This document shows positions 1 through 64,000 of a stretch of 64,000 nucleotides of DNA, piece by piece. Numbering within the stretch: position 1 is the first letter of the stretch; the number at the start of each line of letters is the position of its first letter. This DNA comes from Oceanicola sp. 22II-s10i. Its GTDB lineage: Bacteria; Pseudomonadota; Alphaproteobacteria; Rhodobacterales; Rhodobacteraceae. The DNA is taken from positions 1,524,501 through 1,588,500 of the forward strand of contig NZ_AQQU01000001.1 of assembly GCF_002210105.1 (NCBI RefSeq), written 5' to 3'. A program made the position numbers and the translations under genes. Below the pieces are notes generated by a model. The model saw only the letters and a list, made by a program, of their open reading frames with translations, had not been told where the DNA came from and searched no databases.

Positions 1-328
1 TCAGGGCGCGGATGCGGAACGGATGGTCCCGCGTCGCGGCGGTGTCGAGCAAGTGCGCGGCCTGACCGGCCATGCCCTCGGCCCGGTCGATGGCGCCGTG
101 GCGGTAGAAGAGCTCGGCCAGCCGCAGGGCGGGATAGGCCAGCACGTCCGGCGGTGTCCCGGCGGGCAGGGCGCGGCCGATCTCGACGATGGTGCGGCGG
201 GCGTCTTCGGGCTGTGCCGCCAACGCGGCATCCACGTCGCGCATGACCTCGGGCAGGGTCTGCGACACGGCGGCACCGGGCGGGGCGAGCGTAAGGATCG
301 CCGCCAGTATGCCGCCGCGCAGGATCAT
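1..328 (-). CDS. Secreted TPR-like repeat protein, N-terminal part (runs off left edge)
   Basis: The reading frame starts at an ATG that overlaps the stop of the upstream gene by four bases (ATGA) and stays open to the window edge for 109 codons. It begins with a hydrophobic Sec-type signal peptide (about residues 1-22, ending near AAVSQ). The following helical sequence, with 'AYPALRLAELFYRHG' and then 'DHPFRIRAL', resembles the repeat unit of the neighbouring 1092-residue protein ('HYPNLAFARYHYM' and 'NHPYRIEA'), so the two are probably sibling proteins. The missing C-terminus could carry a CHAT or other effector domain; that is a guess. It is the last visible gene of the minus-strand protease operon. 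Confidence 0.75.
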   Translation of the reverse strand, partial: MILRGGILAAILTLAPPGAAVSQTLPEVMRDVDAALAAQPEDARRTIVEIGRALPAGTPPDVLAYPALRLAELFYRHGAIDRAEGMAGQAAHLLDTAATRDHPFRIRAL

Positions 329-3300
329 TCCGGCGGTTCGGGCGGCAGGGTCTGGGCGTAGTCCCAGCCGATGATCGCCTCCCACGCGGCGCGGTTGCGG
401 ACCTCGGTCGCGCTGACGTCCTCGCCGTCGCCGTCGCGGATGGTGTCGCGGCGCCAGTCTTCCTTGATATCGTTGGACCGGGTGATGTCGCGCCATGCCG
501 CCGCGTTGTCCTTGGCCCAGTAGACCGCGATGGCCCGCGTCATCACCAGCGACGACCGGTCGGGCCGCCATTCCAGACCGTCGTCCGGCACCTTGCTTTC
601 GGCGGCGTCGAGCTGGGCCAGCACCTCGTCGATGGGGGCATAGTTGGCCAGCATGTCGGCATAGGACTGGTGCATGTAGATCTGGTCGCGGGCAGGCAGG
701 CGCTTCATGAACGCCTCATTCTCGATGAAGGGGCGCAGCACTTCGCCCCCGCGCTTGGCGTCGTCGTGACGCTGCCGCGAGGCGTAGGCGTAGGTCATGA
801 TGACCCCGGCGGCCAGATCGCCGCGCGCGGTCATCGGGTCGATCATGTCGAATGCCTCGCGCGCGAGGGTCGCCGCGATTTCGACCTGCCCGGTTCCCAT
901 CAACAGGCTGGACTGCCGGGTGATGAGGAAGGCCAGCGTGTCCTTGCGGTGATAGGGGTTCGCCCGCCAGCTGTCCGTCGCACGCTGCATCCATTGCAGG
1001 GCATCGCCCCACATGTTGCGGTTCCAGAAGGCATTGGCGACGTTGAACTGGGTCGCGGCGACAAGGGCATGGTCGCGCGGCACCTCGTCGAGGATCGAGG
1101 TGGCGATGCCGCTCAGCTCCGAAATCGCGAGGTTCGAGGTGAAATAGGCGGGCGAGGAGAACGACCGCGTCAGCAGCATCGTGTCCTGCACCAGCGAGAG
1201 CCGGTTGCCTGGATCGAGGTCCAGCCAGCCCAGCATCTTCTCCATCCATTCGTCGCCCTCGGCGGGGCCGAAGTAGGAATAGATCATCTCGCAGGTCAGG
1301 GCGTAGGCCCATTTCTCCAGCACTGTCGGAGGGTCGGTGCGGGGGTCCGGCTGCACCTCCATCCAGCGGCGCAGGTCGGCGCGGACGCCGGCCTCGTTCC
1401 CGGACTGGTATTTCGACAGGGCCCGCAGCGTCAGGTAGAGGCTGAGCTGCGGCCGCGGCAGGGTGGCCTCGCGCGCCTGCAGCCGGGCGATCGCGTCGCC
1501 CGCCTTGTCCGCCAGATGGACGGTGCCCCAGACCTTGGCCACGAGGTCGATCAGGTCGAAGATCGCGGCATTGGCCGGGATCGACGACCCGAGCGTCGTG
1601 CGCGCCTTGCGCCGCGCCTCGTCCAGTGCGGTCTGGCTTTCGGAATAGGCGCCGACCATCGCCTTGTAGAGCGCGAGATTGACGAGGTATTCCGGCGACT
1701 GGTCCTCGTCCCGCTGGGCGTAGGCGTCCAGCAGCCGCTCCAGCCCGGCATAGTTCCCTTCCAGGAACATGCGGATCGTGTCCTCGCCCCCGCTCTTGAG
1801 TTCGTAGGACGCCTGGTCGATCACGCCCAGCTCGGCGGCCAGCGGATAGCCCTGCATCCCCGGATCGGCAGGGTCGATCAGACCGGCGTAGTATTTCACC
1901 TTGTTGTCCGTCACCCGCCGGTTGCGGCGCAGTTCCGAATAGGCGCGGCGGAAGTAGTCCTGCGCGTCCAGTTCGTTTTTCTGCCACTGGTAGGTGAAGG
2001 CGATCTGCCCCATCAGGTCCGCGATCGACCAGTCATCGGCCCTGCCCGCGTCCTTCAACAGGGCGAGGTCCTCGATCATCAGCGCCCGTGCCTCGTTGAT
2101 CCCGTCGGTCCGGGCCACCGCGTTCCCGAGGCGCAGCGCGGTCACGGCGTAGTCAGTCGATAGGTTGTTGTTCTCGGTCAGGAAGGCGCGCCGTTCCTCG
2201 AAGAAGACGCGTGCCTCGGCGTAATGGCCCGCACGGTAGAGCAACTGCCCGTGGTTGCCGCGGAAGTAGGAGCGGTAGATCGGTTCGATCCCGTCCAGCA
2301 CGTCGGCCAGTTCGAGGATCTGGCTGGACTGTTCGATCAGCTGCTCGGGCGACTCGTCCTCGCGCAGGGCGGCGTTCAGCGACAGGTAGAGCAGCAGCAG
2401 CGCCTGCGAGTTGGTGACGAGGTTCTCGCCGGTGAAGCGCGCCATGAACGTCTCGCGCAGTTCGGAGGCGTCGGTGGCGTTGTTGTCGGTGGCGGCGCGG
2501 GCGAGGAAGTAATGAGCCAGTTCGTTCAGGTCGCCCATCTCGGGGTCGTCGGCGCTGTCGGCCATGGCGCCGCGCAGCAGGATCTCGGCCTCGCCGGGGC
2601 GGTCCTTTTCGAACAGGGCCACGCCCTGAAAGATCGTCGCCTCGATCCGGTAGGGGTGGTTCACGCCTTCGTCCCGGTCCAGCGCGGATGCGACGGAGGA
2701 TGCGAACCGCTGAAGCTCGTCCCAGTTCTCTCGCATGTAGTGATAGCGGGCGAAGGCGAGGTTCGGGTAGTGATCGACCAGCAGCGGGAAGTCCTGCTTG
2801 AACGTCGTGTCATTGGCCTTTTCCAGCACGCGATAGGCCGCGTCGAACTGGCCGTCGTCAGCCAGATCCAGACCGGCGTCGGCCATGTCCATGACCTCGT
2901 CCTCGGTCAGGGTGCGGTCGCGCCAGCCGCCCGGCAGGGTCATGTCCATCGCCAGATCGGCGTAGCGGACCATCTGGGTGTTGCCGGGGGTGACGAACCC
3001 GTAGCCCCGGTAGTAGTCGAGGAAGGCCGTGCGCAGCTCGGCCGCGTCCGGTGCGCCCGCGCTGGTGGCGGCAAGGGCGAGGAAGTAGCGCGCCAGTTCC
3101 TCGGCGGCCTCGTCTTCCTCCAGCGCCTCGCTTTCGGTCACGGCCTGACGCAGGACCGGCAGGGCCTCTTCGACCTCGCCCGACATGTAGAGCGCGGCGG
3201 CCCGCAGGATCGTCGCCTGCACCCGGTAGGGCAGGTCGCCCGCGCCGTAGGCGTTCATCTGGGTTTCGAATTCGGTGGCGTGTTCGATCGTCCCGGCCCA

Positions 3301-3603
3301 GTCACCATCCCAGTAGGCCATCAGGGCCTGCGCCATGCGCGGGAATGTGCGGACGAGGGGGGGGAGGTCGGGGTCTTCGGCGAGTGCGAGCGCTTCGTCC
3401 AGCGGGATCCGGGCCTGACGCAGGCGGTCCTCGATGATGAAGCCCATGGCCTCGGCGGTGTTGTTGATGATCTCGTCGCTCTTGTCCTGCGCCATGACCT
3501 GCGGTGCGGTCAGCAGGAGGGCGGCAGTCAGAAGCAGGGCCCCGAGGGTGCGGCGGGGCCCGAAGGCCCCGCCGCGGTGTCCGGTATGGACGTCAGTTGG
3601 CAT
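325..3603 (-). CDS. Large secreted TPR-like helical repeat protein
   Basis: This 1092-residue protein has a signal peptide (hydrophobic residues about 20-34, likely cleavage near 39 after VMA). The rest is alpha-helical, Ala/Leu/Glu/Asp rich and reads as degenerate tetratricopeptide repeats. An internal duplication is visible: residues about 68-219 resemble about 258-409, for example 'PYRVQATILRAAALY' against 'PYRIEATIFQGVALF' and 'ELARYFLALAAT' against 'ELAHYFLARAAT'. No catalytic motif is seen, so a scaffold, sensor or substrate-binding role in the periplasm is inferred. The start overlaps the end of the trypsin-like gene by 11 bp and the stop overlaps the next gene by 4 bp, indicating translational coupling. 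No strong Shine-Dalgarno is visible, so an internal GTG start at codon 5 is possible. Confidence 0.85.
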   Translation of the reverse strand: MPTDVHTGHRGGAFGPRRTLGALLLTAALLLTAPQVMAQDKSDEIINNTAEAMGFIIEDRLRQARIPLDEALALAEDPDLPPLVRTFPRMAQALMAYWDGDWAGTIEHATEFETQMNAYGAGDLPYRVQATILRAAALYMSGEVEEALPVLRQAVTESEALEEDEAAEELARYFLALAATSAGAPDAAELRTAFLDYYRGYGFVTPGNTQMVRYADLAMDMTLPGGWRDRTLTEDEVMDMADAGLDLADDGQFDAAYRVLEKANDTTFKQDFPLLVDHYPNLAFARYHYMRENWDELQRFASSVASALDRDEGVNHPYRIEATIFQGVALFEKDRPGEAEILLRGAMADSADDPEMGDLNELAHYFLARAATDNNATDASELRETFMARFTGENLVTNSQALLLLYLSLNAALREDESPEQLIEQSSQILELADVLDGIEPIYRSYFRGNHGQLLYRAGHYAEARVFFEERRAFLTENNNLSTDYAVTALRLGNAVARTDGINEARALMIEDLALLKDAGRADDWSIADLMGQIAFTYQWQKNELDAQDYFRRAYSELRRNRRVTDNKVKYYAGLIDPADPGMQGYPLAAELGVIDQASYELKSGGEDTIRMFLEGNYAGLERLLDAYAQRDEDQSPEYLVNLALYKAMVGAYSESQTALDEARRKARTTLGSSIPANAAIFDLIDLVAKVWGTVHLADKAGDAIARLQAREATLPRPQLSLYLTLRALSKYQSGNEAGVRADLRRWMEVQPDPRTDPPTVLEKWAYALTCEMIYSYFGPAEGDEWMEKMLGWLDLDPGNRLSLVQDTMLLTRSFSSPAYFTSNLAISELSGIATSILDEVPRDHALVAATQFNVANAFWNRNMWGDALQWMQRATDSWRANPYHRKDTLAFLITRQSSLLMGTGQVEIAATLAREAFDMIDPMTARGDLAAGVIMTYAYASRQRHDDAKRGGEVLRPFIENEAFMKRLPARDQIYMHQSYADMLANYAPIDEVLAQLDAAESKVPDDGLEWRPDRSSLVMTRAIAVYWAKDNAAAWRDITRSNDIKEDWRRDTIRDGDGEDVSATEVRNRAAWEAIIGWDYAQTLPPEPPE

Positions 3604-4657
3604 TGATCGTCTGGCTCATCCAGTCGGTGAAGTTCGAGACCTTGGTATAGGCCGAGAACAGCGCCGTCTCGACGCAGGTCATGGTTTCCTTGTTGGCGAA
3701 ACCCCACGACACGACACCGGCCTGCACGTAGGAGCCGTCGTTCAGCGGCACCACCAGCGGACCGCCGGAGTCACCCTGGCACGAGGTCTTGCCGCCCTCG
3801 TAGGTGCCCGAGCACAGCATGTTGTCCGACAGCGGGATCCGGGCCTTGGACACCAGCGCGTTCCACGCCTGCTGGGCGTTGTCGCCCTTCACGTCGAGGA
3901 TCTGCAGCGCCTGGATAAAGGGCTGGGCTGCGGCCTGCGCGCGGGCTTCGAGGATCGCGCCGTTGCACTGGTCGCGGCCGAGGATCTGGATCTCTGCCTG
4001 GTACATGTCGGTGGGGTGCGAGCCGCCGTTGATCAGGCCCCAGCCGGTGACGATGGTCGGCACGCCGGTGACGTCGATCTGTTCGCCGAAGTTCTTGTCC
4101 GGCACCTTGATCGTCTGGTAGGGCGCGTTCGGTTTCCGGGCCAGCTTGATCAGCGCGATGTCGCTGTCGAACCCGTCGGGGTTGTAGCTGGTGTTGCGGA
4201 AGATGCCCGCCACCGGAACGACGTCACCCATGCCCGGCGCCAGCTTGTTGGTGCCGACGATGACCTGGATCTGCTGGGGCTGGAGGTCGAAATAGCCGTC
4301 CTTGTCCTGCATGTAGACGCAGTGCGCGGCGGTCAGCACCCACTGGTCGAGGATCATGGAGCCGCCGCAGAAATGCGATTCCGGTCCGACCGGGCGCCCT
4401 GCGATCAGCAGGCCGACCTGCCAGGGCCATGCACCCTGCGCCGCGATCTCGCCGCCGATGACGCGGCCGCCGGCCGCCTCGGCCGCCTTGCGCTGCTCCT
4501 CGGCCTGTTCTTCCTTCTTATTCGTTTCTGCAAATGCAAAGGGCGACGACACGGTCGGATCAGCTTCCGGCGCGGCGTCGAGGGACTGGGCGAACCCCGG
4601 CGTGGCGAGCGCGAAGGCTGCCACGGCAGGGAGGGCCAGACGGGTAATGAGTTTCAT
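3593..4657 (-). CDS. Secreted trypsin-like (S1) serine protease
   Basis: 354 residues with a Sec signal peptide (1-24, ending GFAQ), a charged propeptide (about 25-64), and a chymotrypsin-fold domain starting at the activation site R65-VIGG. The triad is complete: H112 in 'LTAAHC', D166 in 'SDIALIKL' and S297 in 'GDSGGPL'. The residue six before the serine, which sets S1 specificity, is T291 rather than the Asp of trypsin, so Arg/Lys specificity is doubtful. The stretch between C231 and C282 is about 51 residues, far longer than the dozen or so normal between these cysteines, giving a large insertion beside the active site. It lies 36 bp downstream of a caspase gene and overlaps the repeat-protein gene, so it is likely part of one secreted proteolytic operon. 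Confidence 0.9.
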   Translation of the reverse strand: MKLITRLALPAVAAFALATPGFAQSLDAAPEADPTVSSPFAFAETNKKEEQAEEQRKAAEAAGGRVIGGEIAAQGAWPWQVGLLIAGRPVGPESHFCGGSMILDQWVLTAAHCVYMQDKDGYFDLQPQQIQVIVGTNKLAPGMGDVVPVAGIFRNTSYNPDGFDSDIALIKLARKPNAPYQTIKVPDKNFGEQIDVTGVPTIVTGWGLINGGSHPTDMYQAEIQILGRDQCNGAILEARAQAAAQPFIQALQILDVKGDNAQQAWNALVSKARIPLSDNMLCSGTYEGGKTSCQGDSGGPLVVPLNDGSYVQAGVVSWGFANKETMTCVETALFSAYTKVSNFTDWMSQTINAN

Positions 4658-4693
4658 GTCTTGGGTCTCTCTTTGGTTACGTAATTGCAGTGG

Positions 4694-6733
4694 TCAGGGT
4701 GTGCCGGCGGGCGCTAGCGTGATGCGGAAGCGCGTGACCTCGAGCGAGGGCAGAGCGCCACCGAAACTGAAGTTGCGGGACTTGGTTTCCGGGTCGGCCG
4801 CGGCCATGAGCCACTGACCGAGTGCGGGGGTATCGGGCGTGTCCATCGCCCGCATCTGGACCGGATCGGCCAGCGCCGTCAGCACGGTGCGCGGCGCGCC
4901 CTGCACGGCGGGGGCGGCGAGGACGACGAGTTCTTCCTGACCCGGCGTGTCGCCGGGGTTCTGGATCAGCATCCCGATCTCCTCGGTCTCGCCGAAGTTC
5001 AGGCGGTTCGACAGGGCCCCGTCGGGATAGATCGGCGTGATCCGGAAATCGCGGTCGACATACAGCACGGTGATGTCCCGCGCGGTCTTGGAGTTGTTCT
5101 TGACGGTCAGCCAGAGCTGGTCGCAGGCGGAGGCGATCACCTCGCCCTGCGCCGGGCTGTCCGCGCCGGGCTCGCCGCAGGCACCGTCGGTGCCGGGCAC
5201 ATCGGTCTTGGACAGCGATACAGTCAGACCGACGCCGGGCAGGGCAAAGCTTGTGGTCGTCCCGCCCTCGGCCGCCTTCAACGCGGCGCGCAGGCGGTGC
5301 GCGCGGATCGCGCGTTCCAGGAACTCGGCCATCTGCGCGCGGTCCGCTCCGGCGGCCAGCCGGGGGCTGCTGCCCGCGCCGAGGCCATCCAGAACGCCGT
5401 CGCGCCCGGCCAGTGCAAGCGTGCCCTCGGTGAACACGGGCACGAAGTCCGGCGCGCCCTGCGCGGCGTCGGTGATGCCTTCCATCGTGTCGGTCAGGTC
5501 GCGCAGCATGTCGGCCAGATCGCCGATCTCGCCCTGCTCCGCCATCACCGGCGCGCCCAGCTTCAGCGGTTGCGGCAGGGCGGGACGGTGGAGTTTCGCA
5601 TAGCCCTCGGCGGGCAGGCCCTCGGCGGACAGCGTTGCGCTGTCGGCTTTCGCCTCGGTCACTTCGGCGATCACTGGCTCGCCCGTGGCGGCGGCGTCGG
5701 CATAGACGGCGACCTGCGCACCCGTGTCGATGCCGCTCAGCAATCCGGCGGACATCCTGCGGCCCGTAACCGGCCAGACCGGATCGGCCTCGGCGGCGGT
5801 GCCGAACAGAGGCGCGTCCAGCAGCGGACCCTCGGCATCGGGGGTCTGCGCGGCGGGGCCGTCCTTGGCCATGCCGTCCACGGCGGCCATCAGCGCCTGC
5901 GACCAGCTTGCCCCGTCGGCCGAGGTCAGCACGGGCATCAGCGCGCTGGTGAAATCGCCGTACCAGTTGGTGTCGTCCGACGCGTCGCCGACCGGGTATT
6001 CGAAACTGCGCTGGTCGGATTGCGAGGAATACAGGAACACGAACTGCCCCGTGGGCGGCGGCGTGACCTGTCCGGGATGGCTGTCGCCCGCCTTGACGTC
6101 GGGCACGCCTAAAAGAGCCGGGTCGATGTAGCGCGCGGCCGAAACCTTTTCGTCCGTGATGGCGCGGAAACCGGTCGCGGAATGGCAGGCGTCGATGATC
6201 GCCACCAGTTCGGCCCCGGTGTCGAGGATCGCCTGCATCTTCACGCCCAGCTCATCGTCGATCAGCGCGTTCTCGACGCCCCCGATCGCGCCCTTCCAGT
6301 TCTTGGAATCCGAGGGCAGCAGGATCTCGTCATAGCCGCCCGCCTCGTCGCCCGAGGCGTCGGGCATCTGCGAACCGTGACCGGAGAAATAGAACACCAC
6401 CGTGTCGCCCTGACCCACGGTCGCCGCCAGCGCGTCGAGTGCGTCGAGGATCGCCTGGCGGCGGGGCATGCCCGCGATGGTCAGGCCGTCATCGACCGTC
6501 GCGTCGGGGGCGGCGAGGATGGTGATATGCGCCGGGTCGGCACCTCGGGCGCGCAGCATCCGGGAGACCAGCTTGATATCGTTGGCCGGGCCGCGCAGAT
6601 CGGCGTTGAGATATTCGTAATCGGAAACACCGATAACCAGCCCGTGGACCGCGGCCCATGCGGCCGGTGCGGTCAGGCTGATCGTGGCTGCGACGGCGAT
6701 CCGCCGCGCCGCGGTGTTCAGGAAATGTGACAT
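4694..6733 (-). CDS. Secreted caspase-like protease (C14/p20) with C-terminal beta-rich domain
   Basis: The start was set at the ATG at 6733, which follows GGGAG at five bases and begins a clean signal peptide (residues 1-27, ending AAWA); a longer in-frame start upstream lacks these. The 679-residue protein opens with the p20 fold ('HGLVIGVSDYEYL'), the catalytic histidine H119 in 'YFSGHGSQ' and the catalytic cysteine C183 in 'IIDACHSATGF'. A downstream segment (about 540-600) with 'LYVDRDFRITPIYPDG' resembles the DUF4384-like domain found with other bacterial caspases and matches the second caspase at 12559-14697. Family members are Cys peptidases usually cleaving after Arg or Lys; here the location would be periplasmic or extracellular. 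It follows the patatin gene by 87 bp in the same operon. Confidence 0.9.
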   Translation of the reverse strand: MSHFLNTAARRIAVAATISLTAPAAWAAVHGLVIGVSDYEYLNADLRGPANDIKLVSRMLRARGADPAHITILAAPDATVDDGLTIAGMPRRQAILDALDALAATVGQGDTVVFYFSGHGSQMPDASGDEAGGYDEILLPSDSKNWKGAIGGVENALIDDELGVKMQAILDTGAELVAIIDACHSATGFRAITDEKVSAARYIDPALLGVPDVKAGDSHPGQVTPPPTGQFVFLYSSQSDQRSFEYPVGDASDDTNWYGDFTSALMPVLTSADGASWSQALMAAVDGMAKDGPAAQTPDAEGPLLDAPLFGTAAEADPVWPVTGRRMSAGLLSGIDTGAQVAVYADAAATGEPVIAEVTEAKADSATLSAEGLPAEGYAKLHRPALPQPLKLGAPVMAEQGEIGDLADMLRDLTDTMEGITDAAQGAPDFVPVFTEGTLALAGRDGVLDGLGAGSSPRLAAGADRAQMAEFLERAIRAHRLRAALKAAEGGTTTSFALPGVGLTVSLSKTDVPGTDGACGEPGADSPAQGEVIASACDQLWLTVKNNSKTARDITVLYVDRDFRITPIYPDGALSNRLNFGETEEIGMLIQNPGDTPGQEELVVLAAPAVQGAPRTVLTALADPVQMRAMDTPDTPALGQWLMAAADPETKSRNFSFGGALPSLEVTRFRITLAPAGTP

Positions 6734-6820
6734 TCGCGCTCCCACGCTCCTCCGATGCCCAAGGATTGCAAGGGTTTGGCCCCGCAATCAAGGGAAACGG
6801 GGACATGACCGCAAATGTCA

Positions 6821-8281
6821 TCAGTTGCTGACGGGTGTGATCCGTCTGGCCCCGGAAATATCCGGGCCAGCCCCCCCGTTCAGGGGGGTGCCGCCATACT
6901 GGCGGGTGCTGCGGAGGAAGCCGTTCAGCTCAGGGTTGTCTCGCGTGGCGTTCCTGCCGGCCTCGATGGCCAGGTCCACCTGATCGGTCGGCAGGGCGAG
7001 TCGGGTGGGGATCGCGTCGACCTGCTTCTGCATCGCGGGGGGCAGGGCGCGGATGGAAACTTCACCCGCGAAGAACTTCAGATCGCGGCAGTCCCATCCG
7101 GCGGCAGAGCCACGCAGGCGCCGGACCTCGGAGGCCGGAAGCGCGCAGCGATAGTCGACGAGGTCCGCCTGCCACTTGTCCAGTTGCAGCCGCATCGCAT
7201 CGAACCCGGTGCGCGAGGCCGAGGCCATGGCCGAGGACGCGATCGCCATCGCCAGTTGCGCGCCGCCGGGGCCCTTCAGCCGCTCGGTCCACGTGTAGTC
7301 CTTCTGCACCCCGGCATTGGCGACGAGGAAGAGGAACCGGTTCATCCGCACCGCCTGCTGTGGCGTGAGCGGGGCGAAGGGCAATTGCGCCCGCGCCCGC
7401 TCCACCGCCAGCCCGGTGGTCCCGAAATTGTCGGTGATCCCGCCATCCAGCAGCTTGACGTAGCGCACCGGCTCGCCCCGCGCGTAGCTTTCCAGCGCGG
7501 CGGCGTGCGCCTTCATCGCCGCCGTCGCCTCGGGGTTGTAGCGGGCGGCGGTCAGCCAGTCGGGCTCGGTGTAGTTGCACTGGCCCGCGCGGGTTTCCAG
7601 CGTGATCGGGGCGAACACCATCGGGTAGGCGGCCGAGGCGGCGACGGCGTCGGCCAGCCGGTATTTCGACAGGTCCGAACAGAGCGCGTCGAAGGTTTCC
7701 GGCGCGAAGAGGAACGTCGTCTGGTTGGCCACGTCCGAGGCGTTGATCCACGTCTTGATCCGCGACCGGCGGGATAGGTCGCCGAACGTGGCCCCCTGAA
7801 ACAGCGTCTCGTCCAGGAACCGCCCGAAGGTGTTGCGCCCGTTGGCCCCGCCCGAGATGCCGCGCACCAGCGTGACCGGGTTCAGGACCGAGGTCGCCAT
7901 GTAGGCCTCGCCATTGCGGACGAGGTAGCGTTCGCGGAACCCCGGCAGGCCGCCCGCGCCGTTCAGCCCGAACCAGGCGGCGGTGACCGAGCCGCCCGAG
8001 ACGCCGGTGACGAGGCGGACGTCCGACAGCATCCCGTCGGGGTCACTGGCCGAGGCGGTCGCCTCGCGCATCGCCTCCAGCATGCCGTAGGCGAAGGCCG
8101 AGGCGCGGGTGCCGCCGCCGGAAAAGGCGAGGCCGACCCACAGCTCGCCGTCGCCTGCCGGATCGCCGGCCACAAGCGGTGCGTTTGCATCGGCCGACAG
8201 GGGCGCGTTCTGCGGTGCGTTGACCACCGCACAGGCGGCAAGGGCGCAGGACAAGAGCGCGCCCGAAACAAATCTGAACAT
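6821..8281 (-). CDS. Patatin-like phospholipase, probable lipoprotein
   Basis: 486 residues with a lipoprotein signal: hydrophobic N-terminus and lipobox LAAC with the lipidated cysteine at C17, implying membrane attachment outside the cytoplasm. All patatin features are present: glycine-rich oxyanion loop 'SGGGTR' (54-59), nucleophile elbow 'GVSGG' with S95, and the dyad aspartate D279 in 'LLDGGITDN'. The protein is expected to hydrolyse acyl chains from phospholipids or other lipids. It is longer than a minimal patatin domain, with an insertion between the Ser and Asp blocks. It lies 14 bp after the histidine kinase gene and 87 bp before a caspase gene, so it is placed in the protease operon. 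The substrate cannot be told from sequence. Confidence 0.9.
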   Translation of the reverse strand: MFRFVSGALLSCALAACAVVNAPQNAPLSADANAPLVAGDPAGDGELWVGLAFSGGGTRASAFAYGMLEAMREATASASDPDGMLSDVRLVTGVSGGSVTAAWFGLNGAGGLPGFRERYLVRNGEAYMATSVLNPVTLVRGISGGANGRNTFGRFLDETLFQGATFGDLSRRSRIKTWINASDVANQTTFLFAPETFDALCSDLSKYRLADAVAASAAYPMVFAPITLETRAGQCNYTEPDWLTAARYNPEATAAMKAHAAALESYARGEPVRYVKLLDGGITDNFGTTGLAVERARAQLPFAPLTPQQAVRMNRFLFLVANAGVQKDYTWTERLKGPGGAQLAMAIASSAMASASRTGFDAMRLQLDKWQADLVDYRCALPASEVRRLRGSAAGWDCRDLKFFAGEVSIRALPPAMQKQVDAIPTRLALPTDQVDLAIEAGRNATRDNPELNGFLRSTRQYGGTPLNGGAGPDISGARRITPVSN

Positions 8282-8295
8282 CCCCTAATCCCCGG

Positions 8296-9663
8296 TCAGG
8301 ACCGGGGAAGCTTAGGCCAGGCGATGTCGATTCTGAAACCTTTATCGGAACTTGGCAGAGTCAGCTTGGCCCCGTGCCGGGTGGCGATGGCCTGCACCAG
8401 CGCAAGGCCGAGGCCATGGCCCGACGTCTCGCGATCCCGCGCGCTGCGGGTGAAGCGGTCGAACATCGTGGCGCGGATGTCCTCGGGCATGCCGGGGCCG
8501 GTATCGGCGAGGCTCAGGACGTGTCGGTCGCCGTCGACGGTGAGCGTGAGCGAGACAGCATCGCCGGGGGCGCAATACTTGATCGCGTTGTCGAGCAGGT
8601 TCGACACCAGTTGCGCGATAAGGTTGCGTTCGCCGAGGATCATCGCGTCCGGCGCGATGGCGGCACTGGCGGCAAGGCCCTTGTCCTCGGCCAGCGGCTC
8701 GTAGAGCTCGAACACCTCCGCCGCGATTTCCGACAGGTTCAGCGGCACGAGGCCGGGGCGCTGGCCCGACGCCGCCTCGGCGCCCGAGATGTCGAGCAGG
8801 CTGTCGAAGATGCGGATCGTGCCCGCCATGTCGGCGCGGATCGCCGCGACGGCCTCGTCCTGCCCCTCGATCCGGTCCAGCCGCTGGCGGATGCGGTTCA
8901 GGGGCGTCCTCAGCTCGTGCGCGATGTTGTCCGACAGCCGGTGCGTGGCACGGTTCAGCGCCTCGATCCGGTCGAGCATCGCGTTGAAATGCGTCTCCAG
9001 CGCGCCGAATTCGTCGCTGCCGCGCGGGTCGGGCAGGCGGGCGGACAGGTCGCCCTCGGCCACCCGGTCGGCCAGCGTGTTGACGCGGTGGATGCGGCCC
9101 ACCACGGCGCGGGCGACCAGCCAGCCCGCGACCAGCGCCAGCGCCGACAGGCCCGCCGCGACCCACAGGATCGTGCCGCGCAGGTCCGCGAGGGTCTGCG
9201 TCACCGGCGCCTGCGAGCGCGCGGCCAGCAGGGGGAATCCGCCGGGCAGGTCCCGCGCAACGCCGCGATACTGGCCGCCGGGCAGATTGATGTCCTGCGC
9301 GGGCAGGGGGGCAAACATCTCGCCCGCCTTCGTCAGCCCCTCGGGCCATGCGGGCAGGTTGCCCGCCAGCGTCGTGCCGTTGCGGTCCTGCAGCAGGTAG
9401 AGGGCGGCGTCGGGCGGCGTGACGGCGGCACGGGCCTCGATCGCCTCGCGCAGGCCGGGGATGCGGCGCTGTTCGTAGAACTGGGCAAAGCCGGTCAGGT
9501 CCGCCGCCAGCACCTCGGCCTGCCGCGCCTCAAGCGCCTGCGCGGTGATGCGGTACTGCAGCGCCATGGCGGACAGCGACAGGGTGATGATCCCCGCCGC
9601 CACGATCAGCATCACGCGCAGGCTGGCCGACCGGGCCGGGGATCGGCGCGGGGGCAGGGTCAC
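8296..9663 (-). CDS. Sensor histidine kinase (HAMP-HisKA-HATPase)
   Basis: 455 residues starting at a GTG that overlaps the response regulator stop by four bases (GTGA). Two transmembrane helices (about 17-37 and 163-187) bracket a periplasmic sensor region of about 125 residues, followed by HAMP, a dimerisation domain with the phospho-acceptor H249 in 'AHELRTPL', and the ATPase with N box 'NLLDNAIKY', G1 'DTGPGMP' and G2 'GHGLGLAL'. It should phosphorylate the OmpR-type regulator encoded just upstream. Its position inside a run of secreted protease genes suggests that it senses an envelope signal and controls that locus; this is inference from context. Confidence 0.93.
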   Translation of the reverse strand: MTLPPRRSPARSASLRVMLIVAAGIITLSLSAMALQYRITAQALEARQAEVLAADLTGFAQFYEQRRIPGLREAIEARAAVTPPDAALYLLQDRNGTTLAGNLPAWPEGLTKAGEMFAPLPAQDINLPGGQYRGVARDLPGGFPLLAARSQAPVTQTLADLRGTILWVAAGLSALALVAGWLVARAVVGRIHRVNTLADRVAEGDLSARLPDPRGSDEFGALETHFNAMLDRIEALNRATHRLSDNIAHELRTPLNRIRQRLDRIEGQDEAVAAIRADMAGTIRIFDSLLDISGAEAASGQRPGLVPLNLSEIAAEVFELYEPLAEDKGLAASAAIAPDAMILGERNLIAQLVSNLLDNAIKYCAPGDAVSLTLTVDGDRHVLSLADTGPGMPEDIRATMFDRFTRSARDRETSGHGLGLALVQAIATRHGAKLTLPSSDKGFRIDIAWPKLPRS

Positions 9664-10367
9664 TCGGCGTGGTCTTTCTGCGGGTCGAAGACATAGCCGA
9701 CGCCCCGGTCGGTGTGGATCACCGGATGACCCGCCGCCTGTTCCAGCTTGCGCCGCAGGCGGCCGACATGGACGTCGACGACGTTGGTCTGCGGGTCGAA
9801 ATGCAGGTTCCAGACGTTCTCGAGCAGCTGCATCCGCGTCACCGTCTCGCCCGCGTTCCGCGCGAAATAGGTGATCAGCTCGAACTCCTTGGGGCTGACC
9901 GGGATATGCTGGTTGCGGACGTGGACGGTGCGGGCCTTGGTGCGGATCTGCAGCGGGCCGAAGGTGATCAGGTCGTTGTCCAGCACCGCCATGTCGTGCC
10001 GCCGCAGCAGCGCGCGCAGACGTGCGCGCAGTTCCTCGGCGTCGAATGGCTTGGCGAGGTAGTCGTCGGCGCCCTTCTCCAGCCCCTCGATCTTGTTCGA
10101 CGCGCGGCCGAGCGCAGAGACGACCAGCACCAGCGCGGAGGATCCGGCGGCGCGGATCTTGGCGATGGCGTCGATGCCGTCGCCGCCGGGCAGCATCCGG
10201 TCGAAGACGATGACGCGGAATTCGGCGAGGCCGGCGGCCTTGAGCCCGTCCTCGTAGCTGCGCATCACGACGGGGTCGCAGTCGAGGTCGCGCACAGCTG
10301 CGGCGAGGGCGTCGGCGGCGACGGGATCGTCCTCGACGATCAGGATGCGGGTCTGGGGGGTGGTCAT
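9660..10367 (-). CDS. OmpR-family response regulator
   Basis: 235 residues with a receiver domain (acidic pair E12-D13-D14, phosphorylation site D56 in 'VFDRMLPG', S84, K106 in 'LAKPF') and a C-terminal winged-helix DNA-binding domain ending 'VIHTDRGVGYVF', typical of the OmpR/PhoB family. A strong GAGGAGAG ribosome site precedes the ATG by about six bases. It is coupled to the kinase gene by overlap and sits 21 bp after htrA-like 10389-11723. The inverted and direct repeats in the divergent promoter at 11773-11796 are possible targets. Confidence 0.93.
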   Translation of the reverse strand: MTTPQTRILIVEDDPVAADALAAAVRDLDCDPVVMRSYEDGLKAAGLAEFRVIVFDRMLPGGDGIDAIAKIRAAGSSALVLVVSALGRASNKIEGLEKGADDYLAKPFDAEELRARLRALLRRHDMAVLDNDLITFGPLQIRTKARTVHVRNQHIPVSPKEFELITYFARNAGETVTRMQLLENVWNLHFDPQTNVVDVHVGRLRRKLEQAAGHPVIHTDRGVGYVFDPQKDHAE

Positions 10368-10388
10368 CGTGCTCTCCTCGCGCTCAGA

Positions 10389-11723
10389 TCAGAACACCGA
10401 CACGGCGGGGTCAAGGGCATTCGCGCCACCGATGGGCACGTTGGGCAGGACGTTGGTCCAGGGGTCCACGATCACGTGCAGGCTGCGGCCCGCCCGGTCG
10501 ACGCGGATCACCAGCGCGCCGTCGATCTGCTGGGCGGCCAGCGTTTCGGGCGTGGCGGGCGCGCCGTTGACGGCGCGGATCACGTCGCCCTCGGCCAGAC
10601 CGGCGCGGTAGGCGGGGCTGGACTTGGAGATGTCCTTCACGGTCGTGCCGCCGTCGGCGAACCAGACGCCGAGGCTGTCCCATGTGTAGGCCGTGACGCG
10701 TCCGATCATTCCGGCGGCGGGGGCAGACGTGCCCTGTATCGCGGGGGTGTCGGGGGTCAGGTCGAGGAGCAGCTGCATTTCGGCGCCGTTGCGGATGATC
10801 GTCAACTGCGCCTCGTCGCCCGCGATGGTCTCCAGCGCCCATGCGAGGTCCGCTGGCCGGGCGAGGGGATGCGCGTCGAGGGCCGTGAGGACATTGCCCG
10901 CCTCCACGCCCGAGCGCCATGCGAGGCTGCCGTGTTCCACGTCGTCGACAAGGATCGCACGGCCGTTCTTCAGCCCGAGCGCCTGCGCGATGCGCGGCGT
11001 GACGGGGCGGACGGTCAGGCCCAGCCGGACCACGGCGGGCAGGTCCCCGGCAACGAACCGCACGACCGTCGCGGCGGGGGTCGCATACGCGATCCCGGCG
11101 AACAGGCGCGACCCGTCCGCGATGCGGGTGTTGATGCCCACGACGTGGCCCGCAGCGTCGACCAGCGGCCCGCCGGACGAGCCGGGATTGATCGCCGCGT
11201 CGTGCTGGATCAGCGCCACCGGGATCGCCGGGTCGGTCTGGCGGTCCGGGGCCGAGACCATGCCGCCGGTCATCGAGAACTCCGTCTCCAGCGGCGCGCC
11301 GAAGGCAAGGACGGGCGCGCCGAGCGGCGGGCGGTCGGTGGCGGGCGGCAGGCCCGCGCCGAAATCGCCGCCGGGGAGCGCGATCAGGGCGAGGTCGCGC
11401 ACCTTGTCGCGGGCGGTCACGCTGGCCGACACCCGCAGACCGTCGCGGTTGCGCAGGGCGACGCGGATGCGGTCCTTGACCACATGCGCGCTGGTGACGG
11501 CCACCGTCCCGTCGCCCCAGAGCGTCGCCGAGCCGAGGAACGCCGCATCCATGTCGTCGCTTTCCACCACCAGCGTCGCGGCCAGCGCGGTGTCCGCCAC
11601 ATCCGCGCGGCTGCCGGTCACCGAGGCGACCAGAACCACCAGCGCGGACATGAGCGGCACGAACAGCAGGAAGGGCCGGCGGGCGGCGCGGTGCGGCGTG
11701 TAGCGGATCGGTCGGTCGGTCAT
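10389..11723 (-). CDS. Membrane-anchored HtrA/Deg-like serine protease with two PDZ domains
   Basis: 444 residues. An uncleaved-looking hydrophobic segment (about 18-37) after an Arg-rich N-terminus suggests an inner-membrane anchor with the protease in the periplasm. The trypsin-fold domain carries H80 in 'VTSAHVV', D110 in 'VRDLALI' and S183 in 'GSSGGPLV', the HtrA variant of the triad. Two PDZ-like domains follow (about 235-325 and 345-430), the second with 'SSPAYRAGLAEGDVIRAVNG'. HtrA proteases sense or degrade misfolded envelope proteins. It is the first gene of the minus-strand operon and is transcribed away from the secreted protein at 11883, from which it is separated by a 159-bp control region. 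Confidence 0.9.
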   Translation of the reverse strand: MTDRPIRYTPHRAARRPFLLFVPLMSALVVLVASVTGSRADVADTALAATLVVESDDMDAAFLGSATLWGDGTVAVTSAHVVKDRIRVALRNRDGLRVSASVTARDKVRDLALIALPGGDFGAGLPPATDRPPLGAPVLAFGAPLETEFSMTGGMVSAPDRQTDPAIPVALIQHDAAINPGSSGGPLVDAAGHVVGINTRIADGSRLFAGIAYATPAATVVRFVAGDLPAVVRLGLTVRPVTPRIAQALGLKNGRAILVDDVEHGSLAWRSGVEAGNVLTALDAHPLARPADLAWALETIAGDEAQLTIIRNGAEMQLLLDLTPDTPAIQGTSAPAAGMIGRVTAYTWDSLGVWFADGGTTVKDISKSSPAYRAGLAEGDVIRAVNGAPATPETLAAQQIDGALVIRVDRAGRSLHVIVDPWTNVLPNVPIGGANALDPAVSVF

Positions 11724-11882
11724 GGCGTGTCCCTCGAAAGTCTGGCCAATACGTAATGCCTGCCTCTGCCGGGTTCACATGACAAGTTCAGTCATGAAGG
11801 CCCGGGGCCCAGAATCCCTTTGAATCATTGAGAAATGGCGGACATTATCGACCCGACTGACAAGACCGAGGACATTTCGATC
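11724..11882. promoter_or_regulatory. Divergent promoter region of the protease/caspase locus
   Basis: This gap separates the minus-strand protease operon from the plus-strand secreted protein/caspase pair. It holds an inverted repeat CATGAC-N7-GTCATG (11778-11796) overlapped by a direct repeat GTTCA (11773-11777 and 11786-11790, 13-bp period). A plus-strand sigma-70-like promoter can be read as TTGAAT (11820-11825), 17-bp spacer, CATTAT (11843-11848). The repeats are candidates for the operon's own response regulator, but binding is not shown by sequence. Confidence 0.5.
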
Positions 11883-12548
11883 ATGCGCATTTCCGCAGCC
11901 CTCACCGGCTTCTGCCTGGCCTTCCTGCCGCTGACGGCGGGGGCCGAGGCGATTTCCCCCGACATGGCCGGCGCGCCGCTGAGCGTCGTCAAGCGGGCCG
12001 AGATCTCCGCCCGCCTGTTCGACGCGGCGCTTCAGGACCGCGACCCGCTGCTGGCGCTGGCCGCCGCGCGGATGCGCCAGTCGGTGCTGGGGGCCGAGAT
12101 CGAACGCGAGCCGGAACGCGACGGCCCCGCGCCGGAGGGCGAAGGCGAAGGCCCGGTCACGTGGGAGGACATGCTGGATACCGCGCTGGCCTTTGGCGGC
12201 GGCGATCCGTTCATCGAAGGCATCGCCGAGGACATGCTGGCGGTGCAGGCGCGCGGTGTGGTGTCGGGCAAGGTCTATTCGATCAGCCAGATCCGGGCGG
12301 GCGGCGCGGACACCTACAAGCCGCTGGAGTATGAAGGCAACGCCTATGCCGAGGTCTATATCGAGGGCGCCAGCGCCGCCGACCTGAATGTTCGCGTCTT
12401 TGACAGCGCCGGGCGGCTGGTCTGTTCCGACACCGACATATCGGCCATCGCCTATTGCGGCTGGCGTCCCGCCAAGAGCGAGGCGTTCACCGTCGTTGTC
12501 GAGAACAAGGGCGGCGGCGGCACGTCCTACACGCTGATCACCAACTGA
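11883..12548 (+). CDS. Secreted protein of unknown function, possible PPC-like C-terminal domain
   Basis: The start was placed at the ATG that begins a signal peptide (MRISAALTGFCLAFLPLTAG, cleavage near AEA), not at an upstream in-frame ATG at 11835. The 221-residue protein has an acidic, low-complexity stretch (around 75-90, rich in Glu/Gly/Pro) and a C-terminal region (about 150-221) ending in beta-strands: 'LNVRVFDSAGRLVC', a Trp segment, then 'FTVVVENKGGGGTSYTLITN'. That pattern resembles bacterial pre-peptidase C-terminal domains, which often accompany secreted proteases. The caspase gene begins 10 bp downstream, so the two are co-transcribed. No enzymatic motif is seen; accessory or inhibitor roles are equally possible. 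Confidence 0.8.
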   Translation: MRISAALTGFCLAFLPLTAGAEAISPDMAGAPLSVVKRAEISARLFDAALQDRDPLLALAAARMRQSVLGAEIEREPERDGPAPEGEGEGPVTWEDMLDTALAFGGGDPFIEGIAEDMLAVQARGVVSGKVYSISQIRAGGADTYKPLEYEGNAYAEVYIEGASAADLNVRVFDSAGRLVCSDTDISAIAYCGWRPAKSEAFTVVVENKGGGGTSYTLITN

Positions 12549-12558
12549 GGGGACCTCG

Positions 12559-14697
12559 ATGAAAACGCTCCGCCGCATCGGCCTCGTTTCCGTTCTTGCC
12601 CTGACCGCCGCGTGCCCGGCGCTGGCCAAGGAGGCGCATGCGCTGCTGATCGGCGCGTCGCAATACGTCAACCTCGACGAAAGCGCATGGCTGAACGGGC
12701 CGAAGAACGACGTCGACCTGGTCCGCAAGTACCTGCTCGCCAATCCGGTGATGAGCTTTGCGCCCGAGCGGGTTCATGTGCTGGCCGACGGGCTGGAAGG
12801 GGCCGAGGCCCCGACGCTGGCCGCGATCCGGGCGGGCTTTGCCGAACTGGCCGAGACGGTCGAGGCGGGCGATTTCGTCTATCTCCATTTCGCCGGTCAC
12901 GGCACGCAGGCTCCGGCGCTCGACCCGTCGACGGAACTCGACGGGCTGGACGAACTGTTCCTGCCGGTCGACATCGGGCCGTGGAACGATACCGTCGGCA
13001 CGGTCGAGAACGCGCTGATCGACGACGAGATCGGCCAGATGATCGACGCGATCCGGGCCAAGGGCGCGGATGTCTGGGTGGTGTTCGACAGCTGCCATTC
13101 CGGCACCGCCACCCGCGCCGCGCCGTCGGGTGACGACGAGGTGCGGCAGCGTCAGCTGAAGCCCGAGATGCTGAAGATCCCCGACAGCGCGATGGCCGAG
13201 GCCGAGAGCAAATCCCGCGGGATGCCGAAGGACGACCCGCGTGCGCGCCCTGCGCCTGCGGTCGAGGCGGGCGCGGAGGCCCCGGCCGAGGGCAAGGGCC
13301 AACTGGTCGCCTTCTTCGCGGCCCAGACGAACGAGACGACGCCCGAGAAGAACATGCCGCGTGGCCAGCCCGACCGGCGGCCGCAGGGCGTGTTCACCTA
13401 CACGATTTTCGAAACGCTGGCCGAACGACCCGGCATCACCTATCGCCAGTTGGCGCAGGAGGTGCTGCGCAAGTACTCCGTCCTGAACCTCGCCCGCTCG
13501 ACCCCGCTGTTCGAGGGCGATCTGGATCAGGCGGTGTTCGGCGAGGGCGGCGCCGGGCTGATCCTGCAATGGCAGGCCGCGCCCGAGGGCGATGGGCTGA
13601 AGGTGCCCGCCGGTACACTGCACGGGCTGCAGCAGGGCACGGTGATGGGGCTCTTCGCTTCGCCCGCCGATCCGGACGAGGCGATGCTGGCCGAATACCG
13701 CGTGACCGGGGCCACGACGTTCTCCGCCAGCGCGGCGGTCGAAGGGGCGGCACCGTCCGAGGTGCCGTCGGGCGCGGTTCTCAGGAAAATGTCGAACGGC
13801 ATCGACTTTTCGCTGACCGTGGCGCTGCCCGAAGACGGCAGCGCGCCGGCCGAGGCGATGGCGGGCGCGGTGGCCCAGATGATGCGCGAACCGGCGATCG
13901 CGGCGCGGGTGTCCTTCGTCCCCGCCGGAACCGAGGGGGCCGACCTGCGGCTGGCGGTGATCCCCGACAGCCCGCGCCCCGATGCGATCTGGATCCTGCC
14001 CTCGACCGGGCTGGTCGATCCCGAGGAACTAGCCAGAACGCCCTCGGTTTCCACGGACGACAAGGATGCGGACGAACTGGCGGCGGTCATGGCCGACAGC
14101 TTCGCCACCATCGCCAAGGCGCTGAACCTGATGAAGGTCGGCGCGGCGACCGCCTCGGCCAGTCTGCCGGTGGATGCGGAACTGGTGACGGCCCGGTTCG
14201 ACACGGTCAAGGAAGAGGTCGACCAGACCAGCCGACGGGCGGTCGAGGGCGCTGATGTGCCAAAGCTGGTGCCGGATGACGTGGTGGGCCTGCGGCTGAC
14301 CAACAACGGCGAGACGCCGGTCGATTTCAACCTGCTCTACGTGGGGGCGGACTACTCGATCACCTTCATGGGCAACGGCAGGATGCAGCCGGGATCGGCG
14401 CTGGATGACGATTTCGTCCTGATCGCGCCGGAAAGCTTTGGCCGCGACCGGCTGATCGTGATCCTGACCCCGGTCAGCGGACAGTCGGGGACCGAGGATC
14501 TGTCGTTCCTCGAACAGAACCCGCTGGCGCTGACCCGCGCGGCGGGGCCGGGGCCCGAGGGGATCAAGGGGCTGCTGGACGAGGCCGGGTTCGGCCAGAC
14601 GACGCGCGGCGCGGTCAGCCTGTCCAAGCGCAAGAAGGCGGACCCGGTGCCGGTGTTCCTGCAATACGAGATCGACACGGTGCCGGGCGGGACCTGA
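12559..14697 (+). CDS. Secreted caspase-like protease (C14/p20), second paralogue
   Basis: 712 residues with a signal peptide (1-23, PALA); a cysteine at C19 makes a lipoprotein signal possible but weak. The p20 domain contains 'HALLIGASQYVNL', catalytic H114 in 'HFAGHGTQ' and catalytic C179 in 'VFDSCHSGTAT'. The C-terminal segment 'NNGETPVDFNLLYVGADYSITF' matches the corresponding part of the caspase at 4694-6733, so the two share domain order and are paralogues. GAGGGG lies about six bases before the ATG. It is 10 bp after the secreted small protein and diverges from the protease operon, supporting a joint extracytoplasmic function. Substrates and activation are unknown. Confidence 0.9.
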   Translation: MKTLRRIGLVSVLALTAACPALAKEAHALLIGASQYVNLDESAWLNGPKNDVDLVRKYLLANPVMSFAPERVHVLADGLEGAEAPTLAAIRAGFAELAETVEAGDFVYLHFAGHGTQAPALDPSTELDGLDELFLPVDIGPWNDTVGTVENALIDDEIGQMIDAIRAKGADVWVVFDSCHSGTATRAAPSGDDEVRQRQLKPEMLKIPDSAMAEAESKSRGMPKDDPRARPAPAVEAGAEAPAEGKGQLVAFFAAQTNETTPEKNMPRGQPDRRPQGVFTYTIFETLAERPGITYRQLAQEVLRKYSVLNLARSTPLFEGDLDQAVFGEGGAGLILQWQAAPEGDGLKVPAGTLHGLQQGTVMGLFASPADPDEAMLAEYRVTGATTFSASAAVEGAAPSEVPSGAVLRKMSNGIDFSLTVALPEDGSAPAEAMAGAVAQMMREPAIAARVSFVPAGTEGADLRLAVIPDSPRPDAIWILPSTGLVDPEELARTPSVSTDDKDADELAAVMADSFATIAKALNLMKVGAATASASLPVDAELVTARFDTVKEEVDQTSRRAVEGADVPKLVPDDVVGLRLTNNGETPVDFNLLYVGADYSITFMGNGRMQPGSALDDDFVLIAPESFGRDRLIVILTPVSGQSGTEDLSFLEQNPLALTRAAGPGPEGIKGLLDEAGFGQTTRGAVSLSKRKKADPVPVFLQYEIDTVPGGT

Positions 14698-14727
14698 CCC
14701 GCCCGCGTCCCGCAAAGGGCGTCTGGC

Positions 14728-15342
14728 TCAGGCCGGGCGCTGCACGATGCCGTTCATGAAGAGATCGAGGAAATGGGCCGAGACGTCGCTCGGCTTCATC
14801 GCGTCGTCTTCGGTGTGCCAGCGCAGGATCCAGTTCACCGCGCCGAGAAAGAAGTTGGACGTGATCCGCACGTCCAGTTTACGGACGGAGCCTTCGGCAA
14901 TGGCCTTCTCGATCAGCATACGGGAGTAGCGGTCCAGATTGCGCCGGCGCTCCATCAGTTCCTGCTGCTGCTCGGCGGGCAGGGAACGGATATTGGCCAT
15001 GGTCGTATAGGCCCCGCGTTCCTCCATCAGGTTCTCCATGAACCGGCGATAGAGTTCCTGCAGCTTTTCGAAAGCGGTGCCATTGAATTTCTCTGCTTCC
15101 AGCCGCGCATTCGCACCGCAGTCATAGGTGACCTTGATGCATTCGTAGAGCAGCTGCTCCTTGTTCTTGAAATAATAGTAGAGCGCGGTCTTGGTCACGC
15201 CGATCTCGTCCGCGATCTCGTCCAGCGAGGTGGCGTGGTAGCCTTTTTCGTTGAAGATCCGTGCAGCGACCCTGAGGGCGGCCCGACGTTTCAGTTCACG
15301 GATTTCTTCCCGCGACGCCACTGCGCCATTCCAGTTCGCCAT
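14728..15342 (-). CDS. TetR-family transcriptional regulator
   Basis: 204 residues. The N-terminal helix-turn-helix ('ATSLDEIADEIGVTKTALYYYFKNKEQLL', about residues 37-65) is classical TetR, followed by an all-helical ligand-binding domain of the type found on acyl-CoA-responsive regulators. It is transcribed away from the TRAP transporter genes. The palindrome TTACGCGCAAGTAA at 15458-15471 lies between them, and related sites precede three other catabolic units in this window, so it probably represses the region and responds to a CoA ester. The target and ligand are inference. Confidence 0.92.
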   Translation of the reverse strand: MANWNGAVASREEIRELKRRAALRVAARIFNEKGYHATSLDEIADEIGVTKTALYYYFKNKEQLLYECIKVTYDCGANARLEAEKFNGTAFEKLQELYRRFMENLMEERGAYTTMANIRSLPAEQQQELMERRRNLDRYSRMLIEKAIAEGSVRKLDVRITSNFFLGAVNWILRWHTEDDAMKPSDVSAHFLDLFMNGIVQRPA

Positions 15343-15457
15343 ATACTCTTACCCTTGCGGTCCAGGACTTGCGTCCGGGGCCATCTATTCGACCTGACGG
15401 ACAATACAACAGGACTGAGCCCACCTTACAGATTTTTTCGCACTTGCAACACAAAGC

Positions 15458-15471
15458 TTACGCGCAAGTAA
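15458..15471. promoter_or_regulatory. Candidate TetR operator, site 1 (TRAP operon/tetR)
   Basis: TTACGCGCAAGTAA is an imperfect palindrome with arms TTAC/GTAA. The 12-mer CGCAAGTAAAAT (15463-15474) recurs exactly, in inverse orientation, at 19983-19994 before the acyl-CoA dehydrogenase gene. A possible plus-strand promoter is TTGCAA (15444-15449), 19-bp spacer, TAAAAT (15469-15474), so the site would cover the -10 element, as expected for a repressor. Confidence 0.55.
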
Positions 15472-15595
15472 AATTGAGTTCCGGCCAGTCGATTTCCGCT
15501 GATTAGCACATACAAGTGATTGGCCCAAGCCGCCCTTGCCGGGTGACGCTGCGTCCGATCACCTCAGGGCTGGTGATTTTTGGGAGGATACGAAG

Positions 15596-16633
15596 ATGAC
15601 ACAAGGTCGGATTTCCCGTCGTGCCGTTCTGCACGGTGCGGCGGTTTCCGCGGTTGCGGCGCCGGCGCTGGTCGGCAAGGCCATCGCGCAGGGCAAGGTG
15701 AACTGGCGGATGCAATCGCACGTCCCCAAGGCGTCGGGCTCGTTCAACGACAGCTATCTGGTGATCGCGGAAGAGCTGTCGCGCCGCACGGAGGGGGCGT
15801 TCACGCTCGAGGTGTTCGGTGACGGCGAGTTTGCCAAGGGCTCCGAGATCTACAACCTGATCCGCAAGGGCGTGGTGCCGATCGGCTCCTGCTCGCCCTC
15901 CTACTTCCAGGATCGGGCGCAGTCGGCGGCATTCAACTACGGCATTCCCGGCACGTTCCGCGAAAGCTGGGAGATGCAGCACCTCACCAAGAACCTCGGT
16001 CTGGAGGAACTGCTCGATTCCGAACTGCAGGAAGACGGTGTTCTCTACCGGGCCGAAAAGGTGATCCCGACCGAGATGGTCGTGTCGAAGCGGATCGAGA
16101 GTGCCGACGACTTCCGCGGGCTCAAGATCCGGTCCTCGGGCACCATGCTGGATTACCTCGCGGCCGCGGGCGCGGCGCCGCAGTTCATTCCGGGCTCCGA
16201 ACTCTACCAGGCGCTGTCCTCGGGTGTGGTCGACGGCGCGCACTGGGGTGCGGCGATCGGGGCCAAGTCGATGTCGCTGTGGGAGGTCTGCAAATACCAC
16301 GTCAAGCCGCCGCTCGGCCTGACCGGCGAAGGCCTGATCGTGAACCTTGCCGCCTTCGAAGACCTCGACGATGACATGCAGCAGATCCTGCTCGACATCA
16401 TCGAATCGCGCTTCTGGCGGCGATCGGCGAGCTACCTGCACAAGGAAGCCATCGCGCTGGCCTCCGGCGTCGCCGAAAACGGGGTCGAGGTCATCAACCT
16501 GCCGCCCGACGTGTCCGAAATGCTGGTCAAGGCGTCTTCGGACATCCTGGCGAAAGAGGCGGAACGGGGCGAGGTCGCGACCAAGGCCGCGGACGCCTAC
16601 ACGACGCTGATGAAGGATCTCGGCTACGTCTGA
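15596..16633 (+). CDS. TRAP transporter substrate-binding protein 1 (DctP-like, Tat signal)
   Basis: The ATG at 15596 follows GGGAGG by about eight bases, which decides this start over an upstream in-frame ATG. The 345-residue protein has a twin-arginine signal (R8-R9, 'SRRAVL', then Ala-rich to 'AIAQ' near residue 32). The mature part is a P-type TRAP solute receptor, with 'LKIRSSG' carrying the conserved arginine that binds the ligand carboxylate. It belongs to the branch that includes keto-acid/chloroaromatic-type receptors, so an organic acid ligand is expected. It is followed by a closely related copy at 16816-17859 and then the dctQM-type permease genes. Confidence 0.9.
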   Translation: MTQGRISRRAVLHGAAVSAVAAPALVGKAIAQGKVNWRMQSHVPKASGSFNDSYLVIAEELSRRTEGAFTLEVFGDGEFAKGSEIYNLIRKGVVPIGSCSPSYFQDRAQSAAFNYGIPGTFRESWEMQHLTKNLGLEELLDSELQEDGVLYRAEKVIPTEMVVSKRIESADDFRGLKIRSSGTMLDYLAAAGAAPQFIPGSELYQALSSGVVDGAHWGAAIGAKSMSLWEVCKYHVKPPLGLTGEGLIVNLAAFEDLDDDMQQILLDIIESRFWRRSASYLHKEAIALASGVAENGVEVINLPPDVSEMLVKASSDILAKEAERGEVATKAADAYTTLMKDLGYV

Positions 16634-16658
16634 CCGCCATGCGGAATAAATTTTCGTT

Positions 16659-16681
16659 GAGGCCGCGTTCTGCGCGGCCTC
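16659..16681 (+). other. Stem-loop between the two binding-protein genes
   Basis: A perfect 9-bp stem GAGGCCGCG/CGCGGCCTC with a 5-base loop begins 26 bases after the stop of the first binding-protein gene. No T-run follows, so it is more likely an mRNA-stabilising or partial-termination hairpin, a common arrangement after highly expressed solute receptor genes. Confidence 0.5.
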
Positions 16682-16815
16682 GATTATTGACGCATGGGTA
16701 AAAAGCTGGTCTGGTCCGTGTTGCACCTTGCCTGCTGGCCAGTTGGGAGGGCCAACGGCATGTGCCAAAATAACAGTGGAACTTGATTCCACGTGTCATG
16801 ACCAGGGAGGAAAAC

Positions 16816-17859
16816 ATGACCAGCAAATCCGGTAACATGAATCGGCGCGCCATGCTGCGCGGCGGTGCCGTCGCCGCGCTCGCGACCCCCGCGCTGATCG
16901 GCAAGGGCATCGCGCAGGGCAAGGTGACCTGGCGCGTCCAGTCGCACTGGCCCAAGGCCTCGGCATCCTTCGACGACAGCCTCGGCGTCCTGACCCAGCG
17001 GGTCACGGAACAGACCGAAGGCGCGTTCCAGTTCGAGCTTTTCGGCGCCGGCGAATTCGCCAAGGGTCCGGAAATCTACAACCTGATCCGCAAGGGCGTG
17101 GTCCCGATGGGCACCGCCTCGGCCTCCTACTTCCAGGAAAAGGCGCAGGCCGCGTCCTTCGTCTACGGCATCCCCGGCACGCTCCGCGAAAGCTGGGAAC
17201 AGCAGTACGCCACCAAGCAGGGCGGGCTGGAAGCCATGGTCAACGAAGAGCTGGTGCCGGACGGCGTGATGCTCAAGTCCGACAAGGCCTATCCGACCGA
17301 ATTCGTGCTGTCGAAGAAGATCGAAAGCGCCGCCGACTTCCAGGGCGTCAAGATCCGGTCCTCGGGCACGATGCTGGACTACCTGAAGGCCGCAGGCGCG
17401 GCGCCGCAGTACATTCCGGGTTCGGAACTGTATCAGGCGCTGTCGTCGGGTGTGGTCGACGGTGCGCACTGGGGTGCCGCGATCGGCGCCAAGTCGATGT
17501 CGCTGTGGGAGGTCTGCAAATACCACTACAAGCCGGCCCTGGGCTTCACCACCGACAGCTACCTGATGAACGTGCAGCAGTACGAGGATCTGGACGACGA
17601 TCTGCGCGGCGTCCTGGACACCGCCTACGAAACCCGCTTCTACGAGCGGTCGTCGGAGTACCAGCTGGGCGAGGCGCAGGCGCTGTCCTGGGGTATCGCC
17701 GAGCAGGGCGTCGAGGTGATCCAGCTGCCGGACGACGTGCTGCAGATGCTGGCCGAAGCGTCCAAGAACATCCTCGAAACCGAGGGTCAGAAGGGTGAGA
17801 TCGCGGCGCGCGCCGCCACCGTCTACACCGACCTGATGAAGGACCTCGGTTACGCGTAA
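16816..17859 (+). CDS. TRAP transporter substrate-binding protein 2 (DctP-like, Tat signal)
   Basis: The ATG at 16816 follows GGGAGG by five bases. The 347-residue protein has a twin-arginine signal (R10-R11, 'NRRAML'). It is clearly a duplicate of the preceding gene: residues 200-237 here and 198-235 there are identical over 38 positions, and most of the rest is similar. The two differ most in the N-terminal third and around residue 240 onward, which includes parts of the ligand pocket, so they may bind related but distinct acids through one permease. A stem-loop follows the gene. Confidence 0.9.
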   Translation: MTSKSGNMNRRAMLRGGAVAALATPALIGKGIAQGKVTWRVQSHWPKASASFDDSLGVLTQRVTEQTEGAFQFELFGAGEFAKGPEIYNLIRKGVVPMGTASASYFQEKAQAASFVYGIPGTLRESWEQQYATKQGGLEAMVNEELVPDGVMLKSDKAYPTEFVLSKKIESAADFQGVKIRSSGTMLDYLKAAGAAPQYIPGSELYQALSSGVVDGAHWGAAIGAKSMSLWEVCKYHYKPALGFTTDSYLMNVQQYEDLDDDLRGVLDTAYETRFYERSSEYQLGEAQALSWGIAEQGVEVIQLPDDVLQMLAEASKNILETEGQKGEIAARAATVYTDLMKDLGYA

Positions 17860-17879
17860 GCAGTCCGACTGACGTTACC

Positions 17880-17911
17880 GGGCGGCACGTCCTGCGGGGG
17901 ATGTGCCGCCC
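17880..17911 (+). other. Stem-loop after second binding-protein gene
   Basis: GGGCGGCAC/GTGCCGCCC (9 bp, extendable by a wobble and an A-T pair) with a loop of about ten bases starts 20 bases after the stop codon. No T-tract follows. It probably attenuates read-through into, or protects transcripts upstream of, the permease genes. Confidence 0.5.
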
Positions 17912-18002
17912 TCACCAGCAATTCGACCAGACAGTCGCGCGACCGGGGTGAGACGGCCGCGAACGCTCGCGTCTGGTCTCTCATACCGAAAAGGGTAGCC
18001 CG

Positions 18003-18575
18003 ATGTTGCAGCTTGCTGGGGGCATAACACGCCTCAACAGGTTTATCGGAAAATGGGCGTCGCTCGCCGTCCTCATCCTCTTTGCTTTCCTGCTGGCCGA
18101 CGTGGTCATGCGGTATCTCGTCGGTCAGCCGACCATCTGGACGGCGGAACTGGCCACGCTGATCTTCGGCGTCTACGCCATCATCGGCGGCGGCTTCCTT
18201 CTGGCCGAGCGCGGCCACGTCAATGTCGACATCATCTACGGCGCCTTCAGCCAGAAGCGTAAGGCGCTGATCGACATCATCACCTACCCGCTGTTCATCC
18301 TCTTCGTCGGCGTCCTGCTGTGGCAGGGCTGGGATATCGCGTCCGAGTCGATCGCGGATTCCGAGCGGTCCAACTCGATCTGGAAGCCATATCTCTGGCC
18401 CACCAAGATCTTCATCCCGATCGCCGCCATCCTCCTGCTGCTGCAGGGCATTGTGCGTCTTTGGTCGGATATCCGGGTGCTGCAGGGCAAGCCGATCCCG
18501 GACGAGATTTTCGGTGCGCCGGCCGCGGGTGAAACCGCCGCGACGCAGGCTGCCGCGGGGGAGATCCAGGAATGA
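18003..18575 (+). CDS. TRAP transporter small permease (DctQ-like)
   Basis: 190 residues with four hydrophobic helices (about 16-37, 50-70, 92-112, 134-155), the layout of the DctQ membrane subunit. Together with the large permease it uses the sodium gradient to move the acid delivered by the binding proteins. The stop overlaps the next ATG by four bases (ATGA). The C-terminal tail is Ala/Thr/Gln rich. An AAGGG lies about nine bases before the ATG. Confidence 0.9.
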   Translation: MLQLAGGITRLNRFIGKWASLAVLILFAFLLADVVMRYLVGQPTIWTAELATLIFGVYAIIGGGFLLAERGHVNVDIIYGAFSQKRKALIDIITYPLFILFVGVLLWQGWDIASESIADSERSNSIWKPYLWPTKIFIPIAAILLLLQGIVRLWSDIRVLQGKPIPDEIFGAPAAGETAATQAAAGEIQE

Positions 18576-19885
18576 GTGTCGAAATCCTTACGCTGCTGTT
18601 CTTCGGCAGCCTGCTGCTGTTCGTGATGCTGGGCACGCCGCTGGCCTTCGTGCTGGGCGGCATCTCGGTCGTGTTCCTCTACTTCGAAATGGGGCAGATC
18701 GGGTTCTACCTGCTGGCCTCCAAGATGTGGGAGTCAATGTCGAACCCGACATTGATGGCGATACCTCTCTTCGTCTTCATGGCGATCTTGCTAGAGAAGT
18801 CAGGGGTCGCGAACGACCTGTACGAGATGATGCACGTCTGGTTCGGCGGTCTGCGCGGCGGTCTGGCCATCGGCACCGTCCTGATCTGCGTGATCTTCGC
18901 GGCCATGTCGGGCATTTCCGGCGCGGCGGTCGTCACCATGGGCACCATCGCGCTGCCCAAGATGCTGGAGCGAGGTTACGATAAAAAGCTCGCCTTGGGG
19001 GCCATCAACGCCGGCGGCGGCTGGGGCATCCTGATCCCGCCGTCGATCCTGATGGTGCTCTATTCGCTGCTGACCGAGGTTTCGGTGGGTCGTCTCTTCG
19101 CCGCGGGCGTCGGGCCGGGTCTGACACTGTTCGTGCTGGTGTCGATCTATATCGGCGGCCGCTGCTTCCTGCAGCCGCACATGGGCCCCGCCCTGCCGAT
19201 CGAGGAACGCGCCGGCTGGGGGCCGAAGCTGCGGTCGCTCAAGGCTGTGATCCTGCCGATCCTGATCGTGACCATCGTTCTGGGCGCGATCTTCGGCGGC
19301 TTCGCCACCCCGACCGAGGCGGCGGCCATCGGCGTGTTCGGCGCGATGTTCGCGACCACGGTGAACGGCCAGCTGAGCTGGTCTGTGATCCACGACGCAT
19401 CCATCGCCACGCTGAAGCTGGCGGCACTGATCATGTGGATCCTGTTCGCGGCCCATGCTTTCTCGACCGCCTACACGGCGCTCGGGGCGCAGCACCTGAT
19501 CCAGGACCTGATGGCCTATATTCCCGGCGGGAAATGGGGCGCGCTGTTCTTCATGCTGACGGTGCTGTTCTTCTTCGGGATGGTGCTGGACCCGGTCGGG
19601 ATCATGCTGATCACGCTGCCGGTGTTCCTGCCGGTGGTGCGCGACGCGGGCTTCGACCCGATCTGGTTCGGCATCCTGTTCATCATCATGATGGAGGTGG
19701 GCTACATGACGCCACCCTTCGGCTTCAACCTGTTCTACCTCAAGGGCGTGGCCCCTCCGGGCGTGACCATGGGCGACATCTATTCGTCGGTCGTGCCCTA
19801 CGTGATCGTGACCTTGCTTGGGGTGCTGCTGATCGTGCTCTTCCCGGGCATCGCGCTCTACCTGCCGAACCTGTTCTACGGCTAG
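18572..19885 (+). CDS. TRAP transporter large permease (DctM-like)
   Basis: 437 residues, highly hydrophobic with about 11-12 predicted membrane helices and DctM signatures such as 'INAGGGWGILIPPS' and 'TPTEAAAIGVFGA'. It forms the translocation channel with DctQ. The start is coupled to dctQ by overlap. A strong hairpin follows the gene. Confidence 0.93.
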   Translation: MSVEILTLLFFGSLLLFVMLGTPLAFVLGGISVVFLYFEMGQIGFYLLASKMWESMSNPTLMAIPLFVFMAILLEKSGVANDLYEMMHVWFGGLRGGLAIGTVLICVIFAAMSGISGAAVVTMGTIALPKMLERGYDKKLALGAINAGGGWGILIPPSILMVLYSLLTEVSVGRLFAAGVGPGLTLFVLVSIYIGGRCFLQPHMGPALPIEERAGWGPKLRSLKAVILPILIVTIVLGAIFGGFATPTEAAAIGVFGAMFATTVNGQLSWSVIHDASIATLKLAALIMWILFAAHAFSTAYTALGAQHLIQDLMAYIPGGKWGALFFMLTVLFFFGMVLDPVGIMLITLPVFLPVVRDAGFDPIWFGILFIIMMEVGYMTPPFGFNLFYLKGVAPPGVTMGDIYSSVVPYVIVTLLGVLLIVLFPGIALYLPNLFYG

Positions 19886-19909
19886 GAGCAGGTCCCGCAG
19901 ACTGAAAAA

Positions 19910-19938
19910 TCGGGGGCCTGGCCGGTCCGGGCCCCCGA
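19910..19938 (+). terminator. GC-rich hairpin after the TRAP operon
   Basis: A 9-bp stem TCGGGGGCC/GGCCCCCGA with an 11-base loop begins 24 bases after the dctM stop. It lacks a downstream T-run on the plus strand (an A-run precedes it instead), so it is a likely but not canonical terminator. Confidence 0.45.
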
Positions 19939-19985
19939 CCGCAAGGGCAGTCAGAGCCCGAAAGCTTACTGATCCGAAAACTATT

Positions 19986-19999
19986 TTACTTGCGGGTCA
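19986..19999. promoter_or_regulatory. Candidate TetR operator, site 2 (acyl-CoA dehydrogenase)
   Basis: TTACTTGCGGGTCA matches the reverse complement of site 1 (TTACTTGCGCGTAA) at 12 of 14 positions, and the flanking ATTTTACTTGCG (19983-19994) is an exact 12-base match. It lies about 100 bp before the acyl-CoA dehydrogenase start. Confidence 0.5.
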
Positions 20000-20102
20000 A
20001 AAGTTTCCCGGTATCTTCCATGTTCTTGCTTAAACGCCCACGACAGATGCATCGCGCAGCCGGTATCGCGATGCTGGGGCAACTGGAACGGGAGCACCAG
20101 CA

Positions 20103-21251
<1,149 letters not shown>

Positions 21252-21262
21252 GGGAGGCCGAG

Positions 21263-23392
21263 ATGAAAGACACGCATCAGCCCTATCAGTTCCAGGATCT
21301 CAACCCGCTGTTCAATCCTCGCAGCATCGCGGTGGTGGGGGCGTCCGACAAGGAACATTCGATCGGCAACCACACTTTCAGGAACATCGTCGAGCATTCG
21401 AAGTTCGAGGGCACGCTCTACCCCGTGAACCCCAAGCAGACCGAGGTGATGGGGCTGAAGGCCTATCCCGACATGGCCTCGCTGCCGGAACCGGTGGATG
21501 TGGTGGTGATCGTCGTCCCCGCCCAGTTCGTGCGCGAGACGGTCGAGCAGGCGGGCGAGAAGGGCTGCAAGTTCGCGGTGATCCTCACGTCCGGCTTCTC
21601 CGAGGCCGACGAGTGGGGGATCGCCGAAGAGAAGAAGCTGGTCGAGATCGGCAAGCGCACCGGCATCCGCATCTACGGCCCGAACTGCCCCGGCCTCGTC
21701 AACCTGAACGTGCCGATCGGCATGTCGTTCAGCCCGGCCTACAAGACCGACATCTTCCCCGGCTCGATCGCTCTGGCGACGCAGGGCGGGGGGCTGGGCC
21801 GGAACATGATGCAGCACAACTTCCGCGGCATGGGCTTTTCGGCCTGGTCGTCGTCGGGCAACGAATGCGATCTGCAGGTGGCCGACTTCGTTCATCACTT
21901 CGCCGAGGACCCGGACTGCAAGGCCATCGCGATCCTCGTCGAGGGTTTCAAGGACGGCCCCCGCTTTGCCGCCGCCGCCGCGCGGGCGGCCGAGATGGGC
22001 AAGCCGATCATCGGGCTCAAGGTCGGCCGGTCCGAATACGGCGCCAAGGCCGCGCAATCACATACCGCTTCGATCACCGGTTCGGCACAGGTCAATTCGA
22101 CCGTGTTCGAACAGCTTGGCGTGATCGAGGTGGACGACCTGGACGAGGCGATGGACGTCGCCATGCTCTTCACCCGGAAGCATCCCACCGGGGCTGAGAA
22201 GGTGGCGGTCTTCGCCTCGTCCGGCGGCGCCGCGTCGCTCTGCGCGGACAACGTGGGGACGGCCGGGCTGACCCTGTCGACCTTCACGCCCGAGACCACG
22301 CAGAAACTGGCGGACACCCTGCCGAGCTACGCCAACATCTCGAACCCGATCGACACGACCTCGATCTCGATCAGCGATCCGCAGGCGCTGCTGGACAGCC
22401 TGATCGCCTGCGCCAACGACGCGAATACCGACCTGGTGCTGGCACCGATCCCGATGGATTACGGCCCCTACACGGCCCATAACGCCAAGAGCTTCAAGAT
22501 CGCGCAGGACACGACCGAGACGCCGATCGTGCCGATCTGGTTCTCGGAAAAGATCGGCGAGGGCTATTACGAACTCGCGCGCTCCGGCCTCGTCCCGTTC
22601 CGCAGCCTGCGCAACATGGGCAAGGCGGTGCGCCGCTGGATCGACTACGGCACCTACCTGTCCGAACGCGAAACCAGTTGGCGGCCGCTGATCGTCGAGA
22701 CCGGCGTGCCGGGCCCGGCGGACAAGACCCGCACCCTGACCGAGGCCGAGGGCAAGGCGGAACTGGCGGCGGCGGGCGTCCCCGCGACCGCGCCCGAGGT
22801 GGCCGCGACCCGCGCGGCGGCGGAAGAGATCGCGGCCCGCATGGGCCAGCCGCTGGCGATGAAGATCGTCAGCGCGCAGATCACCCACAAGTCCGACGTG
22901 GGCGGGGTGAAGCTGAACGTCCAGCCGGGCGACGCCGGCGCGGTCTTCGACGAGATCATGGCGAATGCCGGACAGGCGAAACCCGACGCGGCTCTCGACG
23001 GTGTCCTGCTGGAGCCGATGGCGCCCGCCGGCGGGGTCGAGGCATTCGTCGGCGTGTCGCGCGACCCGGTCTTCGGTCACGTCATGACCTTTGGTCTGGG
23101 CGGGATCTATGTCGAGATGTTCCAGGACGTGACCCGCGCCATGCTGCCGGTCACGGAATCCCAGGCGAAGAAGATGATCGGCAAACTGAAATCCGCGAAG
23201 CTGCTCACCGGCTATCGCGGTCAGCCGCCACGTGATCTGGATGCCCTGGCCTTGCTGGTGGCAAGGGTGTCGGATTACGTGGCGGCGAACGCCGACCGGA
23301 TCGAGGAGATGGACATCAACCCGGTCTGGGTGGGTGCTGAAGGCGAGGGGGTTCAGGCTCTCGACGCGGTGATCGTGGTCCGGGATGACTGA
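21263..23392 (+). CDS. ADP-forming acyl-CoA synthetase (acetate-CoA ligase family, fused alpha-beta)
   Basis: The ATG at 21263 follows GGGAGG by six bases; the frame is open much further upstream only as an overlap with the dehydrogenase gene. The 709-residue protein fuses a CoA-binding domain (about 14-135, 'IAVVGASDK'), succinyl-CoA-ligase-like domains with the phospho-histidine H267 in 'AQSHTAS', and a C-terminal ATP-grasp domain (about 490-709, ending near 'MDINPVWV'). It would activate the imported acid to its CoA thioester using ATP with ADP and phosphate released. The paralogue at 30694-32775 has the same layout. Confidence 0.9.
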   Translation: MKDTHQPYQFQDLNPLFNPRSIAVVGASDKEHSIGNHTFRNIVEHSKFEGTLYPVNPKQTEVMGLKAYPDMASLPEPVDVVVIVVPAQFVRETVEQAGEKGCKFAVILTSGFSEADEWGIAEEKKLVEIGKRTGIRIYGPNCPGLVNLNVPIGMSFSPAYKTDIFPGSIALATQGGGLGRNMMQHNFRGMGFSAWSSSGNECDLQVADFVHHFAEDPDCKAIAILVEGFKDGPRFAAAAARAAEMGKPIIGLKVGRSEYGAKAAQSHTASITGSAQVNSTVFEQLGVIEVDDLDEAMDVAMLFTRKHPTGAEKVAVFASSGGAASLCADNVGTAGLTLSTFTPETTQKLADTLPSYANISNPIDTTSISISDPQALLDSLIACANDANTDLVLAPIPMDYGPYTAHNAKSFKIAQDTTETPIVPIWFSEKIGEGYYELARSGLVPFRSLRNMGKAVRRWIDYGTYLSERETSWRPLIVETGVPGPADKTRTLTEAEGKAELAAAGVPATAPEVAATRAAAEEIAARMGQPLAMKIVSAQITHKSDVGGVKLNVQPGDAGAVFDEIMANAGQAKPDAALDGVLLEPMAPAGGVEAFVGVSRDPVFGHVMTFGLGGIYVEMFQDVTRAMLPVTESQAKKMIGKLKSAKLLTGYRGQPPRDLDALALLVARVSDYVAANADRIEEMDINPVWVGAEGEGVQALDAVIVVRDD

Positions 23393-24473
23393 GGCGCCGC
23401 TGACCGGGCTGAAGGTCCTCGACTTCTCGGAACTGCTGCCGGGGCCGTTCATGAGTCAGGCGCTGGCCGAGATGGGGGCCTCCGTCACCAAGGTGGAACG
23501 CCGCCCTGCGGGCGACGCGTTGCGCCACGCGCTGCCGGGGCTGTTCCTGCTTGTGAACCGGGGCAAGGGATCGGTCGCGCTGAACCTCAAGGACGACGCG
23601 GACCGCGCGCAGGCGCTGGAGATGCTGCGGGACGCCGACGTGATGATCGACGGCTTCCGGCCCGGCGTGATGGACCGGCTGGGCGTCGGCTACGAGGCGG
23701 CGAAGGCGGTCAATCCGCGGATCATCTACATCGGGATGTATGGCTATGGCGCGACCGGCCCGATGGCCAAGGCACCGGGGCACGACCTGAATTACCTCGC
23801 GCTGTCGGGCGTCACCGCGCTGTGTGGCCGTCCGGGTGGCGCGCCGGAGCATACCTTCGGCCTGCCGGTGGCCGATCTGGGCGGCGCGCTCTATGGGTTG
23901 TCGGCGGTGCTGGCGGCGGTGATCCAGCGGGACCGGACGGGCGAGGGGCAGTTCATCGACCTGTCCATGACCGATTGCCTCGCCCACTGGGTCAACGCCC
24001 GCCGCGCGGTCTACACGCAGGACGGGGCGGAGGATCTGGAGACGCAGCGCCGGATCGCGCTGGTCCGTCCGGCCTACGGGGTCTTCGCCACCAGCGACGG
24101 CGCGGTCAGCGTCGCGGCGCTGGAAGGGCACTTCTGGGGCTCGGTGGTCAAGGCGCTCGACATGGGGCCTTTCGCCGATCCGAAGTATCAGGACACGGCC
24201 GCCCGCCGGGCCGAGGCCGAGGCGATCAATGCGCGGCTCGCCGAACAGATCGCGCCGATGACGCGGGATCAGGCGATGGCGCTGTTCGACGCGCATGATG
24301 TTCCGGCCTCGCCGGTTCTGACGCCCGCCGAGGCGGTGGCGTCCGAACATTTCGCGGCGCGCGGGCTGATGCAGGACAGTGTCGCCGGTCCGATCACGCC
24401 GTTCCCGGTGCGGCTGAAGGGAATGGGCCCCTACGACGAAACGGCCCCCGATCTGGATCAGGGGCCGCGCTGA
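23385..24473 (+). CDS. CaiB/BaiF family protein, alpha-methylacyl-CoA racemase-like
   Basis: 362 residues. The N-terminal family signature is 'LKVLDFSELLPGPFMSQALAEMGA'. The catalytic aspartate D134 lies in 'APGHDLNYLALSG', wording typical of alpha-methylacyl-CoA racemases rather than formyl-CoA transferases, so epimerisation of a 2-methyl branched acyl-CoA is plausible. The ATG overlaps the synthetase stop by eight bases (ATGACTGA). Following dehydrogenase and synthetase genes fit degradation of a methyl-branched carboxylic acid. CoA transfer remains the alternative. Confidence 0.88.
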   Translation: MTEAPLTGLKVLDFSELLPGPFMSQALAEMGASVTKVERRPAGDALRHALPGLFLLVNRGKGSVALNLKDDADRAQALEMLRDADVMIDGFRPGVMDRLGVGYEAAKAVNPRIIYIGMYGYGATGPMAKAPGHDLNYLALSGVTALCGRPGGAPEHTFGLPVADLGGALYGLSAVLAAVIQRDRTGEGQFIDLSMTDCLAHWVNARRAVYTQDGAEDLETQRRIALVRPAYGVFATSDGAVSVAALEGHFWGSVVKALDMGPFADPKYQDTAARRAEAEAINARLAEQIAPMTRDQAMALFDAHDVPASPVLTPAEAVASEHFAARGLMQDSVAGPITPFPVRLKGMGPYDETAPDLDQGPR

Positions 24474-24512
24474 GCCGTGCCGCAGCGGGCCGGATATGTC
24501 GTGCGGGCGGCC

Positions 24513-25262
24513 CTAGCGGCCGCCGCTGACATTCAGGCACTGGGCGCTGATGAAATCCCCCAGCGAGGAACAGAAGAACAGCATCGCCTTGGCGACGTCC
24601 GTTTCGTCCGCCAGCCGGGGCAGGGGCGTGGTGGCGAGGCTGCGCTGCTGCAGCTTCTCGAAATCCGGACGGGCGCGCAGGCGCGGGGTCGCGACCAGAC
24701 CCGGCGCGACCGCGTTGACGGTGATGTTGAACCCGCCCGCCTCGCGCGCCAGCGCGTTGGTCAGGCCGATCAGGCCCGCCTTGGCCGAGGAATAGTTCGT
24801 CTGCCCCTTGTTGCCGAGATAGGCCATCGACGAGGTGTTGACGATCCGGCCCCAGTTCCGCTCCATCATCCCCGGCAGCACGGCGCGGCAGCAGTGGAAG
24901 GTGCCCTTGAGCACGGTGTTGTGCACGTCGTCCCAGTCGTCCTCGGCCATCTTCAGCATGTACTTGTCACGGCTGAAGCCTGCGTTGTTGATCAGGATGT
25001 CGATCGGTCCCAGCTGTTCCACGACCGTATCGAAGGCCGCGGCCACGCTCGCCTTGTCGGTCACGTCGCAGACCGCCGTCGCCACGCTGGCGCCCGGCAC
25101 CTCGCCCTCGATCCATGCCCTGGCATCCGCCGCCGCGTCCGCGCTCACGTCGAGCAGCGCAACCGCCGCGCCTTCAGCCGCCAGCAGCCGTGCCGTCGCG
25201 CGCCCGATGGCCCCGCCACCGCCCGTGATCGCTGCCACGCGGCCCGTCAGACCGAGATCCAT
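24513..25262 (-). CDS. Short-chain dehydrogenase/reductase (FabG-like)
   Basis: 249 residues with the classical SDR layout: cofactor loop 'TGGGGAIG' (13-20), 'NNAG' (92-95), catalytic S144/S145, Y157 and K161 in 'YSSAK'. It probably oxidises a 3-hydroxyacyl-CoA or a similar alcohol with NAD(P). The ATG at 25262 follows GGGAGGAG by about six bases; a longer in-frame start lacks such a site. The 18 bases just before it match the leader of the tctC gene at 57256-58215. It diverges from the DUF35/thiolase operon and converges with the CaiB gene. Confidence 0.92.
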   Translation of the reverse strand: MDLGLTGRVAAITGGGGAIGRATARLLAAEGAAVALLDVSADAAADARAWIEGEVPGASVATAVCDVTDKASVAAAFDTVVEQLGPIDILINNAGFSRDKYMLKMAEDDWDDVHNTVLKGTFHCCRAVLPGMMERNWGRIVNTSSMAYLGNKGQTNYSSAKAGLIGLTNALAREAGGFNITVNAVAPGLVATPRLRARPDFEKLQQRSLATTPLPRLADETDVAKAMLFFCSSLGDFISAQCLNVSGGR

Positions 25263-25364
25263 GTCGTCTCCTCCCTTGGTATTCCATTTACCCGTGAGAC
25301 AGGAGATAACCACTCATGCTTGAAATCCGCAAGAAATTCCATTGCTGACTAACTGTATAAATTC

Positions 25365-25378
25365 TACTCTGGAGTAAA
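25365..25378. promoter_or_regulatory. Candidate operator, site 3 (DUF35-thiolase operon)
   Basis: TACTCTGGAGTAAA contains a perfect inverted repeat TACTC-TG-GAGTA (25365-25376) and shares the TAC-N6-GTAAA pattern with site 1. It lies 38 bp before the GTG start of the DUF35 gene, in the 154-bp divergent gap with the SDR gene. The match to sites 1 and 2 is weaker than theirs to each other. A further partial site, CATTTACCCGTGAG, lies nearer the SDR start. Confidence 0.35.
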
Positions 25379-25416
25379 TGACGGCCCGTGGGCCGATACG
25401 GGAGGAGGAAATTCAG

Positions 25417-25818
25417 GTGGAACTCGAAAAACCGGACCTTTACCGGGTCGCGGAGGATGGCGCGTCGCTTGTCCTGCGCGCCGGCCGCTGCGGCACCTGC
25501 GGAGAGCTGAACTTTCCGCTCAGCCCCTTCGGCTGCAACGCCTGCGGGGCCGAGCCCGCGAAGCTGGTCGAGGAGGACATGGACGGCCATGCCCAGCTTC
25601 TGACCTTCATCACCATCCACCAGAAGCTTTCGCCCAAGATCGACGCACCCTGTGTCGTCGGCGAGGCGCGGCTGGCCAATGGCCGGATACAGGAGATCAT
25701 GCTGCAAGGCGCGGGCGACCGCTTTGCCGACGACATGACCGTCCGCGCCGTCCCGGTCGAGGTGACGCGCGGCGACAAGTCCGTCATCGCCTGCCGTTTC
25801 GCACCGGCGGAGGGCTGA
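25417..25818 (+). CDS. DUF35/OB-fold zinc-ribbon protein
   Basis: The likely start is the GTG at 25417, eight bases after a strong GGAGGAGG; an in-frame ATG at 25378 has no ribosome site and falls on the candidate operator. The 133-residue protein has a rubredoxin-like zinc ribbon with two Cys pairs ('CGTCGELNFPLSPFGCNACG') followed by an OB fold. Such proteins partner thiolase-like enzymes or hydratases and bind CoA esters. The thiolase-like gene begins four bases after the stop, supporting a complex. Confidence 0.9.
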   Translation: MELEKPDLYRVAEDGASLVLRAGRCGTCGELNFPLSPFGCNACGAEPAKLVEEDMDGHAQLLTFITIHQKLSPKIDAPCVVGEARLANGRIQEIMLQGAGDRFADDMTVRAVPVEVTRGDKSVIACRFAPAEG

Positions 25819-25821
25819 GGC

Positions 25822-26970
25822 ATGGCACAGGTTCTCAGGGATCTCCGCCCCGTCTACGTCGTCGGCGTCGGCATGCACCGCTACCAGTTCGCATCCGAGA
25901 CGCCCTACATCACCCTCGGCCTGACCGCCGTGCGCGGTGCGCTGAGTGATGCGGGGATCGAATTTCCGGCCATCGAAAGCGCCTATGTCGGCTGCACCGG
26001 CATCGGCCTTGCTGCCGGGCGGATCATGTTCAACCACATGGGCTCCACCGGCCTTGGCGTGACGCAGGTGGAAAACGCCTCCGCCTCCGGCTCATCGGCC
26101 TTCCAGCTGGCCTGTTTCGAGGTTGCGGCGGGGCTGAAGGACTGCGTGATGGCGGTTGGGGTCGACAAGTACGGCGACCAGGTCCGGGCGGTCGAGAAGG
26201 AGGGCGTCAACAAGCTCTCGGACACCGCCAACATCCCGCTGATCCGCTACGCGATCATGGCCGAGTACCTGAAGAAGGAGAAGGGCCTGAGCCAGGAGGA
26301 TCTGGCGATGGTCGCGGCCAAGAACCACACGAACGGGTCAAAGAACCCCTTCGCCCAGTTCCAGAAGCCCCGCACGGTCGAGGACATCCTGAACTCCACC
26401 CTCGTCGCGGGCACCACGACCTCGCTCATGTGCACCCCGCGCGGCGAAGGCGGCGCGGCGGCCATCGTCTGTTCTGAAGAGGGCATCAAACGCCTCGGCA
26501 TCAGCGGCGCGAAACCGATCCGCGTCCTGTCCTCGGTCCTGCGATCCGAGGAGCCGCAGAAGGGCCGCGAACTGCCCTCTGTCACCGTGGCGCAGGACGT
26601 CGCGGAACAGGCCTATGCCGAGGCGGGGATCACCACCGACGACCTCGACTGCGTCGAACTGCACGACGCCTTCGCCATCGAGGAAATCCTCTATACCGAG
26701 ACCTTCGGCCTCGCGGCCAAGGGCGAGGGCCAGCACTACCTGCGCGACGGCGGTTCCGCCATCGGCGGCAAGTGCTGCGTCAACTCCTCCGGCGGGCTGA
26801 TCGCGCAGGGCCACCCGCTGGGGCCCACGGGCATCGGCCAGATCCATGAGATCGTCCGCCAGCTCCGGCACGAGAACGGCGACAGGCAACAGCCCGACGC
26901 CCGCACCGGCATGGCCCACATGATCGGCCTCGGCACCATTTCCATCGCGCATGTATTCCAGAGGGACTGA
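25822..26970 (+). CDS. Thiolase-like (SCP2/lipid-transfer type) protein lacking the nucleophilic cysteine
   Basis: 382 residues with a thiolase fold: the N-terminal motif reads 'VENASASGSSAF' (83-94), where the usual 'ENACASGS' nucleophile is replaced by S87. The C-terminal 'GGLIAQGHPLGPTG' keeps the active-site His, while the second catalytic Cys near the end is also absent ('AHMIGLGT'). Thiolysis by the normal mechanism is therefore unlikely. SCP2-type proteins without the cysteine that pair with DUF35 partners, such as Ltp2, are retro-aldolases in steroid side-chain degradation. The preceding DUF35 gene makes that the best hypothesis, with release of acetyl- or propionyl-CoA plus a carbonyl product. 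Confidence 0.85.
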   Translation: MAQVLRDLRPVYVVGVGMHRYQFASETPYITLGLTAVRGALSDAGIEFPAIESAYVGCTGIGLAAGRIMFNHMGSTGLGVTQVENASASGSSAFQLACFEVAAGLKDCVMAVGVDKYGDQVRAVEKEGVNKLSDTANIPLIRYAIMAEYLKKEKGLSQEDLAMVAAKNHTNGSKNPFAQFQKPRTVEDILNSTLVAGTTTSLMCTPRGEGGAAAIVCSEEGIKRLGISGAKPIRVLSSVLRSEEPQKGRELPSVTVAQDVAEQAYAEAGITTDDLDCVELHDAFAIEEILYTETFGLAAKGEGQHYLRDGGSAIGGKCCVNSSGGLIAQGHPLGPTGIGQIHEIVRQLRHENGDRQQPDARTGMAHMIGLGTISIAHVFQRD

Positions 26971-26974
26971 CGAG

Positions 26975-27772
26975 ATGCCCCAGTACGAAACCCTGATCTA
27001 CGACAAGGCCGACAACGGCGTCGTCACCATCACCCTCAATCGCCCCGACCGGATGAACACCCTCGGCGGCACGATGAAGCCCGACCTCTACGACGCGTTC
27101 CAGAACCAGATGCTGAACGACCGCGACGTGCGCTGCGTGATCCTGACCGGATCGGGTGAACGCGCCTTCTGTGCCGGTGCCGACATCAAGGAACGCGCCG
27201 CGAACCGCCCCCCTGCGGCGGAATATTACGCCAAGCAGAAGTTCACTCACGACCTCACCCGGCTGATCGAGGAATTCGAACGCCCCGTGATCGTCGCGAT
27301 CAACGGCGTCTGCCTGGGCGGCGGGATGGAGATCGCACTCTGCGGCGACATCCGCATCGCGGCGGATCATGCGAAACTCGGTCTGCCCGAGGTCAAGCTG
27401 GGCGTCCTGCCCGGCGCGGGCGGCACCCAGCGGATGCCGCGCCTGATCGGCGGGCCCAAGGCCAAGGAGCTGATGTTCACCGGCCGCCACATCACCGCGC
27501 AGGAGGCGTTGGACTACGGCATCGTCAACCGCGTCGTCCCGATGGCCGACCTGATGGCCACCGCCCGCGAACTGGCCGACGAGATCGCCGCGCAGCCGCC
27601 GCTGTCGGTCGCATTCATCAAGCAGGCGATCAACAAGGGGATGCAGGTCGGGATCGAGGAGGGGCTGGAATACGAACGCCTCGCCGCTTCTATGATCGTC
27701 GACAGCGAGGACCGCAAAGAGGGCATGGCCGCCTTCCTCGAAAAGCGCAAACCCGTGTTCAAGGGCCGCTGA
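26975..27772 (+). CDS. Enoyl-CoA hydratase/isomerase family protein
   Basis: 265 residues, crotonase fold. Oxyanion loop 'FCAGADIKE' (65-73) and both catalytic glutamates of true hydratases are present: E119 in 'GGGMEIAL' and E139 in 'LPEVKLG'. It should hydrate a 2-enoyl-CoA. Start is the ATG at 26975, after GAGGG. It lies four bases after the thiolase-like gene, so hydration followed by retro-aldol cleavage is a coherent sequence of steps. Confidence 0.93.
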   Translation: MPQYETLIYDKADNGVVTITLNRPDRMNTLGGTMKPDLYDAFQNQMLNDRDVRCVILTGSGERAFCAGADIKERAANRPPAAEYYAKQKFTHDLTRLIEEFERPVIVAINGVCLGGGMEIALCGDIRIAADHAKLGLPEVKLGVLPGAGGTQRMPRLIGGPKAKELMFTGRHITAQEALDYGIVNRVVPMADLMATARELADEIAAQPPLSVAFIKQAINKGMQVGIEEGLEYERLAASMIVDSEDRKEGMAAFLEKRKPVFKGR

Positions 27773-27773
27773 G

Positions 27774-28769
27774 GTGCATCCGCCCGTCTTCCGCACCCGG
27801 CTGACCGAGATGCTGGGCGTGCCGCATCCGATCATCGTCGGGGGCATGCAGCACCACAGCAAGGCCAGGTTCGTCGCCGCCTGCGCGCGGGCGGGCGCGA
27901 TGGCCTACATGACGGCCAAGAGCTTCGACTCGCCGGATCATTTCCGCGAGGGCGTGGCCGAATGCCTCGACCTCGCCGACGGCAATCCGTTCGGCGTGAA
28001 CTTCTCGATCTCGCGCTTCCGCTCGAACGAGATGAACGACGCCTGCCTCGACATCGCGCTGGCCCATGGCGTCACCCGGTTCGAGACGGCGGGCAGCCCG
28101 CCCGGCGATCTGCTGCCCCGCATCCACGACGCGGGCGGCGTGGTGCTGCACAAGTCCACGCAGGTCCGTCATGCGCTCAAGGCCGCCGAGGAGGGCGCCG
28201 ATGGCCTGATCGTCGTCGGCATGGAGGCCGGCGGCCACCCCGGCATGAACCCGCATCCCGGCCATGTCCTGCTCTCGCACCTCGTCCGGCAGACCGACGT
28301 GCCGGTGGTGCTCGGCGGCGGCATCGGCACCGGCGCGCAGATCCTCGGCGCATTGGCGCAGGGGGCCGAGGCGGCGCTGGTCGTGTCACGTTTCCTCACC
28401 GCGTCGGAAATCGAGGTGCATGAGAACTACAAGACCCGCATGCTCGAGGCCGGGATGGACGACACGCTGGCCGTCCTCGGCTCGCTCAAGGACACGTGGC
28501 GCGTGCTGCGCAACCGCACCTCGGAATGGGTCGCGGCGCGCGAGGTCGAACTGGCCGGGCAGGCCACCCGCGCCGATTTCGGCGAGGTCATCATGGGCGC
28601 GCACGCCCGTCGCCACGCCTATGGCGAGGGCGACATGGACGAGGGCCTGATGTCCTGCTCCTCCGCCGTCGGCCACGCCGACCGGATCGAGAGCGCGACC
28701 GAGATCGTCACGCGCCTGATGGCCGAGGCGCAGGCGGCCAGGGACGCGCTTGCCCACAAATTTCTTTAA
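27774..28769 (+). CDS. Nitronate monooxygenase-like FMN TIM-barrel protein
   Basis: 331 residues beginning at a GTG one base after the hydratase stop. It shows the 2-nitropropane dioxygenase/nitronate monooxygenase pattern: 'HPIIVGGMQ' at the N-terminus, the active-site 'AGGHPG' (152-157, H155), and '[21 protein letters not shown]' for the FMN phosphate. Members oxidise alkyl nitronates, but many in catabolic operons have other or unknown flavin functions, including enoyl reduction. It closes the DUF35-thiolase-hydratase operon. Confidence 0.85.
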
Positions 28770-28780
28770 CCGCATTCCGG

Positions 28781-28832
28781 CTTCATCTTGCCGAAAATAT
28801 GCCCGGGGTCCGGAGGCAGCGCCCCCGGTCCG
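28781..28832 (+). repeat. Intergenic hairpin repeat, copy 1
   Basis: Sequence beginning CTTCATCTTGCCGAAAATAT followed by a GC hairpin (CCGGGG...CCCCGG) just after the nitronate monooxygenase stop. It shares its layout with copies at 29841-29914 and 44046-44093: CTTCWTCTKG, an AT-rich stretch, then a GGGG-type hairpin. From memory similar elements are frequent after genes in Rhodobacterales. It may act as terminator. Confidence 0.6.
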
Positions 28833-28903
28833 TCGCTTGCAGCCCGCGAAACCCTCCCCATATCCAAAGCGTTCATCCGCGACACGCGGGCAAGGAGGCT
28901 CAG

Positions 28904-29833
28904 ATGGGCTACGTGAAGACCGGGATACTGATGGCGGCGATGACCGCGCTCTTCATGGGCGTGGGCTACCTGATCGGCGGCTCCGGCGGCGCAGTGATCG
29001 CGCTGGTGGTCGCGGCGGCGATGAACGTCTTCACGTGGTGGAACTCGGACCGCATGGTCCTGAGGATGCACAACGCCCAGCCCGTGGCGCCCCGCGACCG
29101 GATGGGCCTGCACGACCTCGTTGGTGAACTGGCGAAGAACGCCGGCCTGCCGATGCCCGCCGTCTACCTGATCGACACGCCGCAGCCCAATGCCTTCGCC
29201 ACCGGCCGCAATCCGTCGAACGCCGCCGTGGCCGTGACTGCGGGCCTCATGAACACCCTCTCGCGTGAGGAACTGGCGGGCGTGATCGCCCACGAACTCG
29301 CCCATATCCGCAACCATGACACCGCGATCATGACCGTCACCGCGACTTTCGCCGGTGCGATCTCGATGCTGGCCAACTTCGCCCTGTTCTTCGGCGGTTC
29401 GCGCGAACGGCTCGGCCTCGTCGGCACGCTCATGATGATGATTCTTGCCCCGACGGCCGCTGCGCTGGTCCAGATGGCGATCAGCCGGACCCGCGAATAC
29501 GCCGCCGACAAGGCGGGGGCCGAGATCTGCGGCCAGCCGCTCTGGCTCGCCTCGGCGCTTCAGCGCATCCAGCAGGGCGCGGCGCGGATCGACAACGACG
29601 CGGCGGAACGCAACCCCGCCACAGCGCATATGTTCATCATCAACCCGCTGCACGCCCACAAGCGCGACAACCTCTTCGCGACCCACCCGGCGACCGAGAA
29701 CCGCGTCGCGGCCCTGCAGCAACTCGCCCAGACCATGGGCCGGTCTCCGACCGCGAACGCGGCGCCCCGCATGTCGCAGACGAGCGTCCCCAACACCCGC
29801 CGCCGTCCGCGCAACGACGGTCCCTGGAGCTGA
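28904..29833 (+). CDS. htpX: Zinc metalloprotease HtpX (M48)
   Basis: 309 residues. Two N-terminal membrane helices (about 7-25 and 28-45), zinc motif 'HELAH' (H130, E131, H134) and third ligand E198 in 'REYAAD', plus two further hydrophobic segments (about 145-163 and 172-192). HtpX is an inner-membrane quality-control protease that cleaves misfolded membrane proteins. AAGGAGG precedes the ATG by about six bases. The C-terminal tail is Ser/Arg/Pro rich and unstructured. It is flanked by two copies of the intergenic repeat and appears independent of the catabolic genes. Confidence 0.95.
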
Positions 29834-29840
29834 TTCCCAG

Positions 29841-29914
29841 CTTCATCTGGCCCGATAAACTCCGGGGGGAGACGCGGCCCGAAGGCCGCGACGGGGGGCT
29901 GGCCCCCCTCCGAC
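29841..29914 (+). repeat. Intergenic hairpin repeat, copy 2
   Basis: Starts CTTCATCTGGCCCGATAAACTCC and carries two hairpins, CGCGGCC-CGAA-GGCCGCG and GGGGGG-CTGG-CCCCCC. It lies between the convergent htpX and enoyl-CoA hydratase genes, so it likely terminates both. Confidence 0.6.
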
Positions 29915-29915
29915 G

Positions 29916-30680
29916 TCACTCGTCCTTGAACACCGGCGGCCGCTTCTCGAGCCGCGCCGTCCGGGCCTCGACCGCGTTCTCGGTCCGCCCCAGTTCCAGC
30001 GTGTATTTCTGCTCGAAGATATACCCGTCGCGCGGCGACATCAGTTCGACGAGGTTCGCCGACCGCTTGGCGATCTTCATGCCCGTGGGGTTCTTCGACG
30101 CGATGTCATGCGCCATCGCCATGACCGTCGGCATCAGGTCCTCGGGCTCCAGCGCCGCCTCGATGATGCCCAGCCGATAGAGCTCCTCGGCATCGAAGTT
30201 CTCGCCGGTGAACATCATGCGCCGCATCCGCGAGCGGCTGAAGAACTGCGCCAGCATCGACCCGCCCCCGGCCAGGCCGACGTTGATCTCGGGCATCCCG
30301 AAGGTCGCGTTCTTGGACGCGAAGATGATGTCGCAGGCCATCGCCAGCCCCATCCCGGCCCCGAGCGCCGCGCCGTTCACGGCGGCGATCACCGGCTTGT
30401 CGTTGTCCTTGATGGGCAGCGAGGTCTCGCGCACGATCCGGTTGTGCAGCGGCCCCTGTCCGGCCTTGGACGGGTCCGGCCGGTCCTTCAGGTCCGCGCC
30501 CGCGCAGAACACGTGGCCGTCGGCCGCCAGCACGGCACAGCGGACGTCGGGGCGTTCGTTGATCTCGTCGAAGGCCTCGGTCAGCTCGTAGCGCATGGCG
30601 CGCGACAGGGCGTTCACCTTGGGCCGGGCCAGCGTCACGACGGCGACGTAGTCCTTCACTTCGTAGCGGATGTTTTCCAT
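29916..30680 (-). CDS. Enoyl-CoA hydratase/isomerase family protein, one catalytic Glu missing
   Basis: 254 residues with crotonase fold and oxyanion loop 'FCAGADLKD' (58-66). At the position of the first catalytic glutamate of hydratases it has G111 ('LGAGMGLAM'); the second, E131 in 'MPEINVG', is kept. Activity may therefore be isomerase, hydrolase or other crotonase chemistry. It is closest in this window to 56425-57192, sharing the 'NVGLAGG' segment. It follows an ADP-forming acyl-CoA synthetase gene by 13 bp in one operon. Confidence 0.88.
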   Translation of the reverse strand: MENIRYEVKDYVAVVTLARPKVNALSRAMRYELTEAFDEINERPDVRCAVLAADGHVFCAGADLKDRPDPSKAGQGPLHNRIVRETSLPIKDNDKPVIAAVNGAALGAGMGLAMACDIIFASKNATFGMPEINVGLAGGGSMLAQFFSRSRMRRMMFTGENFDAEELYRLGIIEAALEPEDLMPTVMAMAHDIASKNPTGMKIAKRSANLVELMSPRDGYIFEQKYTLELGRTENAVEARTARLEKRPPVFKDE

Positions 30681-30693
30681 TTTGCGTCTCCGT

Positions 30694-32775
30694 TCAGTCG
30701 CGGGTGCCGATCAGGGCGTCGAGCACGAGCCCGCCATTTTCCTTCAGTCGGAAGGGGTTGATGTCGATTTCGCTGATGTTGAATTTCGGGTCGGCGACCA
30801 GATGGCTGACCGCGCTCACCGCCTCGCTCAGCGCGTCGAGGTCCATCTGCGGCCCGCCGCGCCAGCCGGTCAACAGGGCGGAGGATTTGGTGGACAGCAC
30901 CAGTTCTTTCGCCTGCCGCGCCGAGACGGGTGCGGGGGCCAGCGCCACGTCGTGGAACAGTTCCGCCGCCGTGCCGCCGAGGCCCACCATCACCATTGGT
31001 CCGAAATTCGCGTCCTGCGAGCCGCCGATGATCATCTCGACCCCGCCCTCGACCTGCTCGATCACCGCGATTCCGGCGATCCGGGCGTCGGGCTTGGCGG
31101 CTTTCGCACGGGAGAGGATGCCGTCATAGGCCTCTCTCAGCGCCGCCTCGTCGCGGATGTTCAGCACCACGCCGCCGATCTCGGTCTTGTGGGGCAGGTC
31201 CTCGCTGACGATCTTGGCGACCACCGGAAAGCCGATTTTCGCCCCTGCCGCAGCCGCCTCGTCGGCACTCTGGCAGAGCACCTCCGCCGGGCCCTTCAGG
31301 CCCGCGCCCTCCAGGTACTTTTTGGCCGCCACCTCGTCCCCGCCCCCGAACGGCGCGGAGGGCAGGGCGGGGGCGGACACCTCGGCCTCGGCCGCGCGGG
31401 CCGCCGTCTGCAGGCGGCGGGAATTCCACGCCCCGGCGATCGCGCGGATGGCGCGGTCGGGGTCCAGCACGTCGGCGATACCGGCCTCGTGCATCATCGG
31501 GCGGTATTCGTCGTAGAGGAAGGTCGACAGGACCACGGCGAGGTCGGGGTATTTCTTCTTCACCTCGATCACGCGTTCCGAGAACACCTTGATCCGTTCG
31601 CTGCGCCCGACGAAGGCGAAGTAGAGCTGGATCGTCCCGTATTGCCCGTCCTGCGCCAGCGCCTCCAGCAGCGCGCCCGCTTTGCCGATGTCGGTGCCGA
31701 CGTTCGCGGTCGCGTCGATCGGGTTCTGACCGATGCAGAGCGGGTAGATTTCGTGCAGCTTGGCCAGCGTCTCGGGCTTGGCCGGGGCCGCGTCCAGCCC
31801 CACGTCCGCCGCCGCGTCCGCCGCGATGATCCCCGCGCCGCCCGAGATGGTCAGCACGGCGACCTTGTCGTTCTGGGGACGCCCTGCGACCGAGGCCACA
31901 AGCGCGTATTCCAGCATATCGTCGATCGACCGCGTCCGCACGGCGCCGGTCGCTTCGAACACCGCCGAGAAGGCCACGTCGTTTCCGGCCATCCGGCCCG
32001 TGTGCGACATCGCCGCCTGAGCGCCGACATCCGACCGGCCGACCTTGCACATGAAGACCGGCTTGTCCGCCCGCGCCGCCGCCATCAGCGCCTTGCGCAG
32101 TTTCGGTCCGTCGTTGCACGCCTCCAGCGCGGCACAGATCACGTGGGTGTTCGGATCCTCGGCCATCGCCTCGATGAAATCCGCAGCCTCCAGATCGCCT
32201 TCGTTGCCGCAGAAGATGCCGTGCGACAGCCCCAGCCCCATGTCGAAGGCGCGGCCCATCACGTGGGTGCCGAGCGCGCCGGACTGGGTGATGATCCCCA
32301 CATGCCCCGGCTTGGGCTTGTTCGCCATCAGGTAGCCCGAGAAGGTCGCGTTGAACTTGTTCGCCGCGCTGATGCAGCCCAGCGAGTTCGGGCCCGAGAA
32401 CCGCATCCCGGCGTCCTGCGCAATCTTCTTGATCCGCGCCTGAGCCGCCTTGCCTGCCTCGCCCTCCTCGCCGAAGCCCGCCGACAGGATGATCGCCGTC
32501 TTCACGCCCTTGGCGGCGCATTCGGTCAGGGCCGGTTCCACGCCGTCCGAGGGGATGCAGATCACCGCGCAATCCGGCGCCTTGGGCAGGTCCGCCGCGC
32601 TGCGGAAGGCCGGCATCCCCTGCACCAGGTCCGATTTGGGGTGGATGACGAAGATATCCCCGGTGTAGCCGCCCGAGATCATGTTGGCGAGCACCCGCCC
32701 GCCCATCTTGTTCGGGTCGGTCGACGCGCCGTAGAGCACCACGGATTTGGGGTTCAGGAAGTCTTCGGTCAGCAT
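30694..32775 (-). CDS. ADP-forming acyl-CoA synthetase (acetate-CoA ligase family), second copy
   Basis: 693 residues. N-terminal CoA-binding domain 'SVVLYGASTDP', 'GIITQSGALG' (160-169), phospho-histidine H258 in 'AAMSHTGRMAG', and a C-terminal ATP-grasp region (about 480-693, ending 'EIDINPFRL'). It activates a carboxylic acid to its CoA ester. Overall layout equals that of 21263-23392, but sequences are quite different, suggesting different substrates. It forms an operon with the downstream enoyl-CoA hydratase-like gene. A candidate operator lies about 45 bp upstream of the start. Confidence 0.9.
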   Translation of the reverse strand: MLTEDFLNPKSVVLYGASTDPNKMGGRVLANMISGGYTGDIFVIHPKSDLVQGMPAFRSAADLPKAPDCAVICIPSDGVEPALTECAAKGVKTAIILSAGFGEEGEAGKAAQARIKKIAQDAGMRFSGPNSLGCISAANKFNATFSGYLMANKPKPGHVGIITQSGALGTHVMGRAFDMGLGLSHGIFCGNEGDLEAADFIEAMAEDPNTHVICAALEACNDGPKLRKALMAAARADKPVFMCKVGRSDVGAQAAMSHTGRMAGNDVAFSAVFEATGAVRTRSIDDMLEYALVASVAGRPQNDKVAVLTISGGAGIIAADAAADVGLDAAPAKPETLAKLHEIYPLCIGQNPIDATANVGTDIGKAGALLEALAQDGQYGTIQLYFAFVGRSERIKVFSERVIEVKKKYPDLAVVLSTFLYDEYRPMMHEAGIADVLDPDRAIRAIAGAWNSRRLQTAARAAEAEVSAPALPSAPFGGGDEVAAKKYLEGAGLKGPAEVLCQSADEAAAAGAKIGFPVVAKIVSEDLPHKTEIGGVVLNIRDEAALREAYDGILSRAKAAKPDARIAGIAVIEQVEGGVEMIIGGSQDANFGPMVMVGLGGTAAELFHDVALAPAPVSARQAKELVLSTKSSALLTGWRGGPQMDLDALSEAVSAVSHLVADPKFNISEIDINPFRLKENGGLVLDALIGTRD

Positions 32776-32819
32776 GGATGTCCTCTGGGCAGGCGGCGTG
32801 CGGCCCTAAGAGGGCCCTG

Positions 32820-32835
32820 TTTTACCTGCCGGACG
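32820..32835. promoter_or_regulatory. Candidate TetR operator, site 4 (second acyl-CoA synthetase operon)
   Basis: TTTTACCTGCCGGACG resembles site 2 (TTTTACTTGCGGGTCA), differing at two positions in the first 13 bases. It sits 45 bp upstream of the minus-strand synthetase start. A short inverted repeat GGCCCT-AAG-AGGGCC (32802-32816) lies between the site and the gene. Confidence 0.35.
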
Positions 32836-33003
32836 ATAAGCGCCGCCCGATCCGCAGGCACCTTGGACCCCCCAACGTTTCACATTCTTGGCGAGTCCGG
32901 TGCGCGCCTGCGCAGGCGGGTTGAGCGTGCCGTGTGGCGGGCATAGACTTCGGACTGGAGGCGCGAAAAAGATGGGAAATTTCAACGGTTTTCTGGCGAT
33001 CCG

Positions 33004-33951
33004 ATGCGAACCGTCCTGATCACGGGTGCCGCGGGCTTCCTCGGTCGCCGGCTGACGTCCGCGCTTATATCGACAGGGTCGCTGAACGGAAGCCCGATCG
33101 GTCGGCTCGTGCTGGCCGACCTTGCCGCGGTGCCCGTGCCCGAGGCGGGGGGCATCGACATCGTGACCCGGCAGGGAGACATTTCCGACCCCGCGTTCCT
33201 CGACACCCTCGTTGCCGAGCGGCCGGACACCATCTTCCACCTCGCCTCTCTCCTCACGCTTCAGGCCGAGGCCGATCCATCCCGCGCCTTCGCCGTCAAC
33301 GTGGAACCGCTGCGCCGTCTGATCGACGGTGCCGAGAATTGCCCCCGCGTTGTCTTCACCTCGTCCATCGCCATTCACGGCGGCACCCTGCCGGATCGCG
33401 TCGGCGACGGGCTGAACCCCGTTCCGGCGACGACCTACGGCACGCACAAGGCGATCAACGAACTGTTGATCGCCGATTATTCCCGGCATGGACGCATAGA
33501 CGGTCGCTGCCTGCGGCTTCCCATCGTGGTCACGCGGCCCGGCGCGCCATTGCCGGCAATCTCGGACCAGGTCGCCGGGATCATCCGCGAACCGCTCGCC
33601 GGTATCGACCTGACCGCGCCGCTGGCACCGGACACGCCCGTGGCCATCGTCTCGGCCGGGGCCGTCGTCGCCGCGCTCATCCGCCTGCATGACACCGAAG
33701 CCGCCGACCTGCCGCAGAAGCGGGCCCTGAACCTGCCGGCGCTGACCGTGACCGTGGCCGAGATGGTCGCCGCCGGGCAGCGCCACGGGGCCACCGGCCG
33801 GGTCACCTACAGGCCCGATCCACAGGTGCAGGCCATCGTCGACGGCTGGCCGCGCCATTTCGTGTCCGAGGCGGCGGCGGGGCTGGGCATCGCACCGGAC
33901 GCCGATCTTGACGCGCTGATCCGCGACCATCTGGACAACAGGGAGGGCTGA
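33004..33951 (+). CDS. NAD-dependent epimerase/dehydratase family protein (D-erythronate dehydrogenase-like)
   Basis: 315 residues, extended SDR. Cofactor loop 'TGAAGFLG' (7-14), D60 in 'QGDISDP', and catalytic Y145/K149 in 'TTYGTHKAINE'. The sequence is of the type annotated as D-erythronate dehydrogenase, although other NAD-linked sugar-acid or hydroxy-ketone activities are possible. It heads a three-gene operon with a flavin monooxygenase (one base gap) and a cyclase-family hydrolase. No clear ribosome site precedes the ATG. Confidence 0.82.
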   Translation: MRTVLITGAAGFLGRRLTSALISTGSLNGSPIGRLVLADLAAVPVPEAGGIDIVTRQGDISDPAFLDTLVAERPDTIFHLASLLTLQAEADPSRAFAVNVEPLRRLIDGAENCPRVVFTSSIAIHGGTLPDRVGDGLNPVPATTYGTHKAINELLIADYSRHGRIDGRCLRLPIVVTRPGAPLPAISDQVAGIIREPLAGIDLTAPLAPDTPVAIVSAGAVVAALIRLHDTEAADLPQKRALNLPALTVTVAEMVAAGQRHGATGRVTYRPDPQVQAIVDGWPRHFVSEAAAGLGIAPDADLDALIRDHLDNREG

Positions 33952-33952
33952 C

Positions 33953-35272
33953 ATGGCCGAGGTCTGCATCATAGGCGCGGGATCGTCCGGCGTGACGGTC
34001 GCCAAGTCGCTGAAGGCGGCCGGGGTCAGCTTCGACATCTTCGAAAAGGGGTCGGACATCGGCGGCATGTGGCGCTACGAGAACGACAACGGCCAGTCGT
34101 CCTGCTATGCCTCGCTCCACATCGACACCTCTCGGCCCAACCTCGGCTATCCGGACTTCCCGATCGACCCGACGTTGCCGGATTTCCTGAGCCACGCGCA
34201 GTTCCTCGGCCACCTCGAGCGCTACGCCGATCATTTCGGCATCCGCCCGCTCGTGACGTTCAACACCGAGGTCGAAAGCGTTCTGCCCGATGGCGACGGT
34301 TTCCTCGTCACGCTGAAGGGGGGCGAGACCCGCCACTACCGCGCGGTGGTCGTCGCGAACGGCCACCTCTCGGCCCCACGCCTGCCGGCCTTCGACGGGC
34401 AGTTCGACGGCGACACCATCCATTCCCACCACTACCGCACTGCCGCCCCCTACGAGGGCAAGCGCGTGATGGTCGTGGGCATCGGCAACTCGGCCGTCGA
34501 CATCGTCGTCGACATCGCGCGCCGGGCGGAGCAGGTGATCCTGTCCACCCGCCGCTCGGCCTGGGTGATGCCCAAGTATCTCTTCGGCATCCCGGTCGAC
34601 CAAGTCTCGTCCCGCATCGCCCGGCTGACCCGCCTGCCGACGCCGCAGGTCCGCCGGATCATGGCCCGGCTGGTCCGCACCTTCGCCGGGCGGCAGGAAC
34701 GTTTCGGCCTGCGCCGGCCCGAACATCCGATGTGGCGCGAACATGCCACCCTGTCGAACGACCTGCTGCCCTACGTGGGTCACGGCTACATCGCGCTGAA
34801 GCCCAATGTCGAACGGCTGAACGGCGACACGGTCCTGTTCGAGGACGGCAGCGAGGAGAAGGTCGACGCCATCGTCTATGCCACCGGCTACCGGCTCGAC
34901 TTCCCGTTTCTCAGCGAGGCGGTGTTCGACCCCGAGATGGAGGCCGGACGCCTTTACCGCCGCATGGTTTCGCTGCATCACCCCGGCCTGATCTTCGCGG
35001 GCCTGCTGCAACCTGTCGGGCCCACCATACCGCTGGTCGAGATACAGGGCCGCTGGATCGCCGCCTACCTCGCGGGCCGTATCGCGCTGCCCGACCGGGC
35101 GGACCAGACCGCCGAGGTCGAGGCGCATCGCGACTACCAGCGCCGGACTTATCTCGACGCCGCGCGCTACGTACTGGAGGTCGATTTCAAGACCTACGCC
35201 CGGCAGATGGCAAAGGACATGGCCGCCGCATCCGCGACCCCGGCCGCTCAAGGAGGAGACCACCACCCATGA
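33953..35272 (+). CDS. Flavin-containing monooxygenase (class B, FMO type)
   Basis: 439 residues. FAD motif 'GAGSSG' (8-13), FMO signature F151-x-G-xxx-H157-xxx-Y161 ('FDGDTIHSHHY'), and NADPH motif 'GIGNSA' (176-181), then 'ATGYRLDFPF'. The Tyr at the end of the signature fits FMO rather than Baeyer-Villiger enzymes (which have Trp). It would oxygenate an N, S or carbonyl centre with NADPH and O2. Its stop overlaps the start of the cyclase-family gene (ATGA). Confidence 0.9.
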   Translation: MAEVCIIGAGSSGVTVAKSLKAAGVSFDIFEKGSDIGGMWRYENDNGQSSCYASLHIDTSRPNLGYPDFPIDPTLPDFLSHAQFLGHLERYADHFGIRPLVTFNTEVESVLPDGDGFLVTLKGGETRHYRAVVVANGHLSAPRLPAFDGQFDGDTIHSHHYRTAAPYEGKRVMVVGIGNSAVDIVVDIARRAEQVILSTRRSAWVMPKYLFGIPVDQVSSRIARLTRLPTPQVRRIMARLVRTFAGRQERFGLRRPEHPMWREHATLSNDLLPYVGHGYIALKPNVERLNGDTVLFEDGSEEKVDAIVYATGYRLDFPFLSEAVFDPEMEAGRLYRRMVSLHHPGLIFAGLLQPVGPTIPLVEIQGRWIAAYLAGRIALPDRADQTAEVEAHRDYQRRTYLDAARYVLEVDFKTYARQMAKDMAAASATPAAQGGDHHP

Positions 35273-36312
35273 CCAATCCCCGCTGGACCCGCCGTCCCGA
35301 AGGCTCGAACTGGGGCGATTTCGGCCCCGACGACCAGCTTGGCCGTCTGAACCTGATCACGCCGGAAAAGGTGCGGCAGGGCGTGGCCGAGGTGACCGAC
35401 GGCATCAGCTTCTGCCTGTCGTTGCCGCTGGACAAGCCGGGCGGCAACGCGCTGAACCCGCGCCGCTATCCGCCGGTACTCCGTCCGACCCTGCGCGGCG
35501 ACGCGGTCAACTTCATCGCGACCTCCGACGGTGCGCCGGATGTGCTGTGCGACGACCTCGCGATCATCCACCTGCAGTATTCGACCCAGTGGGACGCCTT
35601 TTCCCATGTCGGCGGGCGGTTCGACGTGGATGGCGACGGTAAGGACGAGCACGTCTTCTATAACGGCTATCGCGGCGGCGAAGACATCACCGGACCGTCC
35701 GATCCGCAGGACGCGGGTGTCCGCGCCTCGATGAAAACGGAAAGCACCTCGCGCGCGGCCAAGCTTGGGGTGGAGAACGCGGCGGTGCACGGCATGCAGG
35801 GCCGCGCGGTGATGATCGACCTGCGCCACCATTACGGCGACGCCCGCACCTACGTCGGCTATGACGAGCTGATGCGCGTGCTGGAGGCCGACAACGTCAC
35901 GGTCGAGACCGGCGACATGGCCTGTTTCCACACCGGTTTCGGGCAGCGCATCCTCGACATGGGCGATCCAGACGAAGAGGTGCTGCACAACTCCTGCGCC
36001 GTGCTGAACGGGCGCGATCCCAGGCTGCTGAACTGGGTGACGGACAGCGGTGTCACCGCGCTGATCTCGGACAACTACGCGGTCGAGGGGTTGCCGGCGC
36101 AGCCCTGTGACCACGACCACGAATGTTCGAACCTGCCGCTGCACGAGCATTGCCTTTTCAAGAACGGTATCCCGCTGGGCGAGCTCTGGCACCTGACCCC
36201 GCTGGCCGAATGGCTGCGCGCGCGGAACCGGTCGCGGTTCCTGCTGACCGCCCCGCCGCTGCGTCTGCCCGGCGCTGTCGGCTCGCCGGTCACACCGATC
36301 GCGACGGTCTGA
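35269..36312 (+). CDS. Cyclase family protein (putative metal-dependent hydrolase)
   Basis: 347 residues, start set by AAGGAGGAG and the ATGA overlap with the monooxygenase. It has the PF04199-type pattern: 'TQWDAFSHVGGRFD' (106-119), which corresponds to the metal-binding HxGTHxD motif with changes, then 'VMIDLRHHYG' and 'ETGDMACFHTGFG'. Relatives include kynurenine formamidase and isatin hydrolase. A ring-opening or amide hydrolysis after monooxygenation is plausible but unproven. Confidence 0.85.
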   Translation: MTNPRWTRRPEGSNWGDFGPDDQLGRLNLITPEKVRQGVAEVTDGISFCLSLPLDKPGGNALNPRRYPPVLRPTLRGDAVNFIATSDGAPDVLCDDLAIIHLQYSTQWDAFSHVGGRFDVDGDGKDEHVFYNGYRGGEDITGPSDPQDAGVRASMKTESTSRAAKLGVENAAVHGMQGRAVMIDLRHHYGDARTYVGYDELMRVLEADNVTVETGDMACFHTGFGQRILDMGDPDEEVLHNSCAVLNGRDPRLLNWVTDSGVTALISDNYAVEGLPAQPCDHDHECSNLPLHEHCLFKNGIPLGELWHLTPLAEWLRARNRSRFLLTAPPLRLPGAVGSPVTPIATV

Positions 36313-36358
36313 ACATGGACAGGCCCGGCTGCCGCGACGGTGGCCGGGCTGAGATCGG

Positions 36359-37231
36359 CTATGCCCGGCGGCGCGCCCGTTCGCGCCACAGGGTAAACAG
36401 CCCCGCCGCCACGATGATCCCCGCGCCGAGCGCCACGTTCGGGCGGATCGTCTCGCCAAAGACCATCAGCCCGATGGTCGCCGCGAAGGGCAGCTGAAGG
36501 TAGGCGAAGGGCTGGACCGAGGACGCCTCGGCCACCTCGTAGCATCGGATCAGCAGGTAATGCCCGAGCGCCCCGGTCAGGCAGAGCGTGCCCATCCAAA
36601 GCCAGTCGGTGCCGTGCATCGGTTCCCAGAACCACATCCCGACCGCCGTCATCAGGACGGACCCCACGGTGCCGGTCCAGAAGAACGAGGTGGCCGAACT
36701 GTCCTTGCGCGCGGCATAGCGCGTCAGCAGGCCGTAGAGCGCGAAGAGCAGGGCGGCGACCAGCGGCACGATGGCGGCAGGCTGGAACACGCTCATCCCC
36801 GGTTGAAGGATGATGAGCACTCCGACAAAGCCGACACCGATGGCCGTCCAGCGCCGCCAGCCGACCTTTTCGCCCAGAACGGGGCCGGACAGGGCGGCGA
36901 TCAGCAGCGGGTAACAGGTGAAGACCGCGTGGCTCTCGACCAGCCCGAGCAGGGTGAAGGCGGCGACCATCACGCAGATCTCGGTCACCAGCAGCGCGCC
37001 GCGCAGGGTCTGGACGATCCATTGCGAGGTGGCGGCGGCGGCGCGGATGCCGCCCGCCTTGCGGCCCGCGATGGTGATGACGAAGGCGGCGAAGAACCAG
37101 TAGCGGATCATCACCACCATGTAGACGTTGTATTCGCTGGCGAGGTGGCGCGAGATCCCGTCCTGCACGGCAAAGACGAAGGTCGTGGCGATCATCAGCA
37201 GGATGCCGAGGCGGGTGTTCTGTTCGGTCAT
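36359..37231 (-). CDS. DMT superfamily (EamA) transporter
   Basis: 290 residues with ten hydrophobic segments in two repeated EamA halves, of the drug/metabolite exporter type. Substrate unknown. The start overlaps the mnmD stop by four bases (ATGA), so it is translationally coupled to a tRNA modification gene with no obvious functional link. It converges with the cyclase gene. Confidence 0.9.
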   Translation of the reverse strand: MTEQNTRLGILLMIATTFVFAVQDGISRHLASEYNVYMVVMIRYWFFAAFVITIAGRKAGGIRAAAATSQWIVQTLRGALLVTEICVMVAAFTLLGLVESHAVFTCYPLLIAALSGPVLGEKVGWRRWTAIGVGFVGVLIILQPGMSVFQPAAIVPLVAALLFALYGLLTRYAARKDSSATSFFWTGTVGSVLMTAVGMWFWEPMHGTDWLWMGTLCLTGALGHYLLIRCYEVAEASSVQPFAYLQLPFAATIGLMVFGETIRPNVALGAGIIVAAGLFTLWRERARRRA

Positions 37232-37905
37232 GGACGTGTGGCCCGGGTCATGTGTCGCTTGCGCCCGTATCCCGGAACGCGGGCGACTTCAAACCCCGCC
37301 GCCGCAAGGCCGCGCCTGACGAAACCGGCGGCGGTATAAGTCGCCGCCGTGCCGCCGGGAGCGGTGTGGGCATGGACCTGCGCCATCAGCTCCTCGCCCC
37401 ACAATTCAGGGTTCTTGGCGGGCGAGAAGCCGTCGAGATACCAAGCCTCCGCCGCGCCGTCCCATCCGGGCAGGGTCGCGCGCGCATCGCCGGGCATGAT
37501 CCTCAGCTCCGCACCGGGCAGGTTGACGGGGGTGCCGGTCGCGGCGTCTTGCCAGAGCGCGACCAGTTCCGCCGCCTCGGCCGCCAGCGCCGGGAAGGCA
37601 GCGAGGGCGCGGGCCATTTCGGCCGGGCTCATGGGGAAGGCTTCGAAGGCGGTGTAGCGGAATGCGCCCGGCAGGCCGGTCCCGCGCCATGCGGCGAGGG
37701 TGGCGAGGAAGTTCAGCCCGGTGCCGAAGCCCAGTTCGGCGATGTGGAAGCGGTCCGTCATCCGCCCCGGCAGGTCGTTGCCGGACAGGAAGACGTGCCG
37801 CGTCTCGGCCAGCCCGTTTTCGAGACTGAAATAGGGATCGTCGAACCGGGTGGATACGGGCACCTCGCCGTCGCGCCACGTCAGTTCGGCCCGCTGGTCC
37901 ATCAT
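37228..37905 (-). CDS. mnmD: tRNA 5-methylaminomethyl-2-thiouridine methyltransferase half of MnmC
   Basis: The start was placed at the ATG at 37905 (an adjacent ATG lies at 37902), giving 225 residues. It has the MnmD pattern: 'LTWRDGEVPVSTRFDDPYFS' at the N-terminus, SAM loop 'ELGFGTGLNFL', and 'WYLDGFSPAKNPELW'. In MnmC this domain methylates nm5(s2)U34 of tRNA to mnm5(s2)U. Here it stands alone; the FAD half lies divergently at 37967-39028. Confidence 0.92.
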   Translation of the reverse strand: MMDQRAELTWRDGEVPVSTRFDDPYFSLENGLAETRHVFLSGNDLPGRMTDRFHIAELGFGTGLNFLATLAAWRGTGLPGAFRYTAFEAFPMSPAEMARALAAFPALAAEAAELVALWQDAATGTPVNLPGAELRIMPGDARATLPGWDGAAEAWYLDGFSPAKNPELWGEELMAQVHAHTAPGGTAATYTAAGFVRRGLAAAGFEVARVPGYGRKRHMTRATRP

Positions 37906-37966
37906 GTCTGGATGCCTTAGGAGAGGGTCCGAGGCCGGACAATGGCCGCAGCGCGGGGGAATGGCA

Positions 37967-39028
37967 ATGGGGGCAGCGACGCCCGACGTGACGATCCGGG
38001 GGGCGGGCATTTTCGGCCTTTCCATCGCATGGGCCTGCCTGTCGCGCGGGGCACGCGTGCGGGTCATCGACCCCGGCGGGCCGGGGGCGGGCAGTTCGGG
38101 CGGGATCGTCGGCGCGCTGGCGCCGCATGTGCCGGAAAACTGGAACGACAAGAAGGCGTTCCAGCTGGACAGCCTGCTGATGGCCGGGGCGTTCTGGGCC
38201 GGGGTCGCCGCCGCATCGGGGCGCGCTCCGGGCTACCTGCGGTCCGGACGGCTGCAGCCGCTGGCCGACGACCGGGCGGTCGCGCTGGCGCGGGAACGGG
38301 CCGGCGGGGCCGCTGCGCTCTGGCAGGGCCGGGCGATCTGGGAGGTGGTGTCAGCCGAAGCGGCCGGTGACTGGCGGCCGGAGAGCCCGACCGGGCTCTA
38401 CATCCGCGACACCCTGACCGCGCGCCTGCATCCGCGCATGGCCGGTGCCGCGCTGGTCGCGGCGATCCGCGCGGGCGGTGGCGAAGTGCTGGCCGAGGGC
38501 GCGGAGGCAGGGGCCGTTGTCCATGCCACCGGCGCGCCGGGGCTCGATGACCTGAGCCGCGCCTTCGGCAAGCGGATCGGCACCGGGGTCAAGGGGCAGT
38601 CGGCGCTGTTCGCACTGGACCGGCGGGATGCGCCGCAGCTCTTCACCGAGGCGCTGCACGTGGTTCCGCATGCCGACGGCACGGTCGCGATCGGCTCGAC
38701 CTCGGAGCGGGATTTCGATGCCGGGCACACGACGGACGCCCAGCTGGACGTGCTGATCGCCAAGGCCCGCACGCTGGTGCCCGTGCTGACCGACGCGCCG
38801 GTGGTCGAACGATGGGCGGGCGTCCGCCCCCGCGCGCAAAGCCGCGCGCCGCTGCTCGGGCCATGGCCGGGCCGGGAGGGGCACTACATCGCCAACGGCG
38901 GGTTCAAGATCGGCTTCGGCATGGCGCCTCGGGTGGCGCAGGTCATGGCGGACCTGATCCTCGACGGGCGGGATGCGATCCCGCCGGGCTTTCACACGGC
39001 GACACAGCTGCCCGCCCCGCCGCAATGA
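37967..39028 (+). CDS. FAD-dependent oxidoreductase, probable MnmC FAD half
   Basis: 353 residues from the ATG at 37967 (seven bases after GGGG; an ATG at 37961 sits too close to it). It has a Rossmann FAD motif 'IRGAGIFGLSIAWACLSRGARV' type start, DadA-fold body, and 'RPRAQSRAPLLGP' plus 'ANGGFKIGFGMAP' near the C-terminus, typical of MnmC(o)-like and D-amino acid dehydrogenase-like proteins. MnmC(o) removes the carboxymethyl group from cmnm5U. Adjacent, divergent placement beside mnmD argues for that role; a general amino-acid oxidase is the alternative. Confidence 0.8.
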   Translation: MGAATPDVTIRGAGIFGLSIAWACLSRGARVRVIDPGGPGAGSSGGIVGALAPHVPENWNDKKAFQLDSLLMAGAFWAGVAAASGRAPGYLRSGRLQPLADDRAVALARERAGGAAALWQGRAIWEVVSAEAAGDWRPESPTGLYIRDTLTARLHPRMAGAALVAAIRAGGGEVLAEGAEAGAVVHATGAPGLDDLSRAFGKRIGTGVKGQSALFALDRRDAPQLFTEALHVVPHADGTVAIGSTSERDFDAGHTTDAQLDVLIAKARTLVPVLTDAPVVERWAGVRPRAQSRAPLLGPWPGREGHYIANGGFKIGFGMAPRVAQVMADLILDGRDAIPPGFHTATQLPAPPQ

Positions 39029-39057
39029 AAAACGCGGCGCCCCCTGGGGACGCCGCG
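39029..39057 (-). terminator. Rho-independent terminator of rplY
   Basis: On the minus strand the stem CGCGGCG/CGCCGCG is followed directly by TTTTT, 27 bases after the rplY stop. It also sits right after the stop of the convergent FAD oxidoreductase gene and may serve both. Confidence 0.8.
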
Positions 39058-39083
39058 CCATTGTTCCGCGAAGCGGGCCGGGA

Positions 39084-39722
39084 TCACTCCTCGGCGGCTG
39101 CTTCTTCTTCGCCTTCGGCGTCGTCTTCTTCATCCGCGCCCGAGGACCGCAGGCCCGACGGAGCCGAGAGGTTCGCGATCACGAAGTCACGGTCGATGGT
39201 GGGCTTGCTGCCGGCCGGCAGCGTGAGCTGCGAGATCGTCAGCGTGTCGCCGATGTTCATGCCCGAGATATCGGCCACGATCTGCTCGGGGATGTCGCCG
39301 GCGGTCACGACCAGTTCCACCTCGGGACGCACGACGGTCAGAACGCCGCCCTTGCGCAGGCCGGGGCACTTGTCGTGGCCTTCGAATTCGACGTGGATGA
39401 ACAGGTTCACCTTGGACGTGCGACGCAGACGCATGAAGTCGACGTGGGTCGGCAGGTCCTTGACCACATCGCGCTGAACGTCGCGGCAGATGACGCGGAC
39501 GTCGTCGTGGCCTTCAACCTTGAGGTTGAACAGGGTCGACTTGAAGCGACCGGCCTTCAGGCTCTTCAGCAGCGCGTTGAAGTTCAGGTTGATCGGCAGC
39601 GGATCGGCGTCGCCGCCGAAAACGATCCCAGGAACCAGCCCGTCGCGACGGGCCTGACGAGCGGCGCCCTTGCCTGTCCCCGTGCGAGCCTGGGCGTGAA
39701 GATCAGGAATTTCTCCAGCCAT
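39084..39722 (-). CDS. rplY: 50S ribosomal protein L25/general stress protein Ctc
   Basis: The ATG at 39722 follows a near-perfect ribosome site AAGGAGATATACC, which decides this start against a longer frame. The 212-residue protein has the 5S rRNA-binding L25 domain ('[26 protein letters not shown]') and the C-terminal TL5 beta domain, ending in a strongly acidic tail ('[16 protein letters not shown]'), as in alphaproteobacterial L25. Confidence 0.96.
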
Positions 39723-39844
39723 GGTATATCTCCTTAGTGGCTGCGGACATCCTCCAAGGCTGTATGTCCGCGTGAAGCCGCGCCTATAGACGCATATCCC
39801 GGCGGTGGAAAGGGGGAATCTGGCGGCGGGTGTCACGCCAGCGG

Positions 39845-40477
39845 TCAGGCCGCGCCGGTCACCGGCGTATGCAGATGGCCACCCGCGATCATCATCGCCT
39901 CATAGAGCGCCCATTCCTCCGGCCGGGCCGCGATCAGCGCCTCCTCCATCTCCTGCGACAGGGGGGCCGGCACATCGGGCGAGACGTTGCGCCGCTTGGG
40001 TTCGATCTTTTCGCCCAGGCGGTCCTTCAGGAATGCCATGAGCAGGTCCGGCCGTTCATAGGCGAAAAGGTGGTCCACCCCGAGCCGACCGGCATGGGAC
40101 AGGAACGTGCGCTGGTCGCCGATACGCGCATGTTCGGGCGGGGCGTCCGAGATCACATCCGCCACGAACTGGTCGAAGGTGAGCCCGGTCAGATCACGGG
40201 GGCCGCCGCGCACCTTGGGCCGCATGCGGTAGCGATACCAGCTGCGCAGGTGCTCGATCGGATTGCGCATCACTGCGACCCGTTCCGGGTCGTAGCCATG
40301 CGCCTCCTTCAGCCATGGTGCGAAATGGACCTCGTACTTGCGCATCGACATGTGCTTGAGCGAGGTGTCCTGCGACAGCACGATCTGCGCGTGGTTCCTG
40401 AGCGCGAGGTGATAGGCGGTCGAACCCGTCTTGGGCACCGCGAAGAGCGTGAAATTCGCACGGGTGAAAACCAGCAT
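39845..40477 (-). CDS. Sulfotransferase family protein
   Basis: 210 residues. The PAPS 5'-phosphosulfate loop is '[10 protein letters not shown]' (14-23) and the 3'-phosphate-binding segment is '[19 protein letters not shown]', the pair that defines this family. It may sulfate a carbohydrate or lipid headgroup; the acceptor is unknown. It stands between rplY and the CHAT protease gene, both on the same strand, with gaps too long to prove an operon. Confidence 0.85.
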
Positions 40478-40546
40478 CGCGGACCTGCCTCGGAATTTTC
40501 CGGCAGACTGCCCGCGCCCGTGCCGCTTGTCAAAGGCAGGTGCCGG

Positions 40547-41896
40547 CTAACGGCCAGACGGATCGGCACTGATGTTTCCCATCACCATGAACCCGGCCCA
40601 GAGCGCCGGATCCTCAGGGTGAAGGTCCCGCATCTCGATCATCGCCTCGCGCAGCGCGCGGGTGGGGCGGGTGTCGGTGCGCGTGGCGAACCGGGTCATC
40701 AGGTCAGCCGTCGCGCGGTCGTCCACGTTCCACAGCGACATCACGACCGCCCCGGCGCCCGCGATGGCAAAGGCCCGCGCCAGTCCCATCGTCCCGGCCG
40801 CATGGGCCGTGCCGAGCCCGGTCTGGCAGGCCGACAGGACCACCAGCGCGGGCAGAGCCATCCGCGTGTCTTGCACGGCACGGGCCGTCAGGCGACCGTC
40901 GGCGAGGGCGAGGAAACTGCCCATCAGGAAGTCGTAGTCCTGGGCAGGGTTCTCAGCGCTGTCCGTGGCCTCCTGCGCGGCGGCGGCGATGCCGTGAGTG
41001 GCGATATAGATCAGGTCCGCGCCCGCCTCCATCGCCCGCGTCACCGCCCCGCCTGTGGCCTCCGTCCCGGTCAGAGCCTCGGTGCCGAGCGCCTCGGCCA
41101 CCGCCCGCGCCTCGCGTCCGGCGCCGGGCAGGGGAGGGTAGATCCACTCGGGGTCCGCGGGCATATCGGGATCGCCGAGGATCACGGGCCTCTCCCATGA
41201 CCCCTCGTAGGCCAGCGGCGGCATCACGCCGCGCACGTTCCGTGTCCCCCCGGCCTGACGCTCGTGCAGCTCCGCGATGGACGGCAGGAGTGTCACCGGG
41301 GCCGCGTCCAGCAACATGGCCCCGCCGAACGGCAACAGCGGGAAGGGCACGACGCCGATCTCGCCCGTCGGCAGGATCAGCACCTCGTCGGCGGTGCGGA
41401 TCGCATCGTGCATCGCAACAGGCAGCAGCGCGGCGGAGAGGGCCGCGAGCGGATCGCCCTCCGGGTTCGCCGCGCCCGTGGACAGATCACCACGCAGGGG
41501 CCGGGCCGCGCGGGTCGCCTGCCGGGCCTCCACGTTCAGCGCTGCACGCATGCCGCCGATCAGGCCGGACAGGTCCGTTGCCGTCAGCCCGGTGTCTGCG
41601 CCGATCACCCGGTCCGCGTCGGTCAGCGCGGTCACGCAGATCGTCGCGCTGTCCTCGGGCTGGCCATAGATCAGCACCAGTTCGGAATGCGCGGTCAGGT
41701 CCAGCGTCGCGCCGATCTCGGTGGGGTCGGTTGCGATCAGGGCGAAGGGGTCGCTCACGCCGCGCGTTGTCGCCATGTCGGTCCGCATGACCCGGTGCCA
41801 GTCCTGAACGATCCGCAGCGCATCGGGTCCGTCGGGGCAGGCGGCGTGGACGGGCGACGCCAGCAGGAGAAGCGCGGCGGCAAGGCGGAATAGCAT
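40547..41896 (-). CDS. Secreted CHAT-domain protease
   Basis: 449 residues with a signal peptide (1-18, PVHA). The C-terminal half (about 235-449) is a CHAT domain, a caspase-like clan CD protease: catalytic H301 in 'IYIATHG' and C357 in 'VLSACQTG', then 'GLARAFAIAGAGAVVMSLWNV'. Unlike many CHAT proteins it has few or no recognisable TPRs before the protease domain. Export makes an extracytoplasmic function likely. It is the third caspase-like secreted protease in the window and lies 26 kb from the other two. Confidence 0.9.
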   Translation of the reverse strand: MLFRLAAALLLLASPVHAACPDGPDALRIVQDWHRVMRTDMATTRGVSDPFALIATDPTEIGATLDLTAHSELVLIYGQPEDSATICVTALTDADRVIGADTGLTATDLSGLIGGMRAALNVEARQATRAARPLRGDLSTGAANPEGDPLAALSAALLPVAMHDAIRTADEVLILPTGEIGVVPFPLLPFGGAMLLDAAPVTLLPSIAELHERQAGGTRNVRGVMPPLAYEGSWERPVILGDPDMPADPEWIYPPLPGAGREARAVAEALGTEALTGTEATGGAVTRAMEAGADLIYIATHGIAAAAQEATDSAENPAQDYDFLMGSFLALADGRLTARAVQDTRMALPALVVLSACQTGLGTAHAAGTMGLARAFAIAGAGAVVMSLWNVDDRATADLMTRFATRTDTRPTRALREAMIEMRDLHPEDPALWAGFMVMGNISADPSGR

Positions 41897-41960
41897 GGGC
41901 GGACCTCCGGTTCCGGGGTCCCCTGCCGCATGTCCCGCCCTGCGCCGGTCTGGGCCGGCC

Positions 41961-43124
41961 TCAGGCCCAGTTGCCGGAAAAGCCTTCGGGGATCAAGAGG
42001 ATGTCCCGGTCGACATCCTTGATGTCCCGCTTGCCGCAGAGCGCCATGGTGATGTCCATCTCCTTGCGGATCACCTCCAGCGCGGTCATCACGCCCTCTT
42101 CGCCCATGGCGCCGAGGCCATAGATATAGGACCGCCCGATATAGGTCCCCTTGGCCCCCATGGCGATCGCCTTGAGCACGTCCTGACCCGATCGGATGCC
42201 GCTGTCCAGATGCACCTCGACCCGGTCGCCGACCGCCTGCAGGATCGGGTCCAGCATCCGGATCGAGCTGAGCGCGCCGTCCAGCTGCCGCCCGCCGTGG
42301 TTCGAGACGATGATCGCGTCGGCCCCCACTTCGGCGGCCTTCACCGCGTCCTCGGCATCGAGGATCCCCTTCAGGATCACCTTGCCGCCCCACATCTCCT
42401 TGATCTCGGCGATCTTGCCCCAGTCGAGGCGCGGATCGAACTGTTCCGCCGTCCACGACCCGAGCTGCGATGTGTCGTCGACCCCGGTCACATGGCCCAC
42501 GATATTGCCGAACTGCCGCCGCTTGGTTCCCAGCATCCCCAGACCCCAGGACCACTTGGTCATCAGGTCGGCGATGGTGGCAGGCGTCAGTTTCGGCGGG
42601 GCGGACAGGCCGTTCTTCAGGTCCTTGTGCCGCTGGCCGAGGATCTGCAGGTCCAGCGTGATGACAAGGGCCTCGCAGTTCGCGTCCTTCGCCCGCTGGA
42701 TAAGGCGACGCAGGTAGTCCTGGTCGCGCATGGTGTAGAGCTGGAACCAGAACGGCTTCTTCGTATGCTCGGCCACGTCCTCGATCGAACAGATCGACAT
42801 GGTCGACAGGGTGAAGGGCACGCCGAAACGCTCCGCCGCGCGCGCCGCCTTGATCTCGCCGTCCGCCCTCTGCATCCCCGTCAGCCCCACGGGCGCCAGC
42901 GCCACCGGCATCGACACCGGCACACCGATCATCTCGGAGGCGAGCGAGCGGTCCTCCATGTTCACCGCGACCCGCTGCCGCAGCCGGATCTCGTTGAAAT
43001 CCGAGGTGTTCTCGCGGAACGTCTGCTCGGTCCACGACCCGCTCTCGGCATAGTCGAAGAACATCTTGGGCGTCCGCTGCTTGTGCAGGCGTTTCAGGTC
43101 GTCGATGCAGGTGATGACGGGCAT
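41961..43124 (-). CDS. FMN-dependent alpha-hydroxy-acid oxidase/L-lactate dehydrogenase-like
   Basis: The ATG at 43124 follows GGAG by eight bases; the longer frame upstream lacks a site. The 387-residue TIM-barrel protein has FMN and substrate residues of the lactate/glycolate oxidase family: 'ALAPVGLTGM' (76-84), 'WFQLYTMRD', and the catalytic H276 in 'VSNHGGRQLDG'. It oxidises an L-2-hydroxy acid to the 2-oxo acid, feeding electrons to quinone or oxygen. It diverges from the ZIP gene. Confidence 0.92.
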   Translation of the reverse strand: MPVITCIDDLKRLHKQRTPKMFFDYAESGSWTEQTFRENTSDFNEIRLRQRVAVNMEDRSLASEMIGVPVSMPVALAPVGLTGMQRADGEIKAARAAERFGVPFTLSTMSICSIEDVAEHTKKPFWFQLYTMRDQDYLRRLIQRAKDANCEALVITLDLQILGQRHKDLKNGLSAPPKLTPATIADLMTKWSWGLGMLGTKRRQFGNIVGHVTGVDDTSQLGSWTAEQFDPRLDWGKIAEIKEMWGGKVILKGILDAEDAVKAAEVGADAIIVSNHGGRQLDGALSSIRMLDPILQAVGDRVEVHLDSGIRSGQDVLKAIAMGAKGTYIGRSYIYGLGAMGEEGVMTALEVIRKEMDITMALCGKRDIKDVDRDILLIPEGFSGNWA

Positions 43125-43209
43125 TTCCGGGCTCCGGCTGGACAGGTCGCGCGGATCCGTCTTACTGCGGCGGGCCACGTGGCGCAATCTTGGGCGGCGG
43201 AGACAGGCG

Positions 43210-43986
43210 ATGCACAATCTCTGGTGGGCGATACTCGGCGGCTTCGTCGCCGCGGGCGCGACGACGCTGGGCGCGGTGCCCACGCTGATCGGTCGCGGCA
43301 TGTCCACCCGAACCGCCGACCTGCTCCTCGGCTTCGCCGCCGGGGTGATGCTGTCGGCCGCCTATTTCTCGCTGATCCTGCCGGGGATCGAGGTGGCCGA
43401 GGCGCAGTACGGCTCCATCACCCTCGCGGCCCTCGTCGCCGGGGCGGGCATCGCCATGGGGTCCGGTTTCGTCGCCTGGCTGAACCACGCGATCCCGCAC
43501 GAACACTTCCGTTCCGGGCGCGAGGGCGGCGGCGTCGATTCCGCGACCTTCGCCCGCATCTGGCTCTTCGTCCTAGCGATCGCCATCCACAACTTCCCGG
43601 AAGGCCTGTCGATCGGCGTGGCCTTCGGCGTCGACCGCGCCAACGGCATGTCGGTGATGACCGGCATCTCTCTGCAGGACATCCCCGAGGGCCTTGCCGT
43701 CGCGGTCGCCCTGATCGGCCTCGGCTATTCGAAATGGAAGGCGCTCGGCGTCACGGCGCTCACCGGCCTCGTCGAGCCTGTCGGCGCCTTGATCGGCGCC
43801 GCCGCCGTCTCTGTCTCCTCACAGCTGCTGGCCTGGGGCCTGACCTTCGCCGCGGGCGCGATGCTTTACATCATCAGCCACGAGATCATCCCCGAAACAC
43901 ACCGCCGCGGCCACCAGAACCGCGCCACCGCCGGCCTGATCTTCGGCCTCATCCTGATGATGGTGCTCGACGTCACCCTGGGGTGA
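43210..43986 (+). CDS. ZIP family metal transporter
   Basis: 258 residues with eight hydrophobic helices. The paired metal-site motifs of ZIP proteins are present in helices 4 and 5: 'HNFPEGLSIGVAFG' and 'ISLQDIPEGLAV'. A His-containing loop lies before helix 4 ('NHAIPHEHF'). It imports or exports zinc or another divalent metal. GGAG precedes the ATG by seven bases. Confidence 0.92.
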   Translation: MHNLWWAILGGFVAAGATTLGAVPTLIGRGMSTRTADLLLGFAAGVMLSAAYFSLILPGIEVAEAQYGSITLAALVAGAGIAMGSGFVAWLNHAIPHEHFRSGREGGGVDSATFARIWLFVLAIAIHNFPEGLSIGVAFGVDRANGMSVMTGISLQDIPEGLAVAVALIGLGYSKWKALGVTALTGLVEPVGALIGAAAVSVSSQLLAWGLTFAAGAMLYIISHEIIPETHRRGHQNRATAGLIFGLILMMVLDVTLG

Positions 43987-44045
43987 TTGCCAACGACGAA
44001 GCCGGCTCAGTCGCTCCGCGCTCGAACCAGTGCGCGGGTCCCCTG

Positions 44046-44093
44046 CTTCTTCTGGTTCCAAATACTTCGGGGGTCCGGGGGCAGAGCCCCCGG
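44046..44093 (+). repeat. Intergenic hairpin repeat, copy 3
   Basis: Starts CTTCTTCTGGTTCCAAATACTTC, followed by a hairpin CCGGGGGC-AGA-GCCCCCGG. It lies between the convergent ZIP and trpA genes and matches the design of the copies at 28781 and 29841, so it likely functions as a bidirectional terminator. Confidence 0.6.
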
Positions 44094-44116
44094 CGGGTCG
44101 CCGCCAGGCGAAATCC

Positions 44117-44908
44117 TCAGGCCCGGTGCGCGCCGTCTGCCAGCGACTTCACGAAGGCCAGCACCTCGGACACCGGCTTGCCCGTCGCCGCCTCGGCCAC
44201 GATAGCGGAGCCCACGACACAGCCGTCCGCGACGCTGGCGATCCCCTGCGCCGCATCGGGCGTCTTGATGCCGAAGCCGACGATCACCGGCAGATCGGTC
44301 TGCGACTTGATCCGCGCCACCTCGGGCGCCACGTCGCCCGCCTGCGCCTCGGCCGAACCGGTGATGCCGGTGATCGAGACGTAATAGACGAAACCCGACG
44401 TATTCTGCAGCACCTTGGGCAGCCGCTTGTCGTCGGTCGTGGGCGTCGCCAGCCGGATGAAGTTCAGCCCGGCCGCCTGCGCGGGGATGCACAGCTCGTC
44501 ATCCTCCTCGGGCGGCAGGTCGACCACGATCAGCCCGTCCACGCCGACGGCCTTGGCATCGTCGAGGAACGCCTCGACGCCGCGGTTGTAGATCGGGTTG
44601 TAGTAGCCCATCAGGACGATCGGCGTCGTCGTATCCTCCTCGCGGAAGGCGCGGACCATCGCCAGCGTCTTTTCCAGCGTCATCCCGGCTTCCAGCGCGC
44701 GCTGTCCGGCAAGCTGGATCGTCGGGCCGTCCGCCATCGGGTCGGTGAAGGGCACGCCCAGCTCGATCACGTCGACCCCCGCCGCGGGCAGGCCGCGCAG
44801 GATCTCCATCGACCGCGCCTCGTCCGGGTCGCCGGCCATCATGTAGGCGACGAAGCCCTTGCGGCCTTCGGCCTTCAGGCTGGCGAACGTGTCGTCGATA
44901 CGGGTCAT
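44117..44908 (-). CDS. trpA: Tryptophan synthase alpha subunit
   Basis: 263 residues. The catalytic residues are at the canonical positions: E49 in 'VIELGVPF' and D60 in 'DPMADGP'. The phosphate-binding C-terminal segments ('[12 protein letters not shown]', 'VVGSAIV') are intact. It cleaves indole-3-glycerol phosphate and passes indole to TrpB. trpB is not adjacent in this window. Confidence 0.97.
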
Positions 44909-44996
44909 CTGCCCCTCCGCTTCAGGTCCGGAGCGGAGTGCCGCATCGCGCGCGAAAGATCAAGCCGCAGGCGGCGCTCCGCCATGCGGCGGGGCG

Positions 44997-45416
44997 TCAG
45001 AATTCGTCCGGCCCCTCGACCATCACCATCCAGCGGATGCCGAACCGGTCCGACAGCGCCGCGAACCCGGGGCTGAAGAAGGTGGGCTCCAGCGCCTGCC
45101 GGACCTCGCCGCCCTCGGCCAGCCCGTCGAAGACCCGCTGCGCCTCTTCCAGCGTCGGCAGGGTGACCGAGACGTTGCATCCCGCCATCGCCGGGCTGTT
45201 GCCCTCGAAATCGTCGCTGGCATAGATCCAGCCCTCTCCGATCTTCAGGGCGGAATGCATCACTGCGTCGTCCGGCACGCCCGGCATCTGTGCCTTCACG
45301 TCCGGCGGCATCATGCTGGCGGGCATGATGTCGGGTTCAGCCCCGAAGATGGTGCCGTAGGTTTTCATGGCCTCGGCGCAGGAGCCGTTGAAGAAGAGAT
45401 AAACGATGGGCTGCAT
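44997..45416 (-). CDS. PhnB-like VOC family protein
   Basis: 139 residues from the ATG at 45416, which follows GGGAG by six bases. It shows the PhnB/3-demethylubiquinone methyltransferase-like pattern of the glyoxalase superfamily: 'PIVYLFFNGSCAEAMKTYGTIFGAE', 'ALKIGEGWIYASDD' and 'FFSPGFAALSDRFGIRWMV'. No function beyond the fold can be given. Confidence 0.88.
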   Translation of the reverse strand: MQPIVYLFFNGSCAEAMKTYGTIFGAEPDIMPASMMPPDVKAQMPGVPDDAVMHSALKIGEGWIYASDDFEGNSPAMAGCNVSVTLPTLEEAQRVFDGLAEGGEVRQALEPTFFSPGFAALSDRFGIRWMVMVEGPDEF

Positions 45417-45572
45417 GGCGACTCCCTGTCTGCCGGATGTTGCGTTGGTATCAACTTTGATGGCGGCGCGGCGCAGGGTCAACCCTGCGGACCCGCCTCG
45501 GGGCTTGACCCTGCCGGTGGCGGCACCCTACATGCCCGCGCAACGTGACACTGGCGCGAAAGGGCGGCTGGC

Positions 45573-46670
45573 ATGGGTTTCAGGATGGGTATCGTCGGGC
45601 TGCCGAACGTCGGCAAGTCGACCCTCTTCAACGCGCTGACGAAGACCGCCGCGGCGCAGGCGGCCAACTTTCCCTTCTGCACGATCGAACCGAACGTGGG
45701 CGAGGTGAACGTGCCGGACCGCCGTCTGGACACGCTGGCCGGGATCGCGAAAAGCGCGAGCATCATTCCCGCGCGGATGACTTTCGTCGACATCGCGGGC
45801 CTGGTGAAGGGCGCGAGCCAGGGCGAGGGCCTCGGCAACCAGTTCCTCGCCAACATCCGCGAGACGGACGCGATCGCCCACGTGCTGCGCTGTTTCGAGG
45901 ATGACGACATCACCCATGTCGAAGGCCGGGTCGATCCGGTCGCCGATGCCGACACGATCGAGACCGAGCTGATGCTGGCCGACCTCGAGTCGATCGAGAA
46001 GCGCCGCGCGAACCTCGTTCGCAAGCTCAAGGGCAACGACAAGGAAGCCGCGCAGCAGGACCGGCTGCTGGCCGCCGCGCAGGCCGCCATCGAGGACGGC
46101 AAGCCCGCGCGGACGGTTTCCGTGGACGCCGAGGACCTGAAGGCATGGAAGGGGCTGCAGCTGCTGACCACCAAGCCGGTGCTCTACGTCTGCAACGTGG
46201 CCGAGGATGAAGCGGCCAAGGGCAACGCCCTGTCCGACAAGGTCGCGCAGATGGCGGCGGAGCAGGGGGCGGGGCACGTCGTGATTTCCGCCCGGATCGA
46301 GGAGGAGATCAGCCAGCTCGACGCCGAGGAAGCCGAGATGTTCCTGTCCGAGATGGGGCTGGAGGAGGCGGGCCTCGACCGGCTGATCCGCGCCGGTTAC
46401 GACCTGCTGCGGCTGGAGACCTACTTCACCGTCGGCCCCAAGGAAGCCCGCGCCTGGACGATCCGCAAAGGCACCAATGCACCGCAGGCGGCGGGCGTCA
46501 TCCACGGCGATTTCGAGCGCGGGTTCATCCGGGCCGAGACAATCGCCTATGACGACTACGTCGCGGGCAAGGGCGAGCAGGGCGCCAAGGAGGCCGGCAA
46601 GATGCGGGCCGAGGGCAAGAGCTATGTGGTGCAGGACGGCGACGTCATGCACTTCCTGTTCAACACCTGA
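45573..46670 (+). CDS. ychF: Redox-regulated ATPase YchF
   Basis: 365 residues, the standard length. G1 loop 'GLPNVGKST' (9-17), G3 '[10 protein letters not shown]', the YchF-type 'NVAE' in place of NKxD, which accounts for ATP preference, a helical coiled-coil insert (about 130-200) and a C-terminal TGS domain ('[18 protein letters not shown]'). It is an Obg-family protein associated with ribosomes and oxidative stress. Confidence 0.97.
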
Positions 46671-46686
46671 CATCCAGACATGAAAA

Positions 46687-46714
46687 GACCCGCCCTTCGC
46701 TAGAAGAGCGGGTC
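46687..46714. terminator. Bidirectional hairpin between ychF and the SH3 protein gene
   Basis: Stem GACCCGC-C-CTTC/GAAG-A-GCGGGTC with loop GCTA, 16 bases after the ychF stop. On the minus strand it is followed by TTTTC, so it is a proper terminator for the SH3/DUF1236 gene and may also end ychF transcription. Confidence 0.75.
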
Positions 46715-46782
46715 GTCGCCGGGTGTGGCCCCGGCACGGGCGGAAGGGTCAAAACCGCCCGTTAGCCAACGTCATGGCCGTG

Positions 46783-47436
46783 TCAGCGAACCACGGTCAC
46801 CACGCGGCGATCAGCATCCACCACGACCGGCACGCCGTTCAGGTAGACATACTTGTATTCGCTGTCCGGGATGGTCTGCAGCGTGACTTCTTCCGGCACG
46901 CCAGCACCCGTTACGACTTCGCCCTGCACGTAAACCGGCTCGGTCGGGTTTTCGACCACGTAGGTGGTCACGGTTTCCTGCGGGGTGGCCAGTGCGCCTG
47001 CGACCACGCCACCTGCCGCGGCGGCTGCGATACCTGCCGGGCCGGCTGCGGCTGCGAGGGCCATCATGCCACCGGTCATGCCGGCGGTCAGCGAGTTGCC
47101 GAGCGCCTGATCGTTGTCCTCGGTGACGGTTTCAACTTCCACGGCGGTGCGGTTTTCATAGACGCTGGCCGCCTGACCGTCGATCGGCGTGTTCAGGTAG
47201 GCGCCATAGGCCCAGCCCTGTTGGCCGTTGTAGTCCACGCGGCACCACTGGCTGACGTCCATGCACTGGTCCACGGAGACCATCGCCTCACCGGGAATGA
47301 CGTCGATGATTTCAGCCTGCGGGCTCGGGCCCGAACGCAGGTTGAGTTCGGTGGTTGCGGTGGCGTCGACGGCGGCCAGAGCGCTGGATGCGGTCAGGGC
47401 GCCTACGGTCGAGATGAGTGCGATACGTTTCAGCAT
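46783..47436 (-). CDS. Secreted SH3b/DUF1236 protein with glycine-zipper segment
   Basis: 217 residues. Signal peptide (1-21), a bacterial SH3 domain (about 26-82, 'ELNLRSGPSPQAEIIDVIP' and 'WCRVDYNGQQGWAYGAYL'), an Ala/Gly-rich hydrophobic stretch (about 117-150) resembling a glycine zipper, and a C-terminal DUF1236-type end ('YKYVYLNGVPVVVDADRRVV'). Such proteins are common in the periplasm of Rhizobiales and Rhodobacterales. A cell-wall-binding or envelope role is likely. Confidence 0.9.
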   Translation of the reverse strand: MLKRIALISTVGALTASSALAAVDATATTELNLRSGPSPQAEIIDVIPGEAMVSVDQCMDVSQWCRVDYNGQQGWAYGAYLNTPIDGQAASVYENRTAVEVETVTEDNDQALGNSLTAGMTGGMMALAAAAGPAGIAAAAAGGVVAGALATPQETVTTYVVENPTEPVYVQGEVVTGAGVPEEVTLQTIPDSEYKYVYLNGVPVVVDADRRVVTVVR

Positions 47437-47629
47437 TGGTTACGTCCTTCTGTGTCACTACGGGGCTGACAGCATCCTCCCCGTTCCGAACACTAAACTT
47501 CGTCACCGGTGCGTAAGTTCCCGGGTTCCGAGCGGGTGGCGATCTTCCGCCGTCTTGCGTCGCGTGGGTCTGGCGGGCAAAACGGGACACCCGGACACCG
47601 GGTCCGGCCCAAGCGAAAAGGCCCTCCCT

Positions 47630-48418
47630 ATGACGACGATCATGCTGGCCCCAAACGGTGGCCGCAGGCTGCCCGCCGAACATGCCGCGATCCCCGTGAC
47701 CATCGCCCAGTCGACCGCCTGTGCCGTTGCGGGCGCTGCTGCAGGAGCGGACGCGATCCACGTCCATCTGCGCGACGCCGAGGGCGGGCACCTGCTGGAC
47801 GCGGGCGGTTATGGCGAGCTGATCGCCGAGATCGGAAGGGCTGCACCCGGCATGGCGGTGCAGATCACCACCGAGGCCATCGGGCGCTATGGCCCGGCCG
47901 AGCAGATGCAGGTGGTGCGCGACACGAAGCCCGACTTCGCCTCCTGCGCGCTGCGGGAACTCTGCGCGGACGAAGGCGCGGCGCTGCGGTTCTATGCCGA
48001 GATGGCCGAGGCCGGGGTGGGCATCCAGCATATCCTCTACACGGCCGATGACATCCGCCGGTATCGCGGGATGGTCGAGGGCGGACACCTGGCGCGGGAC
48101 GGGGCGGTGATCTTTGTCGTCGGGACATACCCGGACGGCGGTGGCGCGCTGCCACGACAGCTTGCCGACTACGTCGCCCTGTTGGGCGATGCGGCGGCGG
48201 AATGGATGGTCTGCGCGTTCGGCGCCGGGGAAAGCCGGGTGCTGGCCGCCGCGATGGCCATGGGCGGCCATGCGCGGGTCGGGTTCGAGAACTCGCTTCA
48301 GATGGCCGACGGGTCGGTCGCGGCGGACAATGCGGCGCGGGTGCGCGAGGTGGCGGATCTGCGCCGCGCGCTCGGTTTGACCGGCGGCGGCGCGGCGCGG
48401 GCGCTCGGCGCCCGCTAG
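47630..48418 (+). CDS. BKACE family beta-keto acid cleavage enzyme (DUF849)
   Basis: 262 residues from the ATG at 47630. The zinc-binding 'IHVHLRD' motif (about 43-49), 'ITTEAIGRYG' and the C-terminal 'HARVGFENSLQMADG' are typical of the family, which condenses a beta-keto acid with acetyl-CoA to give acetoacetate and a new CoA ester. It is somewhat shorter than the usual 270-310 residues. It converges on the transketolase genes with a four-base gap, so its pathway membership is uncertain. Confidence 0.88.
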   Translation: MTTIMLAPNGGRRLPAEHAAIPVTIAQSTACAVAGAAAGADAIHVHLRDAEGGHLLDAGGYGELIAEIGRAAPGMAVQITTEAIGRYGPAEQMQVVRDTKPDFASCALRELCADEGAALRFYAEMAEAGVGIQHILYTADDIRRYRGMVEGGHLARDGAVIFVVGTYPDGGGALPRQLADYVALLGDAAAEWMVCAFGAGESRVLAAAMAMGGHARVGFENSLQMADGSVAADNAARVREVADLRRALGLTGGGAARALGAR

Positions 48419-48422
48419 AGCA

Positions 48423-49454
48423 TCAGGCGATCGCCGCTAGGAACTCCCTGGCCACAGCCGTCACGCCGGGCGCATCCAGCCGGTAATGGGCATAGAGCGC
48501 GGCGGGCGGCCCGATCTCGACATAGCGGTCGGGCACGCCGTGCTTGCGGAAGGGTACGCGCGGCAGGTCGACCAGCACCTCGGCCACGGCGGTGCCGAGT
48601 CCGCCGGTGATGTTGTGCTCTTCCACAGTCAGGATCGCGGCGGTCTCGCTGGCCGCCGCCTCGATCTCGGCCCGGTCCAGCGGGCTGATCGTGTGCATGT
48701 CGACGACGCGGGTCTCGATCCCCTCTGCCGCCAGCGCCTCGGCCGTGTCCAGCGCCGCGCGGACCTGGCTGCCGGTGGCGATGATGGTCAGGTCCTTGCC
48801 CTCGCGCAGGCGGATGGCCTTGCCGATCTCCAGCTCGGGCACCGTCGGGTAGACCTCCGGATCGCGGCCCCGGCCAAGGCGGATATACATCGCGCCCGGA
48901 TGGTCGACCGACTTGCGCAGGATGGCGCGCAGGTGGTTGGCGTCGGTGGCGCAGATGACGGTCAGGTCCGCCATGACCCGCAGCATCCCGAGGTCTTCGA
49001 GCGCATGGTGCGACGTGCCGTAGAACCCCATCGACATGCCGGAATGGGTGCCGATGACGCGCACGGGCATACGCGGATAGGCGCAGTCGGTGCGGATCTG
49101 TTCGGCGCCGAGGATGGCGCTGAAGCTGGCGAAGGTCGCCACGTAGGGCACCAGCCCGCAGGAGGCCATGCCGGCGGCGGCGGTGATCATGTTCTTCTCG
49201 GCGATGCCGAAGTCGAAGAAACGGTCGGGGTGCACCGCCTTGAAGTCGTTGGTCCGGTTGGCCGAGGCGAGGTCGGCCGTCGCCACCACGATCCGGGGAT
49301 CGGTCCTGGCCATTTCGGCCAGTTCCTCGCCCAGGACAAAGGCGGGCATGCCGGCCTTGGGGGTGCCGCGCACCGACCGCGCGTCCTTGAACCGGGTCTC
49401 GCCATCGGTCGTGCCGCGGAAAATCTCCGCCTCGTTCTGCATTTCGGTGCTCAT
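48423..49454 (-). CDS. Transketolase-like C-terminal subunit
   Basis: 343 residues holding the pyrimidine-binding and C-terminal domains of a split transketolase. The glutamate that activates thiamine diphosphate is E86 in 'DFGIAEKNM'. 'GTHSGMSMGFYGTSHHALEDL' is typical of the small split transketolases. It pairs with the N-terminal subunit gene immediately upstream, whose stop overlaps this ATG by three bases. Confidence 0.92.
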   Translation of the reverse strand: MSTEMQNEAEIFRGTTDGETRFKDARSVRGTPKAGMPAFVLGEELAEMARTDPRIVVATADLASANRTNDFKAVHPDRFFDFGIAEKNMITAAAGMASCGLVPYVATFASFSAILGAEQIRTDCAYPRMPVRVIGTHSGMSMGFYGTSHHALEDLGMLRVMADLTVICATDANHLRAILRKSVDHPGAMYIRLGRGRDPEVYPTVPELEIGKAIRLREGKDLTIIATGSQVRAALDTAEALAAEGIETRVVDMHTISPLDRAEIEAAASETAAILTVEEHNITGGLGTAVAEVLVDLPRVPFRKHGVPDRYVEIGPPAALYAHYRLDAPGVTAVAREFLAAIA

Positions 49455-50317
49455 TCCGCGGGCTCCGGTTCATAGGGCTGAAGGCCCGCTTCCAGTTCGG
49501 CCATGACCTCGTCGTAATCCTCGCCCACGAGGTTGCCGACGTGCCAGTCGAGGCTCATTTCCATCCGCTTGACGCCGCGCCCCTTCACCGTGTCCAGCAC
49601 GATCGCCTGCGGCTTGCCGGTGGTGCCTTCGGGCAGGTTGCGGAAGGCGCCGAGGATCGCTTCGAAATTGTGGCCATCCACGCGCTGCACGTCCCAGCCG
49701 AAGCTGGCGAAGCGTTCGTGGACCGGCTCGATCGACATGATCTCTTCGGTGTGGCCGTCGATGCAGAGCCCGTTGCGGTCGAGCAGGATCACGAGGTGGC
49801 CCAGTTTGAAATGGCCGGCGGAAATCACCGCCTCCCAGATCTGGCCCTCGGAGATTTCGCCGTCACCAAGCATCACGTAGGTCCGGTAATCGCGCCCCGT
49901 CGCGCGGCCCGCCAGGGCCATGCCGACACCGACGGACAGGCCGTGACCGAGCGAGCCGGACGAGAAGTCGAGGCCCCTGACCTTCTTCATGTCCGGATGG
50001 TCACCGTATTTGGAACCGAGGCGGGTGTAGGTCTCCAGCTCCTCCGGGTCGAAATAGCCGAGATCGGCCAGCACAGGGTAGAGGCCGATGGCCGCGTGAC
50101 CCTTGGACATGATGAACCGGTCGCGGTTGTCCCAGCCGGGGTTCGACGGTTCGATCCGCATCTGGCTGTAGTAGAGCGCCGAAAGCGTTTCAGCGCATGA
50201 GAAGGTCGAGGAGTAGTGCCCGGCACCGGCGATCCGGGTGAGGCGCACGGTCTCTTTCCGGATGAACTTTGCCCTGTCCTCGAGGACGGCAAGGCTGACG
50301 TTGGAACGGTCTGTCAT
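49451..50317 (-). CDS. Transketolase-like N-terminal (ThDP-binding) subunit
   Basis: 288 residues. The thiamine diphosphate/Mg motif runs from 'GDGEISEG' (151-158) to N182 in 'DRNG', and H77-style residues around 'SKGHAAIGLY' match the transketolase N-domain. Split transketolases in catabolic loci act on specific keto-sugars rather than in the pentose phosphate core. It is divergent from the aminotransferase operon, and two copies of TGATATATCA lie within 160 bp of its start, so it is probably under the same GntR control. Confidence 0.92.
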   Translation of the reverse strand: MTDRSNVSLAVLEDRAKFIRKETVRLTRIAGAGHYSSTFSCAETLSALYYSQMRIEPSNPGWDNRDRFIMSKGHAAIGLYPVLADLGYFDPEELETYTRLGSKYGDHPDMKKVRGLDFSSGSLGHGLSVGVGMALAGRATGRDYRTYVMLGDGEISEGQIWEAVISAGHFKLGHLVILLDRNGLCIDGHTEEIMSIEPVHERFASFGWDVQRVDGHNFEAILGAFRNLPEGTTGKPQAIVLDTVKGRGVKRMEMSLDWHVGNLVGEDYDEVMAELEAGLQPYEPEPAE

Positions 50318-50354
50318 CGGGCCTCCGGCTGCCGTTGCTGTTCAGTTGGGTATT

Positions 50355-50366
50355 TTGATATATCAA
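50355..50366. promoter_or_regulatory. Candidate GntR operator O1
   Basis: TTGATATATCAA, a perfect 12-bp palindrome, 38 bp before the minus-strand transketolase start. Confidence 0.7.
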
Positions 50367-50462
50367 GATTGGCCGGCTCGCAACGGTTTTGACTGACGTC
50401 CGCCTCATGTGGGTGGGATGAGGGGCGAAATCTGTGTGCGGAAGCCGGTTCGGGCGGCTGAA

Positions 50463-50472
50463 TGATATATCA
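50463..50472. promoter_or_regulatory. Candidate GntR operator O2
   Basis: TGATATATCA, a perfect 10-bp palindrome, in the middle of the divergent gap. Confidence 0.65.
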
Positions 50473-50516
50473 AGGCGTGAATCACCTGACGCTGCCAGAA
50501 GGCTTGTGGGCGTCGA

Positions 50517-50526
50517 TGATATATCA
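50517..50526. promoter_or_regulatory. Candidate GntR operator O3
   Basis: TGATATATCA, a perfect 10-bp palindrome, 54 bp from O2 start to start, close to five helical turns. Confidence 0.65.
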
Positions 50527-50720
50527 ATATGCGCATTTTCTGGCCGGACGTCCGAATGCTCCGGGCTCGGTCCGCACAGGTCAAGGTGCCGGGCCGTGTT
50601 GCCAGATGCTTGGATGAACGGGTCGAATTTCAACGCTTTCCGTTGTTGGGCGGCCTTTTCGCCGTCTGGCGAGCCGTTCGCCATCATTTAACATCGGTGC
50701 GCCAAGCGCTCAAAGAATCC

Positions 50721-50761
50721 TTGACACTGGTTTGTGAGCGCGGCCTATTTGATATATCAAA
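50721..50761 (+). promoter_or_regulatory. Aminotransferase-operon promoter with operator O4
   Basis: A consensus -35 TTGACA (50721-50726) is followed after about 17 bp by a weak -10 (CCTATT, 50744-50749). The 14-bp perfect palindrome TTTGATATATCAAA (50748-50761) overlaps or abuts it, the position expected for repression. Confidence 0.65.
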
Positions 50762-50788
50762 CTGACGCCATTGCCGGAGAGATTTGTC

Positions 50789-52048
50789 TTGGACGACGCA
50801 CGACTGCAGAACCAGTCCAGGGACGCGGCCCTGCGCGACCGGGCCGCCCATGTGATCCCCGGCGGCATGTGGGGCCACCAGCGCGCGGCGGCCGTGCCCG
50901 CAGGATACCCCCAGTTCTTCGCGGGGGGCGAGGGGCCCTACGTCATCGACGTGGACGGTCGGCGCTACATCGACTTCATGTGCTCCTGGGGGCCCATCGT
51001 CCTCGGCCACCTGCACCCGGCGGTGGAAGAAGCCGCGCGGGTCCAGCGCGAAGCAGGCGACTGTCTCGACGGGCCGACGGAACACGCCGTCAAGCTGGCC
51101 GAACTGCTGGTCGAGACGATGCCGATGGCCGACTGGGCGCAGTTCCAGAAGAACGGCGGCGATGCGACGACCGCCTGCGTGACCATCGCGCGGGCCGGGA
51201 CGCAGAAGCGCAAGGTTCTGGTCGCAAAGGGCGCCTATCACGGCGCCGTGCCGTGGTGTTCGCCTTCGCTGGCCGGTGTCACCGCCGAGGACCGGGCGCA
51301 CGTGCTGCACTATGAATTCAACGACGTGGACAGCCTCGCCGCCGCCGTGGCCGAGGCTGGTGACGACCTTGCCGCCATCGTCGTCTCGGCCTTCCGTCAC
51401 GACCTCGGCCGACTGCTGGAGGATCCGACACCCGAATTCGCCGCCGCCGTGCGCAGCCACGCCGACGCCACGGGTGCCGCAATGATCCTCGACGATGTGC
51501 GGGCCGGGTTCCGGCTGCACCTCGGCGGGTCGTGGGAACAGTGGGGCGTGCGCCCGGACCTCGCCGCCTACTCCAAGGCCATCGCCAACGGGCACCCGCT
51601 GTCCGCCGTGGTCGGCAACGACCGCTTCCGCGCGGCGGCCGAGCAGGTCTTCGTGACGGGCTCGTTCTGGTACACCGGCGCGCCGATGGCCGCCGCCGTC
51701 GCCACGATCACCGAACTTCACCGCATCGACGGCCCGGCGCTGATGCGCGCTGCGGGCCAGCGGTTCCGCGACGGGCTGTCCGAACAGGCCGCCCGCCACG
51801 GGTTCGAGGTGATCCATTCCGGCCCGCCCGCCATGCCGCTGATGCAGTTCGTGGCGGATGCCGACGATCCGCTCGACAAGCTGGGCGAGGCGTTCTGCCA
51901 GGAGGCGCTGAAGCGGGGGGTATATATGCACCACCGCCACAACATGTTCCTCGGCACATCCCATACGTCCGAAATAATTGACCTCGCGCTTCAGGCGACC
52001 GAGGGTGCCTTCGCCGCTTTGGCGAGGGGACGGACACCGGATGACTGA
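50789..52048 (+). CDS. Class III aminotransferase (glutamate-1-semialdehyde aminomutase-like)
   Basis: The likely start is a TTG at 50789, seven bases after GGAGAG; no ATG fits the beginning of the fold. The 419-residue protein is a PLP fold-type I enzyme: the pyridine-binding aspartate is D235 in 'ILDDVRAGF' and the PLP lysine K263 in 'AAYSKAIANGHPLSAV'. 'GGMWGHQ' and 'NGGDATTACVTIAR' match the aminomutase-like branch. It transfers an amino group from or to an omega-amino or semialdehyde substrate, identity unknown. Its stop overlaps the gntR start by eight bases. Confidence 0.9.
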   Translation: MDDARLQNQSRDAALRDRAAHVIPGGMWGHQRAAAVPAGYPQFFAGGEGPYVIDVDGRRYIDFMCSWGPIVLGHLHPAVEEAARVQREAGDCLDGPTEHAVKLAELLVETMPMADWAQFQKNGGDATTACVTIARAGTQKRKVLVAKGAYHGAVPWCSPSLAGVTAEDRAHVLHYEFNDVDSLAAAVAEAGDDLAAIVVSAFRHDLGRLLEDPTPEFAAAVRSHADATGAAMILDDVRAGFRLHLGGSWEQWGVRPDLAAYSKAIANGHPLSAVVGNDRFRAAAEQVFVTGSFWYTGAPMAAAVATITELHRIDGPALMRAAGQRFRDGLSEQAARHGFEVIHSGPPAMPLMQFVADADDPLDKLGEAFCQEALKRGVYMHHRHNMFLGTSHTSEIIDLALQATEGAFAALARGRTPDD

Positions 52049-52748
52049 GACGCAGGCAGCAATTGTAACCGACGAAGGCGAGGACGGCCTGCCGCTGTCC
52101 GAAGTGGTCTATGCCAAGCTCCGGGCCTCGCTCATGCGGGCCGAGATGGCGCCGCACGAACGGCTCAAGGTCCGCGATCTGGCGCAGAAGATGGGGACAT
52201 CGGAAACCCCGGTGCGCGAGGCGCTGTTCCAGCTGGCCCACGAGGGCGCGATCGAGATCAAGCCGCGCTACTACATCCGCGTCCGCCGCCCCACGCTACG
52301 CGAATACCTCGACATCCGCGACATCCGCCTGTCGCTGGAGCCGCTGGCCGCCGAACGGGCGCTGCCGCATATCGACGACGCGGTGATCGCCCAGCTGGAG
52401 CACAGCCACGCCGGTCTGGTCGCCGCCGAGGCCTCGGGCGACTGGCGGACCGCGCTGCAGACGAACTTCGACTTTCACTTCGGGCTCTACGCGCGCTCGG
52501 GCATGGCCACGCTGACGGAAACATTGGAAAGCCTGTGGCTGCGGATCGGCCCGGTGATGAGCGAGCTCTATCCGAACGCGCATCCGACCTACGCGGAGCG
52601 GCACCAGCACCTGAACGTGCTCGACGCGATCCGTGCGCGGGATTCCTATGCGCTGCGCGAGGCGATCCGCATGGACCTGATCGAGGGCGGGCGCAACCTG
52701 CGCCAGCACCTCGCGGAATACGAAGCCGCCGGAAAACGGGACGGGTAG
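52041..52748 (+). CDS. GntR-family regulator with FCD domain
   Basis: 235 residues from the ATG at 52041, which overlaps the aminotransferase stop. N-terminal winged helix ('LKVRDLAQKMGTSETPVREALFQLAHEGAIEI', about 43-74) and a C-terminal all-helical FCD ligand domain with 'DIRLSLEPLAAERA' and the metal/ligand histidines 'FDFHFGLY' and 'ERHQHLNVLDAI'. FCD regulators bind AT-rich palindromes and respond to organic acids. The TGATATATCA repeats upstream of the operon are its probable targets. Confidence 0.93.
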   Translation: MTETQAAIVTDEGEDGLPLSEVVYAKLRASLMRAEMAPHERLKVRDLAQKMGTSETPVREALFQLAHEGAIEIKPRYYIRVRRPTLREYLDIRDIRLSLEPLAAERALPHIDDAVIAQLEHSHAGLVAAEASGDWRTALQTNFDFHFGLYARSGMATLTETLESLWLRIGPVMSELYPNAHPTYAERHQHLNVLDAIRARDSYALREAIRMDLIEGGRNLRQHLAEYEAAGKRDG

Positions 52749-52797
52749 GCGGGCGCATCCCGTCGCATCGTCCCGCCCGGCCCAACCGGAGCGCGCG

Positions 52798-54459
52798 ATG
52801 ACCCGCACCCCTTTCGAGTTCCCTGAAACCGGCCCCCACGCCATCCATCCGCGCCGCATCCGCAAACTGCACGCGGACGAGCATTTCCTGAGCGATTACC
52901 GCTACGAATTCCCGCGCGAGGACCCGGCGTTCCCCGAGGTCTACACCTACACCGACCGCATGTCCTACGATCCGGGCGAGACGGTGTCGTTCCACGTCTC
53001 GACCACCGCCGAGCGCTGGTCGATCCAGATCTACCGCGACGGCCACGCGCCCGAAATGGTGCACGAGACGTTCGATCTGCCGGGCAGTTTCACCAAGACC
53101 TCCGACACCGCCTACATGGACGGCTGCGACTGGCCGGTGCTGCATTCATGGACGATCCCCGAGGGGCAGCGGTCGGGATTCTACCGGGTCGTCTCCACCT
53201 GCCTGCGCGCAGACGGGCAGCGGCATGTGCAGCATCACTTTTTCACCGTCCGCCCGACGCAGGCGACGCGGCAGGGGCGGATGGTCATCATGCTCGCGAC
53301 CGCGACATGGACATCCTACAACGATTGGGGCGGGGCGAACGCCTATTTCGGGACGTGGGGACCCAAGGGCAATGACGCCTCGCCCATCCTCAGCCTGAAA
53401 CGTCCGTGGACGCGGGGTCTGCTGTGGCTGCCCAAGGGCGCCGCCCGCGTGGCGCAGCGCGAGATGCCGGACATGAACGACGCGCCGCGCTATCCTTCCA
53501 AGGAATGGGGCTATTCCTACGGTTGGGCGCAGTATTACGCCGCGGCGGGCTGGGCGCAGTTCGACCGGCACTTCGTGGTGTGGTGCGAGGCGCAGGGCTT
53601 CACCCCCGACATCATCACCCAGACCGACCTGCATTACCGGCCCGAGATCCTCGACGGCTACACCTGCCTCGCCACCTCCGGCCACGACGAATACTGGACC
53701 CGCGAGATGCGCGAGACGGTGGAGCGGTTCTGCGAGAACGGCGGCGGCTTTGCCCGGTTCGGCGGCAACTTCGTCTGGCAGATCCGGCTGGAGGACGAGG
53801 GGATGCGGCAGGTCTGCTACAAGGGCAAGGCGCACACCCTCGACCCGGTGCGCGAGGGGCCGGACAAACACCTGCTGACGACCTCGTGGGAAGGGCGCGG
53901 TGTGGAATGGCCGGGCGCGGGGACCGTGGGCGTCAACGGCTGCCACGGCATGTACGCCAGCTGGGGCGGCTTCGCGCCCAAGGGATCGCGCGGCTTCACC
54001 GTCTACCGGCCCGATCACTGGGCGTTAAAGGGGACGGATCTGCGCTATGCCGACGTCTTCGGGGCCGAGGCGGGAATCTTCGGCTACGAAGTTGACGGGC
54101 TGAACTACACCTTCCACCAGGGCCTGCCATACCCGGTGCAGGAGCCGGGCGTGCCGGACAATATCGAGATCCTCGCGATGACCCCGGCCATGCTCTACGA
54201 ATACGAACATCCGGGGCAGGGCGTGCGCTACTACCTCTCGGATGGCGATCTGGAGGGTATCGTGTCGCTGGCACCGGAACCGCCCGAGGAAGCGCGGGCG
54301 CGCTACAGGCACGGGTCGGGCATGGTCGTCGCGATGAAGAAGGGCCGGGGCGAGGTGGTGACCGCCGGGTCCTGCGAATGGGTCATGGGCCTGACCCGGC
54401 GCGATCCCTTCACCGAGCGGATCACGGCCAACGTGCTGCACCGGTTTTCCGAGGGCTGA
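52798..54459 (+). CDS. N,N-dimethylformamidase large-subunit-like protein
   Basis: 553 residues. The sequence corresponds to the catalytic C-terminal domain family of dimethylformamidase (DmfA2 type): 'LATATWTSYNDWGGANAYFG' (166-185), 'GYSYGWAQYY' (238-247) and the signature 'TSGHDEYWTREMRETVE' (H296, E298, Y299). In the characterised Paracoccus enzyme a mononuclear iron is bound by two tyrosines and a glutamate; the HxE pair and nearby tyrosines here fit, but I cannot align the exact ligands. The small DMFase subunit is not encoded nearby, and the protein is shorter than DmfA2 (about 760). It probably cleaves a C-N bond in another substrate within this operon. Confidence 0.82.
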   Translation: MTRTPFEFPETGPHAIHPRRIRKLHADEHFLSDYRYEFPREDPAFPEVYTYTDRMSYDPGETVSFHVSTTAERWSIQIYRDGHAPEMVHETFDLPGSFTKTSDTAYMDGCDWPVLHSWTIPEGQRSGFYRVVSTCLRADGQRHVQHHFFTVRPTQATRQGRMVIMLATATWTSYNDWGGANAYFGTWGPKGNDASPILSLKRPWTRGLLWLPKGAARVAQREMPDMNDAPRYPSKEWGYSYGWAQYYAAAGWAQFDRHFVVWCEAQGFTPDIITQTDLHYRPEILDGYTCLATSGHDEYWTREMRETVERFCENGGGFARFGGNFVWQIRLEDEGMRQVCYKGKAHTLDPVREGPDKHLLTTSWEGRGVEWPGAGTVGVNGCHGMYASWGGFAPKGSRGFTVYRPDHWALKGTDLRYADVFGAEAGIFGYEVDGLNYTFHQGLPYPVQEPGVPDNIEILAMTPAMLYEYEHPGQGVRYYLSDGDLEGIVSLAPEPPEEARARYRHGSGMVVAMKKGRGEVVTAGSCEWVMGLTRRDPFTERITANVLHRFSEG

Positions 54460-54569
54460 GCGCCCCACAACCATGTCATCGGACGCTTTCCGCGTCCCCT
54501 CGGCCGCCTGCTGCGCCATCATGGCGGCAGCGCCGTCGCGCGTTGCCGTCCTCAGCAGAAAGGCCCCCG

Positions 54570-55763
54570 ATGTCCGGTCCGTTGTCCCATGTCCGCGTCC
54601 TCGACCTCAGCCGGGTCATGGCCGGACCGTGGAGCGGCCAGATCCTCGCGGATCTGGGTGCTGACGTTATCAAGGTCGAACGTCTGGGCGAAGGCGACGA
54701 CACCCGGCAATGGGGCCCGCCATGGCTCAAGGACAGCGAGGGGAATCCGACGCGGGAATCCGGCTACTATCTGTCCGTCAACCGGGGCAAGCGCTCGGTC
54801 GAGCTGGACCTGAAGACGCCCGAAGGGATCGCCGCCGTGACCGCACTGGCGGCGCAATCGGACATCCTGCTGGAGAACTTCAAGACCGGGACGCTCGACC
54901 GGATGGGCCTGGGTTATGACGCGCTTAGCAAGGTGAACCCCAGGCTCATATACTGCTCGGTCACCGGGTTCGGCCTGACCGGGCCGCGCGCGAACGATGC
55001 GGCCTATGATTTCATGATCCAGGGCATGGGCGGGCTGATGAGCGTGACCGGCGCCGCTGATACCGATCCGGGCGGCGGGCCGCAGAAGGTGGGCGTGCCG
55101 ATCATCGACATCCTGACGGGGATGTACGCCACCGTCGGCGTCCTTGCGGCGCTGGCCAACCGGGACCGGACGGGCATCGGGGAACACATCGACCTTGCCA
55201 TGCTGGACGTCTCGGCGGCGGTGCTGGCCAATCAGGCGATGAACTACCTCGTCTCGGGCCGCACGCCGGTCCGGCACGGGAACCGCCATCCGAACATCCA
55301 GCCGCAGAACGTCTATCCGGTGAAGGACGGCCATATCGTGCTGGCGGTCGGCAATGACGGCCAGTTCCGCAAGTTCGCTGAGACCATCGGCCATCCCGAA
55401 CTGGCCGAGGACCCCCACTTTGCCACCAACCCCGCGCGGGTCGAGAACCTGCCCGAGCTGGAAGCGCTGATCGCGGGCCCGTTGGCCGGCCGCACGGTTG
55501 CCGACTGGTGCGCGGCCTTTGCCGCGGCGGGGGTGCCGTCCGGGCCTATCAATACCGTGGACAAGGTGTTCGAGGAGCCGCAGATACAGCATCGCCGGAT
55601 GCTGCGCGACATTCCCCACCCGCTCAGCGGGACGGTGAAACAGGTCGTCAGCCCGCTGAACTTCCGCAACGCCCCGCTGGCCTTCGACCGCGCGCCGCCC
55701 CTGCTGGGGGAACATACCGAAGAGGTGTTGCGCAGCCTCGGACTGGGGGATGGCGATGACTGA
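54570..55763 (+). CDS. CaiB/BaiF family CoA-transferase
   Basis: 397 residues from the ATG at 54570. Family features: 'VRVLDLSRVMAGPWSGQILADLGADVIKVE' at the N-terminus and the catalytic aspartate D147 in 'AAYDFMIQGMGG', the formyl-CoA-transferase arrangement. It is expected to move CoA between two carboxylic acids, activating the pathway intermediate. The stop overlaps the CMD-like start (ATGACTGA). Confidence 0.92.
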   Translation: MSGPLSHVRVLDLSRVMAGPWSGQILADLGADVIKVERLGEGDDTRQWGPPWLKDSEGNPTRESGYYLSVNRGKRSVELDLKTPEGIAAVTALAAQSDILLENFKTGTLDRMGLGYDALSKVNPRLIYCSVTGFGLTGPRANDAAYDFMIQGMGGLMSVTGAADTDPGGGPQKVGVPIIDILTGMYATVGVLAALANRDRTGIGEHIDLAMLDVSAAVLANQAMNYLVSGRTPVRHGNRHPNIQPQNVYPVKDGHIVLAVGNDGQFRKFAETIGHPELAEDPHFATNPARVENLPELEALIAGPLAGRTVADWCAAFAAAGVPSGPINTVDKVFEEPQIQHRRMLRDIPHPLSGTVKQVVSPLNFRNAPLAFDRAPPLLGEHTEEVLRSLGLGDGDD

Positions 55764-56379
55764 CGAGGGCAAGGGCGCAGGCGCGCGGATCAGCTTTCCC
55801 ACGCCCGACACGATGACCCCGGCGCAGCGCGAGGTCTATGACCAGATCGTCTCGGGCCCGCGCAAGACACTGGTCGGCCCGCTGCGCGCGGCGCTTCACA
55901 ACCCGGTGCTGGCCGACCGCTGGCAGAGGCTGGGACAGGTGCTGCGGTTCGAGACCTCGCTGCCCGCGCGCCTGAACGAACTGGCGATCCTCGTCACCGC
56001 GCGGCGCTGGAACGCGCGGCTGGAATGGGCGATCCATGCGGGCGACGCGGCGCGCGCCGGTCTGGATGCGGGCATCATCGAAGCGATCCGGACCTGCAGC
56101 CTGCCTGACTTCGGCGCGGATGATGACGCGCGCGCGGTCTACGAATACGCGCGCCAGCTGGTCGAAACGGGCGACACCGCGCAGGAGGTCTATGACGCGG
56201 TGCTGCGCCGGTGGGGCGAGGCGGGCGCGGTCGAACTGACGGCGGTCATCGGCTATTACTCGATGGTCGCGCTGACGCTGAACGTGCACCGGGTCCCACT
56301 GCCCGACGGCGTCCCGGACACGCTGCCGGTCGAGGACGGGGCGCTGCCCTCGATGCCCCCGGCCCGCGGCCCGGCGTGA
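55756..56379 (+). CDS. Carboxymuconolactone decarboxylase-like (AhpD fold) protein without redox cysteines
   Basis: 207 residues from the ATG at 55756 (an ATG two codons earlier is possible). The all-helical CMD pattern is visible: 'LPARLNELAILVTARRWNARLEWAIHAGDAARAGLD' (about 67-102) and a second helical part near 'ELTAVIGYYSMVALTLNVHRV'. The CxxC of AhpD is absent, so a peroxidase role is excluded; lactone decarboxylation or isomerisation, or an unknown reaction, remains. It is embedded between CaiB and hydratase-like genes. Confidence 0.85.
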   Translation: MTDEGKGAGARISFPTPDTMTPAQREVYDQIVSGPRKTLVGPLRAALHNPVLADRWQRLGQVLRFETSLPARLNELAILVTARRWNARLEWAIHAGDAARAGLDAGIIEAIRTCSLPDFGADDDARAVYEYARQLVETGDTAQEVYDAVLRRWGEAGAVELTAVIGYYSMVALTLNVHRVPLPDGVPDTLPVEDGALPSMPPARGPA

Positions 56380-56424
56380 CCGCGCGGCGCGGCGAAAACG
56401 ATACCAAGGACAGGAGGCGCAGGC

Positions 56425-57192
56425 ATGCGCGCATATGACACCCTCTCACTCGACGTGGCCGACTACATCGCCACCATCACCATCCGGCGCCCGCCGGTGA
56501 ACGCCCAGAACAACCGGTTCCGCGAGGATCTGGTCGAGGTGGTCGATGCGCTCGGCGACCGGACCGACGTGCGCGCCATTATCATCACCGGCGAGGGCAA
56601 GGCGTTTTCGGCCGGGGCCGACCTGTCCGAACGGCCGACGCAGGATCCGGGCGTCTACACGGCCCACAACCGCCGGGTGCGGGCCAGCTTCGACTGCCTG
56701 CTGGAATGCCCCAAGCCGATCATCGCCGCCGTGAACGGTGCGGCCATCGGGGCGGGCTGCGTCACCGCCCTATGCTGCGACATCATCGTGGCGTCTGAAA
56801 AGGGCTATCTGCAGATGACCGAGGTGAATGTCGGTCTGGCCGGCGGCGTGGCCCATGTCCGGCGGCACTTCGGCGAGAGCGATGCGCGGATGATGATCTA
56901 CACCGCGCGGCGGGTCTACGGCCCCGAACTGCTGCGGATGAACGTCGCCTCGGCCTGCACCGCGCCCGAAGAGCTGATGGACACCGCACGCGACTATGCC
57001 ATCGACATCGCAAAGGCCAGCCCCTCGGCGGTGCGGGCCGCCAAGAAGTCGTTCCAGGTGACAGAAGGGGTGTCGATCTACGACGCCTACCGGTTCGAGC
57101 AGGGACAGACCAAGGCGCTGTCGACCTCCGAGGATACAGCCGAGGCCATGGCCGCGTTCCGCGAGAAGCGGGCGCCCGAGTTCAAGAGCTGA
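56425..57192 (+). CDS. Enoyl-CoA hydratase/isomerase family protein, one catalytic Glu missing
   Basis: 255 residues with crotonase oxyanion loops 'FSAGADLSE' (61-69) and 'NGAAIGAGC'. The first hydratase glutamate is replaced by V113 ('GCVTAL'); the second, E133 in 'MTEVNVG', is kept. It resembles 29916-30680. Isomerase, thioesterase or C-C hydrolase chemistry are alternatives to hydration. AGGAGG precedes the ATG. It is the last gene of the operon and ends at a strong convergent terminator. Confidence 0.88.
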   Translation: MRAYDTLSLDVADYIATITIRRPPVNAQNNRFREDLVEVVDALGDRTDVRAIIITGEGKAFSAGADLSERPTQDPGVYTAHNRRVRASFDCLLECPKPIIAAVNGAAIGAGCVTALCCDIIVASEKGYLQMTEVNVGLAGGVAHVRRHFGESDARMMIYTARRVYGPELLRMNVASACTAPEELMDTARDYAIDIAKASPSAVRAAKKSFQVTEGVSIYDAYRFEQGQTKALSTSEDTAEAMAAFREKRAPEFKS

Positions 57193-57207
57193 CACCACCA
57201 AAGGAAA

Positions 57208-57236
57208 CGCCGCCCCGGAGCGGGTCCGGGGCGGCG
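57208..57236. terminator. Convergent hairpin terminator
   Basis: A perfect 11-bp stem CGCCGCCCCGG/CCGGGGCGGCG with a 7-base loop lies between the hydratase-like gene and tctC, which converge. No T-run is seen on either side, but its strength and place argue for termination in both directions. Confidence 0.6.
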
Positions 57237-57255
57237 CCGTGTTCAGGGTCGTGGC

Positions 57256-58215
57256 TTACTTGCTGATGCCGCGCTCGACCGCGAGCTTCTTCCAGTTCTC
57301 CATTTCCCTGGCCAGACGTGCGGTGACGTCCGGCACGCTGCTTGTCTCGATGTTGATGTCGATGGGCGCGACCACGTCCAGGAAGGCCTGGCTGCTGACG
57401 ACCTCGTTCACCTCGGAGTTGATGAAGGTCACGACCTCGTCCGACACGCCCGAGGGAACGAACATGCCCAGCCACTGGCGGATCTGCACGTCGGGATAGC
57501 CGACCTCGGCCGTGGTCGGGACGTCGGGCAGCGCGGTCACGCGCTTGTCGTCCATCACCGCCAGCGCGTTCAGCGCGCCCGCCTTGATCTGGTCGCCCGC
57601 CGTCGCGACGGAGGTGTCGTAGATGTCCGCTTCCTTGCTCAGGATCGCGACCATCGCATCGCCGCCGCCCTTGTAATGCACGACCTCAAGGTCGAGACCC
57701 GCGTCGGACAGGAACTTCTCCATCCCGAAATGGGTCGTGGTGCCCAGACCGGCGGTCGCGGCGAACATGTCGCTGCCCTTGGCCTTTTCCACGAACTCCT
57801 CGAGCGTCTTGATGCCGGTGTCGGCATTCACGATCAGGATGTAGGCGATATAGCCGAAGATCCCGACCGGCTTCATGTCCGTTTCCGGATTGAACGGCAG
57901 GTCCTTGTAGACCGCCGGGGCCGTCGCATAGGCCGAGGTGGTCATCAGGATCGTATGCGCGTCGGGCTTGGACTGGCTGACATAGGCGGTGCCCACCATC
58001 GACCCGCCGCCCGGCTTGTTCTCGACCACGACCGGGTGGCCCCAGCGTTCCTGCAGTGCGGTGGCGAGGTGCCGTGCGAAGATGTCGGTGTTTCCGCTCG
58101 GGGAATAGGGCACCACCAGCGTGACCGTCCCGGTCGGGAAGTCCACCGCCGCCGCGCTCTGCGCCAGCCCGAGCGCGAGCGCCGCGCCCGCCAGAAGCCT
58201 CTTGATCGTTCTCAT
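57256..58215 (-). CDS. tctC: Tripartite tricarboxylate transporter substrate-binding protein
   Basis: 319 residues with a signal peptide (1-23, SAAA). The TctC pattern is clear: 'TLVVPYSPSGNTDIFAR', 'VVENKPGGGSMVGTAYVSQSKPD' and 'LPDVPTTAEVGYPD'. It binds a carboxylate in the periplasm for TctAB. GGGAGGAG precedes the ATG, in a leader that shares 18 bases with that of the SDR at 24513-25262. It is third in transcription order after tctB and tctA. Confidence 0.93.
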   Translation of the reverse strand: MRTIKRLLAGAALALGLAQSAAAVDFPTGTVTLVVPYSPSGNTDIFARHLATALQERWGHPVVVENKPGGGSMVGTAYVSQSKPDAHTILMTTSAYATAPAVYKDLPFNPETDMKPVGIFGYIAYILIVNADTGIKTLEEFVEKAKGSDMFAATAGLGTTTHFGMEKFLSDAGLDLEVVHYKGGGDAMVAILSKEADIYDTSVATAGDQIKAGALNALAVMDDKRVTALPDVPTTAEVGYPDVQIRQWLGMFVPSGVSDEVVTFINSEVNEVVSSQAFLDVVAPIDINIETSSVPDVTARLAREMENWKKLAVERGISK

Positions 58216-58242
58216 TGTCGTCTCCTCCCTTGGTTGTTTCGT

Positions 58243-59757
58243 TCAGACGTCCTGTGCGTAGACCTCGCGCCGCTTGCTCAGCTTGTACGAGGTCCAGACC
58301 CCCCAGATCAGGATGGCCCCGGTGATCGCCATGATCGTCCCGCTGACGGGGCGTTCGAAGAAGGTGGCGAAGCTGCCGCGCGACAGGACCATGGCGCGGC
58401 GGAAATGTTCCTCCATCAGCGGGCCCAGCACAAAGCCGAGCAGCAGCGGCGCGCCGGGAAAGCCGAAGATCCGCATCGCGTAGCCGACCGCGCCGAAGAA
58501 AAAGACCTGCCAGACCGTCAGAGCGTTGAAGGTCGTCGAATAGGCCCCGATGCAGATGAAAAGCAGCACCGCCGGGAACAGGATGTGATAGGGGATCAGC
58601 AGCATCCGCACCCAGATCCCGATCAGCGGGATGTTCAGGATCAGCAGGATCACGTTGCCGACCCAGAAGCTCATGATCAGCCCCCAGAACAGCTCGGGTT
58701 GCGAGGTGATGAGCGTCGGGCCCGGTGCGATGCCGTGGATCATCAGCGCGCCCAGCATGAGCGCCATCGTCGCGCTGCCCGGAACGCCCAGCGACAGGGT
58801 CGGGATAAAAGCGGTCTGGTCGGCGGCGTTGTTCGCGGCCTCGGGTGCCATGATCCCTTCGATCGCGCCTTTGCCGAAGCGTTCGGGCTCTTTCGCGATC
58901 CGCTTTTCAACGGCGTAGGACAGGAAGGCGGCGATCGACGGCCCGGTGCCCGGAAGCGTGCCGAAGAAGGACCCCATCGACGCGCCCCGGATCATCGGGA
59001 ACCACGACCGCCGCATGTCATCCCGCGTCGGCTTGATGGCCCTGAGCGAAACGCTTTCGCGGTCGATCGCCGTGGCGTTCACGCGGCGGATGCTCATGAT
59101 CACCTCGGCCACGCCGAAGACGCCCATGGCCAGCGCGATCAGGCTGATCCCGTCCAGCAGGCCGAGCGAGCCGAAGGTGAACCGGGCGGAGGCGCTCTGG
59201 GTGTCCATGCCGACGAGGCCGAAGCAGATGCCGAGGGCGACCATCGCGAGGCCCTTGACCGCGGAGCCTTCCGAGATCGTCGAGGCGGCGACCAGCCCCA
59301 TCAGCATCAGCGAGAAATACTCGGCCGATCCGAACTTCAGCGCATAGCCCGCGATCACGGGCGAGAACAGCATCAGCAGGATCACACCGACCGAAGCGCC
59401 GAAGAACGACGCGACCGTGGTCATGAACAGCGCGACGCCGCCACGCCCCTGCTGCGCCATCGGATAGCCGTCCAGACAGGTGACGGCGTTCGCCGGCGTG
59501 CCGGGGATGTTCAGCAGGATCGACGCGGTGGACCCGCCGTAGGTGGTGCCGTACCAGATGCCGCCCAGCATGATGAGCGCGGTGGTCGGCCCGAGCGTGA
59601 AGGTCAGCGGGAACAGCATCGAGATCGCAGTCAGCACGCCGATGCCGGGGATCACGCCGACGAGAGTGCCCAGAAGCGCACCGAGGAAGCAGTAGAAGAC
59701 GTTCGTCGCGCTCAGCGCCACGCCCAGTCCCATGCCGAGGTTATTCAGAAGTTCCAT
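58243..59757 (-). CDS. tctA: Tripartite tricarboxylate transporter large permease
   Basis: 504 residues from the ATG at 59757, coupled to tctB by a TGATG junction. Two copies of the TctA proline-glycine signature are visible, 'GVIPGIGVLTAISMLFPLTF' and 'GTLPGTGPSIAAFLSYAVEK', and about 11-12 membrane helices. It forms the channel for proton- or sodium-driven uptake of the TctC ligand. Confidence 0.94.
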   Translation of the reverse strand: MELLNNLGMGLGVALSATNVFYCFLGALLGTLVGVIPGIGVLTAISMLFPLTFTLGPTTALIMLGGIWYGTTYGGSTASILLNIPGTPANAVTCLDGYPMAQQGRGGVALFMTTVASFFGASVGVILLMLFSPVIAGYALKFGSAEYFSLMLMGLVAASTISEGSAVKGLAMVALGICFGLVGMDTQSASARFTFGSLGLLDGISLIALAMGVFGVAEVIMSIRRVNATAIDRESVSLRAIKPTRDDMRRSWFPMIRGASMGSFFGTLPGTGPSIAAFLSYAVEKRIAKEPERFGKGAIEGIMAPEAANNAADQTAFIPTLSLGVPGSATMALMLGALMIHGIAPGPTLITSQPELFWGLIMSFWVGNVILLILNIPLIGIWVRMLLIPYHILFPAVLLFICIGAYSTTFNALTVWQVFFFGAVGYAMRIFGFPGAPLLLGFVLGPLMEEHFRRAMVLSRGSFATFFERPVSGTIMAITGAILIWGVWTSYKLSKRREVYAQDV

Positions 59758-60206
59758 CAGAAGGGCCAGTTGAACATTGCCATCTGCAGTCCGAGGCAGA
59801 TGCGGAACACGAAGGGGGCCAGCAGCGACAGGCCGAGACACAGCAGCGCGAGGCTGACGGGGCGCAGCTTCAGTTCGGCCAGCGAACTGATGATCGTCAC
59901 CGCCAGCAGCGCGGGGATCAGCCCGAAGAGCGGCATGAGGATGGCGAAGCCCGCGATGCCCGACAGAACGAAGAGCGGCGACCAGAACCGGATATCGGCC
60001 TTTTCTACCTCACGCAGCAGCGATTGCAGGGCGACCAGCAGGCCGAGGCCCGCCACGGCAATGCCCATACCCATCGGGAACATGCCGGGTCCCATCCGTC
60101 TGAGCGAACCCAGCGGGTAATGCATGGCCGCATAGATCGCGAACCAGGCGCCGACGGCCAGCAGCACGAGGCCGCCGACGGTGTCCTTGTTCACCCGGCC
60201 CATCAT
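59757..60206 (-). CDS. tctB: Tripartite tricarboxylate transporter small permease
   Basis: 149 residues from the ATG at 60206 (a second ATG follows immediately). Four hydrophobic segments (about 10-27, 38-58, 76-98 and 105-135) with 'GPGMFPMGMGIAVAGLGL' typical of TctB. The ribosome site is weak (GGACAGG about ten bases upstream). It begins the tctBAC operon. Confidence 0.88.
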   Translation of the reverse strand: MMGRVNKDTVGGLVLLAVGAWFAIYAAMHYPLGSLRRMGPGMFPMGMGIAVAGLGLLVALQSLLREVEKADIRFWSPLFVLSGIAGFAILMPLFGLIPALLAVTIISSLAELKLRPVSLALLCLGLSLLAPFVFRICLGLQMAMFNWPF

Positions 60207-60595
60207 CCGAGCGCCGCCTGTCCGGGCGATATGCCATGGCATACCGGAATTCGTCCGGCGCGGGGCCGAAACGCTGATGACACCTGTGACCTCCCTGTCC
60301 GTCGTTGCGGACGTCCTGTTGCACGCTGCCGCGCTTCGCGGAGCCTAGCCGGACAGGGCGCGGCCCCGCATCGGCAAAGGGCCATAGATCATGAATGTGT
60401 TGAACGCGGCCGCCTCTTGAATTTCTCTGGTCGTTGACCTTGCGTCAATAGAGCAGCTCTCCCGCCGCGCGCGTGGCGACAGGTCGGGGCGATTGTAACG
60501 ACGATATTGGGAGAGAGTTCTCGGCGATTTCTGAATGCGATGACGTATGGTTTTGGTCCATACGCCATCGCAGGCTGTCAGCGTGTGCGTCTCGT
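60207..60595. other. 389-bp gap between tctB and the amidase gene; no gene seen
   Basis: I see no credible coding sequence here. It must contain the promoter of tctBAC and the 3' end of the amidase transcript. The only clear element is the stem-loop at 60537-60571. Confidence 0.6.
60537..60571 (-). terminator. Stem-loop downstream of the amidase gene
   Basis: GCGATG-A-CGTATGG / CCATACG-C-CATCGC, thirteen pairs with one mismatch and a 7-base loop, 25 bases beyond the amidase stop. There is no T-run on either strand, so it could also be an operator or processing site. Confidence 0.45.
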
Positions 60596-62017
60596 TCAGT
60601 CCAGCCCGGCGGGACGGAGATGCGCCCAGGGGCGGTCCTCTTCGACCGTTGCGGCAAGGGCCAGCAGATCGAGGTCGGTGTGGTAGGGGCCGATGAACTG
60701 CACCGAGGTGGGCAGGCCGTCGCGGGCAAACCCCGATGGCAGGGCCAGCGCCGGATGGCCGGTCAGGTTGAACGGATAGCAATAGGGCGACATGCCCTGC
60801 CGCGTCAGCCCGTTCTCGTGACCGTCGACCATGACCTGCCCGTCCAGCGCCTCGAAATCCGCGGGCAGGGCGGTGCGGGTGACGGTCGGGCTGATCAGGA
60901 CGTCGTATCGGGTGAACAACGCCTGCACCGCGCGGAACAGCCGGGTGCGGGCCAGCATCGCCTTGCGGTAATCCTCGATCGTGAAGCCGCGACCGCGTTC
61001 GATGAAGCCCAGCAGGACCGGATCCATCTGGTTGCCCCAGCGGTCGACCAGCGGGCCGAAGCCCATGGCGATATTGACCTGGTAGAGCACGCGGCCCTCG
61101 TATTCGATCCAGTCGACCGGGTCCGTGACCTCTTCGATCACCGCGCCGCGCGCGGCGAGGCCGTCCAGCACGGCCTTGGTGTTGGCTTCCACATCCGCCG
61201 AGACGCGGGCGTTGCAGAACTTCGGGATATAGCCGACGCGCAGCCCGTGCAGCGTCCGGCCCGCGCGGGTGGCCAGCGGTTCGGGCGCCGAGAGGGACCA
61301 CGGGTCGCAATCGTCCGCCCCCGCCAGCGCCGTGATCATCAGCGCCGCGTCCTCGACCGTGCGGGCCAGCGGACCGGCGGCGGCGACGTTGCCGAACGCC
61401 TCGCCCGCCTCGCCGTAGGGCAGCAGGCCCACGGTGGGTTTGAGCCCGACCAGCCCGCAGGCGGCGGCGGGGATGCGGATCGACCCCGCACCGTCCGTGC
61501 CGAGGCCGAGCGGCCCGATCCCCGCCGCGACCGCGCAGGCCGCGCCGCCGGACGATCCGCCGGCGTATCGTGTGGTGTCCCACGGGTTGCGGGTGGTGCC
61601 GAAATGCGGGCCGTCCGTCTGACCCTTGTGGCCGAACTCGGGCGTCGTGGACTTGGCAAAGATCACCGAACCGGCCTCGCGCAGGCGGGTGACGAGGATG
61701 TCGTCGGCCTCGGGGATCGTGCCCGCCTTGGTGGCCGATCCGTATTCGGTGGGGATTCCAGCCGTCGGGAACAGGTCCTTGACGTGCATCGGCAGACCGG
61801 CCAGCGGACCGAGGTCCTCGCCCTTCGCCAGCGCCGCCTCGGCCTGCTTGGCCTCGTCCCGCGCGCGGTCTGCGGCGACGAATGCGAAGGGGTTCAGCCG
61901 TTCGCTCTGCGCCTCGGCGCGGGCGAGCAGGGCGTCGAGGTATTCGACCGGCGACAGTTTGCGGCGCGTCATCAGGGAAACGGCCTCGGCCGCGGTGATC
62001 CATGCCAGATCGGTCAT
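60596..62017 (-). CDS. Amidase (amidase signature family)
   Basis: 473 residues, normal length. The Ser-cisSer-Lys triad is complete: K80 in 'MHVKDLF', cis-serine S155 in '[10 protein letters not shown]', and nucleophile S179 in '[12 protein letters not shown]'. It hydrolyses a carboxamide or aryl/alkyl amide. It is encoded two bases downstream of the ABC ATPase gene and so is probably co-transcribed with a peptide-type importer, suggesting that the imported compound is an amide. Confidence 0.94.
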
Positions 62018-62018
62018 G

Positions 62019-62996
62019 TCAGTCCTCGTAAAGGTGGCAGGCGACGCTGCGTCCGGGTTCGATTTCGCGCAGTTTCGGCGCCTCGACGCGGCAGCGGTCG
62101 AAGGCCCTTGGGCAGCGTGGGCAGAGCGTGCAGCCCGGCGGGCGGTTCAGCAGGCTCGGCACCTCGCCCCGGATCGGCGGCTGGCGCACGCCTGCCTCGG
62201 GGCGCGGGATCGCCTCGAGCAACGCCTTGGTATAGGGGTGCTTCGGCACCTCGTAGAGCGCGCGTTTCGGCGCGATCTCGACGATCTCGCCCGCGTAGAG
62301 CACCGCGATGCGTGTGGACACGGCGCGGACGACGGCAAGATCGTGGGCGATGAAGAGGTAGGACAGGCCCATCTTGTCCTGCAGGTCCATCAGCAGGTTG
62401 ATGACCTGCGCCTGCATCGACACGTCGAGCGCCGCGACCGCCTCGTCACAGACGACGAAGGACGGATCGAGCGCCAGTGCGCGGGCGATCACGATCCGCT
62501 GCCGCTGGCCGCCCGAGAATTCATGCGGGTAGCGGTCCGCGAACTGACGGGCGAGGCCCACGGTTTCCAGCAACTCGTGCACGCGGTCCATCCGGTCCTT
62601 GCGCGACCAGCCGCCGCGCACGTCGATGGGTTCCGCGATGACGTCCGACACGCGCATGCGCGGATTCATCGCCGCGTGCGGGTCCTGAAAGACGAACTGC
62701 AGCTTGTGGCGCACGCGGGATAGCGCCCGTCTGCCGCCGTCGCCGGTGATCGTTTCGCCGAACAGGTCGATCCGGCCGCTGGTGGCGGGCAGGAGACCCA
62801 CGAGCATCCGCCCGATGGTCGACTTGCCCGAGCCGCTTTCGCCGACGACGCCCAGCGTCTCGCCTTGCGCGACGTCGAAGCTGACATCGTTGACCGCGCG
62901 CAGCACGCGCTTGCCGCGGCCCTTGCCGCCGACGTCGAAATCGCGGGTCAGGTTGCGGACCTGGATGATGGCGGTGTCGGTGGTCATGTCCTTCAT
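62019..62996 (-). CDS. Peptide/nickel-type ABC transporter ATP-binding protein (DppF-like)
   Basis: 325 residues. Walker A 'GESGSGKST' (52-60), signature 'FSGGQRQRI', Walker B 'FVVCDEAVAALD', and a C-terminal oligopeptide-binding extension with a Cys cluster ('CTLCPRCPRAFDRC'). The ATG overlaps the stop of the partner ATPase gene (ATGA). It powers import together with the other ATPase and two permeases. Confidence 0.93.
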   Translation of the reverse strand: MKDMTTDTAIIQVRNLTRDFDVGGKGRGKRVLRAVNDVSFDVAQGETLGVVGESGSGKSTIGRMLVGLLPATSGRIDLFGETITGDGGRRALSRVRHKLQFVFQDPHAAMNPRMRVSDVIAEPIDVRGGWSRKDRMDRVHELLETVGLARQFADRYPHEFSGGQRQRIVIARALALDPSFVVCDEAVAALDVSMQAQVINLLMDLQDKMGLSYLFIAHDLAVVRAVSTRIAVLYAGEIVEIAPKRALYEVPKHPYTKALLEAIPRPEAGVRQPPIRGEVPSLLNRPPGCTLCPRCPRAFDRCRVEAPKLREIEPGRSVACHLYED

Positions 62997-63967
62997 TCCG
63001 CGGGCTCCGTCGTCTTCATCCGCACCGGGCAGCGGATGAAATGCCCCGGTGCGAAGGCTTCGAGCGGCGGCGGGGCCGCGTGGCAGGCGGGCTCGGCCAG
63101 CGCGCAGCGCGGGGCAAAGTTGCAGCCGGGCGGGCGGTTGCCGGGGTCGGGGATGCGGCCGGGAATAGCATAGAGGCGGCTGACATCCTCGTCGGGCGAG
63201 GGGATCGCGCGCAGCAGGCCCTCGGAATAGGGATGCTGCGGGGTGTCGAATACGGTCCGGGCCGGCGCGTCCTCGACCAGTTCCCCGGCATACATCACGA
63301 TGACCCTCTCGGAAAATTCCGCGACGAGGCCGAGGTCGTGCGAGATCAGGATGACAGACATCCCGATCTCCTGCCGCAGCTCGCGCAGCAGTTCGAGGAT
63401 CTGCGCCTGCACCGTGACGTCGAGCGCGGTGGTCGGTTCGTCGGCGATCAGCAGGCGCGGGCGGCAGGCGATGGCCATGGCGATCATCACCCGCTGGCGC
63501 ATGCCGCCCGAGAGGCGATGCGGGAACTCGGTCACGCGGCTCTTGGCGTCAGGAATGCGGACCATGTCCAGCAGTTCGACCGCGCGGTTGCGCGCCTCGG
63601 TCGCCGACAGGCCCTGGTGGATACGCAGCGTCTCGCCGATCTGGTCGCCGATGGTCAGCACCGGGTTCAGCGAATGCATCGGGTCCTGGAAGATCATCGC
63701 GATGTCCCGCCCGCGCAGGTCGCGCAGGCGGCGTTCGGGCATCGCCAGCAGGTCGTTGCCGTCGAACATGATCTTGCCCGACATCCGCGTCGTCCGCGCC
63801 GCGTGCAGGCGCAGGATGGACAGGGCGGTGACCGACTTGCCCGACCCGCTCTCGCCCACGATCCCGAGGGTGGAGTTGGCGGGCAGGGCGAAGCTGACAT
63901 CGCTGACCGAGCGGATCCAGCCGCTGTCGACGCGGAAATCGACCGAGAGGTTCTGAACGTCCAGCAT
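62993..63967 (-). CDS. Peptide/nickel-type ABC transporter ATP-binding protein (DppD-like)
   Basis: 324 residues from the ATG at 63967, eight bases after GGAG; a GTG at 63973 overlapping the permease stop is an alternative. Walker A 'GESGSGKSV' (38-46), signature 'LSGGMRQRV', Walker B 'LLIADEPTTALD', and C-terminal Cys-containing extension ('CNFAPRCALAEPAC'). It forms a heterodimer with the DppF-like ATPase. Confidence 0.93.
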   Translation of the reverse strand: MLDVQNLSVDFRVDSGWIRSVSDVSFALPANSTLGIVGESGSGKSVTALSILRLHAARTTRMSGKIMFDGNDLLAMPERRLRDLRGRDIAMIFQDPMHSLNPVLTIGDQIGETLRIHQGLSATEARNRAVELLDMVRIPDAKSRVTEFPHRLSGGMRQRVMIAMAIACRPRLLIADEPTTALDVTVQAQILELLRELRQEIGMSVILISHDLGLVAEFSERVIVMYAGELVEDAPARTVFDTPQHPYSEGLLRAIPSPDEDVSRLYAIPGRIPDPGNRPPGCNFAPRCALAEPACHAAPPPLEAFAPGHFIRCPVRMKTTEPAE

Positions 63968-63969
63968 GG

Positions 63970-64000
63970 TCACTGCTCCATCTTCAGGCGCGGGTCCAGC
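63970..64000 (-). CDS. C-terminal end of an ABC permease (DppC-like), runs off right edge
   Basis: Only nine codons are visible before the stop, reading LDPRLKMEQ. 'LDPRLK' is a common C-terminus of DppC/OppC-type permeases, and the overlap with a DppD-like gene is the usual operon order. Identification rests on this short match and context. Confidence 0.6.
   Translation of the reverse strand, partial: LDPRLKMEQ

Follow-up and report, generated by a model that had tools for sequence, protein, structure and literature searches.

The window analysed here, a stretch of 64,000 nt from Oceanicola sp. 22II-s10i, opens with ten adjacent genes, eight on the minus strand and two on the plus strand. 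In transcription order, the minus-strand genes encode an HtrA-type protease, a response regulator (RR), a histidine kinase (HK), a patatin, a first caspase (caspase 1), a trypsin-like protease and two tetratricopeptide-repeat proteins (TPR1 and TPR2), with successive gaps of 21, −4, 14, 87, 36, −11, and −4 bp. Divergently from the HtrA gene, the plus strand encodes a small protein (SML) followed by a second caspase (caspase 2). All ten genes proposed in a first-pass annotation were recovered from ORF positions and Pfam matches, and its maximum gap of 87 bp between co-directional genes is correct. The two TPR proteins, both with a signal-like N-terminus, are the least conserved members of the locus. 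TPR1 (325..3603, minus strand; 1092 aa; TPR_12, E = 4e-7) is weakly conserved and was seen next to the locus in less than half of the relatives, although the 10-kb flanks often stop short of its place. Only the N-terminal part of TPR2 lies in the window (1..328, minus strand; TPR_12, E = 9e-9); the gene extends 2.3 kb further to G000:C1:1522225, with a full length of 867 aa. Beyond TPR2, the cluster converges on ORFs that resemble, by eye, an oligopeptide ABC transporter operon. A TetR gene also neighbours the locus; its protein has no nuclease domain.

The HK (8296..9663, minus strand) is a membrane sensor kinase with HAMP, HisKA, and HATPase_c domains, in which a periplasmic domain (about 125 aa) lies between two hydrophobic segments; its HisKA match (26.3 bits) falls slightly under the cut-off of 26.9. 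The RR (9660..10367, minus strand) is of the OmpR/PhoB type and combines a receiver (Response_reg) with a winged helix (Trans_reg_C). The phospho-His of the kinase (30/30) and the phospho-Asp of the regulator (31/31) are invariant, in line with the dedicated two-component system that had been claimed, here of the OmpR type. The HtrA/Deg-type protease (10389..11723, minus strand; Trypsin_2 and PDZ) carries a hydrophobic N-terminal segment, an intact triad and PDZ domains, and it hits the Do/DegP subfamily model at E = 1.5e-56, a score under the NCBIfam cut-off. The patatin-like phospholipase (6821..8281, minus strand; Patatin, E = 6e-14) is a predicted lipoprotein with the lipobox LAAC. Its nucleophile Ser (GxSxG) and catalytic Asp (DGG) are invariant in all 26 sequences, and 18 out of 25 orthologues match the strict lipobox pattern.

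Caspase 1 (4694..6733, minus strand; 679 aa; Peptidase_C14, E = 3e-24) and caspase 2 (12559..14697, plus strand; 712 aa; Peptidase_C14, E = 3e-14) are predicted exported, metacaspase-like orthocaspases (MEROPS C14B). Both contain the His-Cys dyad in a p20 fold and two acidic S1 residues (the Asp of the ND motif and the Asp two positions before the Cys), whose S1 role is known from metacaspase structures. Among orthologues passing a length filter, all four residues are invariant, in 27/27 for caspase 1 and in 29/29 for caspase 2. The nearest solved structures to caspase 1 are metacaspases by both alignment and fold, and the nearest to caspase 2 is metacaspase-4. Both enzymes are predicted to be of the Arg/Lys type. 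The C-terminal several hundred residues have no Pfam match above cut-off, and DUF4384, considered for this part, is not among the Pfam families of 23 caspase 1 sequences (E ≤ 1). We left the C-terminal domains of caspase 1 without a reading, because the predicted model has a pLDDT of only 75.6. The PADLOC ‘caspase’ model matches both proteins (E = 1e-16 and 1.6e-21).

The trypsin-like gene (3593..4657, minus strand) encodes a predicted exported S1A (chymotrypsin-family) zymogen of 354 aa (Pfam Trypsin, E = 4e-46). Its activation site, R65|V66-I-G-G, follows the S1A pattern basic|V-(I/V/L)-G-G that recurs in the alignments, with Arg or Lys at P1 in 27/27 orthologues and the His-Asp-Ser triad likewise in 27/27. 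The trypsin specificity residue is lacking: position 189, where Der p 3 and MASP-2 have Asp in the PDB alignment, is Thr in the window protein and in 25 of the 27 orthologues, Val in one and Gly in one, and none has the Asp189 of a true trypsin. Because this residue is replaced, the protease should not activate itself after Arg or Lys. Arg/Lys at P1 is usual among S1A zymogens generally, so P1 alone does not identify the activator. Of the 17 genomes (out of 292) that encode caspase 1, 16 also encode the trypsin-family protein, adjacent in 16/16, even where the pair has been relocated away from the remaining locus. The sole exception (G203) has caspase 1 without an intact trypsin gene in a locus of which much is decaying, and in G243 both genes are broken but still adjacent.

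SML (11835..12548, plus strand, the longest ORF; the signal-peptide start is probably at 11883) is a predicted exported protein that matches no Pfam family. It appears to be built of a helical domain, an Arg140-Gly-Val junction, two invariant Cys and a jelly roll resembling the PPC domain (PF04151), although the PPC model matches none of 30 SML members. Residue 140 is Lys in most relatives. The Lys/Arg-Gly junction and the Cys pair each occur in 121/121 sequences (the window protein and the 120 listed of 188 matches), while in the set of 30 paralogues one has His instead of Lys/Arg and another lacks the Gly. PPC-type folds head the structure list at an identity of at most 15% in the rows compared, with GOLD-domain and other jelly rolls scoring closely behind. 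SML differs from the PPC domain, the collagenase binding domain and the C-terminal jelly roll of Tk-SP in being free-standing with its own helical N-domain. A close orthologue occurs in 18 out of 292 genomes, and in a member of another alphaproteobacterial family (L086) SML lies beside an exported caspase, a two-component system and a TPR-CHAT protein. SML is probably a dedicated partner of exported caspases and also a substrate.

The export signals assigned to the effectors were supported by a crude script (hydropathy, AXA, lipobox) and by N-termini that look like signal peptides by eye. The hydropathy test was passed by trypsin (26/26), caspase 1 (26/26), patatin (24/25), HtrA (28/29), SML (30/31), and caspase 2 (28/29), but also by the cytosolic RR (15/30), so the script is not specific. 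PF03934, a probe for type II secretion, also matches 8 of 14 controls and is therefore uninformative on periplasm versus medium.

Whole or partial, the cluster is present in 32 non-redundant Rhodobacterales loci, 19 of which have all eight core genes, a recurrence beyond chance. Gene order is conserved in Rhodobacterales, so the lack of conservation that would have counted against the first-pass annotation was not observed; the flanking ORFs differ among relatives in length and strand. The catalytic residues described as intact are so in the window and, for both caspases, the trypsin-like protein and patatin, in all orthologues that passed the length filter, whereas the HtrA triad is lost in three of 29 sequences (L013, L014, and L015).

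A candidate regulatory box was found between the divergent HtrA and SML genes (ATGACAAGTTCAGTCAT, 11779..11795, plus strand) and before caspase 1 (ATGACATTTGCGGTCAT, 6805..6821, minus strand), where relatives have it at a similar position. The consensus is about RTGACAWnnnCnGTCA, a near-palindromic TGAC-N7-GTCA. We rejected a −35/−10 promoter, as the halves would be too close together and the site is near-palindromic. The divergent promoter has the box in 29 of the 31 RR-bearing loci; the divergent region of L065 lacks it and that of L019 scores only 12.2. Twenty of these 29 sites trained the matrix, and no caspase 1 upstream site did. Upstream of caspase 1, 21 of 27 regions score at least 18, against one such match in 523,812 clean bases. 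At a tile p ≤ 0.05, the box is found before caspase 1 in 26/27 regions, compared with 3/26 for patatin, 2/27 for trypsin, and 0/31 for both HK and RR; with background tiles that still hold true sites, p ≤ 0.01 is reached by 12 of these 27 regions upstream of caspase 1. In the window, this box lies 71 bp upstream of the ATG, overlaps the final base of the patatin stop codon and has a core score of 14.0, a level reached 17 times in the 523,812 background bases. A later test found a box (19.0) directly upstream of the displaced caspase 1 in the L015 genome, and four g15 genomes with a relocated caspase 1-trypsin pair have a weak one (7.0–13.4), located at the same 51 bp. In the only RR-less genome checked (L022; best identity 31%, versus 54–89% for RR orthologues of the locus), the gap between the patatin and SML genes has no box (score 6.7).

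The box also occurs elsewhere. In the Oceanicola genome the 17-mer pattern has four exact matches and its reversed form none; two of the four are at the locus and one precedes the gene for an exported CHAT protease, at a distance of about 200 kb. Among CHAT upstream regions, for which TPR-CHAT genes were taken without their true start, 7/27 score at least 18 and 9/27 at least 15. Twelve out of 22 SML paralogues are preceded by the box and ten are not. This count was 13/25 at a score of at least 14 before we dropped three repeats of other genes, L074 (the main copy of the window genome), L076 (identical to L086), and L089 (the main copy of G133); L012, at a contig edge, was unscored, and L083 is what remains of a main copy. 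The strict pattern RTGACAAANNCNGTCA has 56 sites in 26 genomes, against two for its reverse, and is absent from six of them (G207, G196, G226, G147, G678, and G672); five genomes without a strict site nevertheless have the RR at the locus. We read 30 of the 56 loci. Seven have caspase 1, SML, HtrA or CHAT downstream (blastp); two sites precede exported proteins resembling the SML helical domain (L128, L130) and one an exported TPR protein (L142), by eye; by coordinates, L144 lies before a TPR-CHAT gene and L152 is the caspase 1 site of L016. No partner was recognised for the remaining 18. Half of the 30 sites fall within ORFs of a crude gene finder, including the known sites L141 and L152. The box of L094, between ORFs resembling nhaA and an ABC protein, was judged likely to be chance.

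The distribution of the box and its lack in the RR-less genome point to a regulon with an internal promoter. It looks like a multi-promoter regulon that includes SML paralogues and the exported CHAT protease, and the RR, which co-occurs with the box, may bind it. The eight co-directional genes with their short gaps stand as described in the first-pass annotation, but they need not form one transcript, because the conserved box before caspase 1 suggests an internal promoter, which weakens the case for a single eight-gene operon. Independent transcription, put forward as an argument against one system, may hold in part, yet the promoters have the box in common.

We consider it somewhat probable (about 0.6) that the locus encodes an induced extracytoplasmic cascade from caspase to trypsinogen under two-component control. 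An envelope signal would activate the HK, and the RR would bind the box and induce HtrA-RR-HK-patatin, SML-caspase 2, caspase 1-trypsinogen (with or without TPR) and the distant exported CHAT protease. Outside the cytoplasm, an Arg/Lys-type orthocaspase, most likely the neighbour-encoded caspase 1, would cut the zymogen at R65|V66 and so expose the kind of new N-terminus on which S1A proteases depend; caspase 2 or some other cellular protease could also make this cut. The activated protease, with non-tryptic specificity, and the patatin lipoprotein would attack envelope proteins and lipids, and SML would be cleaved at the Lys/Arg140-Gly141 junction that separates its helical domain from the jelly roll. 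Gene order, signal-like N-termini, intact active sites, the box and its placement, the zymogen site, the missing Asp189 and the co-occurrence of caspase 1 and trypsin can be read off the DNA; from these we infer RR-box binding, caspase cleavage of zymogen and SML, and the final effect. For the latter, we prefer to housekeeping a response that is induced by envelope injury and could damage the cell itself. The fuller version, in which sensor-induced orthocaspases activate the proprotease and cleave SML alongside CHAT proteases in one box-defined regulon, is more tentative and somewhat short of even odds. The periplasmic proteolytic cascade suggested earlier is thus plausible and gains a specific candidate step, although that interpretation as a whole is partly supported.

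The strongest competitor, still doubtful, is that the zymogen activates itself or is processed by some unrelated protease, and that the caspases have separate substrates, with only regulation in common. The Arg/Lys at P1, a common S1A pattern, is compatible with this. The replacement of Asp189 by Thr speaks against self-activation after Arg/Lys, and the caspase 1-trypsin adjacency in all 16 genomes with both genes, even after relocation, counts against this reading as well. Envelope quality control by a Cpx- or Rse-like regulon, whose exported proteases simply clear misfolded proteins from the envelope with no zymogen cascade involved, would explain why the two-component system adjoins an HtrA protease and why the box precedes several exported proteases. 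We regard it as unlikely, since the three relatives that lost the HtrA triad keep caspase 2, RR, and HK, the set is too patchy for housekeeping (judged by the close SML orthologues), and the trypsin-family member retains a precise zymogen site.

An anti-phage or self-killing caspase system, triggered at the envelope and directed against it, would fit the PADLOC matches and is about equally improbable: the ten proteins contain no nuclease or NTPase sensor domain, the effectors appear exported, and transcriptional two-component control would be slow for phage defence. Least likely is a set of exoproteases for digestion or scavenging that supplies peptides for uptake. The transporter-like ORFs directly past TPR2 and the several exported hydrolases would suit it, but the flanking ORFs are not constant in relatives, and a lipoprotein anchor, a zymogen and a dedicated sensor would better suit controlled local action.

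Envelope-stress regulons of the OmpR family, such as CpxAR-DegP, also place an OmpR-type two-component system beside an HtrA protease, but the putative targets here comprise proteases of the caspase clan together with an S1A zymogen and a patatin lipoprotein, and the box is near-palindromic. Orthocaspases and metacaspases share the His-Cys dyad, the acidic S1 residues and, for caspase 1, the fold; the caspases of the locus add a predicted N-terminal export signal, a long C-terminus, their own two-component system and, probably, SML as a partner. Among the listed matches of literature searches limited to open-licence papers, none corresponds to the locus, which is weak evidence of absence, and the available part of PMC4933709 held nothing relevant. 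In the available part of a survey covering Rhodobacterales, Trypsin-p20(QC)-DUF4384 fusion pseudo-orthocaspases likewise link trypsin-like and caspase-like modules, but within a single polypeptide whose caspase dyad is substituted (PMC6426788). Here the genes are separate, both active sites are complete and a zymogen site is present. In canu and nuclease-protease antiphage systems, as far as the accessible text describes them, a caspase- or trypsin-family protease activates an adjacent-encoded dormant effector, a pro-nuclease (PMC12799240). The locus resembles them in placing a protease beside the dormant effector it would activate and differs in having no nuclease, apparently exported effectors and two-component regulation. 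VMAP and related conflict systems combine a caspase or trypsin with an alpha/beta hydrolase, according to the portion of the source available (PMC7159879). The caspase adjoining a lipase-like hydrolase and the idea of a peptidase cascade recur here, but vWA, MoxR, and STAND domains are missing from the ten proteins, and predicted export and two-component control are added. A canu-type system was rejected for lack of a nuclease domain in the ten proteins or the TetR neighbour. In its logic, the proposed bacterial zymogen cascade is similar to the clotting and complement cascades of animals.

To our knowledge, the caspase homologues of bacteria are treated for the most part as proteases of cell death or defence that act in the cytosol, and substrates are known for few of them. 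The locus, carried by some marine bacteria, offers an apparently exported caspase set that comes with its own sensor, a regulon that can be read, and a candidate substrate with a defined scissile bond. Since the box is known, the regulon and its inducing signal can be searched directly with a reporter. If the proposed cascade is true, it would link an exported orthocaspase of bacteria to a physiological substrate and provide a caspase-to-trypsinogen activation step beyond the cytoplasm, and SML would represent a new family of caspase-associated secreted proteins.

We confirmed on the sequence the ten genes and the arrangement proposed in the first-pass annotation (the window is G000:C1:1524501-1588500 of our own genome). 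Neighboring genes of the minus strand are spaced by 21, -4, 14, 87, 36, -11, and -4 bp. The second TPR gene (TPR2, minus strand) runs from window position 328 past the window edge to C1:1522225; there the locus adjoins convergent open reading frames that look by eye like an oligopeptide ABC transporter operon. Export signals were assessed with a crude script (hydropathy, AXA motif, and lipobox) and inspection by eye. The script is not specific, since it also passes the cytosolic response regulator (RR) in 15 of 30 cases. ARAGORN called a tRNA-Ala (cgc) inside coding sequence at window positions 1436-1510, on the strand opposite the TPR1 gene, which is probably a false positive.

A query of genome contigs with caspase 2 gave a first set of 16 named loci. 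The small exported protein (SML) matched in 24 of 292 Rhodobacterales genomes, with a close orthologue (E ≤ 1e-40) in 18, own included. The 32 loci compared comprise our own, the 16 of the caspase 2 set and the 17 regions from the other genomes with a close SML orthologue, minus two repeats (L055 = L011, L056 = L013); by construction, every locus of the first set has caspase 2 and every one of the second has SML. The gene order HtrA-RR-histidine kinase (HK)-patatin-caspase 1-trypsin facing SML-caspase 2 recurs, whole or in part, in Rhodobacterales. All eight core genes are found by tblastn in 19 of the 32 loci, although the frames of L021 are broken. Absent from their usual place are patatin in L008, L015, L017, L018, L064, and L070, HtrA, RR, and HK in L022, and caspase 2 in L054. 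A minority of loci gave a match to the TPR proteins, many flanks stopping short of their place, and the TetR neighbor of our locus recurs in L007, L008, and L016 only. Relatives of caspase 2 (E ≤ 1e-20) occur in four of 385 genomes of the class, own included. In a distant alphaproteobacterium (L085:14153-19239), a caspase 2 relative adjoins a protein of 960 aa, apparently a WD40-like member of the caspase family. In three Oceaniglobus loci (L013, L014, L015), the catalytic triad of HtrA is lost entirely, with RR, HK, SML, and caspase 2 retained, suggesting a non-proteolytic PDZ role there.

Caspase 1 and trypsin are either both present (23/32 loci) or both absent (9/32: L015, L022, L054, L057, L058, L059, L064, L065, and L066). 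Among the 292 genomes, a caspase 1 orthologue occurs in 17 and trypsin in 16; both occur together in 16, adjacent in every one. The pair sits at another place in four genomes of one genus (g15) and about 10 kb off in the L015 genome, in each case still adjacent and in unchanged order. Neither gene was found in the L022, G207, and G133 genomes. Both are broken in genome G243, and genome G203 has caspase 1 open at full length with trypsin, SML, caspase 2, and HK matched in pieces only. In decaying locus copies of two genomes (L083, L084), caspase 1 outlasts trypsin in one and both are broken in the other.

In alignments with solved S1A proteases, the trypsin-like protein retains the triad, and its activation site reads basic|V-(I/V/L)-G-G, with Arg (18/27) or Lys (9/27) at P1. 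True trypsins have Asp at position 189, as do the aligned Der p 3 and MASP-2; here the residue is Thr in 25 of 27, Val in L018, and Gly in L069. Activation therefore calls for a protease that cuts after Arg or Lys, a role that the zymogen should not be able to fill by itself. The nearest solved chains to both caspases are metacaspases, and the predicted model of caspase 1 matches metacaspases and MALT1. Neither the dyad nor the two S1 aspartates vary in caspase 1 (27/27) or caspase 2 (29/29). Judged by sequence, both caspases are of the metacaspase type, and from this type, the dyad, and the S1 aspartates we infer a predicted Arg/Lys specificity.

The HtrA-SML intergenic regions have CACATGACAAGTCCnGTCAT in common. 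A weight matrix of this box (core of 16 bases), trained on 20 HtrA/SML sites, finds it in the divergent region of 29 of 31 RR-bearing loci, missing L019 (12.2) and L065. L022, without RR at the locus, has no box (best score 6.7), nor does its genome contain an RR orthologue (best match, 31% identity). The caspase 1 upstream sites, which were outside the matrix training, score at least 18 in 21 of 27 regions and at least 14 in 23, lie 49-96 bp before the start used, and follow the direction of the gene in 26 of 27. The four regions below 14 are the g15 copies (7.0-13.4), all at the same 51 bp distance. A clean background of 523,812 bases holds 17 matches at 14 or above, one at 18 or above, and none at 20 or above. 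At tile p ≤ 0.05, upstream regions are positive for caspase 1 in 26/27, patatin in 3/26, trypsin in 2/27, and HK and RR in 0/31 each. A later test of the displaced caspase 1 in the L015 genome found a box scoring 19.0. The decaying L083 copy has no site above 8.3.

In our own genome, a 17-base pattern occurs four times (reversed-pattern control, 0): in the divergent promoter, before caspase 1, in the gap preceding the gene of an exported CHAT protein some 200 kb from the locus, and at one further site, likely by chance. Across 26 genomes, a strict pattern gives 56 sites versus two for its reverse; six genomes, five with RR at the locus, have none. This CHAT-domain protein (L095:4001-5662; E 2e-55) has a signal-like N-terminus, and its relatives (E ≤ 1e-20) occur in 17 of 26 locus-carrying genomes. 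By coordinates, they lie beside the locus in L056, L063, L067, L068, and L070, and near the displaced caspase 1-trypsin pair in L158. The L100 CHAT orthologue (78% identity) retains the box at a similar distance (335 versus 350 bp), and seven of 27 CHAT places have a box scoring at least 18 inside 450 bp.

Pfam gives no match to our own SML at E ≤ 5, and 30 members gave scattered weak matches, the best to S-layer (two members, E 0.0077). In the SML model (pLDDT 84), a stretch of low confidence at 142-144 separates a helical domain from a jelly roll, which as predicted resembles Tk-SP, collagenase binding domains, and a PPC domain. In our own SML and the 120 listed of 188 matches, Lys occupies residue 140 in 117 sequences and Arg in 4, the following residue is Gly in 121/121, and two Cys are invariant. 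Among the 30 sequences of a wider set, the junction residue is His in L071:9392, and L072 lacks the Gly. The database entry P0047 (window SML, 11835-12548; 194 aa) would omit the signal peptide given by start 11883. SML paralogues elsewhere (L071:8462-10093, L072:9735-10406, L047) adjoin what looks like the same M20-type deacetylase gene, named by eye, in three genomes. After the box at position 1501 in L128 and L130, exported proteins of about 120-140 aa resemble the SML helical domain alone by eye, which suggests that single-domain members of the family may exist. In a different family of Alphaproteobacteria (L086), SML-like genes, RR, HK, and a TPR-CHAT protein accompany an exported caspase; that the association reaches beyond Rhodobacterales gives reason to think that SML acts together with exported caspases. 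The TPR-CHAT protein of that cluster (L086:452-12066) has 1185 aa, and the cluster is only about 26-31% identical to the window's parts.

A 2012 survey of prokaryotic metacaspases describes, in the part available, an N-terminal transmembrane helix, maybe a signal peptide, in many of them and operons with further protease genes; the arrangement of this locus was not found in that part (PMC3501461). Among the matches listed from the open literature, none concerns this locus. The strongest part of the picture is a chain of links from sensor and regulator through the shared box and exported caspase 1 to the zymogen. For the proposed regulation by RR through the box, the evidence is the position of the sites, the background, and one absence; for the putative cleavage of the trypsin-family zymogen by caspase 1, it is residues and the coupling of the genes. 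Because of the patchy distribution, the zymogen, and the apparent tight control, we favor a role of the locus in an inducible and possibly self-damaging response to injury of the envelope rather than in housekeeping or feeding.
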